Shown here piece by piece: positions 1 to 64,000 of a DNA stretch of 64,000 nucleotides (position 1 is the first letter of the stretch; every line of letters begins with the position of its first letter). The notes beneath the pieces were generated by a model. It saw only the letters and a program-made list of their open reading frames with translations. It was not told where the DNA came from and ran no database searches. Source of the stretch: Companilactobacillus formosensis (GTDB taxonomy: Bacteria; Bacillota; Bacilli; Lactobacillales; Lactobacillaceae); the NCBI RefSeq assembly GCF_005405305.1, contig NZ_BJDU01000002.1, positions 1-64,000 of the forward strand. Direction: 5' to 3'. The translations under genes and the position numbers were made by a program.

Positions 1-50
1 GGTGTCTTTTTTGATGTTCTTAAAAAGTATTACTAATAAATGGTATACAA

Positions 51-88
51 AAATAGAGTTGATGGCAAAATGCCTATCAACTCTATTT
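51..88 (-). terminator. Intrinsic terminator after SAP-domain gene
   Basis: A long hairpin: an arm of about 17 bases from AAATAGAG to GGCA pairs with TGCCTATC to CTATTT with a single bulged T. On the minus strand it is followed by a U-rich run. It overlaps the stop codon of the minus-strand gene and may also serve a plus-strand gene left of the window. Confidence 0.8.
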
Positions 89-1007
89 ATCGTACAACCG
101 TTTTATCAATAGCTTCGTAATTATAAGTTAATCCAGCCTTTAGAAGTGTGACCATTTCGACGTCGGAGAATAGACTATCGATTTGTTTATATTCATCTAA
201 AATGCAATGAAACTGTAAGAGAAGACTGTCGTCTGAAACGCCATTACCGGCTTGAAATCGAATTAATTTATTGATGTAATTCATGGGAAAAATTGCAATT
301 TTTGATTTTAAATCGTCGAGACTTTCAATGTGTTGCTTGAGGTCTGAGAGTGGGGAATTGTTAACATTTAATGCTTGTCCAGAAAGCGATAAGTAAATTA
401 ATTTTAAACAAGTGTCCAAAAAATCAGTTTGGTCGAGATTATACTTTAATTTGCTAAAAAATCTGTGATTGAGGACTTCAAACAACTTTTGGTAACGTTT
501 CTCTAGAGTATATTTTTCAATCAGAAAATCAGTTATCTGGTCAATGATGATTATTGGATCATCTTGATTATTGGGTATACCAGCCATTTTAGCTGTTTTG
601 AAGGTAATGACATTATCACAGTAGTTTTCAGTTATAAAATGAACGATTGGATTGTTATCGAGTAATTTCTGACCTGCATCTGTAAGTAAAAAAGTTTTCG
701 TTTTGATAATTTGGTTAATTTCTTCAACATCAAGATTTTCAATAATACGGTTAATTAAAATGGCCTTACGTCCAGTGGTAGAAAGATTGTGTTTGAAAAG
801 AATTTCCTTTAATTGATCAACGTAAAAATTTGATAAACTCAATTCCCTTTCAAAAGTTAAAGTTAGTAAACCTTGTTTTACCAAGTCAGCAGCAATGTTA
901 GTTTCTGAGACCAAAAAGACATTTCTGAGGACGTGTGAGTTAAAATAATAGTCCTCGCGTTTTCCATCCAAAATTGATAGGGCATAAATTTCTCCAAAAT
1001 TTAGCAT
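87..1007 (-). CDS. SAP-domain-containing hypothetical protein
   Basis: A 306-residue soluble protein of unknown function. Residues about 55-92 (LSNFYVDQLKEILFKHNLS, then a TGRK turn and INRIIENL) read as a SAP helix-turn-helix motif, a fold often used to bind nucleic acid. The rest is helical, with no signal peptide or membrane segment. I place the start at ATG 1007 because AGGAG lies 8 bases before it; the in-frame GTG at 1016 touches the Shine-Dalgarno sequence. It is last in a minus-strand run after two small genes and ends in a strong terminator. The SAP call is by eye. Confidence 0.6.
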   Translation of the reverse strand: MLNFGEIYALSILDGKREDYYFNSHVLRNVFLVSETNIAADLVKQGLLTLTFERELSLSNFYVDQLKEILFKHNLSTTGRKAILINRIIENLDVEEINQIIKTKTFLLTDAGQKLLDNNPIVHFITENYCDNVITFKTAKMAGIPNNQDDPIIIIDQITDFLIEKYTLEKRYQKLFEVLNHRFFSKLKYNLDQTDFLDTCLKLIYLSLSGQALNVNNSPLSDLKQHIESLDDLKSKIAIFPMNYINKLIRFQAGNGVSDDSLLLQFHCILDEYKQIDSLFSDVEMVTLLKAGLTYNYEAIDKTVVR

Positions 1008-1064
1008 TATTCTCACTCCTTTAGAAGAAAATACGAAAAAAGATGAACAAATTTTTGTCCATCT

Positions 1065-1274
1065 TTATTTGTCGTTAAATTCTTCTTCTTCATTAGATTG
1101 AATACTGCGTAATTTAGAAATTGGTCTTAATAACATTTTCTTTGAAGTCGTTACTTGGCGCACGTGTGAGTCTGGTTCATTGTGGTGATGTAAAAAGAAT
1201 AGGTCAGCTGCAATTATCGAAGCTGTCAAAAAAGTATTTAACTGTAAGATCCGCTTGAATCTTTTTTTCAACAT
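1065..1274 (-). CDS. Small membrane-anchored protein, unknown function
   Basis: A 69-residue protein: a basic N-terminus (LKKRFKRILQ), a short hydrophobic stretch (about residues 13-28, FLTASIIAADLFFL), a histidine-rich turn (HHHNEP) and a charged, acidic C-terminus. AGAGGA is correctly spaced before ATG 1274. It sits between a SAP-domain gene and a secreted-protein gene on the same strand, with gaps of 33-57 bases, so the three may be co-transcribed. I do not recognise the family. The composition fits a small single-pass membrane protein. Confidence 0.5.
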   Translation of the reverse strand: MLKKRFKRILQLNTFLTASIIAADLFFLHHHNEPDSHVRQVTTSKKMLLRPISKLRSIQSNEEEEFNDK

Positions 1275-1307
1275 GAATTCCTCTTTTTAGCTAAACTATA
1301 GCATATT

Positions 1308-1802
1308 TTAGTCGTACCATTTTAATTCTTTGGTGTTTAAAAATACTGAACGACCTAAACGATTACCGTCAAGATAAATAATTGAACTGAGACCCTCCAT
1401 ATAATCATCAGAAGAGATGTCGAGTACTTTGAGCACCTCTGACAAAGAAATCCGTTGAACTGTGTCGACAATCAATTCTCGCTTTTTATCGCTAAGTTTT
1501 TTAAAGTTAGGATTAACGTAGATTTCTAATTGGTTGTTTTTTAAATAGTTGATATTTTTTACGTAGATCATCCATGAATCTTCTTCAGGATTATTTTTCT
1601 TCTGAGGATGTTCTCTAAAATCATAAATTTTCTTATTGAGAGCATGATTGATTTTTTTGATTTTGTTAGATAAATGATGGTCCCTTTTTTCTTCGATAGA
1701 CAGATTGCCTGTCGAGTCTTTTTTGCTTGCAGAGACGTTTTGGGAAAGGCCAATGAAAGTAGTCAAAGCAAGTAAATTAAGCAAAATAAGCTTTAGTGTC
1801 AT
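1308..1802 (-). CDS. Secreted hypothetical protein
   Basis: 164 residues beginning with a clear signal peptide (MTLKLILLNLLALTTFIGL, cleavage likely after VSA near residue 25). The mature part is highly charged and lysine-rich, then forms a small mixed alpha/beta region (about residues 75-164). No lipobox cysteine and no wall anchor, so the product is probably released. AGGAG lies 7 bases before ATG 1802, and a TATAAT sequence lies 26 bases further upstream on this strand. I do not recognise the family. It heads the small minus-strand gene run. Confidence 0.55.
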   Translation of the reverse strand: MTLKLILLNLLALTTFIGLSQNVSASKKDSTGNLSIEEKRDHHLSNKIKKINHALNKKIYDFREHPQKKNNPEEDSWMIYVKNINYLKNNQLEIYVNPNFKKLSDKKRELIVDTVQRISLSEVLKVLDISSDDYMEGLSSIIYLDGNRLGRSVFLNTKELKWYD

Positions 1803-2127
1803 TAATATACTCCTAATTATTTTGCATCATTATAGCTGAAGTCAAAAGGAGTATTCCACACGAATTTGATATATTGATTCACACAGATTCTTTTAGTAAA
1901 TTACGATTTTTTAAATAAAAAAAGACCACCTCAAAGTGACCTTTTTTAATGAAAGAGATATCTGTGAATAGATTTTTCTAGGTTTTAAATGTAATATCTC
2001 TATCGACATATATTATATAACAAAAATATGATAATGTAATATGCTTAATGAATATAAAAAATTGTACGAATAAGAATTTTGATTTTGAGATTGCATATTT
2101 TTCCCACCATATTTATTATATTGTATT
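1803..2127. other. Intergenic region, 325 bases, no gene seen
   Basis: AT-rich spacer between a secreted-protein gene and a K+ channel gene, both on the minus strand. It holds the channel gene's likely terminator (1917-1949), an 8-base inverted repeat (AGAGATAT at 1955-1962, ATATCTCT at 1994-2001) and, next to the secreted-protein gene, a minus-strand -10-like TATAAT at 1829-1834. Nothing codes convincingly in any frame. Confidence 0.5.
1917..1949 (-). terminator. Intrinsic terminator downstream of K+ channel gene
   Basis: On the minus strand AAGGUCAC pairs completely with GUGGUCUU (two G-U pairs), followed by seven U. The plus-strand version would carry two mismatches, so the element is oriented to end the minus-strand transcript of the channel gene, about 180 bases after its stop codon. 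Confidence 0.65.
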
Positions 2128-2898
2128 TCATTTAATTTTTTTATCATTTTGTTGTCGTTTTAATTGCTTGATTTCTTGATGCATCTTTTGATTTTCAGCC
2201 TCTATTTTATCTAATTTAGATAGAATTTGTTCTAGTTTGTCATCACTTTCATGATTGTGTTCGCTAGTAAAGTAACTAGTGATCGTACTAGTTAAGGTCC
2301 CGATGAAGCCAATACCAATTATCATCAGAGAAACAGCTGCCAATCTTCCTGCTAAAGTTTGTGGAGCAACATCGCCGTAGCCAACGGTGGAAGCTGTAAC
2401 GATAGCCCACCAAAAAGAATTACTCAAGGAAGCTTTTTCAGCTAGTGAATAAGTGATGGCGGATGTTACTAAAACAATTCCACAAATAATTAGTAGATAA
2501 ATGAAGCCATTGATTTTTAGAAATTTCTTAGCATTCTTTTGCATCTTGCCAGCAGTCCCAATCAATCGGACGAGAGTGAATATTTTGGAAAAACGGATGA
2601 TGTGAAAAACTCGGAAGAATCGGAAAATGTTGAAGATGGTAAAGAAGGGCATAATTGCTAAGAGATCCACGATATTATGCCGAAAAAAGCGCATTTTATT
2701 TTTTGCTAATGCCAATCTTCCAAAATAGTCAAAACCAAAAATTAGTAATGTTGTAAAGTCAATTTCGACGTATGGTGATTTAGAAATATCAAAACTGGGA
2801 ATAAAACTCAAAACTAAAATCACCAATGATAATAATCCTGCTAAAACGATAACAACGTAATAACTATCTGAATGTAAGAATCGATTGAATTTTTGCAT
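2128..2898 (-). CDS. Voltage-gated-type potassium channel
   Basis: A 256-residue six-helix K+ channel subunit. The S4-like helix (about residues 90-112) has arginines every third or fourth position (RFFRVFHIIRFSKIFTLVR). The pore loop carries the selectivity filter TVGYGD near residue 168, followed by the inner helix. Residues about 215-256 form a charged coiled coil that may help tetramer assembly. AAGGGG precedes ATG 2898. It is divergent from the TraX-like gene. Voltage gating is inferred from the S4 pattern; the K+ filter is unambiguous. Confidence 0.9.
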   Translation of the reverse strand: MQKFNRFLHSDSYYVVIVLAGLLSLVILVLSFIPSFDISKSPYVEIDFTTLLIFGFDYFGRLALAKNKMRFFRHNIVDLLAIMPFFTIFNIFRFFRVFHIIRFSKIFTLVRLIGTAGKMQKNAKKFLKINGFIYLLIICGIVLVTSAITYSLAEKASLSNSFWWAIVTASTVGYGDVAPQTLAGRLAAVSLMIIGIGFIGTLTSTITSYFTSEHNHESDDKLEQILSKLDKIEAENQKMHQEIKQLKRQQNDKKIK

Positions 2899-3016
2899 AA
2901 TTTGCCCCTTAATCTTACTAATTTGTAATATAGCACTAACAGTTGCGTTAGGTATATTTACAAGCCTTAATGAAGTTTGGATAATGTGAAATATTGATAA
3001 AAGAGGAGATTAATAT

Positions 3017-3796
3017 ATGCAACAATTCACACCAAATATTTCTCATAAGGCGATGAATCGCGAGACTTTTAAAATCATTTTAATGGGGTTAATGGTTTTA
3101 GATCATATCGAATATTTTATTTCCCCATATTTGGCAGATTTCTTTCATATTATTACTAGAGTCGTGGCTGTTGGATTCGCGTACTTAGTGGTAGAAGGGA
3201 TGCATTACACCCACAGTCGTAGAAATTATTTAACACGTTTGATTAGTTGGAGTTTTTTCATGGCTCTGGGGAATTATTTATTAAATATATTTGTTTTACG
3301 ACAACCAAATCAAATGTCCATCTTAGGAGATAATATTTTTGCTACCTTAGCTTTTGGATTAGTAGTAATTTGGCTTTGGGATAATCAGGTTCAAGATTTA
3401 GGCACTAAGAAAAAATTACGTATTTTATCGGTAATTTTATTGATTTTTAGCATTGTGCCACTTCTTGAAGGTAGTACTGTCGTGGTGCCATTTATGTTTA
3501 TTACACAATTGACGCATCAAAATATTAAAAAGAGAAATCTATTTTATTTAGGATTAATGATATTTTTAGCACTGATTGAATTTCCAATAGCTTTAACCGT
3601 CCCACTTAACAATTCTTTGATGCTATTTGATAGTATTGCCATGAATGCCAGCGATATTTTCTTCATTCTGATAATTCCATTATTACATTTTTATAGCGGC
3701 AAAATTGGTCCACATAGTCGACAATTGAAATATCTATTTTATATTTTTTATCCCGCTCATCTATGGTTAATTCATCTAATTATGAACACGCTATGA
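3017..3796 (+). CDS. TraX family membrane protein
   Basis: A 259-residue polytopic membrane protein with about eight hydrophobic helices. The N-terminal block (NRETFKIILMGLMVLDHIEYF, then RVVAVGFAYLVVEGMHYTHSRRNYLTRL) matches the TraX/acyltransferase-like pattern. The founding member N-acetylates F pilin, but chromosomal members in Firmicutes have no settled role. GAGGAG precedes the ATG. The translation-factor gene follows after 33 bases with its own strong ribosome site, so co-transcription is likely. No conjugation genes are nearby, so a role in pilin modification is not implied. Confidence 0.75.
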   Translation: MQQFTPNISHKAMNRETFKIILMGLMVLDHIEYFISPYLADFFHIITRVVAVGFAYLVVEGMHYTHSRRNYLTRLISWSFFMALGNYLLNIFVLRQPNQMSILGDNIFATLAFGLVVIWLWDNQVQDLGTKKKLRILSVILLIFSIVPLLEGSTVVVPFMFITQLTHQNIKKRNLFYLGLMIFLALIEFPIALTVPLNNSLMLFDSIAMNASDIFFILIIPLLHFYSGKIGPHSRQLKYLFYIFYPAHLWLIHLIMNTL

Positions 3797-3829
3797 TAAA
3801 CTATTTGCAGTAGCTCTGGAGGAATTAAG

Positions 3830-5758
3830 ATGAAGCAAATAGTAACAGGAATCGTAGCACACGTTGATGCGGGTAAGACGACTTTATCAGAAGCTCTGCT
3901 GTATCAAACTGGTGTGCTTAGAAAATTAGGAAGGGTCGATAAAGGAAGTGCTTTTTTGGACCCAGATGCTTTAGAGAAAAAACGTGGAATTACGATCTTT
4001 TCTCATCAAGCTAATTTACAATATCAAGATTTGAAATTAACGCTCTTGGACACTCCAGGACACGTCGATTTTGCTTCCCAAACAGAACAAGTCTTGAGTG
4101 TATTGGACTACGCAATTTTGGTAGTTTCAGCAACTGATGGCGTACAAGGATATACGAGAACTTTGTGGCGACTGTTAGAACACTATCAAGTTCCAACTTT
4201 TATTTTTGTCAATAAAATGGATGCACTGGGAACTGATCGACAAAATGTTTTGGCAGACTTACAAAGTAATTTGGCTAATGGCTGTATTGATTTTGAATCT
4301 GATAACTTCAATGAAGAAGTAGCGATGACTGACGATGATGTTTTAGAGCAATTTCTAGATAATGGGGAATTGAAAGACACAACGATTCAAAATTTGATTC
4401 GACAACGCAAAGTCTTTCCTTGCTTCTTTGGTTCAGCATTGAAGATGGAGGGTATCGAAGAATTTTTACAAGGAATCCAACATTTTTCAATCGAAAATGA
4501 TTATCCAGAAGAATTTGGCGCTAAAGTTTTCAAAATTTCTCATGATGGCAATGAACGTTTGTCGTGGGTCAAAGTTACCGGTGGTATTCTGGAAAACAAA
4601 GCAGTCTTATATAATGATCAAAAAGCCAATCAGTTGCGAATTTATGATGGCTCAAAATTTGATTTGACCCAAAGTTTAGCTGCAGGTGAAGTATGCGCGG
4701 TTACGGGGTTGACTGACACCTATCCAGGATTAGGTTTAGGAAAGCAGACAAACAGTGAAAAACCAACGATTCAACCAGTCTTGAATTTTGCTTTAGAGCC
4801 AAAAGATAATGATATTCATCAATGCTTAGAAGCACTGCGTCAATTAGAGGATGAAGATCCACAACTGCATGTTCAATGGTCGAGTCATTTACAAGAGATT
4901 CGAATTCAAGTTATGGGACAAGTGCAATTAGAAATTATCCAGCAATTACTGTCAGACCGATTCAACTTAGACGTTGGTTTTGGCGAGGGCAGTATCCTAT
5001 ATAAAGAAACCATTACGCAACCAGTTGAAGCTGTGGGACATTTTGAACCCTTGCGTCACTATTCCGAAGTTCATTTATTGTTAGAACCGGGATCAGTTGG
5101 TAGTGGTTTAAAAATTGCCTCGAATTGCAGTTTGGATGTTTTAGCAAGCAATTGGCAACATCAAGTTTTGAGTAACTTGCAGTCAAAAGAACATTTAGGC
5201 GTGTTGATTGGAGCTCCTATCACAGATATGAAAATCACTTTAATTGGTGGAAAAGCTAGTAATGTCCATTCAGTTGGTGGAGATTTCAAAGAAGCAACTT
5301 GGCGAGCTGTCAGACAAGGTTTGATGGAATTAAGAAATACTGGTAGTCAATTGTTGGAACCATGGTATCAATTTCGCTTAGAAGTGCCACAAGATCAAGT
5401 TGGTCGGGCTATGAATGATATTCAACAGATGAATGGAACTTTTGAAAATCCAGAAATGGTCGATGGCTCAGATTTAACGATAATTTCAGGAACAGCACCA
5501 GTAGCAACGATGCAGGGGTATTCGCAAACTGTTAATTCGTATACGCATGGTTTAGGAAACTTGGAATGTGTTGTGCTAGGGTATCAAGCCTGCCACAATG
5601 CAGAAGAGATAATTGAAGATAAAAATTATGATCCGGTGTCAGATTTAGAAAATACTCCCGATTCAGTTTTTTGTGCTCATGGCGCAGGCTATCCAGTTCC
5701 TTGGAATGAAGTTCCACAGATGGCTCATGTACCTTATTTATATCCAATAAAAAAATGA
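3830..5758 (+). CDS. Ribosomal-protection-like GTPase (EF-G/Tet(M) superfamily)
   Basis: A 642-residue translational GTPase. G1 is AHVDAGKT (residues 10-17), the switch region has RGIT, G3 is DTPGHVDF and G4 is NKMD. EF-G-like domains II-V follow. It is the length of Tet(M)/Tet(O) proteins, but where Tet(M) has the YSPVS loop that displaces tetracycline, this protein reads SNVHSVGGDF, and it ends with an ENTPDSVFCAHGAG segment typical of chromosomal relatives. I therefore call a ribosome-binding GTPase of unproven role, not a resistance gene. It ends at a symmetrical terminator. Confidence 0.8.
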   Translation: MKQIVTGIVAHVDAGKTTLSEALLYQTGVLRKLGRVDKGSAFLDPDALEKKRGITIFSHQANLQYQDLKLTLLDTPGHVDFASQTEQVLSVLDYAILVVSATDGVQGYTRTLWRLLEHYQVPTFIFVNKMDALGTDRQNVLADLQSNLANGCIDFESDNFNEEVAMTDDDVLEQFLDNGELKDTTIQNLIRQRKVFPCFFGSALKMEGIEEFLQGIQHFSIENDYPEEFGAKVFKISHDGNERLSWVKVTGGILENKAVLYNDQKANQLRIYDGSKFDLTQSLAAGEVCAVTGLTDTYPGLGLGKQTNSEKPTIQPVLNFALEPKDNDIHQCLEALRQLEDEDPQLHVQWSSHLQEIRIQVMGQVQLEIIQQLLSDRFNLDVGFGEGSILYKETITQPVEAVGHFEPLRHYSEVHLLLEPGSVGSGLKIASNCSLDVLASNWQHQVLSNLQSKEHLGVLIGAPITDMKITLIGGKASNVHSVGGDFKEATWRAVRQGLMELRNTGSQLLEPWYQFRLEVPQDQVGRAMNDIQQMNGTFENPEMVDGSDLTIISGTAPVATMQGYSQTVNSYTHGLGNLECVVLGYQACHNAEEIIEDKNYDPVSDLENTPDSVFCAHGAGYPVPWNEVPQMAHVPYLYPIKK

Positions 5759-5783
5759 TTCCGTAATTGGAATCATTTTTTTA
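5751..5783. terminator. Bidirectional terminator
   Basis: AAAAATGATTCC, a 6-base loop, then GGAATCATTTTTTT. The A and T runs on both sides let it end the GTPase gene on the plus strand and the convergent small gene on the minus strand. Confidence 0.85.
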
Positions 5784-6071
5784 ATAGAAATTATTATTTG
5801 CATATTCTTTGCCAGCAGAATTTAACATTTCTTGCCAGGAAGAAAAGATAGTTGATTTTTTTACATGTTTTTCCCAAGCATCAAGCGGTAGGCGTTCTAA
5901 AGCCCTTTGACTAGTCACGCCAATCGATTCAAAGAACTCTTCAATACAGAAAAACTGCGTATTTTGTTCCATGAATTGATTGGTAAAGTAATGAGTAAAT
6001 TGAATTTCTTTTAAATCAGTTCTAATTTGACATTCTTGTTCGATAAGCTCCAGTCTCTGTTTGGTTTGCAT
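5781..6071 (-). CDS. Hypothetical 96-residue protein
   Basis: A small soluble, mostly helical protein with no signal peptide, membrane segment or cysteine cluster. It is acidic in the middle (IEEFFESIGVTSQRALERL) and has aromatic residues at the C-terminus. AGGGG lies 11 bases before ATG 6071. It is convergent with the GTPase gene and divergent from uspA, from which it is separated by a perfect 18-base palindrome. I do not recognise the family. The ribosome site and clean flanking terminator support a real gene. Confidence 0.55.
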   Translation of the reverse strand: MQTKQRLELIEQECQIRTDLKEIQFTHYFTNQFMEQNTQFFCIEEFFESIGVTSQRALERLPLDAWEKHVKKSTIFSSWQEMLNSAGKEYANNNFY

Positions 6072-6115
6072 AATAACTAATCCCCTATAAAAATTATTTA
6101 CTATTCATTGATAAG

Positions 6116-6133
6116 TATATCAAATTTGATATA
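6116..6133. promoter_or_regulatory. Perfect 18-bp palindrome upstream of uspA
   Basis: TATATCAAATTTGATATA is a perfect dyad in the divergent spacer between the small hypothetical gene and uspA, 67 bases before the uspA start. A plausible uspA promoter follows (TTACCA, 18-base spacer, TAAAAT preceded by TGG). The position fits an operator. No regulator is assigned. Confidence 0.45.
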
Positions 6134-6200
6134 TAAAATTACCATCTTTGTCCGGAACTTGGTAAAATTTGTGTAAAGGATTTAAAAGGAGGTTATTATT

Positions 6201-6626
6201 GTGTATAAAAAAATATTAGTAGCTATCGATGGCAGTCAAAGTTCGTATAACGCTTTGAATGCGGCAATTGATATGGCTAAGCAATTTAAATCAGCTTTGT
6301 ACTTAGTTTCAGTTGTGAATACAGCTAACTTGCCAATGAATGTTGGTGTTTCTTATGCACCCGGGTTAGTTAACGATTTAAAAGCTAGTGCTCAAAAAGA
6401 TTTGGATAAAGCAACAGATATCGCCAAGCAAGCCGGAATCTCACCTTATGTCCAACTTTTAGATGGTGAACCTAGAGAACAATTGACTAGATTCCCTAAG
6501 GAAAATGATATTGATTTGATTGTCATGGGTAAAACTGGTACTAACTCATTTACCAGAGTGTTTGTTGGCTCGGTCACGCGTTACGTTTCTGAGCATAGTA
6601 ATATTAATATTTTAATTGTAGTTTAA
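6201..6626 (+). CDS. Universal stress protein UspA family
   Basis: A 141-residue single-domain Usp protein. The N-terminus KKILVAIDGSQSSYNALNAA is typical. The ATP-binding signature G-x2-G-x9-G-S is present as GKTGTNSFTRVFVGS (about residues 112-126), so it belongs to the nucleotide-binding branch. The start is GTG 6201, behind an ideal AAAGGAGG site at 7-8 bases. It is a single-gene transcript with a strong terminator. Usp proteins act in the cytoplasm in general stress survival; the specific role here is unknown. Confidence 0.92.
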   Translation: MYKKILVAIDGSQSSYNALNAAIDMAKQFKSALYLVSVVNTANLPMNVGVSYAPGLVNDLKASAQKDLDKATDIAKQAGISPYVQLLDGEPREQLTRFPKENDIDLIVMGKTGTNSFTRVFVGSVTRYVSEHSNINILIVV

Positions 6627-6627
6627 A

Positions 6628-6676
6628 AAATAATCCTATCAGAGTGTTGTTGCTCTAATAGGATTATTTTATTTTT
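6628..6676. terminator. Bidirectional terminator
   Basis: AAATAATCCTAT pairs with ATAGGATTATTT, with a further AGAG/CTCT stem inside the loop. T-rich on the plus side and A-rich on the other, so it serves uspA and the convergent pgpA-like gene. Confidence 0.85.
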
Positions 6677-7193
6677 CTTGATTTAACAATTCTTGAACTT
6701 CATGTTCATTGTGAGCTAACCAGCCACAGGCACCAGCAGCGATAGCACCAACTAAGTCATCTAAGAAGACATTGATTTTCCCAGTAGACTTGTCATTTAA
6801 TTTACCTAAGACGCCATGCTTCAACTTGTCGACGTAGCCATAGTTAGTAACTGAGACTGATCCGTAAAGACTAGCCAAAGTTATCGCCATATTTTCATCG
6901 ATACCGTAAGTCGATTCATCAGTTTCCATGATTCGTTGCATGGGAGCAGACAAGAGGCCTTTTTCGGCTAAAATATCCAATTCGATTCCAGTCATGATAG
7001 CATTTTGGGCTTCTCGTTTGTGGAGGACTTTGTTGATGGCATGAATGGAAACTTCTTCATCAAGTCCTTTGACATAATCTTTTTCTAGGAACATGACAAT
7101 TTCAGCAATGTCTTTTAATTCAACCCCACGGTCTTTTAAATTACGAATGATGTGATCGTAATATTGTTTATCTAATTCTTCATATGAAACCAA
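6669..7193 (-). CDS. pgpA: Phosphatidylglycerophosphatase A family protein (YutG-like)
   Basis: 174 residues of the PgpA/YutG family, which dephosphorylates phosphatidylglycerol phosphate in E. coli; low-GC members form a soluble subgroup whose substrate is less certain. The family block near the C-terminus is clear (FLDDLVGAIAAGACGWLAHNE, about residues 142-162), with conserved acidic residues. I place the start at TTG 7193: AGGGAG lies 7 bases upstream, and the longer reading to 7283 runs back into the upstream HD-hydrolase gene. The two genes are 16 bases apart and probably one operon. Confidence 0.75.
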   Translation of the reverse strand: MVSYEELDKQYYDHIIRNLKDRGVELKDIAEIVMFLEKDYVKGLDEEVSIHAINKVLHKREAQNAIMTGIELDILAEKGLLSAPMQRIMETDESTYGIDENMAITLASLYGSVSVTNYGYVDKLKHGVLGKLNDKSTGKINVFLDDLVGAIAAGACGWLAHNEHEVQELLNQEK

Positions 7194-7209
7194 ATTATTT
7201 ACTCCCTTT

Positions 7210-7866
7210 CTATTTTTCGCTATTCCATTCGGCTTTAAACTCGTCGAGAAAATTGAGCATGTATTGGTGACGGCTTTCAGCAATCTTCTTAGCTGTTGAG
7301 GTATTCATCATACCAGTTAGTTTCAATAATTTCTCGTAAAAGTGATTGATGATTGTCTCATCAGATAAATTACGGTATTCTTTTTTATCCATTTTTTCAC
7401 GCGGTAAAACTTTTGGATCATAAATTGTTTCTGAATTAGCCCCACCGTAATAAATTGCGCGAGTAATACCAATTGCTCCAATAGCATCTAATCTGTCAGC
7501 ATCTTGTACAATTTGTCCAGCAAGAGATAGCTTGGGTGGATTCTTGCTCAATGATTTACTAAAAGATAAGTTGTGGGTAATATAAAGTATTTCATCGATC
7601 TGTTCAGGCGTAAATTCATTTTCTTTTAAAAATTGACGAATCTCAATTTCTAGTTTTGTTGGATCTTTGACAAGTTTGTCATCAGCCACATCGTGCAAAT
7701 AGGCAGCCGACAAAGTGATAACTGGATCAGCTTTTTCTGTTTTTAATATTTTTTGAACCGTTTTGATGACTCTTTGAATGTGATCAAAATTGTGACCAGT
7801 CGAATCATTCTTCATTTTATTGTAAGAAAACTCTTTTACTTTTAAAAGTTGGTTTTGATTTGTCAT
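7210..7866 (-). CDS. HD-domain metal-dependent phosphohydrolase
   Basis: A 218-residue YedJ-type HD-superfamily hydrolase. Metal ligands are visible in order: H in FDHIQRV, the HD pair in AAYLHDVADD, and D in QDADRLDAIGAIG. Such proteins cleave phosphomonoesters or nucleotides; the natural substrate is not predictable. I choose ATG 7866 because GAGGG is 8 bases upstream; earlier in-frame starts at 7908 and 7881 lack a ribosome site. It is divergent from ahpC and likely co-transcribed with the pgpA-like gene. Confidence 0.85.
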   Translation of the reverse strand: MTNQNQLLKVKEFSYNKMKNDSTGHNFDHIQRVIKTVQKILKTEKADPVITLSAAYLHDVADDKLVKDPTKLEIEIRQFLKENEFTPEQIDEILYITHNLSFSKSLSKNPPKLSLAGQIVQDADRLDAIGAIGITRAIYYGGANSETIYDPKVLPREKMDKKEYRNLSDETIINHFYEKLLKLTGMMNTSTAKKIAESRHQYMLNFLDEFKAEWNSEK

Positions 7867-7983
7867 TTCCTCAGCCCTCATTATCAGAATAATTCTATTG
7901 TCACACAAAAGGTCTTTTATTTAAAATAAAGAAAAAGTTTGTTATATTATATATGTGTTTAAACAAAGTCTAGGAGGCACAAT

Positions 7984-8547
7984 ATGAACTATATCAATAA
8001 AGAAATTCCTGATTTTACTGTTAATGCTTATCAAAAAGGGGAGTTGAAGACTTTTAACAAGTCAGATCTGCTCGGCAAATGGTCAATCTTATTCTTTTAT
8101 CCAGCCGATTTTTCATTTGTTTGTCCAACAGAATTGAGTGATTTGCAAGATTCTTATGACGACTTCAAAGCTGCTAATGCTGAGATTTATTCATGCTCAG
8201 TCGATAGTCAGTTTTCACACATGTCTTGGGCTGAAACGACTGACACGATTGGTAAGATTCAATACCCAATGTTATCAGATCAAAAACATCAATTGACTGA
8301 TTTCTTCAATATTTTAGATGAACAAAGTGGTCAAGCTTACCGTGGTGTCTTTATCATTGATCCAAAGGGACTTATCAAATCTTACACAATCAATGCTATG
8401 GGAATTGGTCGTAATGCTCGTGAAATTTTGAGAACCTTGCAAGCTGCTCAATTCGTTGAAGCACATGGTGACAATGTTTGTCCTGCTAATTGGCATCCTG
8501 GGGAAGAAACAATCAAACCTAGTGGTGACTTAGTTGGTAAAATTTAA
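7984..8547 (+). CDS. ahpC: Peroxiredoxin AhpC
   Basis: A 187-residue typical 2-Cys peroxiredoxin that reduces H2O2, organic hydroperoxides and peroxynitrite. The peroxidatic Cys47 sits in FYPADFSFVCPTE and the resolving Cys166 in DNVCPANW, the AhpC spacing. AGGAGG precedes the ATG. The usual reductase partner AhpF is not adjacent: the gene is alone, between a divergent HD hydrolase and a terminator, so the electron donor must be encoded elsewhere or be another thioredoxin-like system. Confidence 0.95.
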   Translation: MNYINKEIPDFTVNAYQKGELKTFNKSDLLGKWSILFFYPADFSFVCPTELSDLQDSYDDFKAANAEIYSCSVDSQFSHMSWAETTDTIGKIQYPMLSDQKHQLTDFFNILDEQSGQAYRGVFIIDPKGLIKSYTINAMGIGRNAREILRTLQAAQFVEAHGDNVCPANWHPGEETIKPSGDLVGKI

Positions 8548-8560
8548 AAGTATATTATTG

Positions 8561-8595
8561 AAGCTACATGCTGATTTGGGTATGTGGCTTTTTTG
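8561..8595 (+). terminator. Terminator of ahpC
   Basis: AAGCUACAUGC pairs with GUAUGUGGCUU (with G-U pairs), loop of about 7 bases, then a run of T. Confidence 0.75.
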
Positions 8596-8634
8596 TTATA
8601 ACGGTAAAATCGTTGAAGTCTAGACCGTTATAAC
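8595..8634. repeat. Perfect 11-bp inverted repeat
   Basis: GTTATAACGGT (8595-8605) and ACCGTTATAAC (8624-8634) are exact reverse complements around an 18-base spacer. It is directly after the ahpC terminator. It could be a regulator site or a relic of a mobile element end. There is no T-run, so it is not a terminator. Confidence 0.5.
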
Positions 8635-8686
8635 AAGATATAGTGTTATAAAAAAAGAAAAATCAATATCTTGTATCAAATGATAA

Positions 8687-8845
8687 ATTGCTATCGCACC
8701 AACAAAGGTAAACGCTTTACATCGATATGGCTTCATTATGCTAAATATTTCGGCTCGCAATTTGGTTTCAATTGGTGGTATGATTTTAGCTGTCGTTAAA
8801 TTTGTATTTGGATATAAATACAGTTTGAGGGATAAATTAATTTGA
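8687..8845 (+). pseudogene. Possible remnant of a membrane-protein gene
   Basis: From 8687 to the TGA at 8843-8845 one frame stays open after an upstream stop. Its end reads LNISARNLVSIGGMILAVVKF and then VFGYKYSLRDKLI, which looks like the end of a real membrane protein (a transmembrane helix followed by a basic tail). No ribosome site or full-length frame exists. I cannot name the parent family, and the resemblance may be chance. Confidence 0.2.
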
Positions 8846-8878
8846 TTGAATTTGATTATCAAAAAATCAATTTCAATC
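8844..8878. promoter_or_regulatory. 14-bp dyad just before the pnuC ribosome site
   Basis: GATTGAATTTGATT (8844-8857) and AATCAATTTCAATC (8865-8878) are reverse complements with one mismatch and a 7-base loop. It ends 3 bases before the AGAGGAG of pnuC, so it is either an operator over the transcription start or an RNA hairpin able to affect translation. There is no T-run. Confidence 0.45.
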
Positions 8879-8895
8879 TAAGAGGAGATTGAACC

Positions 8896-9645
8896 ATGAG
8901 CATTTTCAACCCAAGATGGTATGTTGAACAAATGAAACATTGGAGTTTCAGAAGTTACATGCTATTAATGTTTGGTCTAGGGGCCATTACTGCATCAACA
9001 CTTTCACATCAAATCACAGGTATCGCTATTTGGACTTGGTTAGCTGGTACGCTTGGTTTTACTTGTACTGTTGCGATTACTAATGCCAAGCCTTTGAACG
9101 GTGTCTTAGGATTAGTTTCAGCACTTATTTATATTTTCGTTGCTATCAACGCTAAGAACTTCTCAGATGTTGTTTTGCAATTGAGTTACATTGTTTTATT
9201 GGATATTCCGGTTTTGATCAGTCCACAATGGGCTAAGGATGCCGAAAAGCATATCCACGGATTAACTGGTAAGAAATGGCTTCTAACAGCTGTCTTCTTC
9301 TTTGTTGTTTGGGGTCTATTGTACTTGATGGATACTAATTTATTCATCAGTCCTCGTCCTATTATCGATTCAATTTCAGCTGCAATTGGCTTTACCGGCG
9401 CTTTGTTGTGTACTTTGCGTTTCCGTGAACAATATTACTTCTGGACAGTTCAAGGTATTATGTCAATCGTTCTTTGGGGTGTTACAGCAACTCAAGGTGA
9501 TGCTAGTCCAGTCTTGTTCTTGACATACATCATGTACTTCATGAACGATATGATTGCTTTCTTTGATTCACATATCCACTGGTTCCACAGCGATGCCAAC
9601 GAGAATCGTGCCCGTGATGAAAAAATTGCTAACGAACAAGCATAA
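8896..9645 (+). CDS. pnuC: PnuC-type nicotinamide riboside transporter
   Basis: A 249-residue membrane protein with seven or more helices that takes up nicotinamide riboside for NAD synthesis by facilitated diffusion. The family pattern is clear: NAKPLNGVLGLVSALIYIFVA early, the GFTGALLCTLRFREQYYFW block (about residues 160-180), and the final YIMYFMNDMIAFFD helix. AGAGGAG precedes the ATG. It stands alone behind a dyad-symmetric leader (8844-8878) that may control it. No kinase gene (NadR-like) is adjacent. Confidence 0.92.
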   Translation: MSIFNPRWYVEQMKHWSFRSYMLLMFGLGAITASTLSHQITGIAIWTWLAGTLGFTCTVAITNAKPLNGVLGLVSALIYIFVAINAKNFSDVVLQLSYIVLLDIPVLISPQWAKDAEKHIHGLTGKKWLLTAVFFFVVWGLLYLMDTNLFISPRPIIDSISAAIGFTGALLCTLRFREQYYFWTVQGIMSIVLWGVTATQGDASPVLFLTYIMYFMNDMIAFFDSHIHWFHSDANENRARDEKIANEQA

Positions 9646-9714
9646 ATAAAATTTGCAATTAATTTGTAAAATAGCTTATGATTATTGAGCAACAAATTAT
9701 AAGTGGGTAGATTT

Positions 9715-10629
9715 ATGCGAGTAAAAAAGTATGTTAAAGTTATTCTTTCTATTGCAATTGGGGTTGCATTAGTAGCTGATATTGGCGGTAGTGGTTATTT
9801 ATTCCATTACGCCTTCAGTAAAAATGGTTATAGCAGTAAACCACAAGGACCATTGTCAAAAGATGATAAATGGTTCGTGAATTCTAAGACTGAAACTTGG
9901 CAACAAACTTCAAAAGATAAATTGAAGTTAAAAGCTAGGTTTTTACCAGCCGAAAAGAAAACTGCTAAAACTGTCGTTGTAATTCATGGTTATGGTACAG
10001 GTAGCAGTTACATGGGTGACTATGCCAAAATGTTCCATGATGCAGGCTACAACGTCTTAGCACCGGATAATCGTTCCTTCGGGATGAGTCAAGGAAAATA
10101 TGTCGGTTATGGTTGGAAAGATCGTGACGACGTTATGAACTGGATCAAGCAAATTAATCAAAAATTTGGTCAGAAATCAGAGATTGGTTTGTTTGGAATC
10201 AGTATGGGAGCAGCAACCGTGATGTATACTTTGGGTAAACATCCAAGCAACGTAAAATTTGCGATTGCTGATTGTGGATATTCCACTATCTCAGGGGAAT
10301 TGAACTATCAAATTAAAGATATGTTCAATTTACCAAGCTTTCCACTCGTACCAACGGCTAGTTTATACGGCGATGCTCTAGCTGGTTATAATTTTTATCA
10401 AGCAAGCACTAAGGATACTTTAAAGAACAACAAAGTACCTTTGTACATCATTCATGGTTCAAAGGACAAATTTGTTCCGACTGAGAATGCTTATAAGAAT
10501 TACCAGTATGATAAAGGTCCAAAGAAACTCTGGATAGTCAAAGGAGCAGGACACGCCGAAGCTAAAAAGGTCGCCGGTCAAAAGTATGTTACTAATACGA
10601 TCGACTTTGCTAAAGAGTACTTTAAATAG
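9715..10629 (+). CDS. Membrane-anchored alpha/beta hydrolase
   Basis: A 304-residue serine hydrolase with one N-terminal membrane helix (about residues 6-29), so the catalytic domain probably lies outside the cell. The oxyanion-side motif is VVVIHGYGTGSS, the nucleophile elbow is GISMG, the acid is in GSKDKFVPTENA and the histidine in KGAGHAEA, in the normal order. The family includes esterases and peptidases; the substrate is not predictable. ATG 9715 is preferred over the GTG at 9703 because GGG lies about 9 bases before it. A strong terminator follows. Confidence 0.85.
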   Translation: MRVKKYVKVILSIAIGVALVADIGGSGYLFHYAFSKNGYSSKPQGPLSKDDKWFVNSKTETWQQTSKDKLKLKARFLPAEKKTAKTVVVIHGYGTGSSYMGDYAKMFHDAGYNVLAPDNRSFGMSQGKYVGYGWKDRDDVMNWIKQINQKFGQKSEIGLFGISMGAATVMYTLGKHPSNVKFAIADCGYSTISGELNYQIKDMFNLPSFPLVPTASLYGDALAGYNFYQASTKDTLKNNKVPLYIIHGSKDKFVPTENAYKNYQYDKGPKKLWIVKGAGHAEAKKVAGQKYVTNTIDFAKEYFK

Positions 10630-10630
10630 C

Positions 10631-10678
10631 AAAAAGGTAAGTAAAATGGTTTTTAGACCAATTTTACTTACCTTTTTT
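10631..10678. terminator. Bidirectional terminator
   Basis: AAAAAGGTAAGTAAAATGGT pairs with ACCAATTTTACTTACC plus a T-run, with one bulged A. It separates the convergent hydrolase and YxeA-type genes. Confidence 0.88.
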
Positions 10679-11048
10679 ATTTATTTAAAGCATCGAATGA
10701 TTTGGTTGGTACTTCATTTTTTTGAACTTTTTCCCATGATAAAACTAAATCTCTTTTTTCATTGTAAGTCACTTTGATGAAGTTGTCTGGTTTGATAGGG
10801 CGGCCAATAGCACTATTAAATTTCAAGAGTTTTTCCTTACCGTTTTTGTCATATGATTTTTGACGATAATAGTAAGCATGGTAGTCATTGCCTGAATCGT
10901 CCTTTTCAATTACTTCCTGATAAGAATCACCTACAAAAGTATAATAATCTTCGCCAGCATAATTAGGTACGTACCACAATTCATATCCTAAAAATGGTAT
11001 CAATAAAATTATTCCTACTATTAAAATAGAACCGATTTTTTTATTCAT
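10677..11048 (-). CDS. YxeA family (DUF1093) protein
   Basis: 123 residues with an N-terminal hydrophobic segment (about residues 5-25) that anchors or exports it, followed by a small beta-rich domain. The family layout is visible: YYTFVGD, then YYYRQKSYDKNGKEKLLKF, then IKPDNFIKVTYN and WEKVQKNEVPTKSFDALNK at the end. YxeA-like proteins are common surface proteins in lactobacilli without an established function. GGAGGG precedes ATG 11048. It is transcribed alone. Confidence 0.8.
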   Translation of the reverse strand: MNKKIGSILIVGIILLIPFLGYELWYVPNYAGEDYYTFVGDSYQEVIEKDDSGNDYHAYYYRQKSYDKNGKEKLLKFNSAIGRPIKPDNFIKVTYNEKRDLVLSWEKVQKNEVPTKSFDALNK

Positions 11049-11181
11049 ATTTATCCCTCCAAAGCTTATAAGGATAGTATCATGCTTTAAAAAGCTTTAA
11101 TACTAACGTTTTTGTAAGGTTTGTAAGAAATAAAACACAAATATTATAATTGCAGTATATTAATAGTAGAAAAATGTTAGA

Positions 11182-11559
11182 TTATAAATCAAATTTTTCC
11201 GTGTAATGATTGAGTTGATCATGGTAATCGATTGAAAGAGCAAGTTTTTTAGCACCATTGATTTGAAAAAAATATCCTTGATTAGGTGCAATAATTAACT
11301 GATTTAAGGATAGTTTCTCAGAAGAAGTTATCTTATCGATTGTCAGTGGAACTTGACCGATATTACGAATTTCTAATTGATTGTTATTTTTGGTACAGTT
11401 CAAATAAGCTCGACTGACTTGCTGAAGCATTTGATTACGAAGCTTTAAAGCGTGAGAGATTTTAAATAGAGCTATCGAACCAAGGATTATGCCAACTACT
11501 AGAGCAACAGTAATGATGATGATAGTAATGTTAAAAATCATTTGAGTTGGAAAAAGCAT
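11182..11559 (-). CDS. Membrane-anchored hypothetical protein
   Basis: 125 residues: one long hydrophobic helix (about residues 8-34) followed by a polar domain predicted to be beta-rich (QLEIRNIGQVPLTIDKI, then LNQLIIAPNQGYFFQI). That domain resembles a small immunoglobulin-like fold, but the family is not recognised. GGAAGTG precedes ATG 11559. Its upstream region holds two 12-base direct repeats 22 bases apart (11613-11646) that could control it. Confidence 0.55.
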   Translation of the reverse strand: MLFPTQMIFNITIIIITVALVVGIILGSIALFKISHALKLRNQMLQQVSRAYLNCTKNNNQLEIRNIGQVPLTIDKITSSEKLSLNQLIIAPNQGYFFQINGAKKLALSIDYHDQLNHYTEKFDL

Positions 11560-11612
11560 TTTATCACTTCCATATTAGTATGTTTCTAGTATTTCATAAT
11601 TAACACAATCTT

Positions 11613-11646
11613 ACAATTCTGTCACATAAAACTAACAATTCAGTCA
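11613..11646. promoter_or_regulatory. 12-bp direct repeats at 22-bp spacing
   Basis: ACAATTCTGTCA (11613-11624) and ACAATTCAGTCA (11635-11646) differ at one base and start exactly 22 bases apart, about two helical turns. Such spacing is typical of tandem response-regulator sites. They lie 54-87 bases upstream of the minus-strand membrane-protein gene at 11182-11559. Confidence 0.35.
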
Positions 11647-11767
11647 TAAAGGTAATCAGATATTTACAGAAAATGAAATAAAGTGAATAATGATAGTCAA
11701 CAGATATCCTAGATATTTGTTAAAAATAAAAAAGTACATGCAATGGTTATGTTGACTCCGTAACTAG

Positions 11768-11806
11768 AAAATAAGTCATCCTTTAATAGGGATGGCTTAT
11801 TTTTTT
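11768..11806 (-). terminator. Terminator of the glycosyltransferase gene
   Basis: AAATAAGTCATCC pairs with GGATGGCTTATTT (one G-U on the minus strand), flanked by A and T runs, ending at the stop codon of the minus-strand gene. Confidence 0.75.
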
Positions 11807-13094
11807 AGTTACGTTTAGTTTTAACCCAGTGAGTATTACCACGGATTTTAGAATAAATGGACTTCATCAGACTCAAGAATAAAACGACATAGATGTAAGA
11901 CAATAGTCCCACTGTCAATAAGAATTTGCCAATTTTCATATCCAAATTCAACATGTCACTTTCTTCAATCGCAATATCAGCTTTTTGAGTAATCCTCAGT
12001 TCGTGAAGATAGATCAAAGTAAAAATCATTCCAAAGATTGAACCAATTATGACTAAAAAGAACAGGGAAATGACGAAGAAACTTGGATTTCCAATCGCAT
12101 AAATGACATACTTTATCGTCAAATAAATAATACTAAAGTCAGCTAATACGTTTAATAATGGTTGAGTTAGAAAAAAGTAAGTGTCAAATTTTTGGGCATT
12201 GGACATGATGGGAGATTTTGTGACTCGAAAGAGATATTTCCAGCAGTCCAATCCGCCTTGAGCCCAGCGTGATCTCTGTCTGACTAGGGCCTTAAAATTT
12301 AATAAAGCCTCTTGATCAACGTAAGCATCATCTAAATATTTGATTCTTAAACCATTCAACTCAAATTTCAAGGTGAGTTCGAAATCTTCTAGTAAGGCAT
12401 TACCCCAAGGTTGGATACCCATTCTTTGGGTAACTGTTTTATATCTAAAAAATTGACCGTTACCACAAAGGGCAACCGCATGCATTTTGCCACGGATCAA
12501 TTGAATCAAGTGATTGATCGTGTAAAATTCAATATCTTGAAAGGTTTGTAAAACGGTCGTTGGTTGTTTCATTTTGACTCTTAATTGAACAGCATCGACG
12601 TGTTCATCTTCGAAAGCATTGTTTAATTTATAAATGCAATTAGCACTTAAAATTCCATCAGCGTCAATGACACCAACGATACATTTTTTTGGATCAAGAT
12701 GTCTTTGTTTAATCATTTTGTGTACTAAAAACATCGCATTATTCAAAGAATCGCCTTTACCAGTTCTGGCATTGGGTAGTTTTCTTTCGACAGTACTAAT
12801 AGGTCCTGGCATTGCTTTAATTTTTTGAACGGTTTGGTCATCTGAATCATCATCAATGACAATGATCTCTTTTTGACCAGCCAAATTTAATAAATTTTGT
12901 AAAGTATTTTGGATAACTTTTTCTTCATTTAAACAAGGTACTAGTAAGAAATAAAAGAATTGGTCTAGATTATTATTTACATGATAAGCAGCGGCCATTT
13001 CTGATTTAAACAGCTTATGATCTTTGAAATAAATAAAATACATAATTGCGCATTGGATAATAAAGATAGTAATTGCAATCAAGTAAATAATCAT
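11805..13094 (-). CDS. Membrane family-2 glycosyltransferase, processive type
   Basis: About 429 residues. One N-terminal membrane helix, then a GT2 catalytic domain with VIDDDSDD, the DADG (DxD) metal site, LLEDFEL and the QRSRW motif (QxxRW), followed by three or four membrane helices. This is the layout of cellulose, hyaluronan and poly-N-acetylglucosamine synthases, so it probably makes or exports a beta-linked polysaccharide. I favour the third of three close ATGs (13094): AAAGAG is 9 bases before it but touches the first ATG (13103). No other polysaccharide genes are adjacent. Confidence 0.82.
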   Translation of the reverse strand: MIIYLIAITIFIIQCAIMYFIYFKDHKLFKSEMAAAYHVNNNLDQFFYFLLVPCLNEEKVIQNTLQNLLNLAGQKEIIVIDDDSDDQTVQKIKAMPGPISTVERKLPNARTGKGDSLNNAMFLVHKMIKQRHLDPKKCIVGVIDADGILSANCIYKLNNAFEDEHVDAVQLRVKMKQPTTVLQTFQDIEFYTINHLIQLIRGKMHAVALCGNGQFFRYKTVTQRMGIQPWGNALLEDFELTLKFELNGLRIKYLDDAYVDQEALLNFKALVRQRSRWAQGGLDCWKYLFRVTKSPIMSNAQKFDTYFFLTQPLLNVLADFSIIYLTIKYVIYAIGNPSFFVISLFFLVIIGSIFGMIFTLIYLHELRITQKADIAIEESDMLNLDMKIGKFLLTVGLLSYIYVVLFLSLMKSIYSKIRGNTHWVKTKRN

Positions 13095-13261
13095 ATGCAT
13101 CATCTCTTTAATAGTTTATCCAAGTAAATTTTACACACGAATCAGAGATGTTCAAACAAGTTGTTTAATATAATTATTGTAAATAAAAAAGATGTGCCAA
13201 TATAAAAATAATCTAAAAATGTTGATAATTTTATAAAAAAAAGACTGCAAAGGCTTTAAAT

Positions 13262-13270
13262 TGGTATAAT
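13262..13270 (+). promoter_or_regulatory. Extended -10 promoter of the LacI-type regulator
   Basis: TGGTATAAT is a perfect TGn-TATAAT extended -10, 28 bases before the chosen ATG. The -35 region is weak, as is usual for extended -10 promoters. Confidence 0.55.
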
Positions 13271-13298
13271 AAAATTGTGGTATATGGAGGGGAAGAGC

Positions 13299-14246
13299 AT
13301 GACTACTTTAGTTGATGTTGCAAAGAAAGCCAACGTTTCGAAGATGACCGTGTCTCGAGTTATCAATCATCCAGACAAGGTTACCGATGAATTGAAGGCG
13401 TTAGTTTATGAAGCCATGCGTGAATTGGATTATCATCCAAATATGATTGCTAAAGCGTTGGTGGATAAAAGCACGAGAATTATCAAGCTATGTATTTTGG
13501 AGGATATCGATACAACTGAACCGTACTACATGAATTTAATGATTGGTATAGCCAAGACTTTAGATTTACACCAGTATTCATTGCAATTGGTTACTCGCAA
13601 GAATTTTGACATTGGTAATTGTGACGGTTATATTATCACTGGGATGCGTCAGCAAGACGTTGACTGGATCAAGAACTTGAAAAAGCCCGTCATTATATTT
13701 GGTGAAAATCGTTATGGATTTGATTTTGTAGATACCAATAATAAAGCTGGTCTTTATAAATTAGCAGAATTAGCCTTGCAAAAAGGTTATGAGAAATTAG
13801 TTTATATTGGAATTGATAGTAAAGAATCATTTGAATACTCTCGAGAAGCTGGTTATCTACAACAAGTTCAAGAACGTCGAATGTTACCAGAATTGCATCG
13901 ATTCGATAACCATAGTCATTTAGCAGAAGAATTTATAGAATCCAATTGGAAAAAAATTAAACCAAATACTGCCTTCTTGTGTGCATCGGATCGGTTGGCC
14001 ATTGGGATATTGCGTGGAATCGTACGCTCTGGTGGCAAAGTTCCGGAAGATTTTGGTGTAACTGGTTTTGATGGTGTCTTTTTGAATCAAGTAGCTTCGC
14101 CCAAGATTACGACAATCAAACAGTCGATAATTGAAATGGGCAGTGCCTGTGGTGAAAATTTACTGGACAAAATTGAAACTAAAGAAAGTCAAGGTGCTTT
14201 AGTCTTTGAACCCAAGATTAGTTTTGGCGGTACTCTTAGGGATTAA
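13299..14246 (+). CDS. malR: LacI family regulator of maltose genes (MalR)
   Basis: 315 residues. The N-terminal helix-turn-helix is canonical (TTLVDVAKKANVSKMTVSRVI) with the hinge-region motif NMIAKAL, followed by a periplasmic-binding-protein-like effector domain (about residues 60-315). The ATG at 13299 has GGAGGGG upstream; the longer TTG start at 13275 does not. It directly precedes the maltose genes, and two promoters there share a TGTTA-CCGA-TAACA type dyad that it very likely binds. The sites lie upstream of the -35 boxes, which fits an activator. The link to maltose rests on neighbourhood. Confidence 0.82.
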   Translation: MTTLVDVAKKANVSKMTVSRVINHPDKVTDELKALVYEAMRELDYHPNMIAKALVDKSTRIIKLCILEDIDTTEPYYMNLMIGIAKTLDLHQYSLQLVTRKNFDIGNCDGYIITGMRQQDVDWIKNLKKPVIIFGENRYGFDFVDTNNKAGLYKLAELALQKGYEKLVYIGIDSKESFEYSREAGYLQQVQERRMLPELHRFDNHSHLAEEFIESNWKKIKPNTAFLCASDRLAIGILRGIVRSGGKVPEDFGVTGFDGVFLNQVASPKITTIKQSIIEMGSACGENLLDKIETKESQGALVFEPKISFGGTLRD

Positions 14247-14248
14247 CC

Positions 14249-14262
14249 TGTTACCGATAACA
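14249..14262. promoter_or_regulatory. MalR-type operator upstream of malL
   Basis: TGTTACCGATAACA, a CG-centred dyad of LacI-family type. Its reverse complement recurs exactly at 17382-17395 before the ABC transporter operon. It ends 12 bases upstream of the -35 box, the same distance as at the second site. Confidence 0.75.
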
Positions 14263-14270
14263 TTTCAGAT

Positions 14271-14297
14271 AGTCTTGCTTAGGCGAGGCTTACTTTT
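14271..14297 (+). terminator. Terminator of malR overlapping the malL promoter
   Basis: AGUCUUGC pairs with GCGAGGCU around a UUAG loop, followed by UACUUUUUU. The 5' arm contains the -35 box and the T-run leads into the -10 box of the next promoter. Confidence 0.65.
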
Positions 14298-14304
14298 TTA
14301 TACT
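14275..14304 (+). promoter_or_regulatory. Promoter of malL operon
   Basis: TTGCTT (14275-14280), an 18-base spacer and TATACT (14299-14304). The operator lies just upstream and a cre-like site covers the expected transcription start. Confidence 0.6.
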
Positions 14305-14307
14305 GAG

Positions 14308-14322
14308 GTGTAAGGGTTTACA
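14308..14322. promoter_or_regulatory. cre-like site (CcpA) at malL
   Basis: GTGTAAGGGTTTACA matches the WTGNAARCGNWWWCA consensus except at two positions. It sits just after the -10 box, where CcpA binding would repress. Confidence 0.5.
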
Positions 14323-14339
14323 CGAAAGGGGCAACTATC

Positions 14340-15998
14340 ATGAATTGGTATGATCAAGCAATTATTTATCAAATCTATCCTAAGAGTTTTCAAGATACTA
14401 ATGATGATGGTATTGGTGACATACAGGGGATTATCAAACATTTAAGCTACATTAAAGATATGGGATTTAATACTATCTGGTTGAATCCAATCTTTGTCTC
14501 GCCGCAAGTTGATAATGGTTATGACGTTTCTAATTATTTTGCCATCGATCCAATTTTGGGGGATACGAGTGATTTTTCGGAAATGATGACTAAGGCTCAT
14601 GAATTGGGACTTCATATTATCTTAGATTTACCGATTAATCATACGTCCGACCAGCATCCATGGTTTCAAGATGCTTTAAATAATCCACATAGTATTTTTA
14701 GAGATTATTATATTTGGCATTCGGCTGTTGATGGACATGAGCCCAACAATTGGGGATCATTTTTTGGCGGTAGCGTTTGGGAAAAGAATCCAACTAATCC
14801 TAATGAGTATTATTTCCATCTTTTTGATAAAAAAATGCCTGATTTGAATTGGAAAAATCCAGAAGTTCAAAAGTCAGTCGCTGATATTGCTAAGTTTTGG
14901 CTTGAAAAAGGCGTTGACGGATTTCGTCTGGATGCTTTCATTCATATTGCTAAGGCAAATTTTGATCAAAACTCTTTGGACAGCAGCACTAAATTCCCAA
15001 TTGATGATCAATTCTATGCTAAGTTGCCCGCAGTAAAAGACTATATGTCAGGATTTGTTAAAGAAATCAAAGAATTTAAACCAGACGTATTTTTGTTTGG
15101 TGAGGCATCATCTGCCAAAGCACGTGATGCTGCTGAATACACGCGACCAGATGAGCACGTCTGTGATGTGGTCGTTAATTCAGATAATTATGGCGAAGTT
15201 TATGATGATAGTAATCCAGACATACCTAAATTTTTCCAAGATCGTAAACTGTCGCTTGATATGTTGAAACAAACTTATGTAACTTGGGAAAGCATCTTGG
15301 AGCATGTCAGCTTGCCAACTTTGACGTGGGGCAATCATGATATTAGTCGGGTTTTGGATCGACTGAATTTACCAGTACATGATGATAAAATTACCAAATT
15401 ATTAGCGACAATGTTATTTTTACAACGTGGAATACCAGTAATTTACTATGGCGAAGAAATTGGTATGCACGGACTGAAGTATCAAAAGGTTGCTGATTTT
15501 ACCGATCAAAGAGCAGTGGACTTGATTAATACTTTGCGCCACAAGTCTTTTACTGATAATCAAATTTTACGATTGCTGAATAATCAAGATGAGATGACGG
15601 CTCGAGGTCCAATGCAATGGAATTCAACGAAGTATCGCGGCTTTTCTGAAGAAAGACCTTGGAATTGGGCCAAAGTTGATTCCAACTGCGTTGATCAAGA
15701 GATTGCTGATCCCAATAGTATTATGAATTTTTATAGAGAACTTTTAAAAATAAAAAAGCATGACTGTTTTACTAGTGGCGATTATCGTTTACTAATTACT
15801 GATCCTAATATTTATGCTTATCAACGAAAGACGGCAAATAGTCAAGGCTTAGTAGTAGCTAATTTTTCTGATAAAAAAGTTAACTTCACTTTGCCAAATG
15901 GCACTTGGAAAAAAGTATTAGCTAACGAATCCACTGAGGTCAAGGATAAAATCGCCAAACTAGGTGCATGGGGTTGTTGTGCTTTTGAATCTAATTAG
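14340..15998 (+). CDS. malL: GH13 oligo-1,6-/alpha-glucosidase
   Basis: A 552-residue cytoplasmic GH13 enzyme of the oligo-1,6-glucosidase type, which hydrolyses isomaltose and short malto-oligosaccharides to glucose. The start WYDQAIIYQIYPKSFQDTNDDGIGDI is characteristic. Catalytic residues fall at about D198 (DGFRLDAF), E255 (FGEAS) and D334 (WGNHDISR). There is no signal peptide. AAAGGGG precedes the ATG. It is the first gene behind the MalR operator and cre site and is followed after 15 bases by a second GH13 gene. Its exact linkage preference cannot be read from sequence. Confidence 0.88.
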   Translation: MNWYDQAIIYQIYPKSFQDTNDDGIGDIQGIIKHLSYIKDMGFNTIWLNPIFVSPQVDNGYDVSNYFAIDPILGDTSDFSEMMTKAHELGLHIILDLPINHTSDQHPWFQDALNNPHSIFRDYYIWHSAVDGHEPNNWGSFFGGSVWEKNPTNPNEYYFHLFDKKMPDLNWKNPEVQKSVADIAKFWLEKGVDGFRLDAFIHIAKANFDQNSLDSSTKFPIDDQFYAKLPAVKDYMSGFVKEIKEFKPDVFLFGEASSAKARDAAEYTRPDEHVCDVVVNSDNYGEVYDDSNPDIPKFFQDRKLSLDMLKQTYVTWESILEHVSLPTLTWGNHDISRVLDRLNLPVHDDKITKLLATMLFLQRGIPVIYYGEEIGMHGLKYQKVADFTDQRAVDLINTLRHKSFTDNQILRLLNNQDEMTARGPMQWNSTKYRGFSEERPWNWAKVDSNCVDQEIADPNSIMNFYRELLKIKKHDCFTSGDYRLLITDPNIYAYQRKTANSQGLVVANFSDKKVNFTLPNGTWKKVLANESTEVKDKIAKLGAWGCCAFESN

Positions 15999-16013
15999 AG
16001 GGGTGTGTAATTA

Positions 16014-17309
16014 ATGGCAAGTCAAACAGATGTTAAATTAAGAAAGATGCAGATTTATTGCATTTTTGTAAGAAACCATACTAAAAAAGGTACTTTAAAA
16101 GCAATTGAACCTGACTTGGATCGAATTAAGAGTTTGGGTACTGATTGCATTTGGTTGATGCCTATTTTTCCAATTGGTAAAAAAGATCGCAAAGGCAAAC
16201 TCGGTTCACCTTATTCAATTAAAGACTACCGCGCTATCGATCCAAAACTAGGAACATGGCAAGATTTTCTAGAGCTAGTAAAATCCATCCATGATCGTGG
16301 TATGAAAGTTATGTTAGATATTGTTTACAATCATACTTCTCGTGATTCAGTATTGTTACAAGTACACCCAGAATGGTTTTTACACGACCATGAAGGTAAT
16401 TTGTACAATAAGAATGAGGACTGGACGGATGTGGCTGAATTAGATTATTCCCACAAGGCCTTATGGAATTACCAAATAGAAACTCTTAAACGTTATGCAA
16501 AAATCGTTGATGGTTTCAGATGTGACGTTGCTCCACAAGTACCAATCGAATTTTGGAAAGAAGCCCGCAAAGAGGTTGCTAAGGTTAACCCTAAGACTAT
16601 TTGGTTAGCTGAATCTACTGGTCCAGACTATATTAAAGCATTGAATGCCAAGGGTTATCACGTTTCTTCAGATGCTGAATTATACAGTGCTTTTGATATG
16701 ACTTATGATTATGATATCGATCAAACTTTCCGTAAATATGTTAAGGGTGACTTGCCTTTGAAGAAGTATGTTGAAGCTTTGAATACTCAAGGTGTGATTT
16801 ATCCTTCTAATTATATTAAGATGAGAGCTTTGGAAAATCATGATCAAGAAAGAGCTCATAGTCTCTTTATCAATGAAAATGATGTCTATAATTGGACGGC
16901 TTTTTCAGAATTTCAAAAGGGTTCAACTTTAGTTTATGCTGGTCAAGAATATGGCTTTAAGCACACACCAAGTCTTTTTGATGCAGATAAATTGGACTGG
17001 GACGATAAGAAGATGAACCTCAGCTCCTTGATTTTCAAGATGCATCAGATGAGTCAAAGCGATATTCAGGTATCAGGAACTTATAAGATTACTGCTCTAG
17101 AAAATGATATCGTTGAAGTAACTTATAAGATGGGAGACATTATCAGAATTGGTATCTTTACTCTTAAAGGGATGCCAGGCGAGGTCCCTGTAGCTTTGGC
17201 AAGTGACAGTTACACTAATATGATTGACAATTCCTTGATCAAAGTTAAGGATGGAATCGTTATGTTAGACTACGATCCAATCATCATTCAAGGCAAAAAT
17301 AACGAATAA
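16014..17309 (+). CDS. GH13 alpha-amylase family enzyme, cytoplasmic
   Basis: A 431-residue compact GH13 enzyme without signal peptide. Barrel motifs are VMLDIVYNHTS, DGFRCDVA (nucleophile about D171), WLAEST (acid/base about E200) and LENHDQER (about D277). It is shorter than malL and lacks the large B domain of the oligo-1,6-glucosidases. In related loci such enzymes trim imported maltodextrins (neopullulanase or maltogenic type). GAGGGG precedes ATG 16014. It shares the malL transcript and ends at a strong terminator. The precise activity is not assigned. Confidence 0.82.
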   Translation: MASQTDVKLRKMQIYCIFVRNHTKKGTLKAIEPDLDRIKSLGTDCIWLMPIFPIGKKDRKGKLGSPYSIKDYRAIDPKLGTWQDFLELVKSIHDRGMKVMLDIVYNHTSRDSVLLQVHPEWFLHDHEGNLYNKNEDWTDVAELDYSHKALWNYQIETLKRYAKIVDGFRCDVAPQVPIEFWKEARKEVAKVNPKTIWLAESTGPDYIKALNAKGYHVSSDAELYSAFDMTYDYDIDQTFRKYVKGDLPLKKYVEALNTQGVIYPSNYIKMRALENHDQERAHSLFINENDVYNWTAFSEFQKGSTLVYAGQEYGFKHTPSLFDADKLDWDDKKMNLSSLIFKMHQMSQSDIQVSGTYKITALENDIVEVTYKMGDIIRIGIFTLKGMPGEVPVALASDSYTNMIDNSLIKVKDGIVMLDYDPIIIQGKNNE

Positions 17310-17310
17310 T

Positions 17311-17349
17311 AAAAAAGCAGTCGATTAGATTAATAATTGACTGCTTTTT
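17311..17349 (+). terminator. Terminator of malL operon
   Basis: AAAAAGCAGTC pairs perfectly with GACTGCTTTTT around a 16-base loop. Confidence 0.82.
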
Positions 17350-17381
17350 GAATGCCTTAAATTTCAATCGTGTTACAAACC

Positions 17382-17395
17382 TGTTATCGGTAACA
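17382..17395. promoter_or_regulatory. MalR-type operator upstream of malE
   Basis: TGTTATCGGTAACA, the exact reverse complement of the site at 14249-14262, again ending 12 bases before the -35 box. Confidence 0.75.
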
Positions 17396-17397
17396 TC

Positions 17398-17412
17398 ACG
17401 AAAGCGGTTGCA
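17398..17412. promoter_or_regulatory. cre-like site overlapping the malE -35 box
   Basis: ACGAAAGCGGTTGCA matches the cre consensus except at two positions and covers most of the -35 hexamer, a position that would block RNA polymerase. Confidence 0.5.
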
Positions 17413-17436
17413 AAGAAATCGTTTTAGAAACATAAT
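17408..17436 (+). promoter_or_regulatory. Promoter of malE operon
   Basis: TTGCAA (17408-17413), a 17-base spacer and CATAAT (17431-17436), 46 bases before the malE ATG. Confidence 0.65.
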
Positions 17437-17481
17437 GGAAACTGTAGTAAGGAAATAATATTTTTATAGGGGGCTTTGGTA

Positions 17482-18792
17482 ATGAAGAAGAACTTCTGGA
17501 AGCGCTTTGGAAAGCGTGTAGCAGTTGTTGCTTTGGCAGCCGGCGCAGCATTTATGTTGGCAGCTTGTGGTAACAGTTCATCCTCAGGTAAGGATGTTAA
17601 GATTACAATTCTTCAAGGAAAGGTTGAGAACAACAAGCAATTCAAACAAATTGCTAAGGATTATGAGAAGTCACATCCACATGTAAAGATTGAAGTTACA
17701 TCAATCGGTGGTGGTACTCAATATGATCCAGTTCTAAAGACCAGAATTTCATCTGGTAATGCACCAACAATCTTCAGTTTGGCTGGTCCAGCTGATGTGC
17801 AACAATTTAAGGCACATGAAGCAGATTTGTCAGATACAAAGGCAGCAAAAGCTGCACAACCTGGTACTTTGAGTGCTGTTAAGACTGGCGGCAAGACCGT
17901 TGGACTTCCATTCAACGTTGAAGGTTATGGTTTGGTTTATAACAAGCAAGTCTTCCAAAAGGCTGGCATTGATCCAAACAGTTTGACAACTATGGATAAA
18001 CTTGAAGCAGCTATCAAACAAATTGATGCACAAAAGAGTGAATTAGGTATCAAAGGCGTCTTTGCTACACCTGGTAAAGAAGCTTGGGTATTCTCAGATC
18101 ACTTGGCTAACCTATACATTGGTCAAGACTTCAATGGTAACGCTTTGAAACTTTACAAATCAAAGAAGATGCCATTCACAAAGGCTAATGATATGAAGAC
18201 CATGATTGATCTTGAAAAGAACTATTCTATCCAACCAATCATGCAACTAGATTATTCTGCACAAGTTAACCAATACTTCTCACAAGGTAAAGTTGCTATG
18301 ATTCAACAAGGTGACTGGATCTATCCTACAATCGAAGGTATTGATAAAGACTTTGCTAAGAACGACGTTGGTATGATTCCTATTCCTGTACCTGGTGAAG
18401 AAGGCAAGATGCCTGTTGGTACATCACTATACTGGGCAGTTAATAGCAAGAAATCAACACAAGAACAAAAAGCTGCTAAAGACTTCTTGGATTGGATGTA
18501 CACATCTAAAGAAGGTAAGAAACAAGTTGTAAACAAGTTACACTTCGTACCTGCATACAAAGGTTACAGTAACTTCAAGATGAGCGATCCATTGACATCA
18601 GCAGTCTTTGAATACTCACAAAATCACAAGACAACAGGCTGGGCATTCCCAGGATACACTGGTACTTCATGGGATCCAGACGTTGCACAACCAAATCTAC
18701 AAAAGTACTTATCAGGCAAACAAAGCTGGGATAAGACAGTTCAAAATATGAAAGATGGTTGGGCTAAACAACAAAAATCATCTAATAACTAA
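17482..18792 (+). CDS. malE: Maltose/maltodextrin-binding lipoprotein
   Basis: 436 residues: a basic signal peptide and lipobox LAACGN with the lipidated Cys29, then a family-1 type extracellular solute-binding fold (ITILQGKVENNKQFKQIAKDYEKSHPHVKIEV near the start). It captures maltodextrins outside the cell and delivers them to the two permeases encoded next. GGGGG lies 8-9 bases before ATG 17482, which is preferred over TTG 17476. It is the first gene of the transporter operon behind operator, cre and promoter. Substrate assignment rests on the neighbouring GH13 and GH65 genes. Confidence 0.88.
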   Translation: MKKNFWKRFGKRVAVVALAAGAAFMLAACGNSSSSGKDVKITILQGKVENNKQFKQIAKDYEKSHPHVKIEVTSIGGGTQYDPVLKTRISSGNAPTIFSLAGPADVQQFKAHEADLSDTKAAKAAQPGTLSAVKTGGKTVGLPFNVEGYGLVYNKQVFQKAGIDPNSLTTMDKLEAAIKQIDAQKSELGIKGVFATPGKEAWVFSDHLANLYIGQDFNGNALKLYKSKKMPFTKANDMKTMIDLEKNYSIQPIMQLDYSAQVNQYFSQGKVAMIQQGDWIYPTIEGIDKDFAKNDVGMIPIPVPGEEGKMPVGTSLYWAVNSKKSTQEQKAAKDFLDWMYTSKEGKKQVVNKLHFVPAYKGYSNFKMSDPLTSAVFEYSQNHKTTGWAFPGYTGTSWDPDVAQPNLQKYLSGKQSWDKTVQNMKDGWAKQQKSSNN

Positions 18793-18816
18793 AAGTAACA
18801 AAAGAGGGCAATGAAT

Positions 18817-19680
18817 ATGAAAAATAGAAGTCTTTCGTTTTGGCTATTTTTAACACCAACCCTCATTGCGTTAGCTTTGGTAGTATTTATTCCGGTAATT
18901 GAAGGATTGTTTTACTCATTTACTGATTGGGACGGTTTAACTTTTACCAAGATGGTAGGATTTCAAAATTACATAACATTGTTCCACGATAAGGCGTTTA
19001 TTAACGCCTTTTGGTTTACAGTGGGGTTTGTAATTGTCACTGTCATTATGCTGAACGTAATAGGCTTGGGCTTAGCATTATTAGTAACACAAAAATTCAA
19101 GGGAAATAATTTCTTACGTACCGTTTTCTTTATGCCAAATATGATTGGTGGTTTAATTTTAGGTTTCATCTGGCAATTCATTTTTACTCAAGGCTTTCAA
19201 GCTTTAGGTAACGCTTTGCATATGCATTGGTTATTGAATTGGCTAACAAATGAAACAACTGGTTTCTGGGGACTAGTTATTGTTACGGTATGGCAAATGA
19301 GTGGTTATATCATGATCATTTACATTGCTTACTTGCAAAATATCCCTAATGAAATCATCGAAGCTGCAAAGATTGACGGAGCTTCAGCATGGCAACGTTT
19401 CACAAAGATTACGTTCCCAATGATTGCTCCTGCATTTACAGTTTGCATGTTTTTAACTTTATCAAATGGTTTTAAGATTTATGATCAAAACTTGTCATTG
19501 ACAAATGGTGGTCCTTACAATTCAACACAAATGTTAGCGATGGATATTGTTAATACCGCTTATAATTCAGCTAACTTCTCCTTATCAGAAGCAAAAGCTA
19601 TTGTGTTCTTCGTAATTGTTGCTGCTATTTCACTATTGCAAGTTGCTTATAACCGTAAGAGGGAGGCTGATCTCCATTGA
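18817..19680 (+). CDS. malF: ABC transporter permease, MalF type
   Basis: A 287-residue permease with six membrane helices. The EAA loop that contacts the ATPase is EAAKIDGASAWQRFTKITFPMI (about residues 186-207). It is short like Gram-positive MalF/MsmF proteins, lacking the large periplasmic loop of E. coli MalF. ATG 18817 is preferred over 18811 because AGAGGG is 8 bases before it. It overlaps the next permease by 4 bases, showing translational coupling. Confidence 0.88.
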   Translation: MKNRSLSFWLFLTPTLIALALVVFIPVIEGLFYSFTDWDGLTFTKMVGFQNYITLFHDKAFINAFWFTVGFVIVTVIMLNVIGLGLALLVTQKFKGNNFLRTVFFMPNMIGGLILGFIWQFIFTQGFQALGNALHMHWLLNWLTNETTGFWGLVIVTVWQMSGYIMIIYIAYLQNIPNEIIEAAKIDGASAWQRFTKITFPMIAPAFTVCMFLTLSNGFKIYDQNLSLTNGGPYNSTQMLAMDIVNTAYNSANFSLSEAKAIVFFVIVAAISLLQVAYNRKREADLH

Positions 19681-20489
19681 AAACAAAAAGTAGAACCATT
19701 ATTGGAATTGTCGGGCTCTTGTTAGGTATTTTATGGTTGTTCCCATTTTATTTGATCGTATCAAATTCATTTAAGACACCAAAAGGTATCTTTGCTTCAG
19801 TTTTGTCATTACCACATCCAAGTACGACTGATAACTATGTTAATTCGTTTCAAGCCTTGCACTTTATCGCTTCATTAACGAATTCATTGATTATTACCAT
19901 TTGCAGTGTGTTAGTCATTATCTTAGCTTCATCAATGGCTGCATATGCACTTCAAAGAAATCATAGTAAATTGAGTAGTGGATTGTTGTTACTATTTATT
20001 TCCGCTATGTTGATTCCTTTCCAATCAGTTATGATTCCTTTGACAGCTAACTTTGGTGCTGTACATTTTCTAAACATGTGGGGACTTGTCATCATGTATC
20101 TAGGCTTTGACTGCAGTTTGTCAGTCTTCTTGTATCAAGGTACATTATCAAGTATTCCTATTGCAATGGATGAATCGGCTGAACTAGAAGGGGCAAGTCG
20201 TTGGCAGATCTTTACTAAAGTTATCTTCCCAATGCTCAGTCCTATCACAGTTACTGTAGCAATCTTGAATATCATTGCTATCTGGAACGATTATCTATTG
20301 CCATCACTAGTATTGCCACAAGCGCAATACACAATTCCACTTCAAATGTTTAATTTCTTCGGTGAATACACAAAGCAATGGCACTTGGCCTTAGCTGGTA
20401 TCACTATTTCCATCATTCCGGTTATTCTCTTTTATCTATTCGCACAAAAATGGATCATCAAAGGTGTTACCGATGGTGCTGTTAAGTAA
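19677..20489 (+). CDS. malG: ABC transporter permease, MalG type
   Basis: A 270-residue permease with six membrane helices. The EAA loop is ESAELEGASRWQIFTKVIFPML (about residues 163-184). The start is TTG 19677, which shares bases with the TGA of the preceding gene; GGGAGG lies about 10 bases upstream. It pairs with the MalF-type protein to form the channel. Downstream are a DUF624-type protein and the ATPase of the same system. Confidence 0.88.
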   Translation: MKTKSRTIIGIVGLLLGILWLFPFYLIVSNSFKTPKGIFASVLSLPHPSTTDNYVNSFQALHFIASLTNSLIITICSVLVIILASSMAAYALQRNHSKLSSGLLLLFISAMLIPFQSVMIPLTANFGAVHFLNMWGLVIMYLGFDCSLSVFLYQGTLSSIPIAMDESAELEGASRWQIFTKVIFPMLSPITVTVAILNIIAIWNDYLLPSLVLPQAQYTIPLQMFNFFGEYTKQWHLALAGITISIIPVILFYLFAQKWIIKGVTDGAVK

Positions 20490-20510
20490 TTAAAGAAAGG
20501 ACAGATTATT

Positions 20511-21167
20511 GTGATCAATCTCAAATCTAAAAATGGACAAAGATTATTGGCGAGTGGTAACTGGCTTTGGTCGTTGTTTACCATTAACTTCTCATTCTTT
20601 ATTATCAATTTTCCAGTGATATTGACTGCAATTATCTTGTTCAGTTTGAAGTTTTCAACCACTTATACGATGTTGTTAGTTATCGTATGGTTGATGTTAT
20701 CAGTTTTTACAATTCCTGGATTGGTTGCTAGTTATGCAGCAGTTCAAGAATGGCAAATAAACGGTAGTGTGAGTTTTTTCAAATATTTTTTTAAAAAATG
20801 GTTTGATTTTCAGAAAAACTATCTTCTCAATTTTGGTTTAGGTTTCATAGCAAGTTTATTCATTTTATTAAATAAAGTTGCAATGGGAAATACACAGTGG
20901 CACGTGGCAGTAATGATTTTAACGTTTGTTTATTTCATGGCTTTAGTCGCTGTTAGTTTCCAACTGGCAACGAATAAATTTGAAAGTATCTTGACTTTAT
21001 TCGTTGAAAAACCTCTACCAATTATAATCTCAGTAATAGTATTTTTAATCTTGATATTGTTGAATTTCGTTTTGCAGTTGGCCTTCTTGAGTGTGATCTG
21101 CAGTGTCTCGCTTGCAACGTATGTCTCATACAGATTACTAGGTGGTCAAGTAGCCAAAAAGGATTGA
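20511..21167 (+). CDS. DUF624 (YesL-like) membrane protein
   Basis: A 218-residue protein with about five membrane helices, starting at GTG 20511 behind AAAGGA. The pattern GNWLWSLFTINFSFFIINFPV and the later AAVQEWQINGSVSFFKYFFKKWF resembles DUF624/YesL proteins, which often sit beside carbohydrate ABC permeases in Firmicutes. Their function is unproven; an accessory role in the transporter or its assembly is inferred only from position between the permeases and the ATPase. Confidence 0.7.
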   Translation: MINLKSKNGQRLLASGNWLWSLFTINFSFFIINFPVILTAIILFSLKFSTTYTMLLVIVWLMLSVFTIPGLVASYAAVQEWQINGSVSFFKYFFKKWFDFQKNYLLNFGLGFIASLFILLNKVAMGNTQWHVAVMILTFVYFMALVAVSFQLATNKFESILTLFVEKPLPIIISVIVFLILILLNFVLQLAFLSVICSVSLATYVSYRLLGGQVAKKD

Positions 21168-21255
21168 CTTTGGGTGTGGAGGACACATCTAGATTGATTA
21201 GTAAGATTAAACTTATTAGTTAACTGGAAGTCAAAAAATAAAAGGAGCGTTAAAA

Positions 21256-22359
21256 ATGGTAAAAATTAATTTGGATCACATTTACAAACGCTATCAAGGT
21301 AATACTGACTATTCAGTTAGTGATTTCAACCTAGACATTAAAGATGGTGAATTTATTGTCTTCGTTGGACCTTCCGGATGTGGTAAATCCACCACATTAC
21401 GTATGATAGCGGGACTAGAGGATATTACTAAAGGTGACTTTAAGATGGATGGCAAGGTCATGAATAAGGTTCAACCAAAAGATCGTGATATCGCGATGGT
21501 TTTCCAAAACTATGCCTTGTATCCACATATGACAGTCTTTGATAATATGGCTTTTGGTTTAAATATTCGTAAAAACGATAAGGAAGATACTAAGAAGCGA
21601 GTTGATAATGCCGCTAAGATCTTAGGATTGACACCATATTTGAAACGTAAGCCAGCCGCTCTATCAGGTGGTCAAAGACAACGTGTTGCTTTAGGTCGTG
21701 CTATTGTCCGTGATGCAAACTTGTTCTTACTTGATGAACCATTGTCAAACTTGGATGCCAAATTGAGAGTTCAGATGCGTACTGAAATTGCTCAATTGCA
21801 TCAACGTTTGGGACGTAACTTTATCTACGTTACTCACGACCAAGTCGAAGCTATGACTATGGCTGATCGTATCGTTATCATGAATGACGGTATGATTCAA
21901 CAAGTTGGTACTCCTGCCGAATTGTACAGCAAGCCAGCGAATAAATTCGTTGCTGGATTCATTGGTTCACCAGCTACTAATTTCTTCGATGTCAAAATTG
22001 AAGACGGTAAGATCGTCAATGATGGCGGAATCAACATTGCTATTCCTGAAGGTCAATACAAAGTTCTTAAACAAAAAGGTTATGTTGGTAAGAATGTCAC
22101 ATTTGGTATTCGTCCAGAAGACATTCATGCTGAAGAAGTTGCAATTCAAGCTTTCCCTGATGCCATAATTAATGCTAAGATTCAAGTTTCCGAATTGCTA
22201 GGTGCTGAATCAATCCTTTACTCTAATCTCGGTGGAACTGACTTTATTGCAAAAGTTGATGCACGTGATCATAGAGAACCTGGCGATAACGTTCAAATGG
22301 CTTTTGAAATGACAAAAGCACATTACTTTGACAAAGATACAGAAGAAACAATTCTTTAA
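21256..22359 (+). CDS. malK: Sugar ABC transporter ATPase (MalK/MsmK type)
   Basis: A 367-residue CUT1 transporter ATPase. Walker A GPSGCGKST, Q-loop FQNYALYPHM, signature LSGGQRQRVALGRA, Walker B LFLLDEP and the switch histidine in YVTHDQ are all intact. The C-terminal 130 residues form the MalK-type regulatory domain (FGIRPEDI). AAAAGGAG precedes the ATG. It completes the maltodextrin importer and, like MsmK proteins, might energise other sugar importers too. Two short hairpins without T-runs lie in the 88-base gap before it. Confidence 0.92.
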   Translation: MVKINLDHIYKRYQGNTDYSVSDFNLDIKDGEFIVFVGPSGCGKSTTLRMIAGLEDITKGDFKMDGKVMNKVQPKDRDIAMVFQNYALYPHMTVFDNMAFGLNIRKNDKEDTKKRVDNAAKILGLTPYLKRKPAALSGGQRQRVALGRAIVRDANLFLLDEPLSNLDAKLRVQMRTEIAQLHQRLGRNFIYVTHDQVEAMTMADRIVIMNDGMIQQVGTPAELYSKPANKFVAGFIGSPATNFFDVKIEDGKIVNDGGINIAIPEGQYKVLKQKGYVGKNVTFGIRPEDIHAEEVAIQAFPDAIINAKIQVSELLGAESILYSNLGGTDFIAKVDARDHREPGDNVQMAFEMTKAHYFDKDTEETIL

Positions 22360-22366
22360 GGATTAT

Positions 22367-22403
22367 AAAAGGTAATTAGGTGTTTACCTAATTATCTTTT
22401 TTT
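22367..22403 (+). terminator. Internal terminator between malK and mapA
   Basis: GGTAATTAGG, loop TGTTTA, CCTAATTATC (one G-U), then seven T. It lies inside the co-directional gene run, so it probably attenuates transcription into mapA and is not an absolute stop. Confidence 0.7.
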
Positions 22404-22418
22404 ATAGGAGGTGTCAAA

Positions 22419-24662
22419 ATGCAAAGGATTTTTGAAGTTAGTCCTTGGAATGTTTTAACCCACAATTTAGATAAAGATAATAAACGACTCCAAGAAAGTA
22501 TTACGAGTTTAGGTAACGGATACATGGGGATGAGAGGTAATTTCGAAGAAGATTATTCAGGGGATAGTCTTCCAGGAATTTACTTAGCAGGGGTTTGGTT
22601 CCCTGATAAAACACGTGTCGGTTGGTGGAAAAATGGCTATCCTAAGTATTTTGGAAAAGTCATCAATGCTGTTAACTTTATTAAAATGAATTTTTTGATC
22701 GATGGATCAAAATTGGATTTAAATAAAGATACAATTAGTGATTTCACCCTCGACTTAAATATGAAAGATGCCACTTTATCGAGATCATTTATCGTTGATA
22801 AAGACGGTAAGAAGATTAAATTTAATTTTATTAGATTTTTGAGTGCGGCTCAAAAGAATTTATCAGTTCAAAAAGTAACTTTTGAAAACCTTTCTGATCA
22901 AAATGTGACGATCAAGGTCATCTCAAGTATTGATGCTGATGTAAAAAATGAAGATGCTAACTACGACGAACGTTTCTGGCAAGTTCTAGAAATTAACGAA
23001 GATTATTTGATTGCTGAGACTAAACCTAATGACTTTGGTACACCAAGATTTACTTCGGGGATGGATGCCAAGTATGTAACAGATTTAGATGAAGTTGATC
23101 AAAAAGTTACTGATGTAGAAACAAGCAAAACTTTCCAAAAGACTTTGAAGTCAGAAGAAATTGGTTCAATTGAAAAACGTGTCGTTGTTTTGACATCACG
23201 TGATTATGAGACAGTTGATGATTTAAGAGATGCACTAGAAGCCGTCAGTGCTAAAGCAACTAAATTCTCTTATGAGCAGTTGTTGAGCGAACATAAAAAT
23301 GTCTGGGATCAACGTTGGAGTCAATCAGATATTAAAATCGATGGTGACACGGATGCTCAACAAGGTATGCGTTTCAACTTGTTCGGCCTTTTGACCACTT
23401 ACTCCGGAGAAGATTCTCGTTTGAACATTGGTCCAAAGGGCTTTACCGGTGAAAAATATGGTGGTGCCACTTATTGGGATACCGAAGCCTTTTGTATTCC
23501 AGTTTACTTAGGTATCACTCAACCCGATGTCTCAAGAAATTTGTTAATGTATCGTTATAACCAATTGGACGGTGCTTACGTCAATGCCAAAGAGCAAGGC
23601 TTAAAAGGTGCTCTATTCCCAATGGTTACTTTCAATGGTATTGAATGTCATAACGAATGGGAAATCACTTTTGAAGAAATTCACCGTAACGGCGATATAG
23701 CGTTTGCTATTTACAACTATACTCGTTACACAGGTGATAAATCATTTGTTCTCAACGAAGGTAGTAAGATTTTAACTGAGATTTCTCGTTTCTGGGCTGA
23801 TCGTGTTGATTACAGTAAGCGTCATGACCGTTACATGATTTTTGGCGTTACTGGACCAGATGAATATGAAAACAACGTTGATAATAACTGGTACACGAAT
23901 TTCTTAGCTAAGTGGACTTTGAAATATACGTTGCAAATTCTCGGCGAAGTCTCAAAAGAACAGTTTGATAAATTAGCCGTTTCAAAAGCTGAGATGGACC
24001 AGTGGCAAGATATCATTGATAAGATGTATCTACCATACGATGAAGATTTGGGTATCTTCGTTCAACATGACGGTTACTTGAATAAAAATCATGACCCCGT
24101 TTCAACTATTCCAAAGGATCAATTGCCAATCAATCAACATTGGTCATGGGATAAGATTTTGCGTTCGCCATATATCAAGCAAGGTGATGTTCTTCAAGGA
24201 ATTTGGGACTTCATCGACGACTTTAGTGAACGTGAGAAGAAACGTAACTTTGATTTCTACGAGCCAATGACGGTTCATGAGTCAAGTCTTTCTCCAGCAA
24301 TTCACTCAGTTTTGGCAGCTGATCTTCACTACGAAGAGAAAGCGGTTGCATTATATGAGAGAACCGCTAGACTAGACTTAGACAATTATAATAATGACAC
24401 CGCAGATGGTTTGCATATTACTTCAATGACCGGTGGTTGGCTAGCAATGGTTCAAGGCTTTGCTGGTATGCGTGTAGCTGACGATGGTACGCTTAGTTAT
24501 AAGCCTTTCTTGCCTAAGAAATGGAATAGTTATTCATTTAGACAAGTCTTTAGAAATCGTGTAATTGAAGTGTCTGTCTCAAGTGATGGACCACAATTTA
24601 AATTGATTTCTGGAGAACCATTACAGATTCAAGTTTACGGTAAGCCACAAATGCTTAAATAA
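22419..24662 (+). CDS. mapA: Maltose phosphorylase, GH65
   Basis: A 747-residue GH65 inverting phosphorylase that splits maltose with phosphate into beta-glucose-1-phosphate and glucose in the cytoplasm. The general acid is Glu482 in VTGPDEYENNVDNNWYTN, and other family blocks are SLGNGYMGMRGNFEEDY near the start and YWDTEAFCIPVYLG. Length matches the well-studied Lactobacillus enzymes. AGGAGG precedes the ATG. Followed by pgmB, the standard pairing that feeds glucose-6-phosphate to glycolysis. Kojibiose or trehalose phosphorylase is less likely given the maltose context. Confidence 0.92.
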   Translation: MQRIFEVSPWNVLTHNLDKDNKRLQESITSLGNGYMGMRGNFEEDYSGDSLPGIYLAGVWFPDKTRVGWWKNGYPKYFGKVINAVNFIKMNFLIDGSKLDLNKDTISDFTLDLNMKDATLSRSFIVDKDGKKIKFNFIRFLSAAQKNLSVQKVTFENLSDQNVTIKVISSIDADVKNEDANYDERFWQVLEINEDYLIAETKPNDFGTPRFTSGMDAKYVTDLDEVDQKVTDVETSKTFQKTLKSEEIGSIEKRVVVLTSRDYETVDDLRDALEAVSAKATKFSYEQLLSEHKNVWDQRWSQSDIKIDGDTDAQQGMRFNLFGLLTTYSGEDSRLNIGPKGFTGEKYGGATYWDTEAFCIPVYLGITQPDVSRNLLMYRYNQLDGAYVNAKEQGLKGALFPMVTFNGIECHNEWEITFEEIHRNGDIAFAIYNYTRYTGDKSFVLNEGSKILTEISRFWADRVDYSKRHDRYMIFGVTGPDEYENNVDNNWYTNFLAKWTLKYTLQILGEVSKEQFDKLAVSKAEMDQWQDIIDKMYLPYDEDLGIFVQHDGYLNKNHDPVSTIPKDQLPINQHWSWDKILRSPYIKQGDVLQGIWDFIDDFSEREKKRNFDFYEPMTVHESSLSPAIHSVLAADLHYEEKAVALYERTARLDLDNYNNDTADGLHITSMTGGWLAMVQGFAGMRVADDGTLSYKPFLPKKWNSYSFRQVFRNRVIEVSVSSDGPQFKLISGEPLQIQVYGKPQMLK

Positions 24663-24674
24663 TTGTGAAAATAA

Positions 24675-24708
24675 AGGTGTCTGGATAATTTTATTCAGGC
24701 ACTTTTTT
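24675..24708 (+). terminator. Internal terminator between mapA and pgmB
   Basis: GUGUCUGGAUAA pairs with UUAUUCAGGCAC over 12 positions (two G-U), followed by a run of T, just before the pgmB ribosome site. Confidence 0.65.
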
Positions 24709-24724
24709 ATCAAAGGAGAATAGT

Positions 24725-25396
24725 ATGGTTAAATTTGAACAAATTAAAGGTTTTATTTTCGATTTAGATGGTGTGATTGCTAATACTTCACTTTATCATG
24801 GTCAAGCTTGGCATCAATTGGCTGATGAATTAGGTGTTACTTGGACGGATGATTTAGCCAATCAGCTAAAAGGCGTGGCTAGAATGGATTCTTTGAATTT
24901 AATTCTTAAAGCTGGTGGCAAGGAAGATGATTATACAGAAGCTGAAAAAGAAAAACTAGCTGCCAAAAAGAATGAGAATTATTTAAGTTTACTAGATTCT
25001 CTGAGCCAAGATGATATTTTGCCAGGAATGAAAGAGTTTATTGAAGAACTATCAGCTCATCATTATTTGATTTCTTTGGCTTCTTCATCTAAAAATTCAC
25101 CAATTGTTTTAAAAAAATTAGATTTAGCTAAGTATTTTGATGGAAAAGTTGATCCAGCTACTTTGACGCATGGAAAACCTGATCCAGAAATTTATGTTCG
25201 CGGAGCAGAAGTTTTGAATCTAAAGCCTGAAGAATGTATCGGTCTGGAAGATGCGATTGCTGGAATTAAGTCAATCAACGGTGCGCATGAAACTTCTCTT
25301 GGTATCGGTGATCCAAAGATTCTTGACGAAGCAGATATTAACTTCAACGATACTTCTGAAGTAACGCTTGAAAATATTAAAAAGGCTATGGATTAA
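24725..25396 (+). CDS. pgmB: Beta-phosphoglucomutase
   Basis: A 223-residue HAD-superfamily mutase converting beta-glucose-1-phosphate to glucose-6-phosphate through a phospho-aspartate. Motif I FDLDGVIANTSLYHGQAW carries the nucleophile Asp and the acid/base Asp two residues later. The cap follows, then SLASSS (motif II), the motif III lysine (HGKPDPEIY) and GLEDAIAGI (motif IV), as in the lactococcal enzyme. AAAGGAG precedes the ATG. It takes the product of the adjacent mapA. Confidence 0.94.
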   Translation: MVKFEQIKGFIFDLDGVIANTSLYHGQAWHQLADELGVTWTDDLANQLKGVARMDSLNLILKAGGKEDDYTEAEKEKLAAKKNENYLSLLDSLSQDDILPGMKEFIEELSAHHYLISLASSSKNSPIVLKKLDLAKYFDGKVDPATLTHGKPDPEIYVRGAEVLNLKPEECIGLEDAIAGIKSINGAHETSLGIGDPKILDEADINFNDTSEVTLENIKKAMD

Positions 25397-25444
25397 TTAT
25401 CTAATCGCAGTATCAGATATTGATTGCACAGAATGGGTAGAAAT

Positions 25445-26431
25445 ATGACAGTAACGAAGACAATTTTTGGGGAAATTGGAACTGATCCCGTTTATTCATA
25501 CAAAATAACTAATAAAAATCAAACTAGTATCAATGTTTTAACTTACGCTGCTACTTGGCAAAATTTCGAGGTAGTTGAAAATGGCGTGAAGCATTCCTTG
25601 ATCGAACATTTTAATGATTTGGATGATTACATTAAAACTCCTTATATGGTCGGTAAAACAATTGGTCGGGTCGCTGGACGAATTAAAGATGCTAAGTTTT
25701 CTATTGATGGTGTTAGCTATCAAATGACACCTAATAATGGTAAAAATGTTATGCATAGTGGCGATCATGGCTTACAAAGTCAAAACTTCGACAGTACGAT
25801 TGATTCGGATAATTCAGTTTTGTTCACACATACAGTCAAAGGTGAAGACGAGTTTCCAGGGACGCTGCAGGTGCAAATTAGATACAGTTTAAATGATGAT
25901 GATGAAATCCAAATAACATACAGTGCAAAAACTGATCACGATACGTTATTTAATCCAACTTGTCACGTTTATTTTGATATTGATGATGAAAATATTCGCC
26001 AGCAACAATTGAAGATCAATTCAAAACGTTTTGTTGACGTCGATAATGAGAAGATTCCGACTGGAAAATTGTTAGCTACGACCAATGCCTATGATTTTAA
26101 GAATTTCAAAAAAATTGGTCAGGGACTGAAACAGCTCAAGCCTTTAGACAAAGTTGAATTTGATGATGCATTTGTCGTTGGTAAGAAGGCTGCCACGTTG
26201 AAGTCAGAGCATCGAGCAATTGATTTGTACACTGATAGAGGTGGCTTAGTTATTTTCACTGCAAATCCAATCGATCCAGTAAAAGCTCAAAATCATGAAT
26301 TTAGTTCACTAGCGATGGAACTGCAGACATTGCCTGATGCTATTCATCATCCCGATTTTGGAAACACAATTCTACCCGCCAATCAAGAAGTAAGCTACAC
26401 TAATAAGTATAAATACAGAAAATTAGATTAG
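25445..26431 (+). CDS. galM: Aldose 1-epimerase (mutarotase), GalM family
   Basis: A 328-residue beta-sandwich epimerase. The pattern VGKTIGRVAGRIKDAKF, then HSGDHGLQSQNF and NPTCHVYFDI (the catalytic histidine block) is typical of GalM. The glutamate base is probably in the C-terminal SSLAMELQTLPDAIHHP segment. It interconverts sugar anomers, useful beside an anomer-specific phosphorylase. ATG 25445 with GGGTAG six bases upstream is favoured over 25433 and TTG 25424. It lies in the maltose gene run. Confidence 0.85.
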   Translation: MTVTKTIFGEIGTDPVYSYKITNKNQTSINVLTYAATWQNFEVVENGVKHSLIEHFNDLDDYIKTPYMVGKTIGRVAGRIKDAKFSIDGVSYQMTPNNGKNVMHSGDHGLQSQNFDSTIDSDNSVLFTHTVKGEDEFPGTLQVQIRYSLNDDDEIQITYSAKTDHDTLFNPTCHVYFDIDDENIRQQQLKINSKRFVDVDNEKIPTGKLLATTNAYDFKNFKKIGQGLKQLKPLDKVEFDDAFVVGKKAATLKSEHRAIDLYTDRGGLVIFTANPIDPVKAQNHEFSSLAMELQTLPDAIHHPDFGNTILPANQEVSYTNKYKYRKLD

Positions 26432-26440
26432 AGGGGTTTT

Positions 26441-26824
26441 ATGAGGATAGAACATGTTGGTCTTTTTGTTCGTGATTTAGATAGAACCGTTGAATTTTAT
26501 GAAACTTATTTTGAGGCAAAAGCTTCAGATAAATATCATAATCCAGTAACAACTTTCTCTTCCCGTTTTTTGACTTTTCCAGATGGAGCGAGATTAGAAG
26601 TTGGTACTAGAGATGACTTAAATCGTCACCACGAAAAGGGTTATCCACTGGGGTACATGCACATTGCAATTGCCTTAGGCTCAAAAGAAAAAGTTGATCA
26701 GTTAACTGAAACAATAAAAAAAGCAGGTTACAAGCATCTTAGTGGTCCAAGAGTGACCGGAGATGGTTATTACGAGAGTGTTGTTTGTGATCCAGAGGGA
26801 AACCAAATTGAATTGACAGTTTAA
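26441..26824 (+). CDS. Glyoxalase/VOC superfamily protein
   Basis: A 127-residue vicinal-oxygen-chelate protein with two beta-alpha-beta-beta-beta units. Likely metal ligands are His in IEHVGLFV, Glu in GARLEVGT, His in YMHIAIAL and Glu in GNQIELTV, the full glyoxalase-I set. It could be a lactoylglutathione lyase-like enzyme, but the family also holds dioxygenases and resistance proteins, so the reaction is open. It begins 9 bases after galM and ends the maltose gene run at a terminator. Confidence 0.82.
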   Translation: MRIEHVGLFVRDLDRTVEFYETYFEAKASDKYHNPVTTFSSRFLTFPDGARLEVGTRDDLNRHHEKGYPLGYMHIAIALGSKEKVDQLTETIKKAGYKHLSGPRVTGDGYYESVVCDPEGNQIELTV

Positions 26825-26828
26825 AAAT

Positions 26829-26855
26829 CAGACATCCAAAGGGATGTCTTTTTTT
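26829..26855 (+). terminator. Terminator at end of maltose gene run
   Basis: AGACATCC, loop AAA, GGGATGTCT, then seven T. Confidence 0.85.
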
Positions 26856-26948
26856 ATGTCTTGGAATCGTTTTCTTTGAATGGTATAGTTTTAATTGTCA
26901 TTGTTATTGCACAGATTCACTTTAAAAAAGCAAGAAAGGTATATACAG

Positions 26949-28835
26949 ATGACTGATAACTTTATAAAGAAGAATAAACTCAAGACAGAATTGATCAATC
27001 TTTCAGCAATTTTAGGTCTACCCAAGGGAACAGAGGTTTTTGTCAGTGATATTCATGGTGAATATGATGAGTTTGCACATATTATGCGCAATGGGTCGGG
27101 GAATACTAAGCAAAAGATTGCGGAGTTGTTTACTGGCCGGCTATCTAGTGTTTCTCAGAAGAAATTAGCTTTTTTAATTTATTATCCATCAGAAATTTTA
27201 AAACGTACGAAGACGCAAATAAGAGACAAAGATGATTTGACGCAATGGTATATGGATACTTTTAATAATTTAATTGAAATGCTAAGATATACAGCCAATA
27301 AGTACACTCGTTCTAAAGTCAGAAAGACGCTTGATCCTGAGTTTGCCTACGTAACAGAAGAATTACTTTATGCCGATAATAATGAGGAAACGAAACAACT
27401 ATCTTATCAAAATATTTTAGATGGCATTATTGATTTAGAGATGGCAGATGATTTTATTATTGCTACTTGTCATTCTATTCAACGACTAGTGGTGGATCAT
27501 GTGCATGTCATTGGAGATATTTACGATCGTGGACCACATCCAGATTTTGTAATAGAACATCTAGTTAAACATTGGCAGAATTTTGATTTTCAGTGGGGAA
27601 ATCACGATATTTTGTGGATGGGTAGTTTAGCAGGTTCAAAATTATGTATGCTGAATCTTCTAAGAATTTGTGCACGATATGATAATTTAACGATTCTACA
27701 AGATGCTTACGGAATTGATTTGCAAAAAATGATTGATTTTTCTTTAAAAAATTATCATATGCAAGCTGCTTTTTTACCTAGGTCAGATATCGGTGAAAAA
27801 ATTCCCACTGTACGAGAAGAAATCGACAGTTGCGTTCAACAAGCGGTAGCCATTATGCAGTTTAAATTGGAAGGTCAGACAATAAAACGTCATCCAGAGT
27901 TTCGGATGAATGATCGACTTTTATTGGAAAAAATAGACTTTGATCTTCAGACCATCACATTGTCCGGCAAAACTTATCCTATTCAAGGTGACTGTTTTCA
28001 ATTAGTTGATCGAGAAAATCCGTATCAATTGACTGAAACTGAGGATAGGATGATCGACTATTTGATGAAACAATTTGCTGAGTCGAAGAAATTGCATCGG
28101 CATATCAATTATTTAGTCGATAATGGTTCAATGTATTTAAAATACAATGGTAATCTCTTATTGCATGGCTGTGTTCCCGTAGATACTGAGGGAAATTTGT
28201 TGAGTCTAGAAATTCAGGGGCATAAATATTTTGGACATGCGTTATTTGATTATTTTGACAAAATTATTCGCCAATCATTAAAGACTCAACAATCTAGTCA
28301 AGATATCGATATGATCTGGTATTTGTGGACAGGAAAATTATCACCCTTGTTTGGGAAAGATCAAATGACGACCTTTGAACGCTATTTTATTGCCGATAAA
28401 AGAACGCACATAGAAGTTTTAAATCCTTACTATTCTTTGCGACAGGAAGAGTGGTTTGCGGATAAATTATTACAAGACTTTGGATTGAAAAATGGTCATA
28501 TTATTAATGGTCATACACCAGTCAAAGCAGGTGAGTCGCCAATTATGGCTAATGGAAAGATTTTTGTGATTGATGGTGGAATGTCAAAGCCTTATCACAA
28601 AACAACTGGTATCGGTGGCTACACATTGTTGTCGAATTCTTACGGATTGCAATTGGTAACGCACGAACCCTTTACCACTAGGGATAAAGCAATTAAGGAA
28701 ATGACTGACGTTGTTTCGACTAAACGAGTGATTGAACAAGCTGTTAGTCGAAAAAGAGTTGCTCAAACAGACACTGGAGAAAAATTAAAGCAACAAAGAA
28801 AAGAATTACTTGAACAATTGGCACGAATAAAGTAA
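26949..28835 (+). CDS. fbp: Fructose-1,6-bisphosphatase class III
   Basis: A 628-residue Firmicutes-type FBPase that removes the 1-phosphate of fructose-1,6-bisphosphate in gluconeogenesis. It carries the metallophosphoesterase signature in order: FVSDIHGEYDEF, GDIYDRGPHPD, WGNHDILWMG and INGHTPVK. ATG 26949 has AAAGG nine bases upstream and begins MTDNFIKKNK; the 18-residue extension to 26895 lacks a ribosome site and is rejected. It is transcribed from its own promoter region between the maltose genes and a HAD phosphatase gene. Confidence 0.93.
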   Translation: MTDNFIKKNKLKTELINLSAILGLPKGTEVFVSDIHGEYDEFAHIMRNGSGNTKQKIAELFTGRLSSVSQKKLAFLIYYPSEILKRTKTQIRDKDDLTQWYMDTFNNLIEMLRYTANKYTRSKVRKTLDPEFAYVTEELLYADNNEETKQLSYQNILDGIIDLEMADDFIIATCHSIQRLVVDHVHVIGDIYDRGPHPDFVIEHLVKHWQNFDFQWGNHDILWMGSLAGSKLCMLNLLRICARYDNLTILQDAYGIDLQKMIDFSLKNYHMQAAFLPRSDIGEKIPTVREEIDSCVQQAVAIMQFKLEGQTIKRHPEFRMNDRLLLEKIDFDLQTITLSGKTYPIQGDCFQLVDRENPYQLTETEDRMIDYLMKQFAESKKLHRHINYLVDNGSMYLKYNGNLLLHGCVPVDTEGNLLSLEIQGHKYFGHALFDYFDKIIRQSLKTQQSSQDIDMIWYLWTGKLSPLFGKDQMTTFERYFIADKRTHIEVLNPYYSLRQEEWFADKLLQDFGLKNGHIINGHTPVKAGESPIMANGKIFVIDGGMSKPYHKTTGIGGYTLLSNSYGLQLVTHEPFTTRDKAIKEMTDVVSTKRVIEQAVSRKRVAQTDTGEKLKQQRKELLEQLARIK

Positions 28836-28896
28836 CCGATTACAAAAATTTTGCTACAATAGATTATGAAATTAATTAAAAATCGAGGGAAAATTC

Positions 28897-29703
28897 ATGC
28901 CAAAATATTTAGTATTTATGGATCTTGATGGAACACTTTTAGCGAGTGATCATAAACATATTTCTCCACGAACTAAACAAACAATTGAGGATTTACAACA
29001 AAAAGGGGTAATTTTTTATATCGCAACGGGGCGCATGTATGAACTGGCCAAAATTACGCAAAGATTATTAAATCCTGAAGTAAAGATGATAACGTCTAAT
29101 GGAGCTGTCTTTGACGGTGCTAAAGGGCGGGAGGTCACTAAATTAGGTTCCAAAGCAGTTGATTTGGCCTATAAAGAGACGGCAAAATTTCAGTTGCCAA
29201 TGATGCTTTTTACACCAGAGAAAGCTTATTTCACACGAAAAATTTCTGACTTTATTGCCCAGAATGCTGGTAATTTTGATGAAGATTTTGGCTATGAGGA
29301 AGTCGAAAGCTTTTCAGAATTAAAGTCTGTTACTGACGATATTACCAATGGAGTAGTTTTGAGTCGTGGCGATATGTCAGAGCTTAACATTGTTCGAGAT
29401 GAGTTGATCAACAGTCATCTAATGGAAATGTCCTCTTCTAGTCCAGATAACTTGGAAATGATTCCATTACAAACAGATAAGGGAACTGCGGTTAAGAAAA
29501 TCCAACAAGAATGGGGAATTGATTACGACCATACTTTTGCTTTTGGCGATGGAATGAATGATGTCGGGATGATGAAAGAGGCTAAGTACTCAGTCGCAAT
29601 GGGTAATGGCTTGCCTGAAGTTAAAAAAATTGCTAATTTTGTAACGGAAACTAATGCTAAGGATGGTTTAGCCAAATTTTTAGAAGATTATTTTACCAAA
29701 TAA
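28897..29703 (+). CDS. HAD-superfamily Cof-type phosphatase
   Basis: A 268-residue class IIB HAD hydrolase. Motif I is FMDLDGTLLAS, motif II TSNGAV, motif III TDKGTAVKKI and motif IV FGDGMNDVGMM. Such proteins dephosphorylate sugar phosphates, flavin mononucleotide or pyridoxal phosphate. The substrate here is unknown. GAGGG precedes the ATG. It follows fbp by 61 bases and ends in a strong symmetrical terminator. Confidence 0.88.
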   Translation: MPKYLVFMDLDGTLLASDHKHISPRTKQTIEDLQQKGVIFYIATGRMYELAKITQRLLNPEVKMITSNGAVFDGAKGREVTKLGSKAVDLAYKETAKFQLPMMLFTPEKAYFTRKISDFIAQNAGNFDEDFGYEEVESFSELKSVTDDITNGVVLSRGDMSELNIVRDELINSHLMEMSSSSPDNLEMIPLQTDKGTAVKKIQQEWGIDYDHTFAFGDGMNDVGMMKEAKYSVAMGNGLPEVKKIANFVTETNAKDGLAKFLEDYFTK

Positions 29704-29746
29704 AAAACAGGTTTGATTTCGAATCGAAAAATCAAACCTGTTTTTT
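29702..29746. terminator. Bidirectional terminator
   Basis: AAAAAACAGGTTTGATTT pairs with AAATCAAACCTGTTTTTT around an 8-9-base loop, between the convergent HAD and uhpT genes. Confidence 0.9.
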
Positions 29747-29755
29747 GATACCTAA

Positions 29756-31135
29756 TTAATTTAATTGTTGACGGATCCGCTTTTCTTCACCAACAGCAAT
29801 TATAGCCAAAATAATGATACTCAATACTACCGCTAAGTAGAAGACGATAAAAGTATCATTCCAACCGTGAAGGTTCATGCCGAGAATTGAGAGCCCATTT
29901 TGCTTAGGATCAGCAATAGCAGCAAAACCTACTTGTGCCATCAAATCACCGAAGATATAAGCAAAAGTACCGGTCAATCCATCAGATACGTTCAAAGCGT
30001 TCTTGGGAACAAAGCTGATGACGGAGACACCTATCAATAGTTGTGGACCATAAATCAACATACCCAAGAAGAACAAAGAAGTATTAATCATCATAGGTGT
30101 TGTTCCGTAACGATAACCCAAAACAACGAAGGCTGTTAGAGCTAAACAAATAATTGAAACAACTGCTCGACGACCTTTCAAGAGATCTGAGAACCAGCCC
30201 CAAACAACACTACCGATAATTCCACCTAATTGGAAAAGTAATAAAGTATTGGCACCCTGCGCTACTGTAAAGTGAAGTTGTTGAACAGTGTACAAAGGAG
30301 CCCAGTTGACGATACCGATTCTAACGACATAAACGAAGACGTTAGCGACACACAATAGCCAGACCCAAGGACTCTTCATAACGAAAGTCTTGAAAATAGT
30401 CCATTTGCTCATCTTAGAAGCAGTTTGGTCAGCTTTAGAAATATTTTCACCAAAGATGACTTCACTAGGGTCCCAACCTAGTTCTTGTGGATCGTCAGCT
30501 CCGAAGAACAAACCCCAGAAACCAACGATTAAACCAATAATGGCAGGAAAAATAAACATACCACCGACGTTGCCGCCAAAGAGATGATTAGCACCCCAAA
30601 GAGCAATAACACCAGCAACAGCTCCACCGAATTCGTGAGAAATATTCCAAATTCCGATGTAGCGTCCACGAGTAGTAGTGGTTGTCCAACGTGAAATCGT
30701 TGATAAAGAAGCTGAACCACCAGGTGATTGGAAAATACCATTCAATGACCAGAGGACTAAGATCAATCCGACGGGAGCTTGGTCCATCAGTAAGGTAACC
30801 CCAATGATTAACGTCATAATGGCAGCGAGGATCAAAAGAAACGACATGAATTTCTTAGTGTTCTTGCCATCAACAACGTAGCCTAGAACTGTTTTACCAA
30901 TTCCGTAGGCTAATGAAAATCCATAGCCGATCCAACCTAATGCAGTTGTAGAAATTCCATCTTTAACTAACAAAGGTTGTGCTGCAGAAAGGTTATTCCG
31001 AATCAAATACATGCAGAAGTAAACGAAAAAAACGACCAAAAATGACTTTAAAAATTCACGAAACCAGCGACTCTTCTGTTCGTCAATCGATAAGCCTAAT
31101 TTTTGAGAACGTTTCAGGTCAAAATAATGTAACAC
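29756..31135 (-). CDS. uhpT: Hexose-phosphate transporter, UhpT/GlpT family
   Basis: A 459-residue MFS antiporter that exchanges sugar phosphate for phosphate. It follows UhpT closely: YLIRNNLSAAQPLLV, GFSLAYGIGKTVLGYVVDGKNTKKF, NISHEFGGAVAGVIALWGANHLF and MFIFPAIIGLIVGFWGLFFG. The conserved arginine in the first helix is present. Start GTG 31135 has GGAGGG six bases upstream. Its upstream region has TATAAT (31175-31180 on this strand), a poor -35 and a perfect 18-base palindrome. No UhpABC-type sensor is adjacent. Glycerol-3-phosphate is an alternative substrate. Confidence 0.88.
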   Translation of the reverse strand: MLHYFDLKRSQKLGLSIDEQKSRWFREFLKSFLVVFFVYFCMYLIRNNLSAAQPLLVKDGISTTALGWIGYGFSLAYGIGKTVLGYVVDGKNTKKFMSFLLILAAIMTLIIGVTLLMDQAPVGLILVLWSLNGIFQSPGGSASLSTISRWTTTTTRGRYIGIWNISHEFGGAVAGVIALWGANHLFGGNVGGMFIFPAIIGLIVGFWGLFFGADDPQELGWDPSEVIFGENISKADQTASKMSKWTIFKTFVMKSPWVWLLCVANVFVYVVRIGIVNWAPLYTVQQLHFTVAQGANTLLLFQLGGIIGSVVWGWFSDLLKGRRAVVSIICLALTAFVVLGYRYGTTPMMINTSLFFLGMLIYGPQLLIGVSVISFVPKNALNVSDGLTGTFAYIFGDLMAQVGFAAIADPKQNGLSILGMNLHGWNDTFIVFYLAVVLSIIILAIIAVGEEKRIRQQLN

Positions 31136-31225
31136 AAAAATCCCTCCCCAATAAATTTATTTATGACCAAATCGATTATAACGCAATGAAAATGGATAAA
31201 CGCTGTAATCAAGGTTATTCTAGTC

Positions 31226-31243
31226 TATCGAACCGGTTCGATA
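31226..31243. promoter_or_regulatory. Perfect 18-bp palindrome upstream of uhpT
   Basis: TATCGAACCGGTTCGATA is an exact dyad about 65 bases upstream of the expected uhpT transcription start and upstream of a weak -35 region. The position suits a transcription factor, perhaps an activator. Confidence 0.6.
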
Positions 31244-31281
31244 ACAATAAATTTTCAGAAAAAAAGGAAGAATGTTCAAGT

Positions 31282-31962
31282 TTATTTAATGGTTGTATCG
31301 ATATCTGCCAATTTGGTTACTTCATAAGTGGGCTTAAAATCAGTCGTGTTAGCAACTTGATTCTTGTTATACCAAAGACTATCGATATTACTATAGTTAG
31401 CACCGGCAATGTCTGAGGAAAGTGAGTCACCGATCATTAAAAAATCCTCTGGTTTTGCTTGCAGTTCATTCTCGATGGATTCAAAGAATTTTTTGTCAGG
31501 TTTATCGAAACCAATATTTTCTGATAAGAATATTTTTTCAAAATATTGGTCAATTTTTGCGCCTGCTGTTTGAGAATACTGTTTATCGCTAGTTCCATTT
31601 GAAGCTGCAAATAAACGATATGTTTTATTTAATTCTTGTAGGGCAGTTTTAGCACCAGGCATCAATTCGTGCTGTTGATTTAATACATCAAAGTACCGTT
31701 GGTTTATGTTGGTAGTATCGATTTTTTTATGATAATGACTGAATAAATTTGGAAATCGGCTGTCTATCAATTCTTGTCGACTGATTTTCTTCTCCTCTAA
31801 TTGCTTCCATAAATGGTCATTCATTTGATACCAATATTGAATTTGTTCATCGTTAAATGGAAAATCTACATAATTTGCCATTTCTTTTAGGGCGTTACGT
31901 GTATTGGCCTTTGTGTCTAGGATAGTATCATCAAGGTCAATCAAAATATATTTATAGTTCAT
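31282..31962 (-). CDS. HAD-superfamily phosphatase, YjjG/YfnB type
   Basis: A 226-residue HAD hydrolase with an alpha-helical cap. Motif I is ILIDLDDTILDTKANTR, motif II FAASNGT, motif III GFDKPDKKFF and motif IV MIGDSLSSDIAGA. The pattern fits the YjjG/YfnB group of 5'-nucleotidases that act on pyrimidine nucleotides. GGAGG precedes ATG 31962. It is upstream of uhpT on the same strand, but the 146-base gap with an operator and promoter suggests separate control. Confidence 0.82.
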   Translation of the reverse strand: MNYKYILIDLDDTILDTKANTRNALKEMANYVDFPFNDEQIQYWYQMNDHLWKQLEEKKISRQELIDSRFPNLFSHYHKKIDTTNINQRYFDVLNQQHELMPGAKTALQELNKTYRLFAASNGTSDKQYSQTAGAKIDQYFEKIFLSENIGFDKPDKKFFESIENELQAKPEDFLMIGDSLSSDIAGANYSNIDSLWYNKNQVANTTDFKPTYEVTKLADIDTTIK

Positions 31963-32154
31963 AGAAATCCTCCGTAAATAAGTAATAATTGCTGTTAAAA
32001 ATAAAAATCAAAAAATACAATAAATCAAGTTAATTTTTGATTAAAAAATAATTACTATGTTAATTTATTAGTACAATCATGTAATTTTTGGTTCATTTTT
32101 TATACCAGTTTTATAATTCTTTTGTTGTGATAACAACAAGAGGGAGATTTGATA

Positions 32155-33360
32155 ATGGTTTTAAAAAGAAAAACGACAATTCTTTTGGCGACAATATTTT
32201 CGTTCTTGATAGTACTTTTGGGAGCTACTAATGTAAGTGCTGCAAGAACAGATATGGTCGATGTGTCCAATAATAATGGAGCCATGACTGTTGCCAATTT
32301 CCAAGATATGTACAACAACTATGGTGTTAAAGCAATTGTAACTAAAATTAGTGAAGGTACTTCTTTTAAGGATAGTACAGCTGCAAACAATATTGCAAAT
32401 GCTCAAAAGGCTGGCATGTATATTAGTGGGTACCATTTTGCACACTACAATAGTGTTGCTAGTGCGATTGCTGAAGCGGATTATGCTGGGAAATTGGCTC
32501 AAGCCGATGGCTTACCAGAAGGGGCTGTATTAGCTACTGATGTTGAAAGCTCCGAGCAAAGTTCGGTATCTGAAGCACAAAATGATGCCGATAATCAAGC
32601 TTTTATGACAGAAGTTGCTAAATATGGTTATCGTTCAACAATTTATACCATGGGTTCTTGGGTCGGCAGTGTAATGAGTGTCGATTCGGGTTGGATTGCA
32701 TCATATCCATATAATCCATCGGGACAAGAATGGTATACCTCTAACCATGGTTGGCAATGGTCAAGTTCTTATACTTTTAGTGGAAGTAGTGGTTACTTCG
32801 ATGTATCTGAGTTATATGATGATTTCTTTACAACATATCAATCACCTAATGCTTCATCAAGTACAACAACTACAACTTCAACCGATAGCGATTCAGCTGT
32901 AACTGATAGTGGTTCTACTAGTTCTAATGTGATTGAAGTAGATAATTCTTCTAGTAGTTATGTACCGTTGATGGCTCTACAAGATGATGGAAGTATGACA
33001 ACGATAACTAATCGAGCTTTAGCAAATAATACATCATGGCAAACTGATCAAACTAAAGTTGTCGATGGAACAACGTATTATCGAGTAGCTACGAATGAAT
33101 GGGTAGCGGCACAATATTTAGCTGGGAATTCTTCAACTACTGATTCAGCTAGTTCGGCTAACGTTATCAAAGTAAATGATTCAAGTTCTAGTTACGTTCA
33201 ACTAGTAGCGTTACAAGATGATGGAAGCATGACGACGATAACTAATCGGGCCTTAGCAAATAACACATCATGGCAAACTGACCAAACTAAAGTTGTCGAT
33301 GGAACAACGTATTACCGGGTGGCAACCAATGAATGGGTCAATGCTAAATATATAATTTAA
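32155..33360 (+). CDS. Secreted GH25 lysozyme with two SLAP-like repeats
   Basis: 401 residues. Signal peptide of about 28 residues (KRKTTILLATIFSFLIVLLGATNVSA). The GH25 muramidase domain (about 30-220) has DMVDVSNNNGAM, TKISEGTSF, ISGYHFAHY and the acidic pair in ATDVESS. A Ser/Thr-rich linker leads to two near-identical modules, each ending RALANNTSWQTDQTKVVDG and YYRVATNEWV, similar to surface-layer SLAP domains and likely to hold the enzyme on the wall. GAGGGAG precedes ATG 32155. It is a peptidoglycan hydrolase; a paralogue lies at 37519. Confidence 0.88.
   Translation: MVLKRKTTILLATIFSFLIVLLGATNVSAARTDMVDVSNNNGAMTVANFQDMYNNYGVKAIVTKISEGTSFKDSTAANNIANAQKAGMYISGYHFAHYNSVASAIAEADYAGKLAQADGLPEGAVLATDVESSEQSSVSEAQNDADNQAFMTEVAKYGYRSTIYTMGSWVGSVMSVDSGWIASYPYNPSGQEWYTSNHGWQWSSSYTFSGSSGYFDVSELYDDFFTTYQSPNASSSTTTTTSTDSDSAVTDSGSTSSNVIEVDNSSSSYVPLMALQDDGSMTTITNRALANNTSWQTDQTKVVDGTTYYRVATNEWVAAQYLAGNSSTTDSASSANVIKVNDSSSSYVQLVALQDDGSMTTITNRALANNTSWQTDQTKVVDGTTYYRVATNEWVNAKYII
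32949..33347 (+). repeat. Tandem coding repeat in the GH25 gene
   Basis: Two units of about 165 bases (about 32949-33113 and 33183-33347), 234 bases apart start to start, encode the two SLAP-like modules. They are almost identical in DNA, including silent positions, so the duplication is recent. The paralogue at 37519 has only one unit. Confidence 0.8.
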
Positions 33361-33409
33361 TTTATTGCATCTTTTCTTTGATTTAAATATAGATTTTCGA
33401 TATACTGAC

Positions 33410-33529
33410 CTTAAACAAGGGAGTAACTTGCAGAAGTTGCCTGCGACAAAATCGTCAGCAAGACGTAAGTCTGGTTTTGTCTTAATTAGTGAGACTTGTA
33501 CGCTATTTGGCGTGCAAGTCTCTTTTTTT
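33410..33529 (+). ncRNA. yybP-ykoY family Mn2+ riboswitch with terminator
   Basis: The aptamer core is recognisable: AAGGGAGTAAC (33417-33427; loop 1, consensus GGGGAGUA), then ACAAAATCGTCA (loop with CGUCA), the pairing TTTTGT, and GAGAC leading into the closing strand. Helix P1 can form between ACAAG (33415-33419) and CTTGT (33495-33499). That 3' strand is also part of the left arm of a 13-bp terminator hairpin (33491-33503 with 33510-33522, loop TATTTG) followed by seven T. Ligand-stabilised P1 would prevent the terminator, so it should be an ON switch. Known members sense Mn2+. Confidence 0.85.
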
Positions 33530-33550
33530 AAATCAAAGGAGGGGTTGAGT

Positions 33551-36226
33551 TTGAAAGATACTCGATATTATGCACTGGATAAAACTTCACTGTTGGACAA
33601 GTTCCAAACTAGTGAAGCTGGATTAAGTACCGACCAAGCTAAAAAACGTTTGGAAGAAAATGGACCTAATACTTTAGCACAAGGTAAAAAGAAGAATTTG
33701 TTCCAAAGGTTCTTCGATCAATTTAAGGATTTTATGATTATTGTTTTATTAGTGGCCGCATTAATTTCGGGATTTGTCGCTCAAGAGTGGGCTGATGCTG
33801 CTTTGATTTTGGCCGTAGTTATTATTAATGCTGTTTTTGGAGTTTTTCAAGAATCAAAAGCCGAAGAAGCTATTGATGCATTGAAAGAAATGTCAACGCC
33901 TGAAGCACATATCAAGCGAAATGGTAAACTAGAGACAGTTAGTAGCGAAGCCTTAGTAGTTGGGGATGTTGTTTTACTAGAAGCTGGAGATATTGTACCA
34001 GCAGATATTCGTTTAATTGATTCAGCTTCGATGAAGATTGAAGAAGCTGCTTTGACTGGTGAATCAGTTCCGGTTGAAAAAGAAGCAGAAACTTTACCTG
34101 ATGAGGATATCCCATTAGGTGATCGTAAAAATATGGCTTATATGAATAGTAATGTTACTTACGGTCGTGGAGTCGGTATCGTAGTAGGTGTCGGTATGGA
34201 TACGCAAGTTGGTCAAATTGCTGGGATGATCAACAAAGCTGAAGAAACAAGTACACCTCTGCAAGATAATTTGAACTCTCTTGGTAAAACTTTGACTTGG
34301 TTGATTCTAGGAATCGCTGCAGTGATTTTTGCAGTCGGTATTTTCAATAATCATTCTGGATTGCCAATGAATGAATTAGTTATCAATATGATGTTGGTTG
34401 CAATTTCCCTAGCCGTTGCTGCAATTCCGGAAGGTTTGCCAGCTATCGTAACGATTATTTTGGCATTAGGTACAACAAGAATGGCCAAGCGTAAAGCTTT
34501 AGTTAGAAAGCTTCCAGCTGTTGAAACTTTGGGTAGTACCGATATTGTTGCTTCTGATAAGACTGGTACTTTAACTCAAAATAAAATGACAGTTGAAAAA
34601 TTCTATCAATATGGCAAATTAAATGATGCTTCATCAAAAATTACTGGAGCTGATAAAGTTCTACAAGTTATGACGTTTGCTAATGATACAAAAATTCAAA
34701 ACGATGGCGTCTTAGTAGGTGATCCAACTGAAACAGCCTTAATTCAATTTGGTTTTGACCATGACTATCAAGTTGAAGATGAGTTGAAAAAGGAACCACG
34801 TGTTGCGGAAGTACCATTCGATTCAGAACGTAAATTGATGTCAACGATTCACAAGTTGTCTGATGGCAAGTTCTTAGTGGCAGTCAAAGGTGCTCCTGAC
34901 ATGTTATTGCAACGAGTTACTAAACTGCAAAAAAGTTCTGATGAAGTAGTTGATTTTACTGATACTGATAAAACAGAAATTTTAAAGCAAAATAAATCAA
35001 TGGCAACCCAAGCTTTGAGAGTTTTGGCTATGGGTTACAAAATTATTGATGCTATTCCACAAACTGTTGATTCAAAAACTGTTGAAAATGATTTAGTTTT
35101 TGCTGGTTTGATTGGAATGATTGATCCAGAACGTCCAGAAGCTGCTAAGGCGGTTGCTGATGCCAAAAAAGCGGGTATTCGACCAATGATGATTACCGGT
35201 GACCATCAAGATACTGCTGAAGCGATTGCGGTTCGTTTAGGAATCATTGAGGCTGGCGATGACGATGCAGTTATTACTGGGGCTCAGTTGGACCAAATGA
35301 GTGACGATGAATTTGAAAAGAATGTTCAACGTTATTCAGTCTATGCTCGTGTATCTCCAGAACATAAAGTAAGAATCGTTAAGGCTTGGCAAGATAAAGG
35401 TAAAGTCGTTGCGATGACTGGTGACGGTGTTAATGATGCGCCAGCTTTGAAATCAGCTGATATTGGTATCGGTATGGGTATTACTGGTACAGAAGTTTCC
35501 AAGGGAGCTTCTGATATGGTTTTGGCTGACGACAATTTTGCCACAATTATTGTTGCCGTTGAAGAAGGTCGTAAAGTCTTCTCTAATATTCAAAAATCGA
35601 TTCAATATTTACTTTCAGCTAACTTAGGTGAAGTTTTGACATTGTTCATGATGACTTTGTTAGGCTGGGATATTTTACTACCAGTTCAATTGCTTTGGAT
35701 CAATTTGGCAACTGATACTTTCCCAGCAATTGCTTTGGGTGTTGAACCAACTGAGCCAGGCATTATGGACAAAAAACCTCGTGGACGTCGCTCAAGTTTC
35801 TTGGGTGGGGGAATTGGTTCTTCAATCGTTTATCAAGGTATTCTTGAAGGATTGATCACTTTGGGAGTTTATGGTTTGGCAATCATGTTCCCAGTCCATA
35901 CAGCTAATGATGCAATGCATGCTGATGCTTTAACAATGGCTTATGCAACTTTAGCCTTGATTCAATTGTTCCATGCATTTAATGTTAAATCGACTTATCA
36001 ATCTATTTTTAAAGTTCATATGTTCAAGAACAAGATGTTCAATATTGGTGTATTAACATCGTTTATCATGGTAGCAGCGACAATCGTTGTTCCTGGATTT
36101 AACAGTTTGTTCCACGTTACTGAATTGAATTTAGAACAATGGTTGATTGTCTTAGGTGCTGGAGTCTTAATGATTTTAATCGTTGAAATCGTTAAATTCT
36201 TCCAACGTCGTGCTGGCAAAAAGTAA
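33551..36226 (+). CDS. P-type cation ATPase (Ca2+/Mn2+ exporter, P2A)
   Basis: About 891 residues. Landmarks are TGES (actuator), PEGLP in M4, the phosphorylated DKTGTLT, and TGDGVNDAPALK. Both calcium-site signatures of SERCA-type pumps seem present: SANLGE in M5 and NLATDTFP in M6. Start is TTG 33551 with AAAGGAGGGG six bases upstream; the frame opens at 33365, but that part is the riboswitch. The preceding Mn2+ riboswitch argues for manganese export, as for lactococcal YoaB; calcium is the alternative. A terminator follows. Confidence 0.88.
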   Translation: MKDTRYYALDKTSLLDKFQTSEAGLSTDQAKKRLEENGPNTLAQGKKKNLFQRFFDQFKDFMIIVLLVAALISGFVAQEWADAALILAVVIINAVFGVFQESKAEEAIDALKEMSTPEAHIKRNGKLETVSSEALVVGDVVLLEAGDIVPADIRLIDSASMKIEEAALTGESVPVEKEAETLPDEDIPLGDRKNMAYMNSNVTYGRGVGIVVGVGMDTQVGQIAGMINKAEETSTPLQDNLNSLGKTLTWLILGIAAVIFAVGIFNNHSGLPMNELVINMMLVAISLAVAAIPEGLPAIVTIILALGTTRMAKRKALVRKLPAVETLGSTDIVASDKTGTLTQNKMTVEKFYQYGKLNDASSKITGADKVLQVMTFANDTKIQNDGVLVGDPTETALIQFGFDHDYQVEDELKKEPRVAEVPFDSERKLMSTIHKLSDGKFLVAVKGAPDMLLQRVTKLQKSSDEVVDFTDTDKTEILKQNKSMATQALRVLAMGYKIIDAIPQTVDSKTVENDLVFAGLIGMIDPERPEAAKAVADAKKAGIRPMMITGDHQDTAEAIAVRLGIIEAGDDDAVITGAQLDQMSDDEFEKNVQRYSVYARVSPEHKVRIVKAWQDKGKVVAMTGDGVNDAPALKSADIGIGMGITGTEVSKGASDMVLADDNFATIIVAVEEGRKVFSNIQKSIQYLLSANLGEVLTLFMMTLLGWDILLPVQLLWINLATDTFPAIALGVEPTEPGIMDKKPRGRRSSFLGGGIGSSIVYQGILEGLITLGVYGLAIMFPVHTANDAMHADALTMAYATLALIQLFHAFNVKSTYQSIFKVHMFKNKMFNIGVLTSFIMVAATIVVPGFNSLFHVTELNLEQWLIVLGAGVLMILIVEIVKFFQRRAGKK

Positions 36227-36241
36227 TGTGTGAAAACAAAT

Positions 36242-36279
36242 AAGACCTCGATATCAAATTAGATGTCGAGGCCTTTTTG
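36242..36279. terminator. Terminator after the P-type ATPase gene
   Basis: AAGACCTCGATATC pairs with GATGTCGAGGCCTT (one mismatch), followed by a short T-run. Confidence 0.75.
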
Positions 36280-36306
36280 CGTATTTTTGAATTTTTTAGT
36301 AAATGA

Positions 36307-36714
36307 TTAGCAGATTTGGTCGCCGAGTTTTTCCATCTTTTGACGACGTTCTTCAGCAGTTTCAGGTTTAACGTTTCTCCAATCAACAACTGAAAGGGCA
36401 CCGTCTAAAATACCTGAGTTGTCTTTAAGGGCTAAAGCATTGTGCCATAGAGAAATGTTTAGACCGGCAGTAAAGAAGTCTGTATATTGAGGTTCAGTTG
36501 CTAGTTTGTAGCCAGCATTGTTTTCGATCGGAACAGTATATTTAGGATCATTTTCATTAAGAATAACTAGTTGAAATTTATCACCAATGGCACAGCTGCC
36601 ACCAAGACTTGAGTACTTGTTTGAACCATCGTCGGTAGTCAAGATCATTGTGCTTCCTGCTGGAATTTTATCAGCTAAGTATTTTTGTGCATCGTCTTTA
36701 ATATTAATTTTCAT
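36307..36714 (-). CDS. HesB/YqkB-like small protein, copy A
   Basis: A 135-residue protein like those annotated in lactobacilli as iron-sulfur cluster biosynthesis family (YqkB branch of HesB-like folds). Family features are the MKINIKDDAQKYLADKI start, TTDDGSNKYSSLGGSCAIGD, and DNSGILDGALSVVDWRN. The three-cysteine set of IscA/HesB scaffolds is absent: only one internal Cys and a C-terminal Cys (KLGDQIC) are present. AAAGGA precedes ATG 36714. A second copy lies just upstream and a more distant one at 39423. Function is unproven. Confidence 0.6.
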   Translation of the reverse strand: MKINIKDDAQKYLADKIPAGSTMILTTDDGSNKYSSLGGSCAIGDKFQLVILNENDPKYTVPIENNAGYKLATEPQYTDFFTAGLNISLWHNALALKDNSGILDGALSVVDWRNVKPETAEERRQKMEKLGDQIC

Positions 36715-36745
36715 AAGTTAAGATCCTTTCCGTTACAATAATTTG

Positions 36746-36774
36746 AATTGTGTAACACTGATTCGCTCACAATT
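36746..36774. promoter_or_regulatory. TTGTG/CACAA dyad upstream of copy A
   Basis: AATTGTG (36746-36752) and CACAATT (36768-36774) form a 7-base inverted repeat 32 bases upstream of the copy A start. The same TTGTG and CACAA half-sites recur before copy B. Confidence 0.35.
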
Positions 36775-36883
36775 ATTCTCATTACGTTCTTTAAGTTACA
36801 GCATATTGTGAATACTTGCAAATCATCAGCTCAATAAAGCAAAATATATTTTTTGATAATTAGATAAATTAATCACAAACTGA

Positions 36884-37294
36884 TTAACAAATTTGGTCAC
36901 CAAGTTTAATCATTTTGTCGCGGCGTTCTTGGTCAGTTTCAGGTTTAACATTTCTCCAGTCGACAACGGCTAGGGAACCATCTAAGATACCTGAATTATC
37001 TTTAAGAGCCAAAGCATTGTGCCATACAGAAATGTTTAGGCCATTACCTAATAAATCAGCATCAGATGGGGATGTCTTAAGATCAAGACCAGCATCATTT
37101 TCTAAATCGATTGTGTAGTTAGGATCTTCATCTTTTAAAATAACAATTTGGAATTTGTCACCGATAGCACAGCTACCACCAAGACTTGAGTATTTATTTG
37201 AACCATCATCGGTTGTAAGAATCATTTTAGCGTCTGTAGGAACAGCTTTATTTTTTAAATATGTTTGAGTTTCTTCTTTAATATTGATTTTCAT
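36884..37294 (-). CDS. HesB/YqkB-like small protein, copy B
   Basis: A 136-residue paralogue of the copy at 36307. The central block TDDGSNKYSSLGGSCAIGDK is identical, and the WHNALALKDNSGILDG and KPET..R..K..KLGDQIC segments are shared, so the pair is a recent tandem duplication. I choose ATG 37294 (MKINIKEETQ), which aligns with copy A and has AAAGGA upstream; the 15-residue extension to 37339 is not supported. The promoter region is bracketed by two 17-base inverted repeats. The C-terminal cysteine is a conserved oddity; function is unproven. Confidence 0.6.
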   Translation of the reverse strand: MKINIKEETQTYLKNKAVPTDAKMILTTDDGSNKYSSLGGSCAIGDKFQIVILKDEDPNYTIDLENDAGLDLKTSPSDADLLGNGLNISVWHNALALKDNSGILDGSLAVVDWRNVKPETDQERRDKMIKLGDQIC

Positions 37295-37342
37295 TTTATA
37301 TAAGGTCCTTTCGGGAACTGAATTTTTATTGATTGCCAAACA

Positions 37343-37408
37343 TTAAGTTGTGTACAATCTTTATTACAGTTAATACTATATCACGTAAATCGATTGTGCA
37401 CAACTTAA
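37343..37408. promoter_or_regulatory. Paired 17-bp inverted repeats bracketing the copy B promoter
   Basis: TTAAGTTGTGTACAATC (37343-37359) and GATTGTGCACAACTTAA (37392-37408) are reverse complements with one mismatch, around 32 bases. Each arm is itself a dyad (TTGTGTACAA with one mismatched pair, TTGTGCACAA perfect), so they look like two operator copies on either side of a minus-strand promoter. Confidence 0.55.
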
Positions 37409-37518
37409 ATGATTGAAAAAATTATTATATTGTTCTTAAATTTTGTAAGAAACCCGGTATATCAATGATAAAGACGGTATACTTTGGATAAATAATTTTT
37501 TGTTATAGGGGGAGAATC

Positions 37519-38481
37519 ATGTTTAAAAAGAAAATTTCTGTAATTATTGCAGCGATTGCTTCACTAGTAACAGTATTTTTCTGCGTTACTACGGTTGATG
37601 CCGCCCGGATGGATATGGTCGATGTGTCAAATCATAATGGTGCTATGACAGTCGCTAACTTTCAAGATATGCATGATAATTATGGTGTAAAAGCGGCTGT
37701 TACTAAAATCAGTGAAGGAACTACTTATAAGGATGCTTATGCAGCTAATAATATTAAGACAGCTCAAGCTGCTGGACTATACATCCATGGTTATCATTAT
37801 GCTCACTATAGTAATGTAAATGAAGCTATTGCTGAAGCTAATTTTGCTGCCCAAACTGCCAAGGCCGATGGATTGCCAGCGGGAGCCGTTTTAGTAACTG
37901 ACGTCGAAAGTACTGAACAACAACACAACGATCCAAATTTAAACACTCAAAGTAATATTGCTTTCATTAATCAGGTAGCAAAATATGGCTATCGTTCCGA
38001 TATTTATACGATGGGATCTTGGGCTAATTTGGTCATGCAAGTTAAAAAAGGTTGGATAGCTGCTTATCCTTTGGATGCTACTGATCAATATTGGTATTCC
38101 AATGCTCATGGATGGCAATGGACGAGTCACTATCAATTCGATGGCAGCTACGGCAATTTTGATGTTTCACAGCTTTATGATAATTATTTTACGAGTTATC
38201 AAACACCACAAATTGTTAGTGTAGATAATAGTAGTAATCAAACTAATAATAATTCGACAAATAATGCAATTTCTTCAAAAGGGGTAATTAATGTAAATAA
38301 TACTAATGGTAGTTATGTACCTTTAGTGGCCATTCAAAATAACACTACTAAGACGATAACTAACCGTGCCTTAGCTAACAATACTCCTTGGGTAACTGAT
38401 CAAACGAAGACTATCGATGGTGTTACTTATCATCGTGTTGCTACAAACGAGTGGGTCGATGCTAAATATATTATTGGATAA
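37519..38481 (+). CDS. Secreted GH25 lysozyme with one SLAP-like module
   Basis: A 320-residue paralogue of the lysozyme at 32155. Signal peptide of about 29 residues (KKKISVIIAAIASLVTVFFCVTTVDA). GH25 motifs are DMVDVSNHNGAM, TKISEGTTY, IHGYHYAHY and VTDVEST. An Asn/Thr-rich linker precedes one C-terminal module (RALANNTPWVTDQTKTIDG, YHRVATNEWV). GGGGGAG precedes ATG 37519. Likely a secreted, wall-bound muramidase. With one module where the paralogue has two, the pair shows module copy-number change. Confidence 0.88.
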   Translation: MFKKKISVIIAAIASLVTVFFCVTTVDAARMDMVDVSNHNGAMTVANFQDMHDNYGVKAAVTKISEGTTYKDAYAANNIKTAQAAGLYIHGYHYAHYSNVNEAIAEANFAAQTAKADGLPAGAVLVTDVESTEQQHNDPNLNTQSNIAFINQVAKYGYRSDIYTMGSWANLVMQVKKGWIAAYPLDATDQYWYSNAHGWQWTSHYQFDGSYGNFDVSQLYDNYFTSYQTPQIVSVDNSSNQTNNNSTNNAISSKGVINVNNTNGSYVPLVAIQNNTTKTITNRALANNTPWVTDQTKTIDGVTYHRVATNEWVDAKYIIG

Positions 38482-38486
38482 AAATA

Positions 38487-38518
38487 AACCAATTGGGAAT
38501 TTCCCAGTTGGCTTTTTA
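38487..38518. terminator. Terminator after the second GH25 gene
   Basis: CCAATTGGGAA pairs with TTCCCAGTTGG (one G-U), followed by a T-run; convergent with the acetyltransferase gene. Confidence 0.78.
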
Positions 38519-38520
38519 AT

Positions 38521-39135
38521 TTACAAAACATTTTTATATAATAGGAAACAAGTTAATGGTATTGGATCATTTTGATCTAAAGTGACATTAGTTTGGTCAA
38601 AGATTTTAAATCCTTTTTTTAAATAAAACTGATAATCACAATTTGAATCAGTGAAGACATAGATTAGTTGATTGTGAAGTTTATTTTCTAACGCTTTGAG
38701 TAATTGTGTACCAATACCTTGATGTTTGATATTAGAATCAACAGCAAAGAAAGTAATTTCACCATCAGGCTTGTTTTTCATAAATTGTTTGAGCATTCTT
38801 TGATTGGCTTGGTCGTAAGTTTTTGCCATATCGTCATTGTCAAAAAGATTAATTAACTTATTACCTAAATTGACGGTTAAATTTCTCTTTAGACTGGAAT
38901 ATTTTAATTTTTGAAAATTAACTCTTGCAAAAATAAATCCGACTAATTTATTTTCTAAGTAAGCTCCTAAAGCGATAGTGGAGTTCTTTAATTCCATTTC
39001 CGCTACGATTTTACTGTAAAAATACAGAGCAAATTTGTTCTCGACGTACTTGTCGAATTGCATGCCTGTAGTCGCAAATTGACGGACTTTTTCAAGGTCT
39101 GTGGGGTTAAATTCTTTAATTTGGATTTTAGTCAT
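38521..39135 (-). CDS. GNAT family N-acetyltransferase
   Basis: A 204-residue acetyltransferase using acetyl-CoA. The cofactor site is DSNIKHQGIGTQLLKALENKL (about residues 130-150), matching motif A with Q-x-x-G-x-G. A DYQFYLKKGFKIF segment (motif B) follows. The N-terminal half is basic and helical. The acceptor is unknown: small molecule, ribosomal protein or antibiotic are all possible. AAAGGAG precedes ATG 39135. It is a single gene between terminators. Confidence 0.85.
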   Translation of the reverse strand: MTKIQIKEFNPTDLEKVRQFATTGMQFDKYVENKFALYFYSKIVAEMELKNSTIALGAYLENKLVGFIFARVNFQKLKYSSLKRNLTVNLGNKLINLFDNDDMAKTYDQANQRMLKQFMKNKPDGEITFFAVDSNIKHQGIGTQLLKALENKLHNQLIYVFTDSNCDYQFYLKKGFKIFDQTNVTLDQNDPIPLTCFLLYKNVL

Positions 39136-39190
39136 TTAAAACTCCTTTATTTGAATATGGGCTGAGTGCCATTGGAATATAAATAATTTG

Positions 39191-39391
39191 ATGGAAATTT
39201 TGAATAAAGCAAGTAAGCAATTATCAAGTTCTAATGATTATCATCAAGTTTCAGCAACTCTCAACAAATCATTGCAATTTTGGGGTTTGGGTCACATGCA
39301 TGGTCCAGAAGCTTTGAATACATTATATCAAGCTACGATTGAAGGTACACGTGGTCGAGCACATCAAAAATTGCCAACCGGTTTAGATTAA
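39191..39391 (+). CDS. Small conserved-looking hypothetical protein
   Basis: 66 residues, soluble, with an orderly composition (LNKSLQFWGLGHMHGPEALNTLYQATIEGTRGRAHQKLPTGLD) that reads like a real protein. There is no strong Shine-Dalgarno before ATG 39191 (or TTG 39188), so the start is uncertain. A perfectly placed terminator follows. I do not recognise the family. Confidence 0.5.
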   Translation: MEILNKASKQLSSSNDYHQVSATLNKSLQFWGLGHMHGPEALNTLYQATIEGTRGRAHQKLPTGLD

Positions 39392-39428
39392 AAAAGTCAG
39401 AATCCAATTAGGGTTCTGACTTTTATTT
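39390..39428. terminator. Bidirectional terminator
   Basis: AAAAAAGTCAGAATCC, loop AATTA, GGGTTCTGACTTTT (one G-U), between the small plus-strand gene and the convergent HesB/YqkB-like gene. Confidence 0.85.
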
Positions 39429-39776
39429 TGTGAGATTGCGCCAATCAATAACAGGAACAGCTGAATCCATCACGCCACCATTGTCACCAAGGACCAAAGC
39501 ACCATGAGAAAAATCGAGATTGAGACCATTACCGAATAAGTATTCCTCGGAAGGGTTCATCCAAATTTGATAGTCAGCATTGTTGTCAACTGAAATTGAA
39601 AACTTTGTGTCTAGTTTGTTAATGATAATTAGTTGAAAACTATAAACTAAAGCACAAGTAGCATTATTATTTGCATAACTGCTTGCTCCATCGGTTGTTG
39701 TTAAAAGCAAGTTACTTTTAGTTGGGATTTTATTGGCTAAGTATTTTTTAGCTTGTGGCTTGATATTTAATTTCAT
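39423..39776 (-). CDS. HesB/YqkB-like small protein, copy C
   Basis: A 117-residue divergent paralogue of copies A and B (KLNIKPQAKKYLANKIP at the start, TTDGASSYANNNATCALVYSFQ, then DNGGVMDSAVPVIDWRN). It keeps the single internal cysteine but stops before the C-terminal GDQIC tail. GAGG lies 8 bases before ATG 39776; the longer frame to 39845 runs into the upstream flavoprotein gene and is rejected. It follows that gene by 16 bases and is probably co-transcribed, a hint of a redox or metal-related role. Confidence 0.55.
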   Translation of the reverse strand: MKLNIKPQAKKYLANKIPTKSNLLLTTTDGASSYANNNATCALVYSFQLIIINKLDTKFSISVDNNADYQIWMNPSEEYLFGNGLNLDFSHGALVLGDNGGVMDSAVPVIDWRNLTK

Positions 39777-39792
39777 TGCGATGACCTCAAAC

Positions 39793-41154
39793 TTATTTTT
39801 GATTTTTTGAATATTGATATTCTTTATCGACAGCTTTTTGAGCAACTAAATTAAGATAATTAAAAGGTTCATCGAAATTTGGTGAGAAGAGCATATCAAG
39901 GTATGCTAATTGATCGATAGTGTTTTTATTTTGGATGATGACTGAAATAGTATTGGCTGATTGTGCAACCTCATGCTCACTCATCAGTTGAGCACCTAAA
40001 ATTTGACGTGATTTGCGATCATAAACTAATTCGATACTAACTTTAGCATTGGTAGGCATAAAATCAGGTCGATAGTTGTTTTCATAGAAAACTTCTTGGG
40101 CGTCGAAATTATCATTTAAGGCTTCATGTAAAGTTAAACCGGTACTGGCGACAGTGTTTCCAAATACTAGCATACCGGTTGTAGCTTGAGTACCCATAGT
40201 TTTGATTCTAGGTTCAACAACATTTGCTCCGGCCAAAGCGCCTTGTCTAATGGCATGCGATGCTAAAGGGATATACTTAGAATTGAGTGTTGGATTGTAA
40301 TGAACTTCGGTAACGTCACCAGCCGCAAAAATATCAGGGTCAGATGATTGCATGTATTCATTAGTAATAATGGCACCATTTTTGGCTAGTTTGACTTGTC
40401 CCTTGAGTAAATCAGCTTGAGGCAAGACACCAGGAGTAATTGTGACCATATCGACTAAATAATCACCAGCATTAGTTTTAACTAGCACCTTGCCGGCTTC
40501 AGTTTCGTTAAAGCGAGTCACTACAGTATTAGTCATTACTTTGACGTTATTGTCTAATAGTAATTTTTTGACTTTTTGAGCGATAGTTGTATCAAGGTAT
40601 TGGTCCAATAATTGTTCTTTACGTTGAAAGAGAATAACTTGGTGACCAGATTCTAAATAGCCTTCAGCTAGTTCAACTCCAGAATATCCTCCTCCCAAAA
40701 TAGCAATCGTCTTGGCATTTTTTGATGCTTTGTAAAGCTTCTGAGCCTGATCACAAGTTTTACAAAGCATTACTTTAGTGCTTTCAATACCTGGGATTAC
40801 GGGAATAGTAGTTTTAGAACCAGTCGTCATAATTAATTTGTCATATTTATCATGGACGAATTCCTTTGTTTGAAGATTTTGTGCCAAGATAGTATGAGCT
40901 TTGCTGTCGATTTCAATAACATCATGCTGCATGCGCATTTGTACACCTTTTTTAATAAATTGCTCTGGATTGGCATACATTGCCTCATTTAAATTTTTGA
41001 CAGAACCAGCAATATGCAAATAAGTTGCACATGACAAGTATGAAATACTTTGATTACGCTCGTAGACAGTTATAGTAGCGTCAGGATAGTATTTCAAACA
41101 TTGATTAATTGCAGCAATGCCAGCATGGGTACACCCAATTATGACTATTTTCAT
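39793..41154 (-). CDS. NADH oxidase / NADH peroxidase family flavoprotein
   Basis: A 453-residue FAD enzyme of the Nox/Npx/CoA-disulfide-reductase group. The FAD-binding start is KIVIIGCTHAG; His10 and the redox-active Cys42 (YLSCATYL) are both conserved. The NADH-binding GGGYSGVELAEG, the second FAD motif IFAAGDVTEV and a dimerisation domain ending LFSPNFDEPFN follow. It reduces O2 to water or H2O2 to water at the expense of NADH, regenerating NAD+. Oxidase versus peroxidase cannot be decided from sequence alone. Probably transcribed with HesB/YqkB-like copy C. Confidence 0.88.
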   Translation of the reverse strand: MKIVIIGCTHAGIAAINQCLKYYPDATITVYERNQSISYLSCATYLHIAGSVKNLNEAMYANPEQFIKKGVQMRMQHDVIEIDSKAHTILAQNLQTKEFVHDKYDKLIMTTGSKTTIPVIPGIESTKVMLCKTCDQAQKLYKASKNAKTIAILGGGYSGVELAEGYLESGHQVILFQRKEQLLDQYLDTTIAQKVKKLLLDNNVKVMTNTVVTRFNETEAGKVLVKTNAGDYLVDMVTITPGVLPQADLLKGQVKLAKNGAIITNEYMQSSDPDIFAAGDVTEVHYNPTLNSKYIPLASHAIRQGALAGANVVEPRIKTMGTQATTGMLVFGNTVASTGLTLHEALNDNFDAQEVFYENNYRPDFMPTNAKVSIELVYDRKSRQILGAQLMSEHEVAQSANTISVIIQNKNTIDQLAYLDMLFSPNFDEPFNYLNLVAQKAVDKEYQYSKNQK

Positions 41155-41284
41155 TAAATTATCACGACTTTTCTTTTAATATCCAAATATAAATATTTTA
41201 CTAAATGGACTATACTAAAAGTATATACGTTTTTGTTAAAAAAAGTAAATATATCGTTTTGATATATAAGGAAGAATTGAGATT

Positions 41285-41983
41285 ATGGATAAAATTTATC
41301 GTTATTTTGTACAACCACAAATTGATGTAAAAACAGATACCATTTTTGGTTATGAATTATTAATCAAGCAACTTACTCCCGAGGGATGGAGGTTGCCTAA
41401 ATCTTTTTCTGAAATCAGTACGGAGACGACTTCGAAATTATTGATTGCTACGACTAAAATCCTAGGCTTAAAAGTAGATTATTGTTCGGTCAATGTTAAT
41501 CGTGAACAATTGCTAGATACGAGGATGGAAGATGCTATCATTCAGAGTCAATTGCAATTATTTCCTACGAAAGTAGTTGTTGAATTAACCGAAGAAGAAG
41601 GGCCTAAGAAATATTCTGATGCTTTTTTGATTCCTCACTTACGTAAATTCATGGAACACGGGATGCAAATTTCTTTGGACGATGTTGGTACTGGCGATAA
41701 TAGTTTGGATGCAATCAGATGTTTTTTGCCAATGGCGTCCGAATTAAAATTTGCACTTCAAAATTTCAATTCACAAAACGAAGATCCCGACTTGCAAAAG
41801 AAATTGATCATGTGGCAAGGAATCAGCCAAGAATATGGTCAACGCTTGATTTTGGAAGGAATTGAAGATGCTGAAGATGCCAAAATGAGTAGTAATTTAG
41901 GTATCAATTTGCGCCAGGGTTATTACTATGGCAAACCAGAATTATTGTCTTTGCCAGGAGATGCTCAATTTATTAAAAAATAA
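41285..41983 (+). CDS. EAL-domain protein (cyclic di-GMP phosphodiesterase family)
   Basis: A 232-residue stand-alone EAL domain without sensor or GGDEF partner. Catalytic positions seem kept: Glu in GYELLIK (about residue 24), Asn in SVNVN, Glu in VELTEEE, the Asp pair in SLDDVGTGDN, Lys in ELKFA, Glu in ILEGIED and Gln in LRQGYYYGKP. It may therefore still hydrolyse c-di-GMP; the signature is ELL, not EAL. It is divergent from the flavoprotein gene and upstream of a PTS EIIC. No GGDEF gene lies in the window. Confidence 0.8.
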   Translation: MDKIYRYFVQPQIDVKTDTIFGYELLIKQLTPEGWRLPKSFSEISTETTSKLLIATTKILGLKVDYCSVNVNREQLLDTRMEDAIIQSQLQLFPTKVVVELTEEEGPKKYSDAFLIPHLRKFMEHGMQISLDDVGTGDNSLDAIRCFLPMASELKFALQNFNSQNEDPDLQKKLIMWQGISQEYGQRLILEGIEDAEDAKMSSNLGINLRQGYYYGKPELLSLPGDAQFIKK

Positions 41984-42098
41984 ATTTCAAATATTTTATT
42001 TTAAATATTATCCATTTTTAATAGATAAAAATAGTAAATAGGTCAATAATAGGCGAGTAATTATCATAAGTGTTATTAAACTCATGTGAGGGATAAAC

Positions 42099-43340
42099 AT
42101 GGAGCAAATATTATTTTATTCAGCTAAGTTGCGTAATACTAAGATTGTTAATGCAGTTCGTAATACTCTAACTTTATTGTTTCCAATAATGTTATTAGGT
42201 AGTTTTGCGGAAGTACTTAAATTTACTTTTTTAACAAAAAATGGTTATATGGCCAGAATGTTTGGTATACCGTGGTGGTTACCTTATAACGATGAATTAA
42301 GTTGGGTCATGGGCGTTGTTTTTCACTGCACGATAGACATGATTGCTTTATATGCAGCTTACGGGTCGGCATATTATATTACTAAAGCATACAAAAAAGA
42401 AGGGGAAAAGTCTGGTGCTATTGGATTGTTGGCATACTTGATAATTTCTTTTCAGCCCACGCCAGAAGGATTACCAAATTTTAGTCGTTTCATGATGTCT
42501 GAAGGAATGTTGTTAGCTTTGATTGTCGGGTATGCTTGTGGTCGTTTGTGGATCTTTTTTGATGATTCTCAAATTAGTGATAGGTATAAATTTATTTTTC
42601 CTGTTTTAATTGTAATATTTTTATCGGCAATAATTAATTTGTTAGGAACGATGCTATTAAAACTTGAAATACCCACGTATGTTTCTAGTTTTGTTATGCA
42701 ACATACACAGATAAATGCTTTGTTTTACGTGCTAGGAATGGGTGTCTTGACCGATTTATTGTCGTGGATGGCTGTTGGAGGACCGTTTACTAATAGTCCC
42801 ACATTTACTGATGCACCAGCGATGGCTAATCTCAGTTCAGCTCTAAAATCGGGGAACTCCTGGAATGTCCCATATAAATTTACTGATACTACTATTTTTC
42901 ACAGCTTTGCTAATTTTGGCGGAAGCGGTGTTATGTTGGCGCTTATTATTGCAATATTAATTTTTTCAAAAAAATCTCGAAATCGGAATGTGTCAAAATG
43001 GTCGATTTTTCCAGCTATCTTTAATAATCATTATCCGATGATGTTAGGGATTCCGATACTGTTCAATCCAGTTTTTTTAGTTCCATTTATTTTGGTCCCA
43101 TTAGTTAATATGTTAGTGACGAGTCTGTTTATAATAATGCACTGGTTACCAATTGCTGCTTATCCTGTTCCAGTCGGTACCCCAGGACCATTGATAGCTT
43201 TTATCGGTACTAATGGCAATTGGTTTACGTTGATTTTTGGCGTAATTTTACTAGTAATAGATGTTTTGATCTATTCTCCGTTTGTTAAATTGTCTGATCG
43301 TATTAGTCAAAAAGCGGGTGAGATAGATGGGAAACTTTAA
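42099..43340 (+). CDS. PTS EIIC permease, lactose/cellobiose family
   Basis: A 413-residue membrane component with about ten helices. Family features include FHSFANFGGSGVMLALIIAILIF, NNHYPMMLGIPILFNPVFLVPFILVPLVN and the loop PVPVGTPGPLIAFIGTNGN. It would move a beta-glucoside or chitobiose-like sugar. EIIA and EIIB are not adjacent; a matching EIIB is at 47159. GAGGG precedes the ATG. Its last 14 bases overlap the next gene, a surface hydrolase, so the two are translationally coupled. Confidence 0.85.
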   Translation: MEQILFYSAKLRNTKIVNAVRNTLTLLFPIMLLGSFAEVLKFTFLTKNGYMARMFGIPWWLPYNDELSWVMGVVFHCTIDMIALYAAYGSAYYITKAYKKEGEKSGAIGLLAYLIISFQPTPEGLPNFSRFMMSEGMLLALIVGYACGRLWIFFDDSQISDRYKFIFPVLIVIFLSAIINLLGTMLLKLEIPTYVSSFVMQHTQINALFYVLGMGVLTDLLSWMAVGGPFTNSPTFTDAPAMANLSSALKSGNSWNVPYKFTDTTIFHSFANFGGSGVMLALIIAILIFSKKSRNRNVSKWSIFPAIFNNHYPMMLGIPILFNPVFLVPFILVPLVNMLVTSLFIIMHWLPIAAYPVPVGTPGPLIAFIGTNGNWFTLIFGVILLVIDVLIYSPFVKLSDRISQKAGEIDGKL

Positions 43341-44205
43341 GAAATCATTTTTTTGGTTATTGGGAATCTTTATCACAATAATTTTGATTGTTGTGTCATT
43401 TAATTGGTCAAAGAATAATGTTTCTAACTTAACCAAATTGCATAATTCTAGATTGTCGCCGGTCATTATGATACCGGGAAGTTCCGCGACACAAAATCGT
43501 TTTGACACGCTCGTAAAGAAATTGAATCGTAACAATAAATCACCACATAGTTTGATAAAAGTCTATGTTTCTACTGATGATAAGTTGAAAATCACTGGTA
43601 AATTAAGACGTGGAGATAATGAACCGATAATCGTAGTTGGTTTTGAGAATAATCATGATGGCTATAGTAATATTAAAAAACAAGCCCGGTGGTTTAATAT
43701 AGCTTTTAAAGCTTTAACTAAGCAGTATAGCTTTAACAATTTTAAAGCAATTGGACATTCAAATGGAGGTTTGATTTATACTGCTTTTTTGGAAAACTAT
43801 TATGCTAAATATTCTGATCAAATTAAAATTAAACAATTAATGACCATTGGTTCGCCGTATAATTTCAACGAGAAATCGGTACGTCATAAAACGCAAATGC
43901 TTTCGGATTTTATTGCTGACCGAAAAGCTATTCCTAAAAATTTGAGTGTTTATTTTGTTGCTGGGACGGAAACGTATAATTCAGATGGTTTAGTGCCATT
44001 GGGTAGTGTTATGGCGGGTAAATATATTTATCAAGGACAAGTTAAGCATTTTACGACTATTTCAGTTTCTGGTTCGGATGCTCAACATTCTGACTTGCCG
44101 CAAAATGATCAAATCATTGACTTGATAAATCGTTACATTCTTGATCCGAAGCAAAAATTGCAATCACGTAGTCATCAAGAATCAGTCTCTTTAAATGGAC
44201 AATAA
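43327..44205 (+). CDS. DUF915 alpha/beta hydrolase, membrane-anchored
   Basis: A 292-residue hydrolase of the DUF915 surface-hydrolase family. One N-terminal helix (about residues 7-25) anchors it. The strand-turn VIMIPGSSATQNRF, the nucleophile elbow GHSNGG and the late SDGLVPLGS and QHSDLP segments (acid and histidine) are in order. It is coupled by overlap to the PTS EIIC gene, an unusual pairing. The natural substrate is unknown. A terminator follows. Confidence 0.85.
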   Translation: MGNFKKSFFWLLGIFITIILIVVSFNWSKNNVSNLTKLHNSRLSPVIMIPGSSATQNRFDTLVKKLNRNNKSPHSLIKVYVSTDDKLKITGKLRRGDNEPIIVVGFENNHDGYSNIKKQARWFNIAFKALTKQYSFNNFKAIGHSNGGLIYTAFLENYYAKYSDQIKIKQLMTIGSPYNFNEKSVRHKTQMLSDFIADRKAIPKNLSVYFVAGTETYNSDGLVPLGSVMAGKYIYQGQVKHFTTISVSGSDAQHSDLPQNDQIIDLINRYILDPKQKLQSRSHQESVSLNGQ

Positions 44206-44218
44206 TGAATTCTTTAAG

Positions 44219-44248
44219 GGAAGTCTCAATTAAGAGGCTTCTTTTTTT
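44219..44248 (+). terminator. Terminator of EIIC-DUF915 operon
   Basis: AAGUCUC pairs with GAGGCUU (one G-U), then C and seven T. Confidence 0.72.
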
Positions 44249-44280
44249 GATAGAATATTACTATATGAGGGGATGAAAAC

Positions 44281-45012
44281 TTGAGTTGGATAATTATTAT
44301 GATTCTGGCGGCTTTGATGGCTGGATTTGTTCAAGGCGTAACAGGATTTGGATCAGGTATTGTAATGATGGTCTTTTTGCCACATTTAATGCCAATCAGT
44401 CAAAGTGCTGGGGTCTCTACGTTAACAATGGTCGTTGCTAATGTTATGGTCGTCTGGCATTATCGAAAGTATTTTGAATGGCAAAAAATTTTAGGCCCAT
44501 TTTTGATTTATATTGCGATGGCAATAGTTTCATTACACTTGAGTAGTGGTTTGCCTGCCGGACATTTGAAATTACTCTTAGGATTGTTATTAGTAACTTT
44601 ATCCTTATATTATGTAATTATGAATTGGAAATCGATCACTATCAGACGCATTCCACTGTTGGTTATGATTATTTTTGCGTTGATATCAGGTTTTTTCAAT
44701 GGGATGTTTGGAATTGGTGGACCATTGATGGCGTTGTATTTTTTAACTATTTCTGATACTAAAGAAAAATACCTCTCAAGCATTCAAACGTTCTTTTTGA
44801 TTGATACTTTTATTATGACCAGTTTACGTTTTGCTAACGGTATTTTATCTTTGAATAATTTGAAATATGTGGCGGTTGGAATTGTAGGATCAATCATTGG
44901 AACTTTTATTGCCAATAGATTGGTTAGTCATTTAAATATTAGTTTTATGAAAACTTTGATTTATATCTTTATTGGGTTAAGCGGTTTGTATTATATTGCC
45001 ATGACATTCTGA
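44281..45012 (+). CDS. TSUP family membrane transporter (TauE/SafE)
   Basis: A 243-residue protein with eight membrane helices in two repeats. The duplicated motifs are visible: QGVTGFGSGIVMMVFLP in the first half and GFFNGMFGIGGPLMALYFL in the second. The family exports sulfite, sulfonates or other organic anions; the substrate here is unknown. Start TTG 44281 has GAGGGG eight bases upstream. The next gene follows after a short gap, without a terminator between. Confidence 0.85.
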   Translation: MSWIIIMILAALMAGFVQGVTGFGSGIVMMVFLPHLMPISQSAGVSTLTMVVANVMVVWHYRKYFEWQKILGPFLIYIAMAIVSLHLSSGLPAGHLKLLLGLLLVTLSLYYVIMNWKSITIRRIPLLVMIIFALISGFFNGMFGIGGPLMALYFLTISDTKEKYLSSIQTFFLIDTFIMTSLRFANGILSLNNLKYVAVGIVGSIIGTFIANRLVSHLNISFMKTLIYIFIGLSGLYYIAMTF

Positions 45013-45086
45013 CAAATCGCTTGCATCAGTTGAAAATAGTCCGTATAATGCACATTAACTATGTTTATGAAATGAGGATTATATAT

Positions 45087-46709
45087 TTGATTACTGTTAA
45101 TGACGTAAGTTTGCACTTTGCCGACCGAAAGCTATTTGAAGATGTAAATATCAAATTTGCACCCGGTAACTGTTATGGCTTGATTGGTGCTAATGGTGCC
45201 GGTAAATCAACTTTCTTGAAAGTTTTGTCTGGTGATATCAAACCTTCTACTGGTTCGGTTAAACTTGGACCCAATGAACGTTTAGCAACTTTGAAACAAA
45301 ACCATTTCGATTATGATGACTATACAGTTATGGAAACTGTCATCATGGGTCACAGCGACTTGTATGAAATCATGCAAGAAAAAGATGCTATCTATATGAA
45401 ACCTGACTTTAGTGAAGAAGATGGTTTAAGAGCAGCTGATCTTGAAGCTAAATTTGGTGAAATGGGAGGTTGGGAAGCAGAAGGTGAAGCTTCTCAAATG
45501 CTCCAAGGTTTGAATATTCCTGAAAGTCTGCATCAAGAAAAAATGGCTAACTTAACTGCTGGTCAAAAAATCAAAGTCTTGTTAGCTCAAGCACTTTTCG
45601 GCCAACCAGACGTCTTGTTATTAGATGAGCCTACTAATGGTTTGGACGTTGATTCAATCGATTGGTTGGAAGAGTTTTTAATCAATTTTGAAAATACTGT
45701 TATTGTTGTATCCCATGACCGTTACTTTTTGAATAAAGTTTGTACTTACATGGCTGATCTTGATTACAGCAAGATTCAACTTTACGCTGGTAACTACGAT
45801 TTCTGGCAACAATCTTCAGCTTTAGCTCAACAAATGAAGCAAGATCAAAATGCTAAAAAAGAAGAAAAAATCAAAGAATTGCAAGATTTTATTGCCCGTT
45901 TCTCAGCTAATGCTTCTAAGTCTAAGCAAGCTACTTCACGTAAGAAAATGCTTGATAAGATTACTTTGGATGATATTCAACCTAGTTCGCGACGTTATCC
46001 ATTCATCAAGTTTGTTCCTAATCGAGAAATTGGAAACGACTTGCTACAAGTTAAGGACTTATCAGTTACTATTGATGGCAAACAAATTTTGAAGAATGTT
46101 AGTTTTATTTTGAATAAAGACGACAAAGTGGCTTTCTTAGCTAAAAATGATATGGTCACAACAGCTTTATTCAAAGTTTTGACGGGTGAAATCACACCTG
46201 ATTCTGGTACTGTTACTTGGGGTGTTACAACTAGCCAAGCTTACTTGCCAAAAGACTTCAATGCGATGTTCGATGAAGAAACGCCAATTATCGATTGGTT
46301 GCGCCAATTTGCCGAAAAGGGTGAAGATGACGATACTTTCTTGCGTGGATTCTTAGGTAGAATGTTGTTCTCTGGTGACGATGTTACTAAGATGGTCAAC
46401 GTCTTGTCCGGTGGTGAAAAAGTTCGTGTCATGCTCTCGAAGATGATGCTGTTGAAGGCTAACGTTTTACTTTTGGACGACCCAACTAACCACTTGGATT
46501 TGGAATCAATTACTGCTTTGAATGATAGTTTGATTGATTATAAGGGTTCAATTTTATTTGCATCACATGATCATCAATTCATTCAGACAGTTGCTAATAG
46601 ATTGATTTACTTGACTGCTAATGGTGCAGTTGATCGTGGCGATACTACTTATGATGAATTTAGAAGTAATGAACAAGTTCAAGCTCAGATTAGTGAATTA
46701 GATAAATAA
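45087..46709 (+). CDS. ABC-F family ATPase
   Basis: A 540-residue soluble protein with two nucleotide-binding domains and no membrane part. Domain 1: GLIGANGAGKSTFLK, signature LTAGQ, Walker B VLLLDEPTNGLD. A linker rich in charged residues (about 240-310) follows. Domain 2 keeps LSGGEKVRV and VLLLDDPTNHLD, but its Walker A is degenerate (AFLAKNDMVTTALFK, no GK). ABC-F proteins act on the ribosome. Start TTG 45087 has GAGG eight bases upstream; the longer frame to 45021 has no ribosome site. Confidence 0.87.
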   Translation: MITVNDVSLHFADRKLFEDVNIKFAPGNCYGLIGANGAGKSTFLKVLSGDIKPSTGSVKLGPNERLATLKQNHFDYDDYTVMETVIMGHSDLYEIMQEKDAIYMKPDFSEEDGLRAADLEAKFGEMGGWEAEGEASQMLQGLNIPESLHQEKMANLTAGQKIKVLLAQALFGQPDVLLLDEPTNGLDVDSIDWLEEFLINFENTVIVVSHDRYFLNKVCTYMADLDYSKIQLYAGNYDFWQQSSALAQQMKQDQNAKKEEKIKELQDFIARFSANASKSKQATSRKKMLDKITLDDIQPSSRRYPFIKFVPNREIGNDLLQVKDLSVTIDGKQILKNVSFILNKDDKVAFLAKNDMVTTALFKVLTGEITPDSGTVTWGVTTSQAYLPKDFNAMFDEETPIIDWLRQFAEKGEDDDTFLRGFLGRMLFSGDDVTKMVNVLSGGEKVRVMLSKMMLLKANVLLLDDPTNHLDLESITALNDSLIDYKGSILFASHDHQFIQTVANRLIYLTANGAVDRGDTTYDEFRSNEQVQAQISELDK

Positions 46710-46714
46710 TAAAT

Positions 46715-46760
46715 AAGAGATGATAATCTTAGTTTTTTAAGGTTTATCATCTCTTTTTTT
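46715..46760 (+). terminator. Terminator of ABC-F gene
   Basis: AAGAGATGATAA pairs with TTATCATCTCTT, with an inner CTTA/TAAG stem, then eight T. Confidence 0.85.
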
Positions 46761-46901
46761 CGATATTACTTTTCATGAATTTGTTGATTTTACGGTGGAC
46801 TATTGTCAGATTAACTATTCAAATTTTCATAAAAAAATATAAAAATTCATTACTAGGTAATAGAGGATATTATCCAAGTTATACGGAAGAATTATTGAAA
46901 C

Positions 46902-47090
46902 GCCACGTGGGCTCCAATTGATTTAGTTTCGTTGTCCACCGGTGAAATGAAGAAACGTTATGGCTTTGTTTATGTTGACATGGATGACAAAGGTAACGAT
47001 ACTTTGAAGCGGACACCTAAGAAATCATATAATTGGATGAAACATATTATCGAGACTAATGGTGCAGCACTTGGTGACAATAAAGACTAA
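46902..47090 (+). pseudogene. 3' remnant of a GH1 6-phospho-beta-glucosidase gene
   Basis: Sixty-two sense codons read ATWAPIDLVSLSTGEMKKRY, then GFVYVDMDDKGNDTLKR and KKSYNWMKHIIETNG, the unmistakable C-terminus of GH1 phospho-beta-glucosidases (W-x-x-IDL-S-STGEM-KRYGF-YVD-DD-G). An in-frame stop lies just upstream, and no further GH1 sequence is present, so about 85% of the gene is gone. It sits 68 bases before a PTS EIIB gene, fitting a decayed beta-glucoside operon. Confidence 0.88.
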
Positions 47091-47158
47091 TTAAAAAGCA
47101 ATCTTTGAAGTATACTTTATTTGTAGAGTAAATGTATTTCAGGGAGAGGATTTATATT

Positions 47159-47464
47159 ATGGCAAAAACAATCATGTTGGCATGTGCTGGAGGGATGTCA
47201 ACCTCATTATTGGTAACGAAGATGGAAAAAGCAGCAGCGAAAAGAAACATTGATGTAACGATATTCGCGACTGCGGGTTCAGCCATTCCAGACGAATGTA
47301 AAAAATACAATCCTGATGTTATTTTGTTAGGTCCTCAAATTCAATATCTATTTAAATTAGTTACTAAGGAAGTTGATGTGCCTGTTGCTGTAATTGATAT
47401 GAAGGATTTTGGAACTATGAATGGGGAAAAGGTTCTTGATCTGGGATTGTCGATGCTGGATTGA
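47159..47464 (+). CDS. PTS EIIB, lactose/cellobiose family
   Basis: A 101-residue phosphocarrier. The phosphorylated cysteine lies in IMLACAGGMSTSLLV (Cys8), and the rest (KKYNPDVILLGPQIQYLF) is typical of cellobiose-type IIB. AGGGAGAGG lies upstream of ATG 47159; the ATG at 47132 has no such site. It is isolated: a GH1 gene remnant precedes it, EIIA is missing and an EIIC of the same family lies 4 kb upstream. Whether it still works in transport is open. Confidence 0.88.
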   Translation: MAKTIMLACAGGMSTSLLVTKMEKAAAKRNIDVTIFATAGSAIPDECKKYNPDVILLGPQIQYLFKLVTKEVDVPVAVIDMKDFGTMNGEKVLDLGLSMLD

Positions 47465-47587
47465 AGTATTAGAAAAAATAGTATTCAATTAAAAGGGGAT
47501 TTCACAATACCCAACTGTATTACAAGAGCATATATTTGTAAGCAGATTAGACTATAAAATTAGAGTAATATAATGCAAGCTTGAATT

Positions 47588-47616
47588 AAAAGTCGTGAGA
47601 AATCACGGCTTTTTTG
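47588..47616. terminator. Bidirectional terminator
   Basis: AAAAGTCGTGA, loop GAAA, TCACGGCTTTTTT (one G-U), between EIIB and the convergent AraC-type gene. Confidence 0.8.
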
Positions 47617-47641
47617 ATACAAAAAATTGTTGATCATCAGA

Positions 47642-48532
47642 CTAACGATTAGGATTATTTTTTGAATTAAATAATTGCTTTCTGAATTTTGAGGGAGTCA
47701 TTTGATATCTTTGATAGAATTCTTTTCTAAATTGATGATATGTTGTGAATCCACAATTATACATTATCTGAAGTATTTCTTTATTCGTATGTCTCAATTC
47801 ATTCTCAACATGTTTCATTCTTATATTGGTTAAATAGTTGTAAAAATTTACTCCCATTTGATTTTTAAAGAAATGTGAAAAATATGTAGTTGAAAGGTGG
47901 ACGTAATTTGAAACTTCACTTAATGTTATTTGATTTGAGTAATTATTTTCAATATATCCAATTACTTTACTGATTCTTCGATGATATTTAGTTTCTCTTT
48001 TTGCGCTTTGAGAAGAAATTTGGAATGAAAAATTATTCATGAGTAGATAAATGAGATCAAACAAATAAGAAAGGCAAAGTAAATAGGCGTCCTTGTCATT
48101 TTTAGCATTTAAAATTGTATTTATTGAGGAAATATCTTTTTTTAAATTTTCAATTTTGGGATTATCATTATTTATCACAAATTTGTATTTTGGGAAATCA
48201 GGAATGAAATTTATGAGAAAATCGTAGGAAATTTGTAATATATAGTTTTTTGTGTGTTGAGATGAACTTGAGGTCGAATGAATAGAATTAGAATTAACAA
48301 GATAAACGTTGCCTGAATGAAGTTCATTTAAGAGTGTTCCGTCAAAAACGTTAATATTACCCTCCAGGATATAAATTATTTCTATATCATCATGATAATG
48401 TGGAACAATATATGAATCTTTGATGGATTTAGGATGCTGGTCACTTAGATAAATTTTGAATGGAACATCGGGCATAAGATTTATCAATTCATGTTCGGCA
48501 ATATTTGATTGTAATTCATTTTTCTTTTGCAT
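47642..48532 (-). CDS. AraC family regulator, module 1
   Basis: 296 residues. An N-terminal cupin sensor (about 25-110: IVPHYHDDIEIIYILEGNINVFDG) and a C-terminal double helix-turn-helix (about 195-290: ITLSEVSNYVHLSTTYFSHFFKN, then ILQIMYNCGFTTYHQFRKEFYQRYQMTPSKFR). GAGG precedes ATG 48532. It is divergent from the MFS-GH43-GH78 operon, the usual layout for a local sugar-responsive activator. It is a paralogue of the regulator at 52610, sharing the cupin and DNA-binding patterns. The inducer is inferred to be a plant-derived glycoside or its sugar. Confidence 0.88.
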   Translation of the reverse strand: MQKKNELQSNIAEHELINLMPDVPFKIYLSDQHPKSIKDSYIVPHYHDDIEIIYILEGNINVFDGTLLNELHSGNVYLVNSNSIHSTSSSSQHTKNYILQISYDFLINFIPDFPKYKFVINNDNPKIENLKKDISSINTILNAKNDKDAYLLCLSYLFDLIYLLMNNFSFQISSQSAKRETKYHRRISKVIGYIENNYSNQITLSEVSNYVHLSTTYFSHFFKNQMGVNFYNYLTNIRMKHVENELRHTNKEILQIMYNCGFTTYHQFRKEFYQRYQMTPSKFRKQLFNSKNNPNR

Positions 48533-48654
48533 TTTATCCTCACTGTGTTAAGTATATTCGTAAAAGTCATCTGAAATCATAAAAAGCAATATAAGTATAA
48601 TATTGCGGCAACTAAATAACTAATTATTTTATATACAAATGATAACATTAATAA

Positions 48655-48669
48655 CTGTAAGCGGTAACA
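48655..48669. promoter_or_regulatory. cre site upstream of module 1 operon
   Basis: CTGTAAGCGGTAACA matches the cre consensus at all positions but the first. It is 50 bases before the MFS start, so glucose repression through CcpA is expected. Confidence 0.65.
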
Positions 48670-48677
48670 ACTTACAA

Positions 48678-48697
48678 ATGTATTAGGCCTAATACAT
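48678..48697. promoter_or_regulatory. 20-bp perfect palindrome before module 1 MFS gene
   Basis: ATGTATTAGGCCTAATACAT is an exact dyad 21 bases before the MFS ATG, between the cre site and the ribosome site. It could be an operator near the transcription start or an RNA hairpin. Confidence 0.55.
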
Positions 48698-48718
48698 AAC
48701 TATCAAAGGGGCACGAAT

Positions 48719-49909
48719 ATGACAAAAGATAAACATAGTTTTTTATTTAAAGCCTCAATCCTTGGAATTTCTATCGATACGACAGCTGCAGGTGTTATTT
48801 CTGGAGCAATACCGGTAATCAGACAGAGTTTCCCAGATGTGGCTTCATCACTTATTGAATCTATCACAACTTTACCAAGTTTAGCTATTCTGATTTTTGT
48901 TGCAATAAGTCCTTTAGTTACAAAAAAAATCGGTTATAAGAACACCGCATCCTTGGGATTATTGATTTCATTTATATCTGGCATTTTTCCAGTATTTATG
49001 AATAGTATCTATGCAATCCTTGTTTGCAGATTTTTGTTTGGAGCAGGTATCGGACTACTAAATCCATTGTCCTACAGTATCGTTTCTTACTTCTATGATG
49101 GAGATGAAAGAGCCCAAATGTTTGGATTTATTGGGACAGTTTCTAACTTAGCAAGTACGCTATTAACAATGCTAGCCGGCGTATTATTACAAATAAGTTG
49201 GCGGTTTAGTTTTCTTACTTATTTTATTCTTTTAGTCGTTCTTTTATTGGTAATAACATTTTTGCCAAAAATGGATATTCAACAAGAGAATAAAAAGATA
49301 AGTATAATGAAAAATTTGAGGAGATTGAATCTAAAAACATATTCCTTCTTCATATCGATGTTTTTCATGCAATTTATCTTTATGACATTGATGACTAAAT
49401 TAGCTTTATTAATAACAAATGCTGGCTATGGATCTGCAACATCAGCTAGTTTCATATTAAGCTTTACATCCCTAACAGGAATGATTGTTGTTGTTTTGTT
49501 CGGTAAAGTACATCAAATATTAGGTACAAAGATGTTTCCATTATTTATATTGATTTTGAGTGCAAGTAGTATTTTGATTACACAATCCAATAACCTACTT
49601 TTGACAGGAATTTTGGTTATCGTAATGGCTGCATCATTTACTTTCCTATCTCCATATATGTTTCTTAGAGTTTCTGAATTATGTCCTAAAGATTTGACTA
49701 ATTTTTGTAATTCATTAGCTTTGGTATTCATCAATATAAGTGTGTTTTTGACACCCTATATTCAACAAGGAATTGGAACAATCATTGGAATTCAAACTCC
49801 AGTAGCATCATTAATAATAAGTGGTGTTGTAGGTATTGCCGTTTTAATCATTGTTCTTTTAAATATGTTTCAAGCAAAAGAAAATTCACTAAAAAATAAA
49901 TTAAATTAA
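48719..49909 (+). CDS. MFS transporter, module 1
   Basis: A 396-residue permease with twelve membrane helices. It shares a distinctive start with the transporter at 57133 (HSF-FKASIL-I-ID-T-GV-SGAIP) and the later GFGIGLLNPLSYSIV-type block (FGAGIGLLNPLSYSIVSYFYDGDERAQM). It is the first gene of the operon with GH43 and GH78 hydrolases, so it is the likely importer of the glycoside they cleave; this is inferred from context. AAAGGGG precedes the ATG. Confidence 0.82.
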   Translation: MTKDKHSFLFKASILGISIDTTAAGVISGAIPVIRQSFPDVASSLIESITTLPSLAILIFVAISPLVTKKIGYKNTASLGLLISFISGIFPVFMNSIYAILVCRFLFGAGIGLLNPLSYSIVSYFYDGDERAQMFGFIGTVSNLASTLLTMLAGVLLQISWRFSFLTYFILLVVLLLVITFLPKMDIQQENKKISIMKNLRRLNLKTYSFFISMFFMQFIFMTLMTKLALLITNAGYGSATSASFILSFTSLTGMIVVVLFGKVHQILGTKMFPLFILILSASSILITQSNNLLLTGILVIVMAASFTFLSPYMFLRVSELCPKDLTNFCNSLALVFINISVFLTPYIQQGIGTIIGIQTPVASLIISGVVGIAVLIIVLLNMFQAKENSLKNKLN

Positions 49910-49922
49910 GAGGGGTATTATT

Positions 49923-50966
49923 ATGTATAATTCATTTCGTCCAGGTCAAGTTTGGTTAGATACAGATGGTAATAGAATCCAAGCACATGGTGGTTCTGTC
50001 ATGTATATTGATGGGACATATTACTGGTATGGTGAAAACAAGGAAAAATCAAATGGAAAAAATGGAATTTGGCAATGGGGAGTACGTTGTTATAGTTCGC
50101 AAGATTTATATAATTGGAAGAGTGAAGGAATTATTATTCCTGCTAATACAGATGATCCTGAATCACCATTCTATTATAAAAATCAAATGGATCGTCCACA
50201 CATTATTTACAATGAGAAAACTAAGAAATATGTTTGCTGGGTAAAAGTAATGCACAAAGATGATACTCAAACAGAAACAGTTTTGACCGCTGATAGTATT
50301 TTAGGACCATATACGATTGTTAATGAAAATATTTCTCCATTAGGCATGAGTGCAGGTGACTTTGATTTAGCTGTTGCTCCGGATGGAAAAGGTTATTATT
50401 ACTTTGAAAGAGTTCATTCAGAAACGATTTGTGCAGACTTAACCGAAGATTACACGGATTTAACTGGTTACTATACAACTCACTTCCCACATAAGTTTCC
50501 ACCTTATGTTCGTGAAGCCACAGCTCATTTTGTACGTAACTATAAACATTATTTACTTACATCTGGTACAACGGGTTATTTCCCAAGTCCATCAGAAGTT
50601 GCAATTGCTGACACATGGCATGGTCCGTATACAGTTTTAGGCAATCCAAGTCCACAAGATACAACTAAGACTTCATATTATTCACAAGTAACATCAGTAT
50701 TCAAAGTGCAAGGCAAAAAGGACTTATATATTGCTTGTCAAGATAGATGGTTGCCTAATGAGATGAATAGAAAATATGAAGATTACGCAAAAACATTCGA
50801 ACAATTCTTTAATCCTGAAATGAAAGATACTAGACCAGATAATCTAGATGATGTCGTTGTAGCAAATACATCAATTGCTGACTATGTATGGTTACCAATT
50901 AGATTTGTTGGAGATAGACCATATATTGATTGGCATGATGAATGGTCATTGGATGATTATGAATAA
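49923..50966 (+). CDS. GH43-like glycosidase, module 1
   Basis: A 347-residue five-bladed beta-propeller glycosidase. The start FRPGQVWLDTDGNRIQAHGGSVMY and DGTYYWYGENKE are typical of a GH43 branch that includes exo-beta-galactanase-like enzymes. Likely acidic residues lie in DTDGN, SAGDFDLAV and VREATAHF. There is no signal peptide, so it acts inside the cell. GAGGGG precedes the ATG; it follows the MFS gene by 13 bases. Its sugar specificity (arabinose, xylose or galactose) is unresolved. Confidence 0.78.
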   Translation: MYNSFRPGQVWLDTDGNRIQAHGGSVMYIDGTYYWYGENKEKSNGKNGIWQWGVRCYSSQDLYNWKSEGIIIPANTDDPESPFYYKNQMDRPHIIYNEKTKKYVCWVKVMHKDDTQTETVLTADSILGPYTIVNENISPLGMSAGDFDLAVAPDGKGYYYFERVHSETICADLTEDYTDLTGYYTTHFPHKFPPYVREATAHFVRNYKHYLLTSGTTGYFPSPSEVAIADTWHGPYTVLGNPSPQDTTKTSYYSQVTSVFKVQGKKDLYIACQDRWLPNEMNRKYEDYAKTFEQFFNPEMKDTRPDNLDDVVVANTSIADYVWLPIRFVGDRPYIDWHDEWSLDDYE

Positions 50967-50990
50967 CAATTAGTTTTAATAAAAAGTTTG

Positions 50991-51025
50991 AGTAGTGATT
51001 TTAATATTAAATCACTACTTTTTTT
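50991..51025 (+). terminator. Internal terminator between GH43 and GH78 genes
   Basis: AGTAGTGATTT, loop TAATATT, AAATCACTACT, then six more T. It precedes the GH78 ribosome site by a few bases and should reduce GH78 expression relative to the first two genes. Confidence 0.75.
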
Positions 51026-51037
51026 GAAGGTGTTGTA

Positions 51038-52606
51038 ATGGGATTCAAATTTCAAATAAATAAAGATACAGAGTTTAAAAGAAATGAACAATATTTAAGT
51101 ATTGCTAAAAAAAATGATCCGATTATTTATTATAGTAAGCATAAACCTCAAAAATATATTGACGGGGAAAAATATACACAAAATATTAATGAAGATGCTG
51201 CTAATAGTGAAACGGATTTATTAACTAAAGAATTTACTAGGGATGATTCTGTGATTTTGGATTTTGGAAATCATTATGTTGGTCATTTCTCAATTGATAT
51301 AAAAAAAACAGGAGCGCCAATGGATGCACCCCTAACTTTAAAAATTCAATTTGCTGAGAATTATGATGAATTATCCTACAAACCAGAGGAATATAAGGGA
51401 TGGTTATCTAAATCCTGGATTCCAATAGAAGTGCTGCACATAGATAGTTTGCCTAGCACATTAAAAATGTCCAGACGATATAGTTTTAGATATGTAAAAA
51501 TGACTGTAATTGATACATCACCAAAATGGAAGGTCCAATTTGAAAATCCATTAGTAATATCTCAAAGTGCCATTTCTGGAAAAGATTATTCGGATGCCTT
51601 AATACATAATGATGATTCAATGTTAGAAAAAATTGAAAATGTAAGTATAAAAACACTTTCCGAATGCATGCAATCTGTATTTGAAGATGGAACTAAAAGA
51701 GATCAAAGATTATGGCTAGGCGATTTACACTTACAAGCTTTAGTAAATTATTCAACATTTAATAAAAATAATTTGGTAAAAAAATGTCTGTATCTATTTG
51801 CAGGTTTAGCGACTTCAAACGGAAAATTATGTGCAAATATATTTACTAATAAAGAAGCAATTCCAGATGATACTTTTTTGTTTGACTATAGTTTATTTTT
51901 TGTAAGTACTTTAAAGGATTATTTTGAACGTACTAGTGACGTTTATACCGCTAGAGAATTGTATATCACTTCTAAGAGACAAGTGGATTTAGCATTAAAT
52001 CTTGTTGATCAATCCGGCAAATTATCATTGCCGTCAGACTGGCCCGCTTTTATTGATTGGAATGATAATTTCAACAAAGAAACGGCCGCACAAGCTGTAT
52101 TAATATACGTTTTAAGGGACTTTATATATTTAAGTAAAGAATTGGAAATGGATATTTCGGCTAATTATGAATATATGCTAAGGTCATTAGTTAACTATGC
52201 TCAAACCGAATTATTTAACGAATCAAATAATCAATTCATTTCTGGCAAAAACAATGAAATAAATATTTATAGTCAGATTTGGATGATTCTTGCCAATGTT
52301 TTTGATAAAGAAAAGTCTAAATCTATTATGGAGAGTACAGTAAAAGCCTTTTTCCCAATAAAAAATATTGCAACCCCATATATGTATCATTTTGTTGCTG
52401 AAGCATTACTAAGCGTAGGTATGAAGGAGGAAGCGATATCGTTAATTAAGGGTTACTGGGGCTCCATGATAAAAAAAGGGGCAGATACGTTCTGGGAAGC
52501 CTATAAACCTGATGATCCTGGTTATTCCCCTTACGGAAGCCCATTAGTAAATAGCTATTGTCATGCTTGGTCGTGCACCCCCCGTTTATTTGATAAAAAA
52601 ATATAA
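51038..52606 (+). CDS. GH78 alpha-L-rhamnosidase, module 1, altered C-terminus
   Basis: A 522-residue cytoplasmic enzyme of the short GH78 form found in lactic acid bacteria: an N-terminal beta domain (about 1-190) and an alpha/alpha-six barrel. The catalytic block is EDGTKRDQRLWLGD and a second acid lies in ADTFWEAYKPDDPG. The gene ends SCTPRLFDKKI because of a C6 run at 52578-52583; the paralogue at 58323 has C5 and ends SCTPVYLIKKYNL. Without the extra C this gene would run to the same ending, stop at 52611-52613. Activity of the altered form is uncertain. Confidence 0.82.
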   Translation: MGFKFQINKDTEFKRNEQYLSIAKKNDPIIYYSKHKPQKYIDGEKYTQNINEDAANSETDLLTKEFTRDDSVILDFGNHYVGHFSIDIKKTGAPMDAPLTLKIQFAENYDELSYKPEEYKGWLSKSWIPIEVLHIDSLPSTLKMSRRYSFRYVKMTVIDTSPKWKVQFENPLVISQSAISGKDYSDALIHNDDSMLEKIENVSIKTLSECMQSVFEDGTKRDQRLWLGDLHLQALVNYSTFNKNNLVKKCLYLFAGLATSNGKLCANIFTNKEAIPDDTFLFDYSLFFVSTLKDYFERTSDVYTARELYITSKRQVDLALNLVDQSGKLSLPSDWPAFIDWNDNFNKETAAQAVLIYVLRDFIYLSKELEMDISANYEYMLRSLVNYAQTELFNESNNQFISGKNNEINIYSQIWMILANVFDKEKSKSIMESTVKAFFPIKNIATPYMYHFVAEALLSVGMKEEAISLIKGYWGSMIKKGADTFWEAYKPDDPGYSPYGSPLVNSYCHAWSCTPRLFDKKI

Positions 52607-52613
52607 TCTTTAA
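52490..52613 (+). repeat. GH78 3' block, near-identical to 59757-59879
   Basis: The last 124 bases match the second GH78 gene except for three substitutions and one extra C, although the genes are clearly diverged elsewhere. Silent positions and the old stop codon are included, suggesting gene conversion or recent exchange. Confidence 0.8.
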
Positions 52614-53449
52614 TTCTTTTGTCGTATTCGACTGGGTAAACAACCAAATCTATTTTTAAATTCTTTGTTGAACTGGGCATAGTTAGCAAATCCAGTTTGT
52701 TCCGCAATTTGTAATATTTGAAGATCAGTGGTTGTTATCAGTGTTTGTGCGTGATTTAAACGAACACTTGTTAAATATCTATAAAAAGACATACCATAAT
52801 TTTTACTAATGAATCTGGATAAATATTCTGGATTCAAATGAACTTGTTTTGATAATGTTGTTAATGTAATTGTATTTGCATAGTTTTGCTCAATGTAGTT
52901 ATTTATTTTAAAAATTCTTTTATAATATTTTTGATTTGATTGCACACTTTTAGTAGATATTCTTTCACTAAAGTCACTAAATAGTATATTGAGTAGGTAC
53001 ATTAAATCCCCATATATTTTAAAAAAGTCGAATTTTTTTTCGCATTCGGATTTGAGAAGCAGTGATTTCATTAGATGAATCACTGCTTCCTTTTTATTTT
53101 CTGAACCCTTAGAAAAATAAAACTTATAGTAAGCAGCATCCGGAACAAGATTTTTAATTAAATCAAAGGAAATTTGCAAAATAATTCCCTTTAATAAATC
53201 TCCGTCAAATTTAGTAGAATGAACATCATTTGAATTAAAGATATGAAATTCTCCAGCCTGTAGTATTGAAAAATTTGAAGAATCCATAATTTGAAGATTT
53301 CCATGAGATATGTATATTATTTCGATTGCTTCATGCATATGAGGAATTATCATTGATTTTCCTTGATCATATCCTCGAAAAATTCGTATTGGAACGTGTT
53401 TATCAAATGGTATATTTTCTCTTATTTTCGAATGTAATTCTAATTTCAT
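52610..53449 (-). CDS. AraC family regulator, module 2
   Basis: 279 residues with the cupin sensor (IIPHMHEAIEIIYISHGNLQIMD) and C-terminal AraC DNA-binding domain (ITLTTLSKQVHLNPEYLSRFISK, then ILQIAEQTGFANYAQFNKEFKNRFGCLPSRIR). It is a paralogue of the module 1 regulator. ATG 53449 has GGAGG five bases upstream; the extension to 53470 covers the ribosome site. It is divergent from GH43-GH3-MFS-GH78. Its stop codon overlaps the ancestral stop of the convergent GH78 gene. Confidence 0.88.
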   Translation of the reverse strand: MKLELHSKIRENIPFDKHVPIRIFRGYDQGKSMIIPHMHEAIEIIYISHGNLQIMDSSNFSILQAGEFHIFNSNDVHSTKFDGDLLKGIILQISFDLIKNLVPDAAYYKFYFSKGSENKKEAVIHLMKSLLLKSECEKKFDFFKIYGDLMYLLNILFSDFSERISTKSVQSNQKYYKRIFKINNYIEQNYANTITLTTLSKQVHLNPEYLSRFISKNYGMSFYRYLTSVRLNHAQTLITTTDLQILQIAEQTGFANYAQFNKEFKNRFGCLPSRIRQKN

Positions 53450-53521
53450 TATTTCCTCCAAAATATACAAAAGTCAAAATAACTAAACTTTCACGTTAAG
53501 ATATTATCTAATTTCAATCGT

Positions 53522-53536
53522 AGTATGCGCTTACAA
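53522..53536 (-). promoter_or_regulatory. cre site upstream of module 2 operon
   Basis: On the minus strand TTGTAAGCGCATACT matches the cre consensus except at the last base. It lies 42 bases before the GH43 start and next to a 10-base palindrome TACAATTGTA (53532-53541). Confidence 0.6.
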
Positions 53537-53577
53537 TTGTACTTGTTTGAAGGTATTAATTGCAAGGAGTGAATAGT

Positions 53578-54870
53578 TTGAATCCAATATTGAAGTCAAA
53601 TAATTATATTCCGGATGTTGAAGCTAGAACGATGCCAAATGGCAGAGTGTATTTATACGGCTCTAATGATAATCCGGGAGATACAGAATTTTGTAGTACA
53701 CAGTACAAAACGTTTTCATCCGATGATTTAATTCATTGGAAAAATCACGGTGTCATTTTTGACAGTGTAAGTGATAAATACGGTTTAAAAAATGGACTTA
53801 CATTAGGCGCACCCGATTGCGTTTATTATGAGGGAAAATATTATTTGTATTATTGCATGTATGGAAATCGTATGGGTGTAGCAGTTTCAGAATCGCCTTC
53901 AGGACCGTTTAAAAACTTAGGTCATGTAACTCCAGCGGATAATCAGAGTATTGATCCTGCAATATTTGTTGATGACGACGGTAGTTGTTATTACTTTTGG
54001 GGTCAGTTCCATCTGCAAGGTGGAAAACTAGATAAGGATATGAAAACTGTTATCCCAGATACAATCAATTCAAATATATTAACAGAGCATGAACAGGGCT
54101 TTCATGAGGGTGCATCGGTTAGAAAAATTAATGGAAAATATTATTTAACATATACATGCATTTCTCGTGGTAGAGCAACGTGTTTAGCATATGCCATGGC
54201 AGATAAACCACTTGGACCATATGTCAAGCAAGGAATCATCATTGATAATACGGGAAGTGATTCTGAAGATTGGAATAATCATGGATCAATCGAGATGTTT
54301 GATAATAAACTTTATGTCTTTTACCATCGTTCAAGTCAAAACAGCATATATAACAGAAGAGTATGCATTGAACCACTAGAAATGGATAATAAAGGAAATA
54401 TTAAGGAAGTTTCCATGACGACAAACGGTGTCGAACCGTATATTTCTTCGGATAGATGGATCAATGTTAGACATTTATCCAGAATGAGACTCAAATTGCC
54501 ATTTAATAGCTTAATACGGCCAATGACTTTGATGCCATATGGTGATGAGGAAGTTCTTTCATATACCAAGAATCAAGACTGGATACAATTCGACAAAATA
54601 AATCTGAGCAATTGTAAAAGTATGGAAATATCTGTCGCTTCACCAAAACCGATGGATATAGAGATTTGGATTGAAGGTAATGAAAAAATAGGAAAAGTTA
54701 CTGTAAACCCTACTGGAAATGATTGGAGTAAATTTGAAAAATTCACTGGCAATATAAAATCGGTCTCAGGTATACACACCGTTTGGTTGAAAATGATTGC
54801 AAGAAATCATGCGGTTGGAAGATTAGGTGATATTAAAGATTTTCGTTTTAAGGAGATAAAGAATGCTTAA
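53578..54870 (+). CDS. GH43 glycosidase with C-terminal carbohydrate-binding-like domain
   Basis: 430 residues. The propeller (about 1-310) begins YIPDVEARTMPNGRVYLYGSNDNPG, with further acidic motifs GAPDCVYYEGKYYLYYC and FHEGASVRKINGKYYLTY, typical of GH43 arabinofuranosidase/xylosidase enzymes. Residues about 330-430 resemble a CBM6-like beta-sandwich (SVASPKPMDIEIWIEG, KSVSGIHTVWLKMIA). No signal peptide. Start TTG 53578 has AAGGAG eight bases upstream. It is first in the module 2 operon and overlaps the GH3 gene by 8 bases. Confidence 0.82.
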   Translation: MNPILKSNNYIPDVEARTMPNGRVYLYGSNDNPGDTEFCSTQYKTFSSDDLIHWKNHGVIFDSVSDKYGLKNGLTLGAPDCVYYEGKYYLYYCMYGNRMGVAVSESPSGPFKNLGHVTPADNQSIDPAIFVDDDGSCYYFWGQFHLQGGKLDKDMKTVIPDTINSNILTEHEQGFHEGASVRKINGKYYLTYTCISRGRATCLAYAMADKPLGPYVKQGIIIDNTGSDSEDWNNHGSIEMFDNKLYVFYHRSSQNSIYNRRVCIEPLEMDNKGNIKEVSMTTNGVEPYISSDRWINVRHLSRMRLKLPFNSLIRPMTLMPYGDEEVLSYTKNQDWIQFDKINLSNCKSMEISVASPKPMDIEIWIEGNEKIGKVTVNPTGNDWSKFEKFTGNIKSVSGIHTVWLKMIARNHAVGRLGDIKDFRFKEIKNA

Positions 54871-57130
54871 ATCAAAAGAAAGTATTGAAGAACAAGCTGA
54901 CAAAATTTTAAATGGTCTAACCATTTCCCAGAAAGCTCAACTATTATCACAAGCTACATGGGAAACAACACCAGTTGATAGATTTAGTAATCGTCTGGGA
55001 AAATTTTTGTTAGCTGATGGTCCAGCTGGTATTAGAAGATTAAAAGATTACTTTGATGATGATATTTATAATACTAAGCCAAGTACCTCATATCCTTCTC
55101 CTAGTACTTATGCAAGTTCATGGAATAAAAAGTTAATTTATGAATTGGGTTCACATATGGGAAAAGAAGCGTTGCAAGAAGATGTGGATACAATGTTAGC
55201 TCCCGCAATTAATTTAAAGCGAAGCCCATTAGGTGGGAGAAATTTTGAATATTATTCAGAGGATCCAAAATTAACAGGTGATCTAGCAGCTGAATTTATA
55301 AAAGGAATTCAAAGTCAGGGAATTGGCGCATGTCTTAAACATTTTGCTTTGAATAATCAAGAAACTAGAAGAATGAATATAGATGTAAAAGTTGATAAGC
55401 AAACTCTACATGAATTATATTTACGGGCTTTTGAAAAACCAGTTAAATCTGGTAAACCCAAAATGATTATGACAGCATATAACAAGGTCAATGGAGAATA
55501 CTCCGCAAGTAACTCTCTACTCTTGGATATTTTACGTAAAAAATGGGGCTTTGAAGGAGTGATTGTAACAGACTGTTTTGCTGCACATGACCTCGCCAAA
55601 GGTGTTAGTCATGGATTGACGTTACAAATGCCCGGAGAACCTGGAGAAAAAATATCAAAAGAAATTAATAACTTGATCTCCAGTGGAGAATTAAATGAAG
55701 ATGAATTAGATGATGCAGTTAAAAGAAATATTATTTTCGATTTAAGTTCAATTGAAAATCGTCAAAAAGAATTTACCTACAATAGAGAACAACACCATGA
55801 TTTTGCACGAAAAGTTGCCGAAGAAAGTATGGTTTTACTTAAAAATTCTAAAAAGATTTTGCCGTTGAATACCAATCAGAAAATACTAATTGTTGGAGAA
55901 TTGGCAAGAAAACCTCGTTTCCAAGGCGGGGGAAGCTCACATGTTAATCCATATAAATTAGAGATTCCTTTAGATGAATTGAAAAAGAGAAATAATTATA
56001 TAAATTATTCTCAGGGTTATCGACTAGATGGCCGTGAGGATACAACTATGATAAATGATACGATGAAGAAAGCCTCTTTAGCAGATGTAGTCGTTGTTTT
56101 TGCAGGCTTACCAGATTTAGTCGAATCAGAGGGATATGATCGAAAAGATATGTCATTACCTCAGAATCAGAATAATTTAATTAAATCGTTATCGAATGTC
56201 GGTAAACCAATAGTCGTGGTGTTAGAAAATGGTTCAGTAGTTGAAATTCCATGGATAAATGATGTAGATGGAATTTTGGAAAGCTATTTAGGTGGGGAGT
56301 CTGGTGCAAGCGCTATTACAAATATATTGTTTGGGGATGTAAATCCATCGGGACATTTAGCAGAGACATTTCCAACAAAATTAGAAGATAATCCGTCGTA
56401 TTTAAATTTTCCTGGAAGTCAGCATACAGTAATTTACGGTGAAGGAAGATTTATTGGATATAAATATTATGATGCAATGCAAAAAAATGTAGCATTCCCA
56501 TTTGGGTATGGACTTTCCTACACAAACTTTAGAATTGATAACTTAGTGCAATCTATTGATGAGAATAAGCAAACGGTTCAGGTTGATGTTTCAAATATTG
56601 GGACACGTGAAGGAAAAGATGTTATTCAAGTTTATACAAAATTTTTAGACGCAGTTGGCACTCCAGAACCCTTACAATTAGCTGGATTTAAGAAAATAGA
56701 AGTTTTACCTGGAGAAACAAAAAAAGTGGCCATAGATTTGGATCCAAAATCATTTGAGATATTTGATGTAACGACGAATACGTGGATTAAACAAAATGGT
56801 ACATATGAATTATTTGTTGGTGAATCATCTGCCGATAAAAAGTTGGCATCGAAGATAAAAATTAATTCATTGAATTATAAGATTACTGCTGATCATAGTT
56901 TGGGGGATATTTTAAGACAAAATCCTACAACGTATAGTCAATTGAAAGATGTATTTAAGGATCATCCAAAATCTTTGGAATTTCTGAATATGATGAAGGA
57001 TGAGGATCCACTAAAGTCATTATCAATGGCATCACTAATGACTTTGAATACTTTACGCAGAGCCGATCCTACTATGGATGGGGAATCTATAGACTCTGTA
57101 TTAAAAATTTTGAATAAGGGGAAGAAATAA
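54863..57130 (+). CDS. GH3 beta-glycosidase
   Basis: A 755-residue GH3 enzyme with the two-domain core and a C-terminal fibronectin-III-like domain (about 580-670), plus a helical tail of about 80 residues. The catalytic nucleophile is Asp in VIVTDCFAAHD; substrate-binding motifs are LLADGPAGIRR, APAINLKRSPLGGRNFEYYSEDP and GACLKHFALNNQE. No signal peptide. It removes terminal beta-glucose or beta-xylose, as in glucoside cores of plant glycosides. AGGAG precedes the ATG, which overlaps the GH43 gene. Confidence 0.88.
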   Translation: MLKSKESIEEQADKILNGLTISQKAQLLSQATWETTPVDRFSNRLGKFLLADGPAGIRRLKDYFDDDIYNTKPSTSYPSPSTYASSWNKKLIYELGSHMGKEALQEDVDTMLAPAINLKRSPLGGRNFEYYSEDPKLTGDLAAEFIKGIQSQGIGACLKHFALNNQETRRMNIDVKVDKQTLHELYLRAFEKPVKSGKPKMIMTAYNKVNGEYSASNSLLLDILRKKWGFEGVIVTDCFAAHDLAKGVSHGLTLQMPGEPGEKISKEINNLISSGELNEDELDDAVKRNIIFDLSSIENRQKEFTYNREQHHDFARKVAEESMVLLKNSKKILPLNTNQKILIVGELARKPRFQGGGSSHVNPYKLEIPLDELKKRNNYINYSQGYRLDGREDTTMINDTMKKASLADVVVVFAGLPDLVESEGYDRKDMSLPQNQNNLIKSLSNVGKPIVVVLENGSVVEIPWINDVDGILESYLGGESGASAITNILFGDVNPSGHLAETFPTKLEDNPSYLNFPGSQHTVIYGEGRFIGYKYYDAMQKNVAFPFGYGLSYTNFRIDNLVQSIDENKQTVQVDVSNIGTREGKDVIQVYTKFLDAVGTPEPLQLAGFKKIEVLPGETKKVAIDLDPKSFEIFDVTTNTWIKQNGTYELFVGESSADKKLASKIKINSLNYKITADHSLGDILRQNPTTYSQLKDVFKDHPKSLEFLNMMKDEDPLKSLSMASLMTLNTLRRADPTMDGESIDSVLKILNKGKK

Positions 57131-57132
57131 AA

Positions 57133-58323
57133 ATGCAAAAAATAAAAAATAAACATAGTTTTTGGTTTAAGGCATCAATATTGTCTATTGCTATTGATTC
57201 CACTGTTTCTGGTGTTGTGTCAGGTGCCATTCCATTAATGGTTAAATCCTTTCCAAATGCGCCACAATCTATTGTTGAATCTATTTCATCATTACCAAGT
57301 TTAGCAATTATGCTTGCTGTCATGATTAGTCCATTTGTAACAACGAAAATTGGATATAAGAAAACAGTATTAATTGGATTATTTATTTCATTTCTAGCAG
57401 GTATCGCACCTGCATTTGCTCCAAATATTTGTTTGATTTTAGCATTTAGATTAATATTTGGATTTGGTATTGGATTATTGAACCCTCTTTCATATAGTAT
57501 CGTTGCATACTTCTATGAAGGAGACGAGCGCTCTTCAATGTATGGATTAATTGGAACCGTTTCAAATTTAGCATCATGGATTTTAACAGGATTAGTTGGT
57601 GTTTTATTGCAATATAGTTGGCACTATAGTTTCTTAACATACTTTGTATTATTAGCAATCTTGATTCTTGTTTACTTTGTACTTCCTGAAATGGATATCA
57701 AAACAGAAAAGACAAGTAGTAGTAAAGCAAACTTTTTACAAATGGATCATAGAGTATATTATTTGGCTGTTGTAATGTTCTTCTTATTTATGGTTTGGAT
57801 GACATTTAATCAAAAATTTGGATTATTAGTAACAGGTAAACAATTTGGTAATGCCTCACAAGCAACATATATTTTGAGTTTAACCGCACCAATTGGAATG
57901 ATTGTGGGTGTAGCATTTGGACTATTACATAAATGGTTGAAAAATTCATTATTACCTATTGCTATGATTGTTTTGGCAATTGCTTTTGCCTTAACATCCT
58001 ATGCTAACAGCTTATTTATGGCTGGAGCAGGAGTTGTATTAGCTGCCATTTCATTTACATGTTGTTCTACATCAATCTTTTTAAGAGTATCTGAAATTAC
58101 ACCAAAAGAACTAAATAACGCAGCATCGTCTATTGAATTAATTGTTACGAATATTGGTATTTTTGTTGCTCCTTACTTCATGAGTATGATTGGTTCATTT
58201 ATGGGAAATAGTGAATCAGACACTATGCTAAAAGTCTGTGCTGTTATTTTAATTGCTATGGCTGCGGTAATGCTAGTCGGAGGACTTTTCTACAGAAGTA
58301 AAACTACACAACAGGAGGCATAA
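57133..58323 (+). CDS. MFS transporter, module 2
   Basis: A 396-residue, twelve-helix permease paralogous to that at 48719 and of the same length (KHSFWFKASILSIAIDSTVSGVVSGAIP, GFGIGLLNPLSYSIVAYFYEGDERSSM). It is separated from GH3 by 2 bases and its stop shares a base with the following GH78 start, so it is tightly coupled in the operon. The likely role is import of the glycoside or oligosaccharide cleaved by the neighbouring cytoplasmic hydrolases; this is inferred from context. Confidence 0.82.
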   Translation: MQKIKNKHSFWFKASILSIAIDSTVSGVVSGAIPLMVKSFPNAPQSIVESISSLPSLAIMLAVMISPFVTTKIGYKKTVLIGLFISFLAGIAPAFAPNICLILAFRLIFGFGIGLLNPLSYSIVAYFYEGDERSSMYGLIGTVSNLASWILTGLVGVLLQYSWHYSFLTYFVLLAILILVYFVLPEMDIKTEKTSSSKANFLQMDHRVYYLAVVMFFLFMVWMTFNQKFGLLVTGKQFGNASQATYILSLTAPIGMIVGVAFGLLHKWLKNSLLPIAMIVLAIAFALTSYANSLFMAGAGVVLAAISFTCCSTSIFLRVSEITPKELNNAASSIELIVTNIGIFVAPYFMSMIGSFMGNSESDTMLKVCAVILIAMAAVMLVGGLFYRSKTTQQEA

Positions 58324-59879
58324 TGGTGTCTTTTAAATTTCAAATTAATGATAATGTTACTTTTAAACGAAACAATAAATTCTTATCAATTGCTAGAGAA
58401 TGTAAACCTGAACTATACTATCGGCAATATTTTTCAAAGGGATTTAAAAAGTTTGATAAGAAAACGGGAAAACTTGTTAAATATGATGAATTAGAGTCTA
58501 AAGAATTTGGAAAAGACGGTTACTTCATTTTAGATTTTGAGAATCATTTTGTGGGACATTTTTCAATTGATATTAATCGTATTGGGTCAATGATGGATGC
58601 TCCTCTAACTTTAAAAATACAATTTGCAGAAATGGTAGAAGAATTAAACCATGATTCATCGAAATACAACGGATGGTTGTCTAGCTCATGGATTCCTGAA
58701 GAAAAAATTCATATAGACGAATTGCCATATGAATTAAAGTTACCCAGAAGATATAGCTTTAGATATGTGAAAGTGACCATAGTAGATACATCCCCAAAGT
58801 GGAAAGTCTATTTTAAAAATCCAAGAGTGGTTTCTGAAAGTGCAGTGGATGAAAACAACATGCCATCTGTAAATACAGATGATAAAGAATTAAAAAAAAT
58901 AAGTGATATAAGTGTAAAAACGTTAGCTGAGTGTATGCAGGACGTATTTGAGGATGGCCCAAAAAGAGATCAAAGGTTATGGCTTGGAGATTTACATTTA
59001 CAAGCGTTAGTCAACTATGAGACTTTTAAAAATTATGATTTGGTCAAACGATGCTTATATTTATTTGCTGGAATGACGTCAAGTGATGGTAAACTGAGTG
59101 CTAACATATTTACGCATAATCAATTAAATGCAGATGATACTTTCTTGTTTGATTACAGTCTATTTTTTGTAAGTTCTCTTAGGGACTACTTTGTCAATTC
59201 TAAAGATATAGAAACAGTAAGAGACTTATATCCGATTGCTAAAAAACAAATTGAGCTAGCAGCTAATTACGTTTCAAAAAATGGGAAACTATCATTGCCA
59301 GAGGATTGGCCTGTATTTGTAGATTGGGGTAATGAATTAGACAGAAGTACTGCTGCTCAAGGTATATTTATTAGGGTTCTAAAAGATTTTAAGGAATTAG
59401 ATAGAATGTTAAAAATTGAAACTGAAGAAAAATATGTTGAGCTATTAGATAAGATGATTTCTTATTCAAAAGAGTGTTTGTATAAAAAGGACCAAGAAAC
59501 ATTTATTTCTGGATCTCAATCTGAAATAAATATATATAGTCAAGTATGGATGGTATTAGCCGATATATTGCCGTCTAATGAAAATTTTGACGTAATGAAG
59601 CAAACTTATAAAAGTATGTTTCCAATAAAGAATATTTCAACTCCATATATGTATCACTTTGTTGTTGAAGCATTATTAAGTGTAGGTATGAAAGAGGAAG
59701 CAATATCACTAATTAAGGATTACTGGGGTTCCATGATAGAAAAAGGAGCAGATACATTCTGGGAAGCCTATAAGCCTGATGATCCTAGTTATTCCCCTTA
59801 CGGAAGTCCATTAGTAAATAGCTATTGTCATGCTTGGTCGTGCACCCCCGTTTATTTGATAAAAAAATATAATCTTTAA
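58323..59879 (+). CDS. GH78 alpha-L-rhamnosidase, module 2
   Basis: A 518-residue short-form GH78 enzyme: N-terminal beta domain, then the alpha/alpha barrel with EDGPKRDQRLWLGD and ADTFWEAYKPDDPS. It ends HAWSCTPVYLIKKYNL, the intact barrel end, with a C5 run at 59845-59849. It releases terminal alpha-L-rhamnose in the cytoplasm. ATG 58323 uses the A of the preceding TAA and has AGGAGG upstream. A strong terminator follows. It is a paralogue of the gene at 51038. Confidence 0.86.
   Translation: MVSFKFQINDNVTFKRNNKFLSIARECKPELYYRQYFSKGFKKFDKKTGKLVKYDELESKEFGKDGYFILDFENHFVGHFSIDINRIGSMMDAPLTLKIQFAEMVEELNHDSSKYNGWLSSSWIPEEKIHIDELPYELKLPRRYSFRYVKVTIVDTSPKWKVYFKNPRVVSESAVDENNMPSVNTDDKELKKISDISVKTLAECMQDVFEDGPKRDQRLWLGDLHLQALVNYETFKNYDLVKRCLYLFAGMTSSDGKLSANIFTHNQLNADDTFLFDYSLFFVSSLRDYFVNSKDIETVRDLYPIAKKQIELAANYVSKNGKLSLPEDWPVFVDWGNELDRSTAAQGIFIRVLKDFKELDRMLKIETEEKYVELLDKMISYSKECLYKKDQETFISGSQSEINIYSQVWMVLADILPSNENFDVMKQTYKSMFPIKNISTPYMYHFVVEALLSVGMKEEAISLIKDYWGSMIEKGADTFWEAYKPDDPSYSPYGSPLVNSYCHAWSCTPVYLIKKYNL
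59757..59879 (+). repeat. GH78 3' block, partner of 52490-52613
   Basis: Second copy of the near-identical 3' block, carrying C5 (59845-59849) where the first copy has C6. Confidence 0.8.
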
Positions 59880-59890
59880 CGAGTAAAAAG

Positions 59891-59943
59891 AAAAAGATTC
59901 CAAATTGCCAATTTGATTTTTAGCAATTTTGGAATCTTTTTTT
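59891..59943. terminator. Terminator of module 2 operon
   Basis: AAAAAGATTCCAAATTGC pairs with GCAATTTTGGAATCTTTTT (one bulge), symmetrical A and T runs; convergent with the module 3 regulator. Confidence 0.85.
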
Positions 59944-60913
59944 AGTCATTTCGTTCATCTCCAGGAAGAGAATGATAATATTCCTTATATTTTTTATAAA
60001 AACTTGTTCTGTTCTTCATACCAACATTTTCAATTATTTCAGATATTGGCATAGTCGTAGATGATATTAGATTGTGTGCTTGAATTAAGCGTTTATCGAC
60101 TACCAAGGTACCGAATGTTTTACCTGTTTCCTTCTTTATGAAGTTACTTAAATAATTTCTATTATAGCCTAGCTGTTTTGCAATTTTGCTGAGTGTGATG
60201 GTGGCGTAGTTACTGTCTATCTCTTTTAGAATTTTAATTACTAAGAGTTGTGTATGATTATTTTTTTTCATAGGGACATGATAATGGCGAACCAGTTTGG
60301 TTAATAGGATTTGTAAATAGTTTGTAATTATAGAATTTGAGAATTCTTTTTTTGAATAATATTCGGTGATTATATCTTCCATCGTGTATCGAATATCGTT
60401 ATCAATATTATTTTTAAAAATAATGTAGTCCGTAGAGTCATGATCGTTAGATTTTTGATTTAAAAGAAAGTCATATAGCACCGAATTACTTCTTCTCATA
60501 TTGTCGAGAAAATTAATATCAATGGATTTATCCCTGAATAATAGGTTTATTAAGATATCATTTTCGTTTAATTTTCCTACAGAATGTGAACAACCAACAT
60601 CAATAAGTAAAAGATCTCCTTGATTAAGATGAACGGGAACACCATCAACAATCTGTTCGCATGTTCCATTTAGCATATAGTTAATTTCAAGAAATTGATG
60701 TGAATGTGTAGGGTAGGGGGCAAATCTAGGGTGCTTACTAATATAAACATCCCTGTTTCTAAAGAAATAATTATTAAGAACCTTTTGTTCTGGAGCCACA
60801 GAATCTTTATAAAGCGCCTCACTTGGTATATCAACAATGTGTTTTCCAGTCTTTAATTGTTCTTTTTCTATTAACTCGTGTTGCTTCAAACGTATTAATA
60901 TGCGTGGATTCAT
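59942..60913 (-). CDS. AraC family regulator, module 3 (probable rhamnose regulator)
   Basis: 323 residues. Cupin sensor (about 60-150: FAPYPTHSHQFLEINYMLNGTCEQIVDG, LLLIDVGCSHSVG) and AraC-type DNA-binding domain (about 225-320: ITLSKIAKQLGYNRNYLSNFIKKETG, ISEIIENVGMKNRTSFYKKYKEYYHSLPGD). ATG 60913 has AGGAGGG upstream; the extension to 60970 is rejected. It is more distant from the regulators of modules 1 and 2. Divergence from the transporter-rhaB-rhaM genes suggests it responds to L-rhamnose or a catabolite. Confidence 0.86.
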   Translation of the reverse strand: MNPRILIRLKQHELIEKEQLKTGKHIVDIPSEALYKDSVAPEQKVLNNYFFRNRDVYISKHPRFAPYPTHSHQFLEINYMLNGTCEQIVDGVPVHLNQGDLLLIDVGCSHSVGKLNENDILINLLFRDKSIDINFLDNMRRSNSVLYDFLLNQKSNDHDSTDYIIFKNNIDNDIRYTMEDIITEYYSKKEFSNSIITNYLQILLTKLVRHYHVPMKKNNHTQLLVIKILKEIDSNYATITLSKIAKQLGYNRNYLSNFIKKETGKTFGTLVVDKRLIQAHNLISSTTMPISEIIENVGMKNRTSFYKKYKEYYHSLPGDERND

Positions 60914-60973
60914 TGGGATACCCTCCTGTATTTTTGTTACAAAATAACTGAACAATTGATATTGTAGCACTTT

Positions 60974-60988
60974 ATGTAAGCGGTTAAT
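60974..60988. promoter_or_regulatory. cre-like site upstream of rhamnose operon, copy 1
   Basis: ATGTAAGCGGTTAAT matches the cre consensus except at the last two positions. It lies in the divergent spacer between the AraC gene and the MFS gene. Confidence 0.45.
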
Positions 60989-61005
60989 ATAGCACTTGTA
61001 ATCAA

Positions 61006-61020
61006 TGTTAGCGCTTTCTA
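61006..61020 (-). promoter_or_regulatory. cre site upstream of rhamnose operon, copy 2
   Basis: On the minus strand TAGAAAGCGCTAACA differs from the cre consensus at one position. It is 22 bases before the MFS start. Confidence 0.5.
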
Positions 61021-61042
61021 AAAAGGAATGTGAGGTGTACTT

Positions 61043-62362
61043 ATGAGTAGTAGTTCAAAAAATGGTTCATTGAAATCAACATTTGCTGTTTCATTAACAA
61101 ACTTTCTTGATTCAGGAAGTATTGTTGCCGGAGCAAGTGGTTTGACTCTATGGACAAGTCATTTTGGACTTAATAGTTTTCAAGTTGGATTACTTGGAGC
61201 CTTAAGTGCAAATGCTTTTGGTGCCGCTATTGGTGCTTTGTTTGGAGGTCATTTATCAGATAAATATGGCCGTAAAATTATTTATACATACGATATGTTG
61301 GTCTATATGTTGGGGACTTTGATCGTAGCATTAGCCGCTAATTTCCCAATGCTGTTAATAGGATTTACTATTACAGGAATTGCGGTTGGTGCAGGTGTTC
61401 CAGCATCATGGACTTATATTTCAGAAACATCTAGTGATAATGCTAGAGCAAAGAATATTGGTATTTCACAATTTGCTTGGTCTTTAGGGCCAGCATTGAT
61501 ATTCATTCTAGCCGTTATTGTGTCACCGCTAAAGTTATTAGGAAATAGAATCTTATTTGGAATTTTATTTATTGTTTCATTTATTGCATGGAACTTACAA
61601 AAGAATCTTCATGAATCTGAAGATTGGGAAAAGCAAAAAGCTCGAGAAAAGATGACTGGTGTTAAGCCACATCCTTATAAAGATTTGTTCTCGAATGTAG
61701 TAAATATTAAGACTTTGTTGTTCTTAATTGGAGTTTATATGTTCTGGAATCTAGTTGCAGGAGCAATGGGATTCTTCATGCCATATGTTTATGAAACAGC
61801 AGGTGGGCTTACGAACATGCAAGCTAACCTATTACAAGCTATTTTATGGATATTTACTTCACTAGCAACGTATTTTGGATTTGCAAAATATGGCGATAAA
61901 GTAAATCACAGAATTTTCTTCTTTGTTGGTGCAGCAATGAGTGCAGCATCATGGATTGTATTAACGTTTATGGGTATGAGTTGGACAAGCCTTTGGTTGT
62001 TCGTGATCCTTTGGGGTGTTTCCGCCGGAATTGGTGCTCAAGCATGGTACTCATTGTGGTCAACGGAACTATTCCCAACAAAATATCGTGCTGGATCACA
62101 AGGTGTTATTTTTTTTGTTGTACGTGCTTCAGCCGGTATTTGGTTGATTGTCTTTCCAACAATTCTATCAACGATGGGATTCAAGGCCGCCGGTATGTTT
62201 ATGATTGGCTTATTGATTGTTTCATGGGTCATCGGAACAGTTTGGACACCTCAAACTCGTGGTAAATCATTGGATGAAATAACTAATGAACGTTATCACG
62301 TTGGTAGAAATTCAGGGATTCAAAATATTAAAGAAAATACAAGTAGTGGAAAAGAGGCATAA
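61043..62362 (+). CDS. MFS sugar transporter, module 3 (probable L-rhamnose importer)
   Basis: A 439-residue, twelve-helix sugar-porter-like permease: GGHLSDKYGRKIIYTYD (loop 2-3 motif), the SWTYISETSSDNARAKNIG block, and LFPTKYRAGSQGV in the second half. It differs from the paired transporters of modules 1 and 2. It is 2 bases upstream of rhaB, so L-rhamnose (or a rhamnoside) is the likely substrate, inferred from context. GAGG precedes the ATG. Confidence 0.85.
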   Translation: MSSSSKNGSLKSTFAVSLTNFLDSGSIVAGASGLTLWTSHFGLNSFQVGLLGALSANAFGAAIGALFGGHLSDKYGRKIIYTYDMLVYMLGTLIVALAANFPMLLIGFTITGIAVGAGVPASWTYISETSSDNARAKNIGISQFAWSLGPALIFILAVIVSPLKLLGNRILFGILFIVSFIAWNLQKNLHESEDWEKQKAREKMTGVKPHPYKDLFSNVVNIKTLLFLIGVYMFWNLVAGAMGFFMPYVYETAGGLTNMQANLLQAILWIFTSLATYFGFAKYGDKVNHRIFFFVGAAMSAASWIVLTFMGMSWTSLWLFVILWGVSAGIGAQAWYSLWSTELFPTKYRAGSQGVIFFVVRASAGIWLIVFPTILSTMGFKAAGMFMIGLLIVSWVIGTVWTPQTRGKSLDEITNERYHVGRNSGIQNIKENTSSGKEA

Positions 62363-62364
62363 AG

Positions 62365-63837
62365 ATGACTAAAACTTATGTTGCAGTTGACATTGGAGCT
62401 TCTAGTGGTCGATTGATGCTTGGGACTATCAAGCACAAGAAATTACAACTAAAAGAAATGTATCGATTTAAAAATGGTTTCACTATGAAAAACGGCCACG
62501 ACCGATGGAATATTGATTCAATAATCAACGAAATATTTAAAGGTTTGGAAGAAGTGAAAGCCGCTGGATTCGATGATATTGAATTAGGAATTGATACATG
62601 GGCAGTAGATTATGTTCTTGTTGGTATGGATGGAGAAAAAATTCAAGATCCTATTAGTTATAGGGATGCAAGAACAAAAAATGCGATGAATGAATTAACA
62701 TCCGATTTGCCAAAGAGCTACATTTATAAAAAAACTGGGATTCAATTCTTAAACTTTAATACGTTGTATCAATTATATGAAGAGAGTAAAGACGATCTAG
62801 AGAAGACCGATAAGATCATGATGATTCCGGATTATATTGGCTATGTATTAACAGGAAATGCAGTTACTGAAGTAACAAATGCTTCAACGACGCAGATGTT
62901 GAATTTGAGAGAAGGTCTTTTCGATAAGAACTTACTCAATAAAGTTAATGTTTCTCAAGATCAATTCCCACGGTTGGTAGAGTCAGGGACTATATTAGGA
63001 AATATTCGCCATAAATGGCATATGAAATATGATCTTCCTGAAACTGAAGTCGTAACTGTTGCGACTCATGATACAGCATCTGCCGTATTAGGAGCGCCAG
63101 GAGAAAATGATAGATGGGCTTATCTAAGTTCAGGAACATGGTCATTATTGGGTACTGAATTAAATGTCCCTGAGAATGGAGAAATGGCGTTTAAAGAGAA
63201 CTATACAAATGAATGGGGAGCCTATGGTACTTATAGGTTCTTGAAGAACATCATGGGTCTTTGGATGATTCAATGTGTAAAGAAAGAATTAGATAATAAA
63301 TATTCGTTCTCAGAATTAGCAGAGATGGCTAGTGAAGTAAAACCGTTTGAACAATACATAAATATTAATGATGAAAGATTTACAAATCCGGACAGTATGA
63401 TCAATGCAATTCAGTCGTACTGTAGAGAGACTGATCAGAAAGTACCTGAAACTCCTGGAGAAATTTCAATGGCTATATATTCTAATCTAGCTTTATATTA
63501 TGCAAATGAAATTCAAAAATTGGATAAAATTTTAGGTTATAAGTTGGAATCACTCAATATTGTTGGCGGTGGATCTAATGTTACATTGTTAAATCAGTTA
63601 ACTAGTACCTTATCAAATATTGATGTTTATGCGGGCCCAGGAGAAGCAACAGCAATTGGTAATTTAATGGTACAAATGATTACTAAAAATGATGTAACTA
63701 ATATTTCCGAAGGTCGAAATATGATTCGTAACTCATTTGAAATCAAAAAATTTAGACCTGAAACCGACAAATTTGGAGATGTTTTAAAGGATTATCAAGA
63801 ATTTTTGGAACACGGAGAGAAGGCGACTGTTCAGTGA
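62365..63837 (+). CDS. rhaB: Rhamnulokinase
   Basis: A 490-residue FGGY-family kinase that phosphorylates L-rhamnulose to L-rhamnulose-1-phosphate. Features are AVDIGASSGRLMLG (phosphate loop), GIDTWAVDYVLVGMDG (substrate and catalytic Asp region), the ATHDTASAVLGAP and YLSSGTWSLLGTE blocks, and LNIVGGGSNVTLLNQLTS (adenosine motif). AAAGAGG precedes the ATG. It is coupled to the rhaM start by overlap. rhaA (isomerase) and rhaD (aldolase) are expected beyond the window. Confidence 0.94.
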   Translation: MTKTYVAVDIGASSGRLMLGTIKHKKLQLKEMYRFKNGFTMKNGHDRWNIDSIINEIFKGLEEVKAAGFDDIELGIDTWAVDYVLVGMDGEKIQDPISYRDARTKNAMNELTSDLPKSYIYKKTGIQFLNFNTLYQLYEESKDDLEKTDKIMMIPDYIGYVLTGNAVTEVTNASTTQMLNLREGLFDKNLLNKVNVSQDQFPRLVESGTILGNIRHKWHMKYDLPETEVVTVATHDTASAVLGAPGENDRWAYLSSGTWSLLGTELNVPENGEMAFKENYTNEWGAYGTYRFLKNIMGLWMIQCVKKELDNKYSFSELAEMASEVKPFEQYININDERFTNPDSMINAIQSYCRETDQKVPETPGEISMAIYSNLALYYANEIQKLDKILGYKLESLNIVGGGSNVTLLNQLTSTLSNIDVYAGPGEATAIGNLMVQMITKNDVTNISEGRNMIRNSFEIKKFRPETDKFGDVLKDYQEFLEHGEKATVQ

Positions 63838-64000
63838 AAAGATTAGCTCAGATCATGTACTTACATAAGGATTCTTATGCCGAATACGCCAAAAGACATA
63901 ACAATCTTTTTCCAGAGATGCGTAAAGCATTAAAGGAGGCAGGTGCACATAACTATTCAATATATCTTAATAAAGATAATGGAGAATTATTCGCCTACCT
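63834..64000 (+). CDS. rhaM: L-rhamnose mutarotase (partial, cut by window end)
   Basis: Fifty-five codons are visible from GTG 63834, which overlaps the rhaB TGA. The translation shows RHNNLFPEMRKALKEAGAHN, then YSIYLNKDNGELFAY, matching RhaM (E. coli: RHNPIWPE, GAHNYAIYLD, LLFA), including the catalytic histidine region. It interconverts rhamnose anomers for the isomerase. GAGAAGG lies upstream. The gene continues beyond the window. Confidence 0.9.
   Translation, partial: MKRLAQIMYLHKDSYAEYAKRHNNLFPEMRKALKEAGAHNYSIYLNKDNGELFAY

Follow-up and report, generated by a model that had tools for sequence, protein, structure and literature searches.

Lactic acid bacteria act on plant glycosides to free aroma compounds, the aglycones of flavonoids, and products of saponins; a review names uptake as the bottleneck (PMC13298368). 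In Lactiplantibacillus plantarum, the permease–rhamnosidase locus rhaP2B2P1B1 interleaves MFS permease genes with GH78 genes, and it is inducible and glucose-repressed (Avila 2009, via PMC13298368). In Lactobacillales, L-rhamnose regulons combine the RhaA/RhaB/RhaD/RhaM pathway with an AraC-type regulator; putative rhamnosidases go with ABC systems in Actinomycetales, Bacillales, and other groups, and the accessible text of that survey includes no MFS-GH43-GH78 cassettes (Rodionova 2013, PMC3870299). Two related enzymes, KoRha from Klebsiella (4XHC) and Ram from Pediococcus acidilactici, are two-domain GH78 proteins of ~520 amino acids. KoRha is exo-acting and cleaves pNP-Rha and rutin.

Here, we analyze a locus at the right-hand end of a 64,000-nucleotide stretch of Companilactobacillus formosensis DNA (the window; Table 1). 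As the original prediction held, three AraC genes are each divergent from a gene set: MFS-GH43-GH78 (module 1), GH43-GH3-MFS-GH78 (module 2), and MFS-rhaB-rhaM (module 3). The apparent count of three reflects the window edge, which cuts the locus. Beyond position 64000 come rhaM-rhaA-rhaD, AraC4 divergent from a GH2 gene encoding a GalA-like beta-galactosidase, a broken GH78 gene, and GH43c-GH78c-GH3b divergent from AraC5-MFS4, reaching about C2:82.6 kb. A separate set, AraC divergent from esterase-MFS-GH78, lies at C2:303-309 kb.

Table 1. Features of the locus, in window coordinates (C2, continuation beyond the window)
Feature	Position	Strand	Evidence or content
AraC1, module 1 regulator	47642..48532	-	HTH_18 E=1e-18; 37% identity to AraC2
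Module 1 divergent promoter region	48533..48718	.	cre-like site and palindrome
Module 1 cre-like site	48656-48669		TGTAAGCGGTAACA
Module 1 perfect palindrome, 16-bp	48680-48695		GTATTAGGCCTAATAC
MFS1 permease	48719..49909	+	MFS_1 E=4e-30
GH43a, candidate beside GH43_24	49923..50966	+	catalytic residues kept, sugar-reading residues replaced
Terminator-like hairpin and T run, between GH43a and GH78a	50990..51020	+	
GH78a, predicted two-domain KoRha-type alpha-L-rhamnosidase	51038..52606	+	4xhc E=5e-132
AraC2, module 2 regulator	52610..53470	-	HTH_18 E=2e-21
Module 2 divergent promoter region	53471..53559	.	holds cre-like site
Module 2 cre-like site	53522-53535		AGTATGCGCTTACA
GH43b with CBM6, arabinofuranosidase/xylosidase-like	53560..54870	+	GH43 E=4e-43, CBM6 E=3e-13
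GH3, beta-glucosidase-like or alpha-L-arabinopyranosidase-like	54863..57130	+	7ms2 BglB E=4e-186
MFS2 permease	57133..58323	+	MFS_1 E=6e-33
GH78b, predicted KoRha-type alpha-L-rhamnosidase	58323..59879	+	GH78_N E=1e-45, 6H domain E=8e-19
AraC3, probable RhaR-type regulator of rha operon	59942..60970	-	HTH_18 E=2e-14
Module 3 divergent promoter region	60971..61042	.	holds cre-like site
Module 3 cre-like site	61006-61019		TGTTAGCGCTTTCT
MFS3, probable L-rhamnose permease	61043..62362	+	MFS_1 E=2e-34, Sugar_tr E=2e-23; sits in rha operon
rhaB, rhamnulokinase	62365..63837	+	TIGR02627 616 bits, cut-off 528 exceeded
rhaM, 5' part (window end cuts gene)	63834..64000, on to C2:64148	+	rhaM E=1.5e-29

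Our preferred reading, to which we give a probability of roughly 60%, is that mobile cassettes of duplicated ancestry dismantle imported small rhamnosylated plant glycosides in the cytosol. The gene content, the paralogy, the catalytic residues, the cre-like sites, the independent movement of modules, and the GH43a clade with its rhamnosidase linkage are read from the sequence; we infer transport direction, substrates, inducers, and order of cleavage as follows. Each cassette would pair a dedicated AraC regulator and a single MFS permease with between one and three exo-glycosidases acting in the cytosol. MFS1 and MFS2 would import di- or oligoglycosides intact, with or without aglycone; a KoRha-type GH78 would take off the terminal alpha-L-rhamnose, and a module-specific enzyme would then take off the underlying sugar or branch. 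In module 1 that enzyme would be GH43a, and in module 2 GH3 and GH43b would release glucose, arabinose, or xylose. RhaM-A-B-D would burn the free L-rhamnose, MFS3 would take up rhamnose that is already free, and CcpA would repress the cassettes via promoter cre sites. Finally, one ancestral AraC-MFS-GH78 set would have duplicated to give modules 1 and 2, each with a different GH43 partner.

The rhamnosidases anchor this scheme. GH78a and GH78b (58% identity) both score above cut-off for GH78_N and the 6-hairpin domain, contain the KRD and FWE catalytic motifs, and keep the equivalents of KoRha acid Asp222, base Glu486, Trp226, Asp229, and His508. An RDE motif that reads RDQ is no sign of inactivity, because KoRha itself has RDR and yet uses the Asp. 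By these residues, both are predicted KoRha-type rhamnosidases with an intact active site. The likeness to KoRha and Ram, of which only KoRha was compared residue by residue, is one of sequence relatedness and does not imply natural-rhamnoside specificity. The original prediction had GH43 and GH3 strip the substrate before GH78; since KoRha is exo-acting, the reverse order is expected. Its claim that all five hydrolases lack a signal peptide agrees with the hydropathy of their N-termini, which contain no hydrophobic stretch, with a best 12-residue Kyte-Doolittle mean of 0.05-0.34, versus 1.4-2.0 for the three MFS proteins.

Module 3 is an ordinary rha operon. RhaA (E=2e-191) and the aldolase RhaD (aldolase II E=2e-32), encoded after rhaM (L008), complete a set of rhaB, rhaM, rhaA, and rhaD with an AraC regulator and a permease, in agreement with the earlier proposal that cytosolic rhamnoside use feeds rhamnose catabolism. 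Because both GH78 enzymes are of KoRha/RhaB2 type and retain the catalytic residues, import, cytosolic derhamnosylation, and rhamnose burning appear as a known lactobacillar kind of system, of which this is a new member. A locus in rhaP2B2P1B1 order occurs in another genome (L048, G300); an AraC gene adjoins it, and its short GH78 shares 51% identity with GH78b. The permeases adjoining GH78 in such L048-type loci match MFS3 (26-28%), not MFS1 or MFS2. Judged on these loci, modules 1 and 2 may use another MFS family than rhaP2B2P1B1; they also have GH43 and GH3 partners built in, and the island differs in also holding a rha operon and further GH78 genes.

Paralogy links modules 1 and 2 (AraC 37%, MFS 49%, and GH78 58% identity). 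In the GH78 tree, the seven sequences from modules that contain a GH43 gene group together, separate from every other short lactobacillar GH78 (SH-aLRT 100). The three-module layout, put forward earlier as worth testing for novelty, is not supported as a unit by the locus comparison, in which modules occur apart in relatives. Four other genomes (L085/L011, L012, L084, and L086) carry a complete module 2, its genes and their order unchanged, but no module 1; module 1 with its GH78 occurs in one other genome, and G099 has AraC1-MFS1-GH43a without an adjoining GH78. The locus is probably part of a rhamnoside-utilization island of separate, mobile cassettes. That modules 1 and 2 came from a plasmid was rejected, with no near match among 72,556 plasmids.

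Each of the three divergent promoters contains one cre-like site (3 observed versus 0.18 expected in shuffles). All are relaxed matches, and the strict cre consensus has zero matches in the window. The sites of modules 1 and 2 are kept in relatives: the module 1 site recurs with the palindrome core in G370 and G099, and the module 2 site is identical in L085 and L012 and variant in L084 and L086. The best curated match of AraC3 is RhaS (54.5 bits, under cut-off). AraC3 has a listed GTG start; that of AraC2 is TTG, with an ATG 7 codons further in. No Rfam match to structured RNA was found in the region. The module 1 gene order stands as predicted; its status as a single operon is doubtful because of the terminator-like hairpin and T run between GH43a and GH78a. 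G370 has a hairpin of the same form, with a different sequence, at the same position.

In module 2, the structures nearest to GH43b (5a8c, 9no3, and 3qed) are arabinofuranosidase/xylosidase types, and a galactanase assignment was rejected. GH3 scores 673 bits against NF041610, below the cut-off of 1300. GH43a belongs to a 17-member uncharacterized clade beside the GH43_24 exo-beta-1,3-galactanases (BT3683, BT0265, Pc1,3Gal43A, and Ct1,3Gal43A), on its own long stem. With them it shares the fold and the catalytic set, namely acid Glu198, base Gln255, and pKa modulator Asp146, the same residue types being present in 17/17 clade members. A structure model (pLDDT 86) has a five-bladed fold nearest GH43_24, its nine nearest entries having VIA Z 35-39 versus 27 for the next GH43 group; eight are titled beta-1,3-galactosidase or galactanase, and the ninth is BT_2959, which has no titled activity. 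The difference lies in the -1 site, where residues for C4-OH, C6, and the platform are replaced. Specifically, GH43_24 Glu102, Tyr126, Arg157, and Trp229 (Pc numbering) give way in GH43a to Asp90, a deletion, Gly145, and Tyr219. Glu102, Tyr126, and Trp229 are -1 subsite residues fully conserved in GH43_24 (PMC7939473), and E, Y, and W occupy these positions in 40/40 outgroup rows; in the GH43a clade, Glu102 is Asp in 16/17, Tyr126 is deleted and Trp229 is Tyr in 17/17, and the Arg157 equivalent is changed in 17/17.

GH43a further departs from the GH43_24 enzymes in having no signal-like N-terminus, and its clade differs in its neighbors. A rhamnosidase gene (GH78 or the unrelated GH106) lies within 1.5 kb at 10 of 17 clade loci versus 0 of 37 outgroup loci; all loci were scored on 1.5-kb flanks, to which the seven negatives apply, and the points are not independent because the clade has one origin. 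The linkage spans Lactobacillaceae, a Paenibacillus-like family, Subdoligranulum, and Sphingobium. We see about even odds that the specificity of GH43a is new to GH43: it would act in the cytosol with the rare Gln-base machinery of GH43_24, but its galactose pocket would have switched to another sugar that lies under or beside rhamnose in plant glycosides. On this reading, the enzyme is tied to unrelated rhamnosidase families across several phyla and, in lactobacilli, is subject to extreme purifying selection. The sugar might, for instance, be alpha-L-arabinopyranose, as in Rha-(1->2)-Ara saponins, because it is galactose minus C6, and the C6-reading residue is deleted. A CAZy subfamily number may already be assigned to the clade, and we found no paper in the open-licence literature tying it to rhamnosides.

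Could the locus instead serve polysaccharide fragments? Arabinogalactan, gum-arabic, or rhamnogalacturonan-type oligosaccharides would then be imported, with GH43a as a cytosolic exo-beta-1,3-galactosidase. Such enzymes are its nearest solved relatives, GH43c and the GalA-like enzyme lie further along the island, and L012 has an apiosidase-like gene near module 2. We nonetheless consider this unlikely: the locus holds no secreted depolymerase, its cassettes are served by MFS permeases rather than ABC importers, and the clade-wide changes fall on the very residues that read galactose in GH43_24. Their absence means that the sugar is not fixed as galactose, and beta-1,3-galactose is probably not the one removed. 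The original prediction of galactose or pentose from GH43 enzymes is thus not supported for GH43a; GH43b remains an ordinary arabinofuranosidase/xylosidase-like enzyme.

It is similarly improbable that MFS1 and GH43a work as a unit of their own on a substrate free of rhamnose, with GH78a a chance neighbor. The G099 arrangement means that the cargo of MFS1 need not bear rhamnose, the hairpin separates the two hydrolase genes, and conservation is much stronger in GH43a than in GH78a (dN 0.019 versus 0.319). Recent transfer was rejected as the source of the 97-98% GH43a identity: silent sites are near saturation, and codon sharing at identical residues is 0.55-0.63, not far above independence (0.47-0.50), with RhaD behaving alike (0.54 versus 0.48). 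Against a chance association, however, stand the proximity of GH78 or GH106 genes to GH43a relatives across the clade and the shared clade of GH78a and GH78b.

Our preferred reading also requires import. Within the region, the earlier claim of no PTS importer is correct, although a solitary PTS IIB gene of the lactose/cellobiose type (47132-47464) stops 177 bp short of its left edge. MFS1 and MFS2 (49% identity) are placed by sequence in MFS_1 only, and no solved structure among their relatives covers them. The permease ranks among the most conserved genes in each module, MFS1 being 84-90% identical in G370 and G099 and MFS2 78-89% in four other genomes. The original prediction made both permeases glycoside importers; that role is one we infer, since the best curated matches, all far below cut-off, are multidrug-resistance (drug-efflux), Bcr/CflA-type, and generic MFS models, which the pair appears to resemble as much as any importer. 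That MFS1 and MFS2 export toxic aglycones or products while glycosides enter by another route, as these matches and the esterase genes adjoining their relatives in L142 and L010 might suggest, is the least probable alternative, because relatives adjoin varied cytosolic hydrolases (GH43, GH78, GH31, apiosidase-like, and esterase) in a cassette with no other importer, a pattern that agrees better with import of conjugates. The conservation of the permease also speaks against export.

The MFS family that accompanies these assorted cytosolic hydrolases is a source of candidate importers for glycosides. The GH43a clade, in turn, is well suited to testing how the galactose pocket of a GH43_24 enzyme may be turned to a new specificity with catalysis untouched.

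All genes of the original prediction are present, in the order and orientation described: three AraC-family genes, each divergent from an operon (MFS1-GH43a-GH78a in module 1, GH43b-GH3-MFS2-GH78b in module 2, and the rha operon MFS3-rhaB-rhaM in module 3). RhaB exceeds its curated cut-off (TIGR02627, 616 bits), and, by hydropathy, none of the five hydrolases has a signal-like N-terminus. The proposed absence of PTS genes holds within the modules; just left of AraC1 lies a lone PTS IIB gene, for which the ORF list gives no adjoining IIC or IIA. The island continues past the window end, which cuts rhaM, with rhaA and then rhaD downstream, and is thus larger than first outlined. A profile search of this 2.47-Mb Lactobacillaceae genome yields six GH78 6-hairpin matches, two of which are halves of one broken gene.

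Features of the island and of related loci (C2, contig containing the window; L-numbers, individual loci, L008 lying on C2)
Feature	Coordinates	Strand	Remark
Module 1	window 47642-52606
Module 2	window 52610-59879
Module 3	window 59942 to end
PTS IIB, lactose/cellobiose type	window 47132-47464	+	adjoins AraC1
cre-like sites	window 48656, 53522, 61006		one per divergent promoter
Palindrome GTATTAGGCCTAATAC	window 48680-48695		16 bp, perfect
GH43a	window 49923-50966
rhaA, rhaD, cation-efflux gene, AraC4/GH2, broken GH78, GH43c-GH78c-GH3b, AraC5-MFS4	C2 past window
Broken GH78	L008:8374-11000 (C2:71374-74000)		frames of 562 and 334 aa that overlap; either a true frameshift or an assembly artefact
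IS-type transposase and beta-glucoside-type PTS genes	C2 from 83 kb		read from translations
AraC6/esterase-MFS5-GH78d set	C2:303-309 kb
Apiosidase-like (PF13204) gene	L012:15545-18107		adjoins MFS1-family permease and AraC genes
MFS1-family permease (54%)	L141:7105-10442		adjoins GH31 and GntP permease genes
Short GH78 gene	L155:4800-9328		flanked by transposase genes, near pnuC; mobilizable L. plantarum plasmid

As judged from sequence, modules 1 and 2 are paralogous cassettes (identities of 37% for AraC1/AraC2, 49% for MFS1/MFS2, and 58% for GH78a/GH78b). A phylogeny of 55 short GH78 proteins places the seven encoded by GH43-bearing modules in a single clade (SH-aLRT 100), within which GH78a pairs with the copy from genome G370 (support 96); the deeper branch order is left unsettled. 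Relatives carry the two modules separately. Intact copies of module 2 occur in L. plantarum EGD-AQ4 (L011/L085), Candidatus Companilactobacillus pullicola (L012), L084, and L086; module 1 is complete in G370, and in genome G099 it consists of AraC1-MFS1-GH43a without GH78. Thus, the three modules do not make up a fixed unit; they are separate cassettes gathered beside the rha operon. Among 398 sampled Lactobacillaceae genomes, 46 carry GH78_N-domain genes of this type, and AraC and MFS genes adjoin many of the GH78 genes viewed.

Related permeases and enzymes also occur in other settings. The apiosidase-like gene set of Ca. C. pullicola lies ~6 kb from module 2. Four congeneric genomes pair an MFS2-family permease with an AraC gene: at L142 the permease lies close to dnaJ and lepA and adjoins an esterase gene, and at L143, L145, and L150 the ORFs match in size. 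L217 (G775:C33) holds a GH43_24-type domain within a 1441-aa open frame.

Each divergent promoter possesses a cre-like site (three observed versus 0.18 expected from shuffles), and those of modules 1 and 2 recur in relatives; because the strict consensus gave no match, these are relaxed matches. Between the module 1 site and MFS1 lies the palindrome, a possible operator, whose core is kept in two relatives. A 12-pair hairpin with a T run separates GH43a from GH78a, and thus GH78a expression may depend on read-through instead of simple membership of the operon. In G370 a different sequence forms this structure at the corresponding position, and G099 has a strong terminator-like hairpin 3' of GH43a.

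Both its sequence and its predicted fold (pLDDT 86; Z of 35-39 for the nine nearest entries versus 27 for the next) place GH43a nearest to GH43_24 exo-beta-1,3-galactanases. In these enzymes, numbered as in Pc1,3Gal43A, catalysis involves Glu208 (acid), Gln263 (base), and Asp158 (pKa modulator); galactose is read by Glu102 at its axial C4-OH and by Tyr126 at its C6 and C4 groups, and Trp229 provides the platform, with full conservation of -1 subsite residues reported (PMC7939473). GH43a groups with 16 relatives in a clade (SH-aLRT 100, stem length 0.98) in which acid, base, and modulator are retained in 17/17 members, whereas Glu102 is Asp in 16/17 and, in all 17, Tyr126 is deleted, Arg157 is Gly, and Trp229 is Tyr. 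All 40 other rows, three solved enzymes among them, have E, Y, R, and W there. Judging from these residues, the clade shares the GH43_24 catalytic machinery and differs in its sugar pocket.

GH43a is highly constrained. Its identity is 97.4% with the copy in G370 (second among 165 reciprocal best hits; median 82%) and 97.7% with that in G099 (first among 40; median 44%). Its dN is 0.015-0.019, versus 0.319 for GH78a and 0.245-0.306 for AraC1, with dS alike high; its silent sites are near saturation between species. Recent transfer could be invoked for such identity, but codon sharing is little above independence, similar to RhaD, and transfer is therefore no explanation.

An alpha-L-rhamnosidase gene lies within 1.5 kb at 10 of 17 clade loci versus 0 of 37 others (Fisher 8e-7, a value too strong given the clade's single origin, queries partly drawn from these same loci, and a short GH78 match at L233). 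The stronger argument is that two unrelated families in different phyla are involved: nine GH78 and one GH106 (Sphingobium), of which Pfam confirms the GH106 and several of the GH78. No rhamnosidase gene lies near a copy on a Deinococcus plasmid (61%).

The closest solved structure to GH78a is the Klebsiella enzyme KoRha (4XHC), whose acid (Asp of KRD) and base (Glu of FWE) are retained in GH78a and GH78b. KoRha is exo-acting and cleaves rutin; thus, rhamnose would likely be removed first and the inner sugar afterward, reversing the predicted order, GH43 and GH3 before GH78. The nearest structures to GH43b, which carries a CBM6, are arabinofuranosidase/xylosidase, and the nearest to GH3 is BglB, a thermostable beta-glucosidase; against an exo-alpha-1,6-L-arabinopyranosidase model, GH3 scores 673 bits, below the cut-off of 1300.

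The L. plantarum permease-rhamnosidase locus is described as inducible and catabolite-repressed (PMC13298368). As read from their genes, the cassettes here would work similarly; they probably use a different permease family and have GH43/GH3 partners built in. The GH43a clade is the part that merits bench test.
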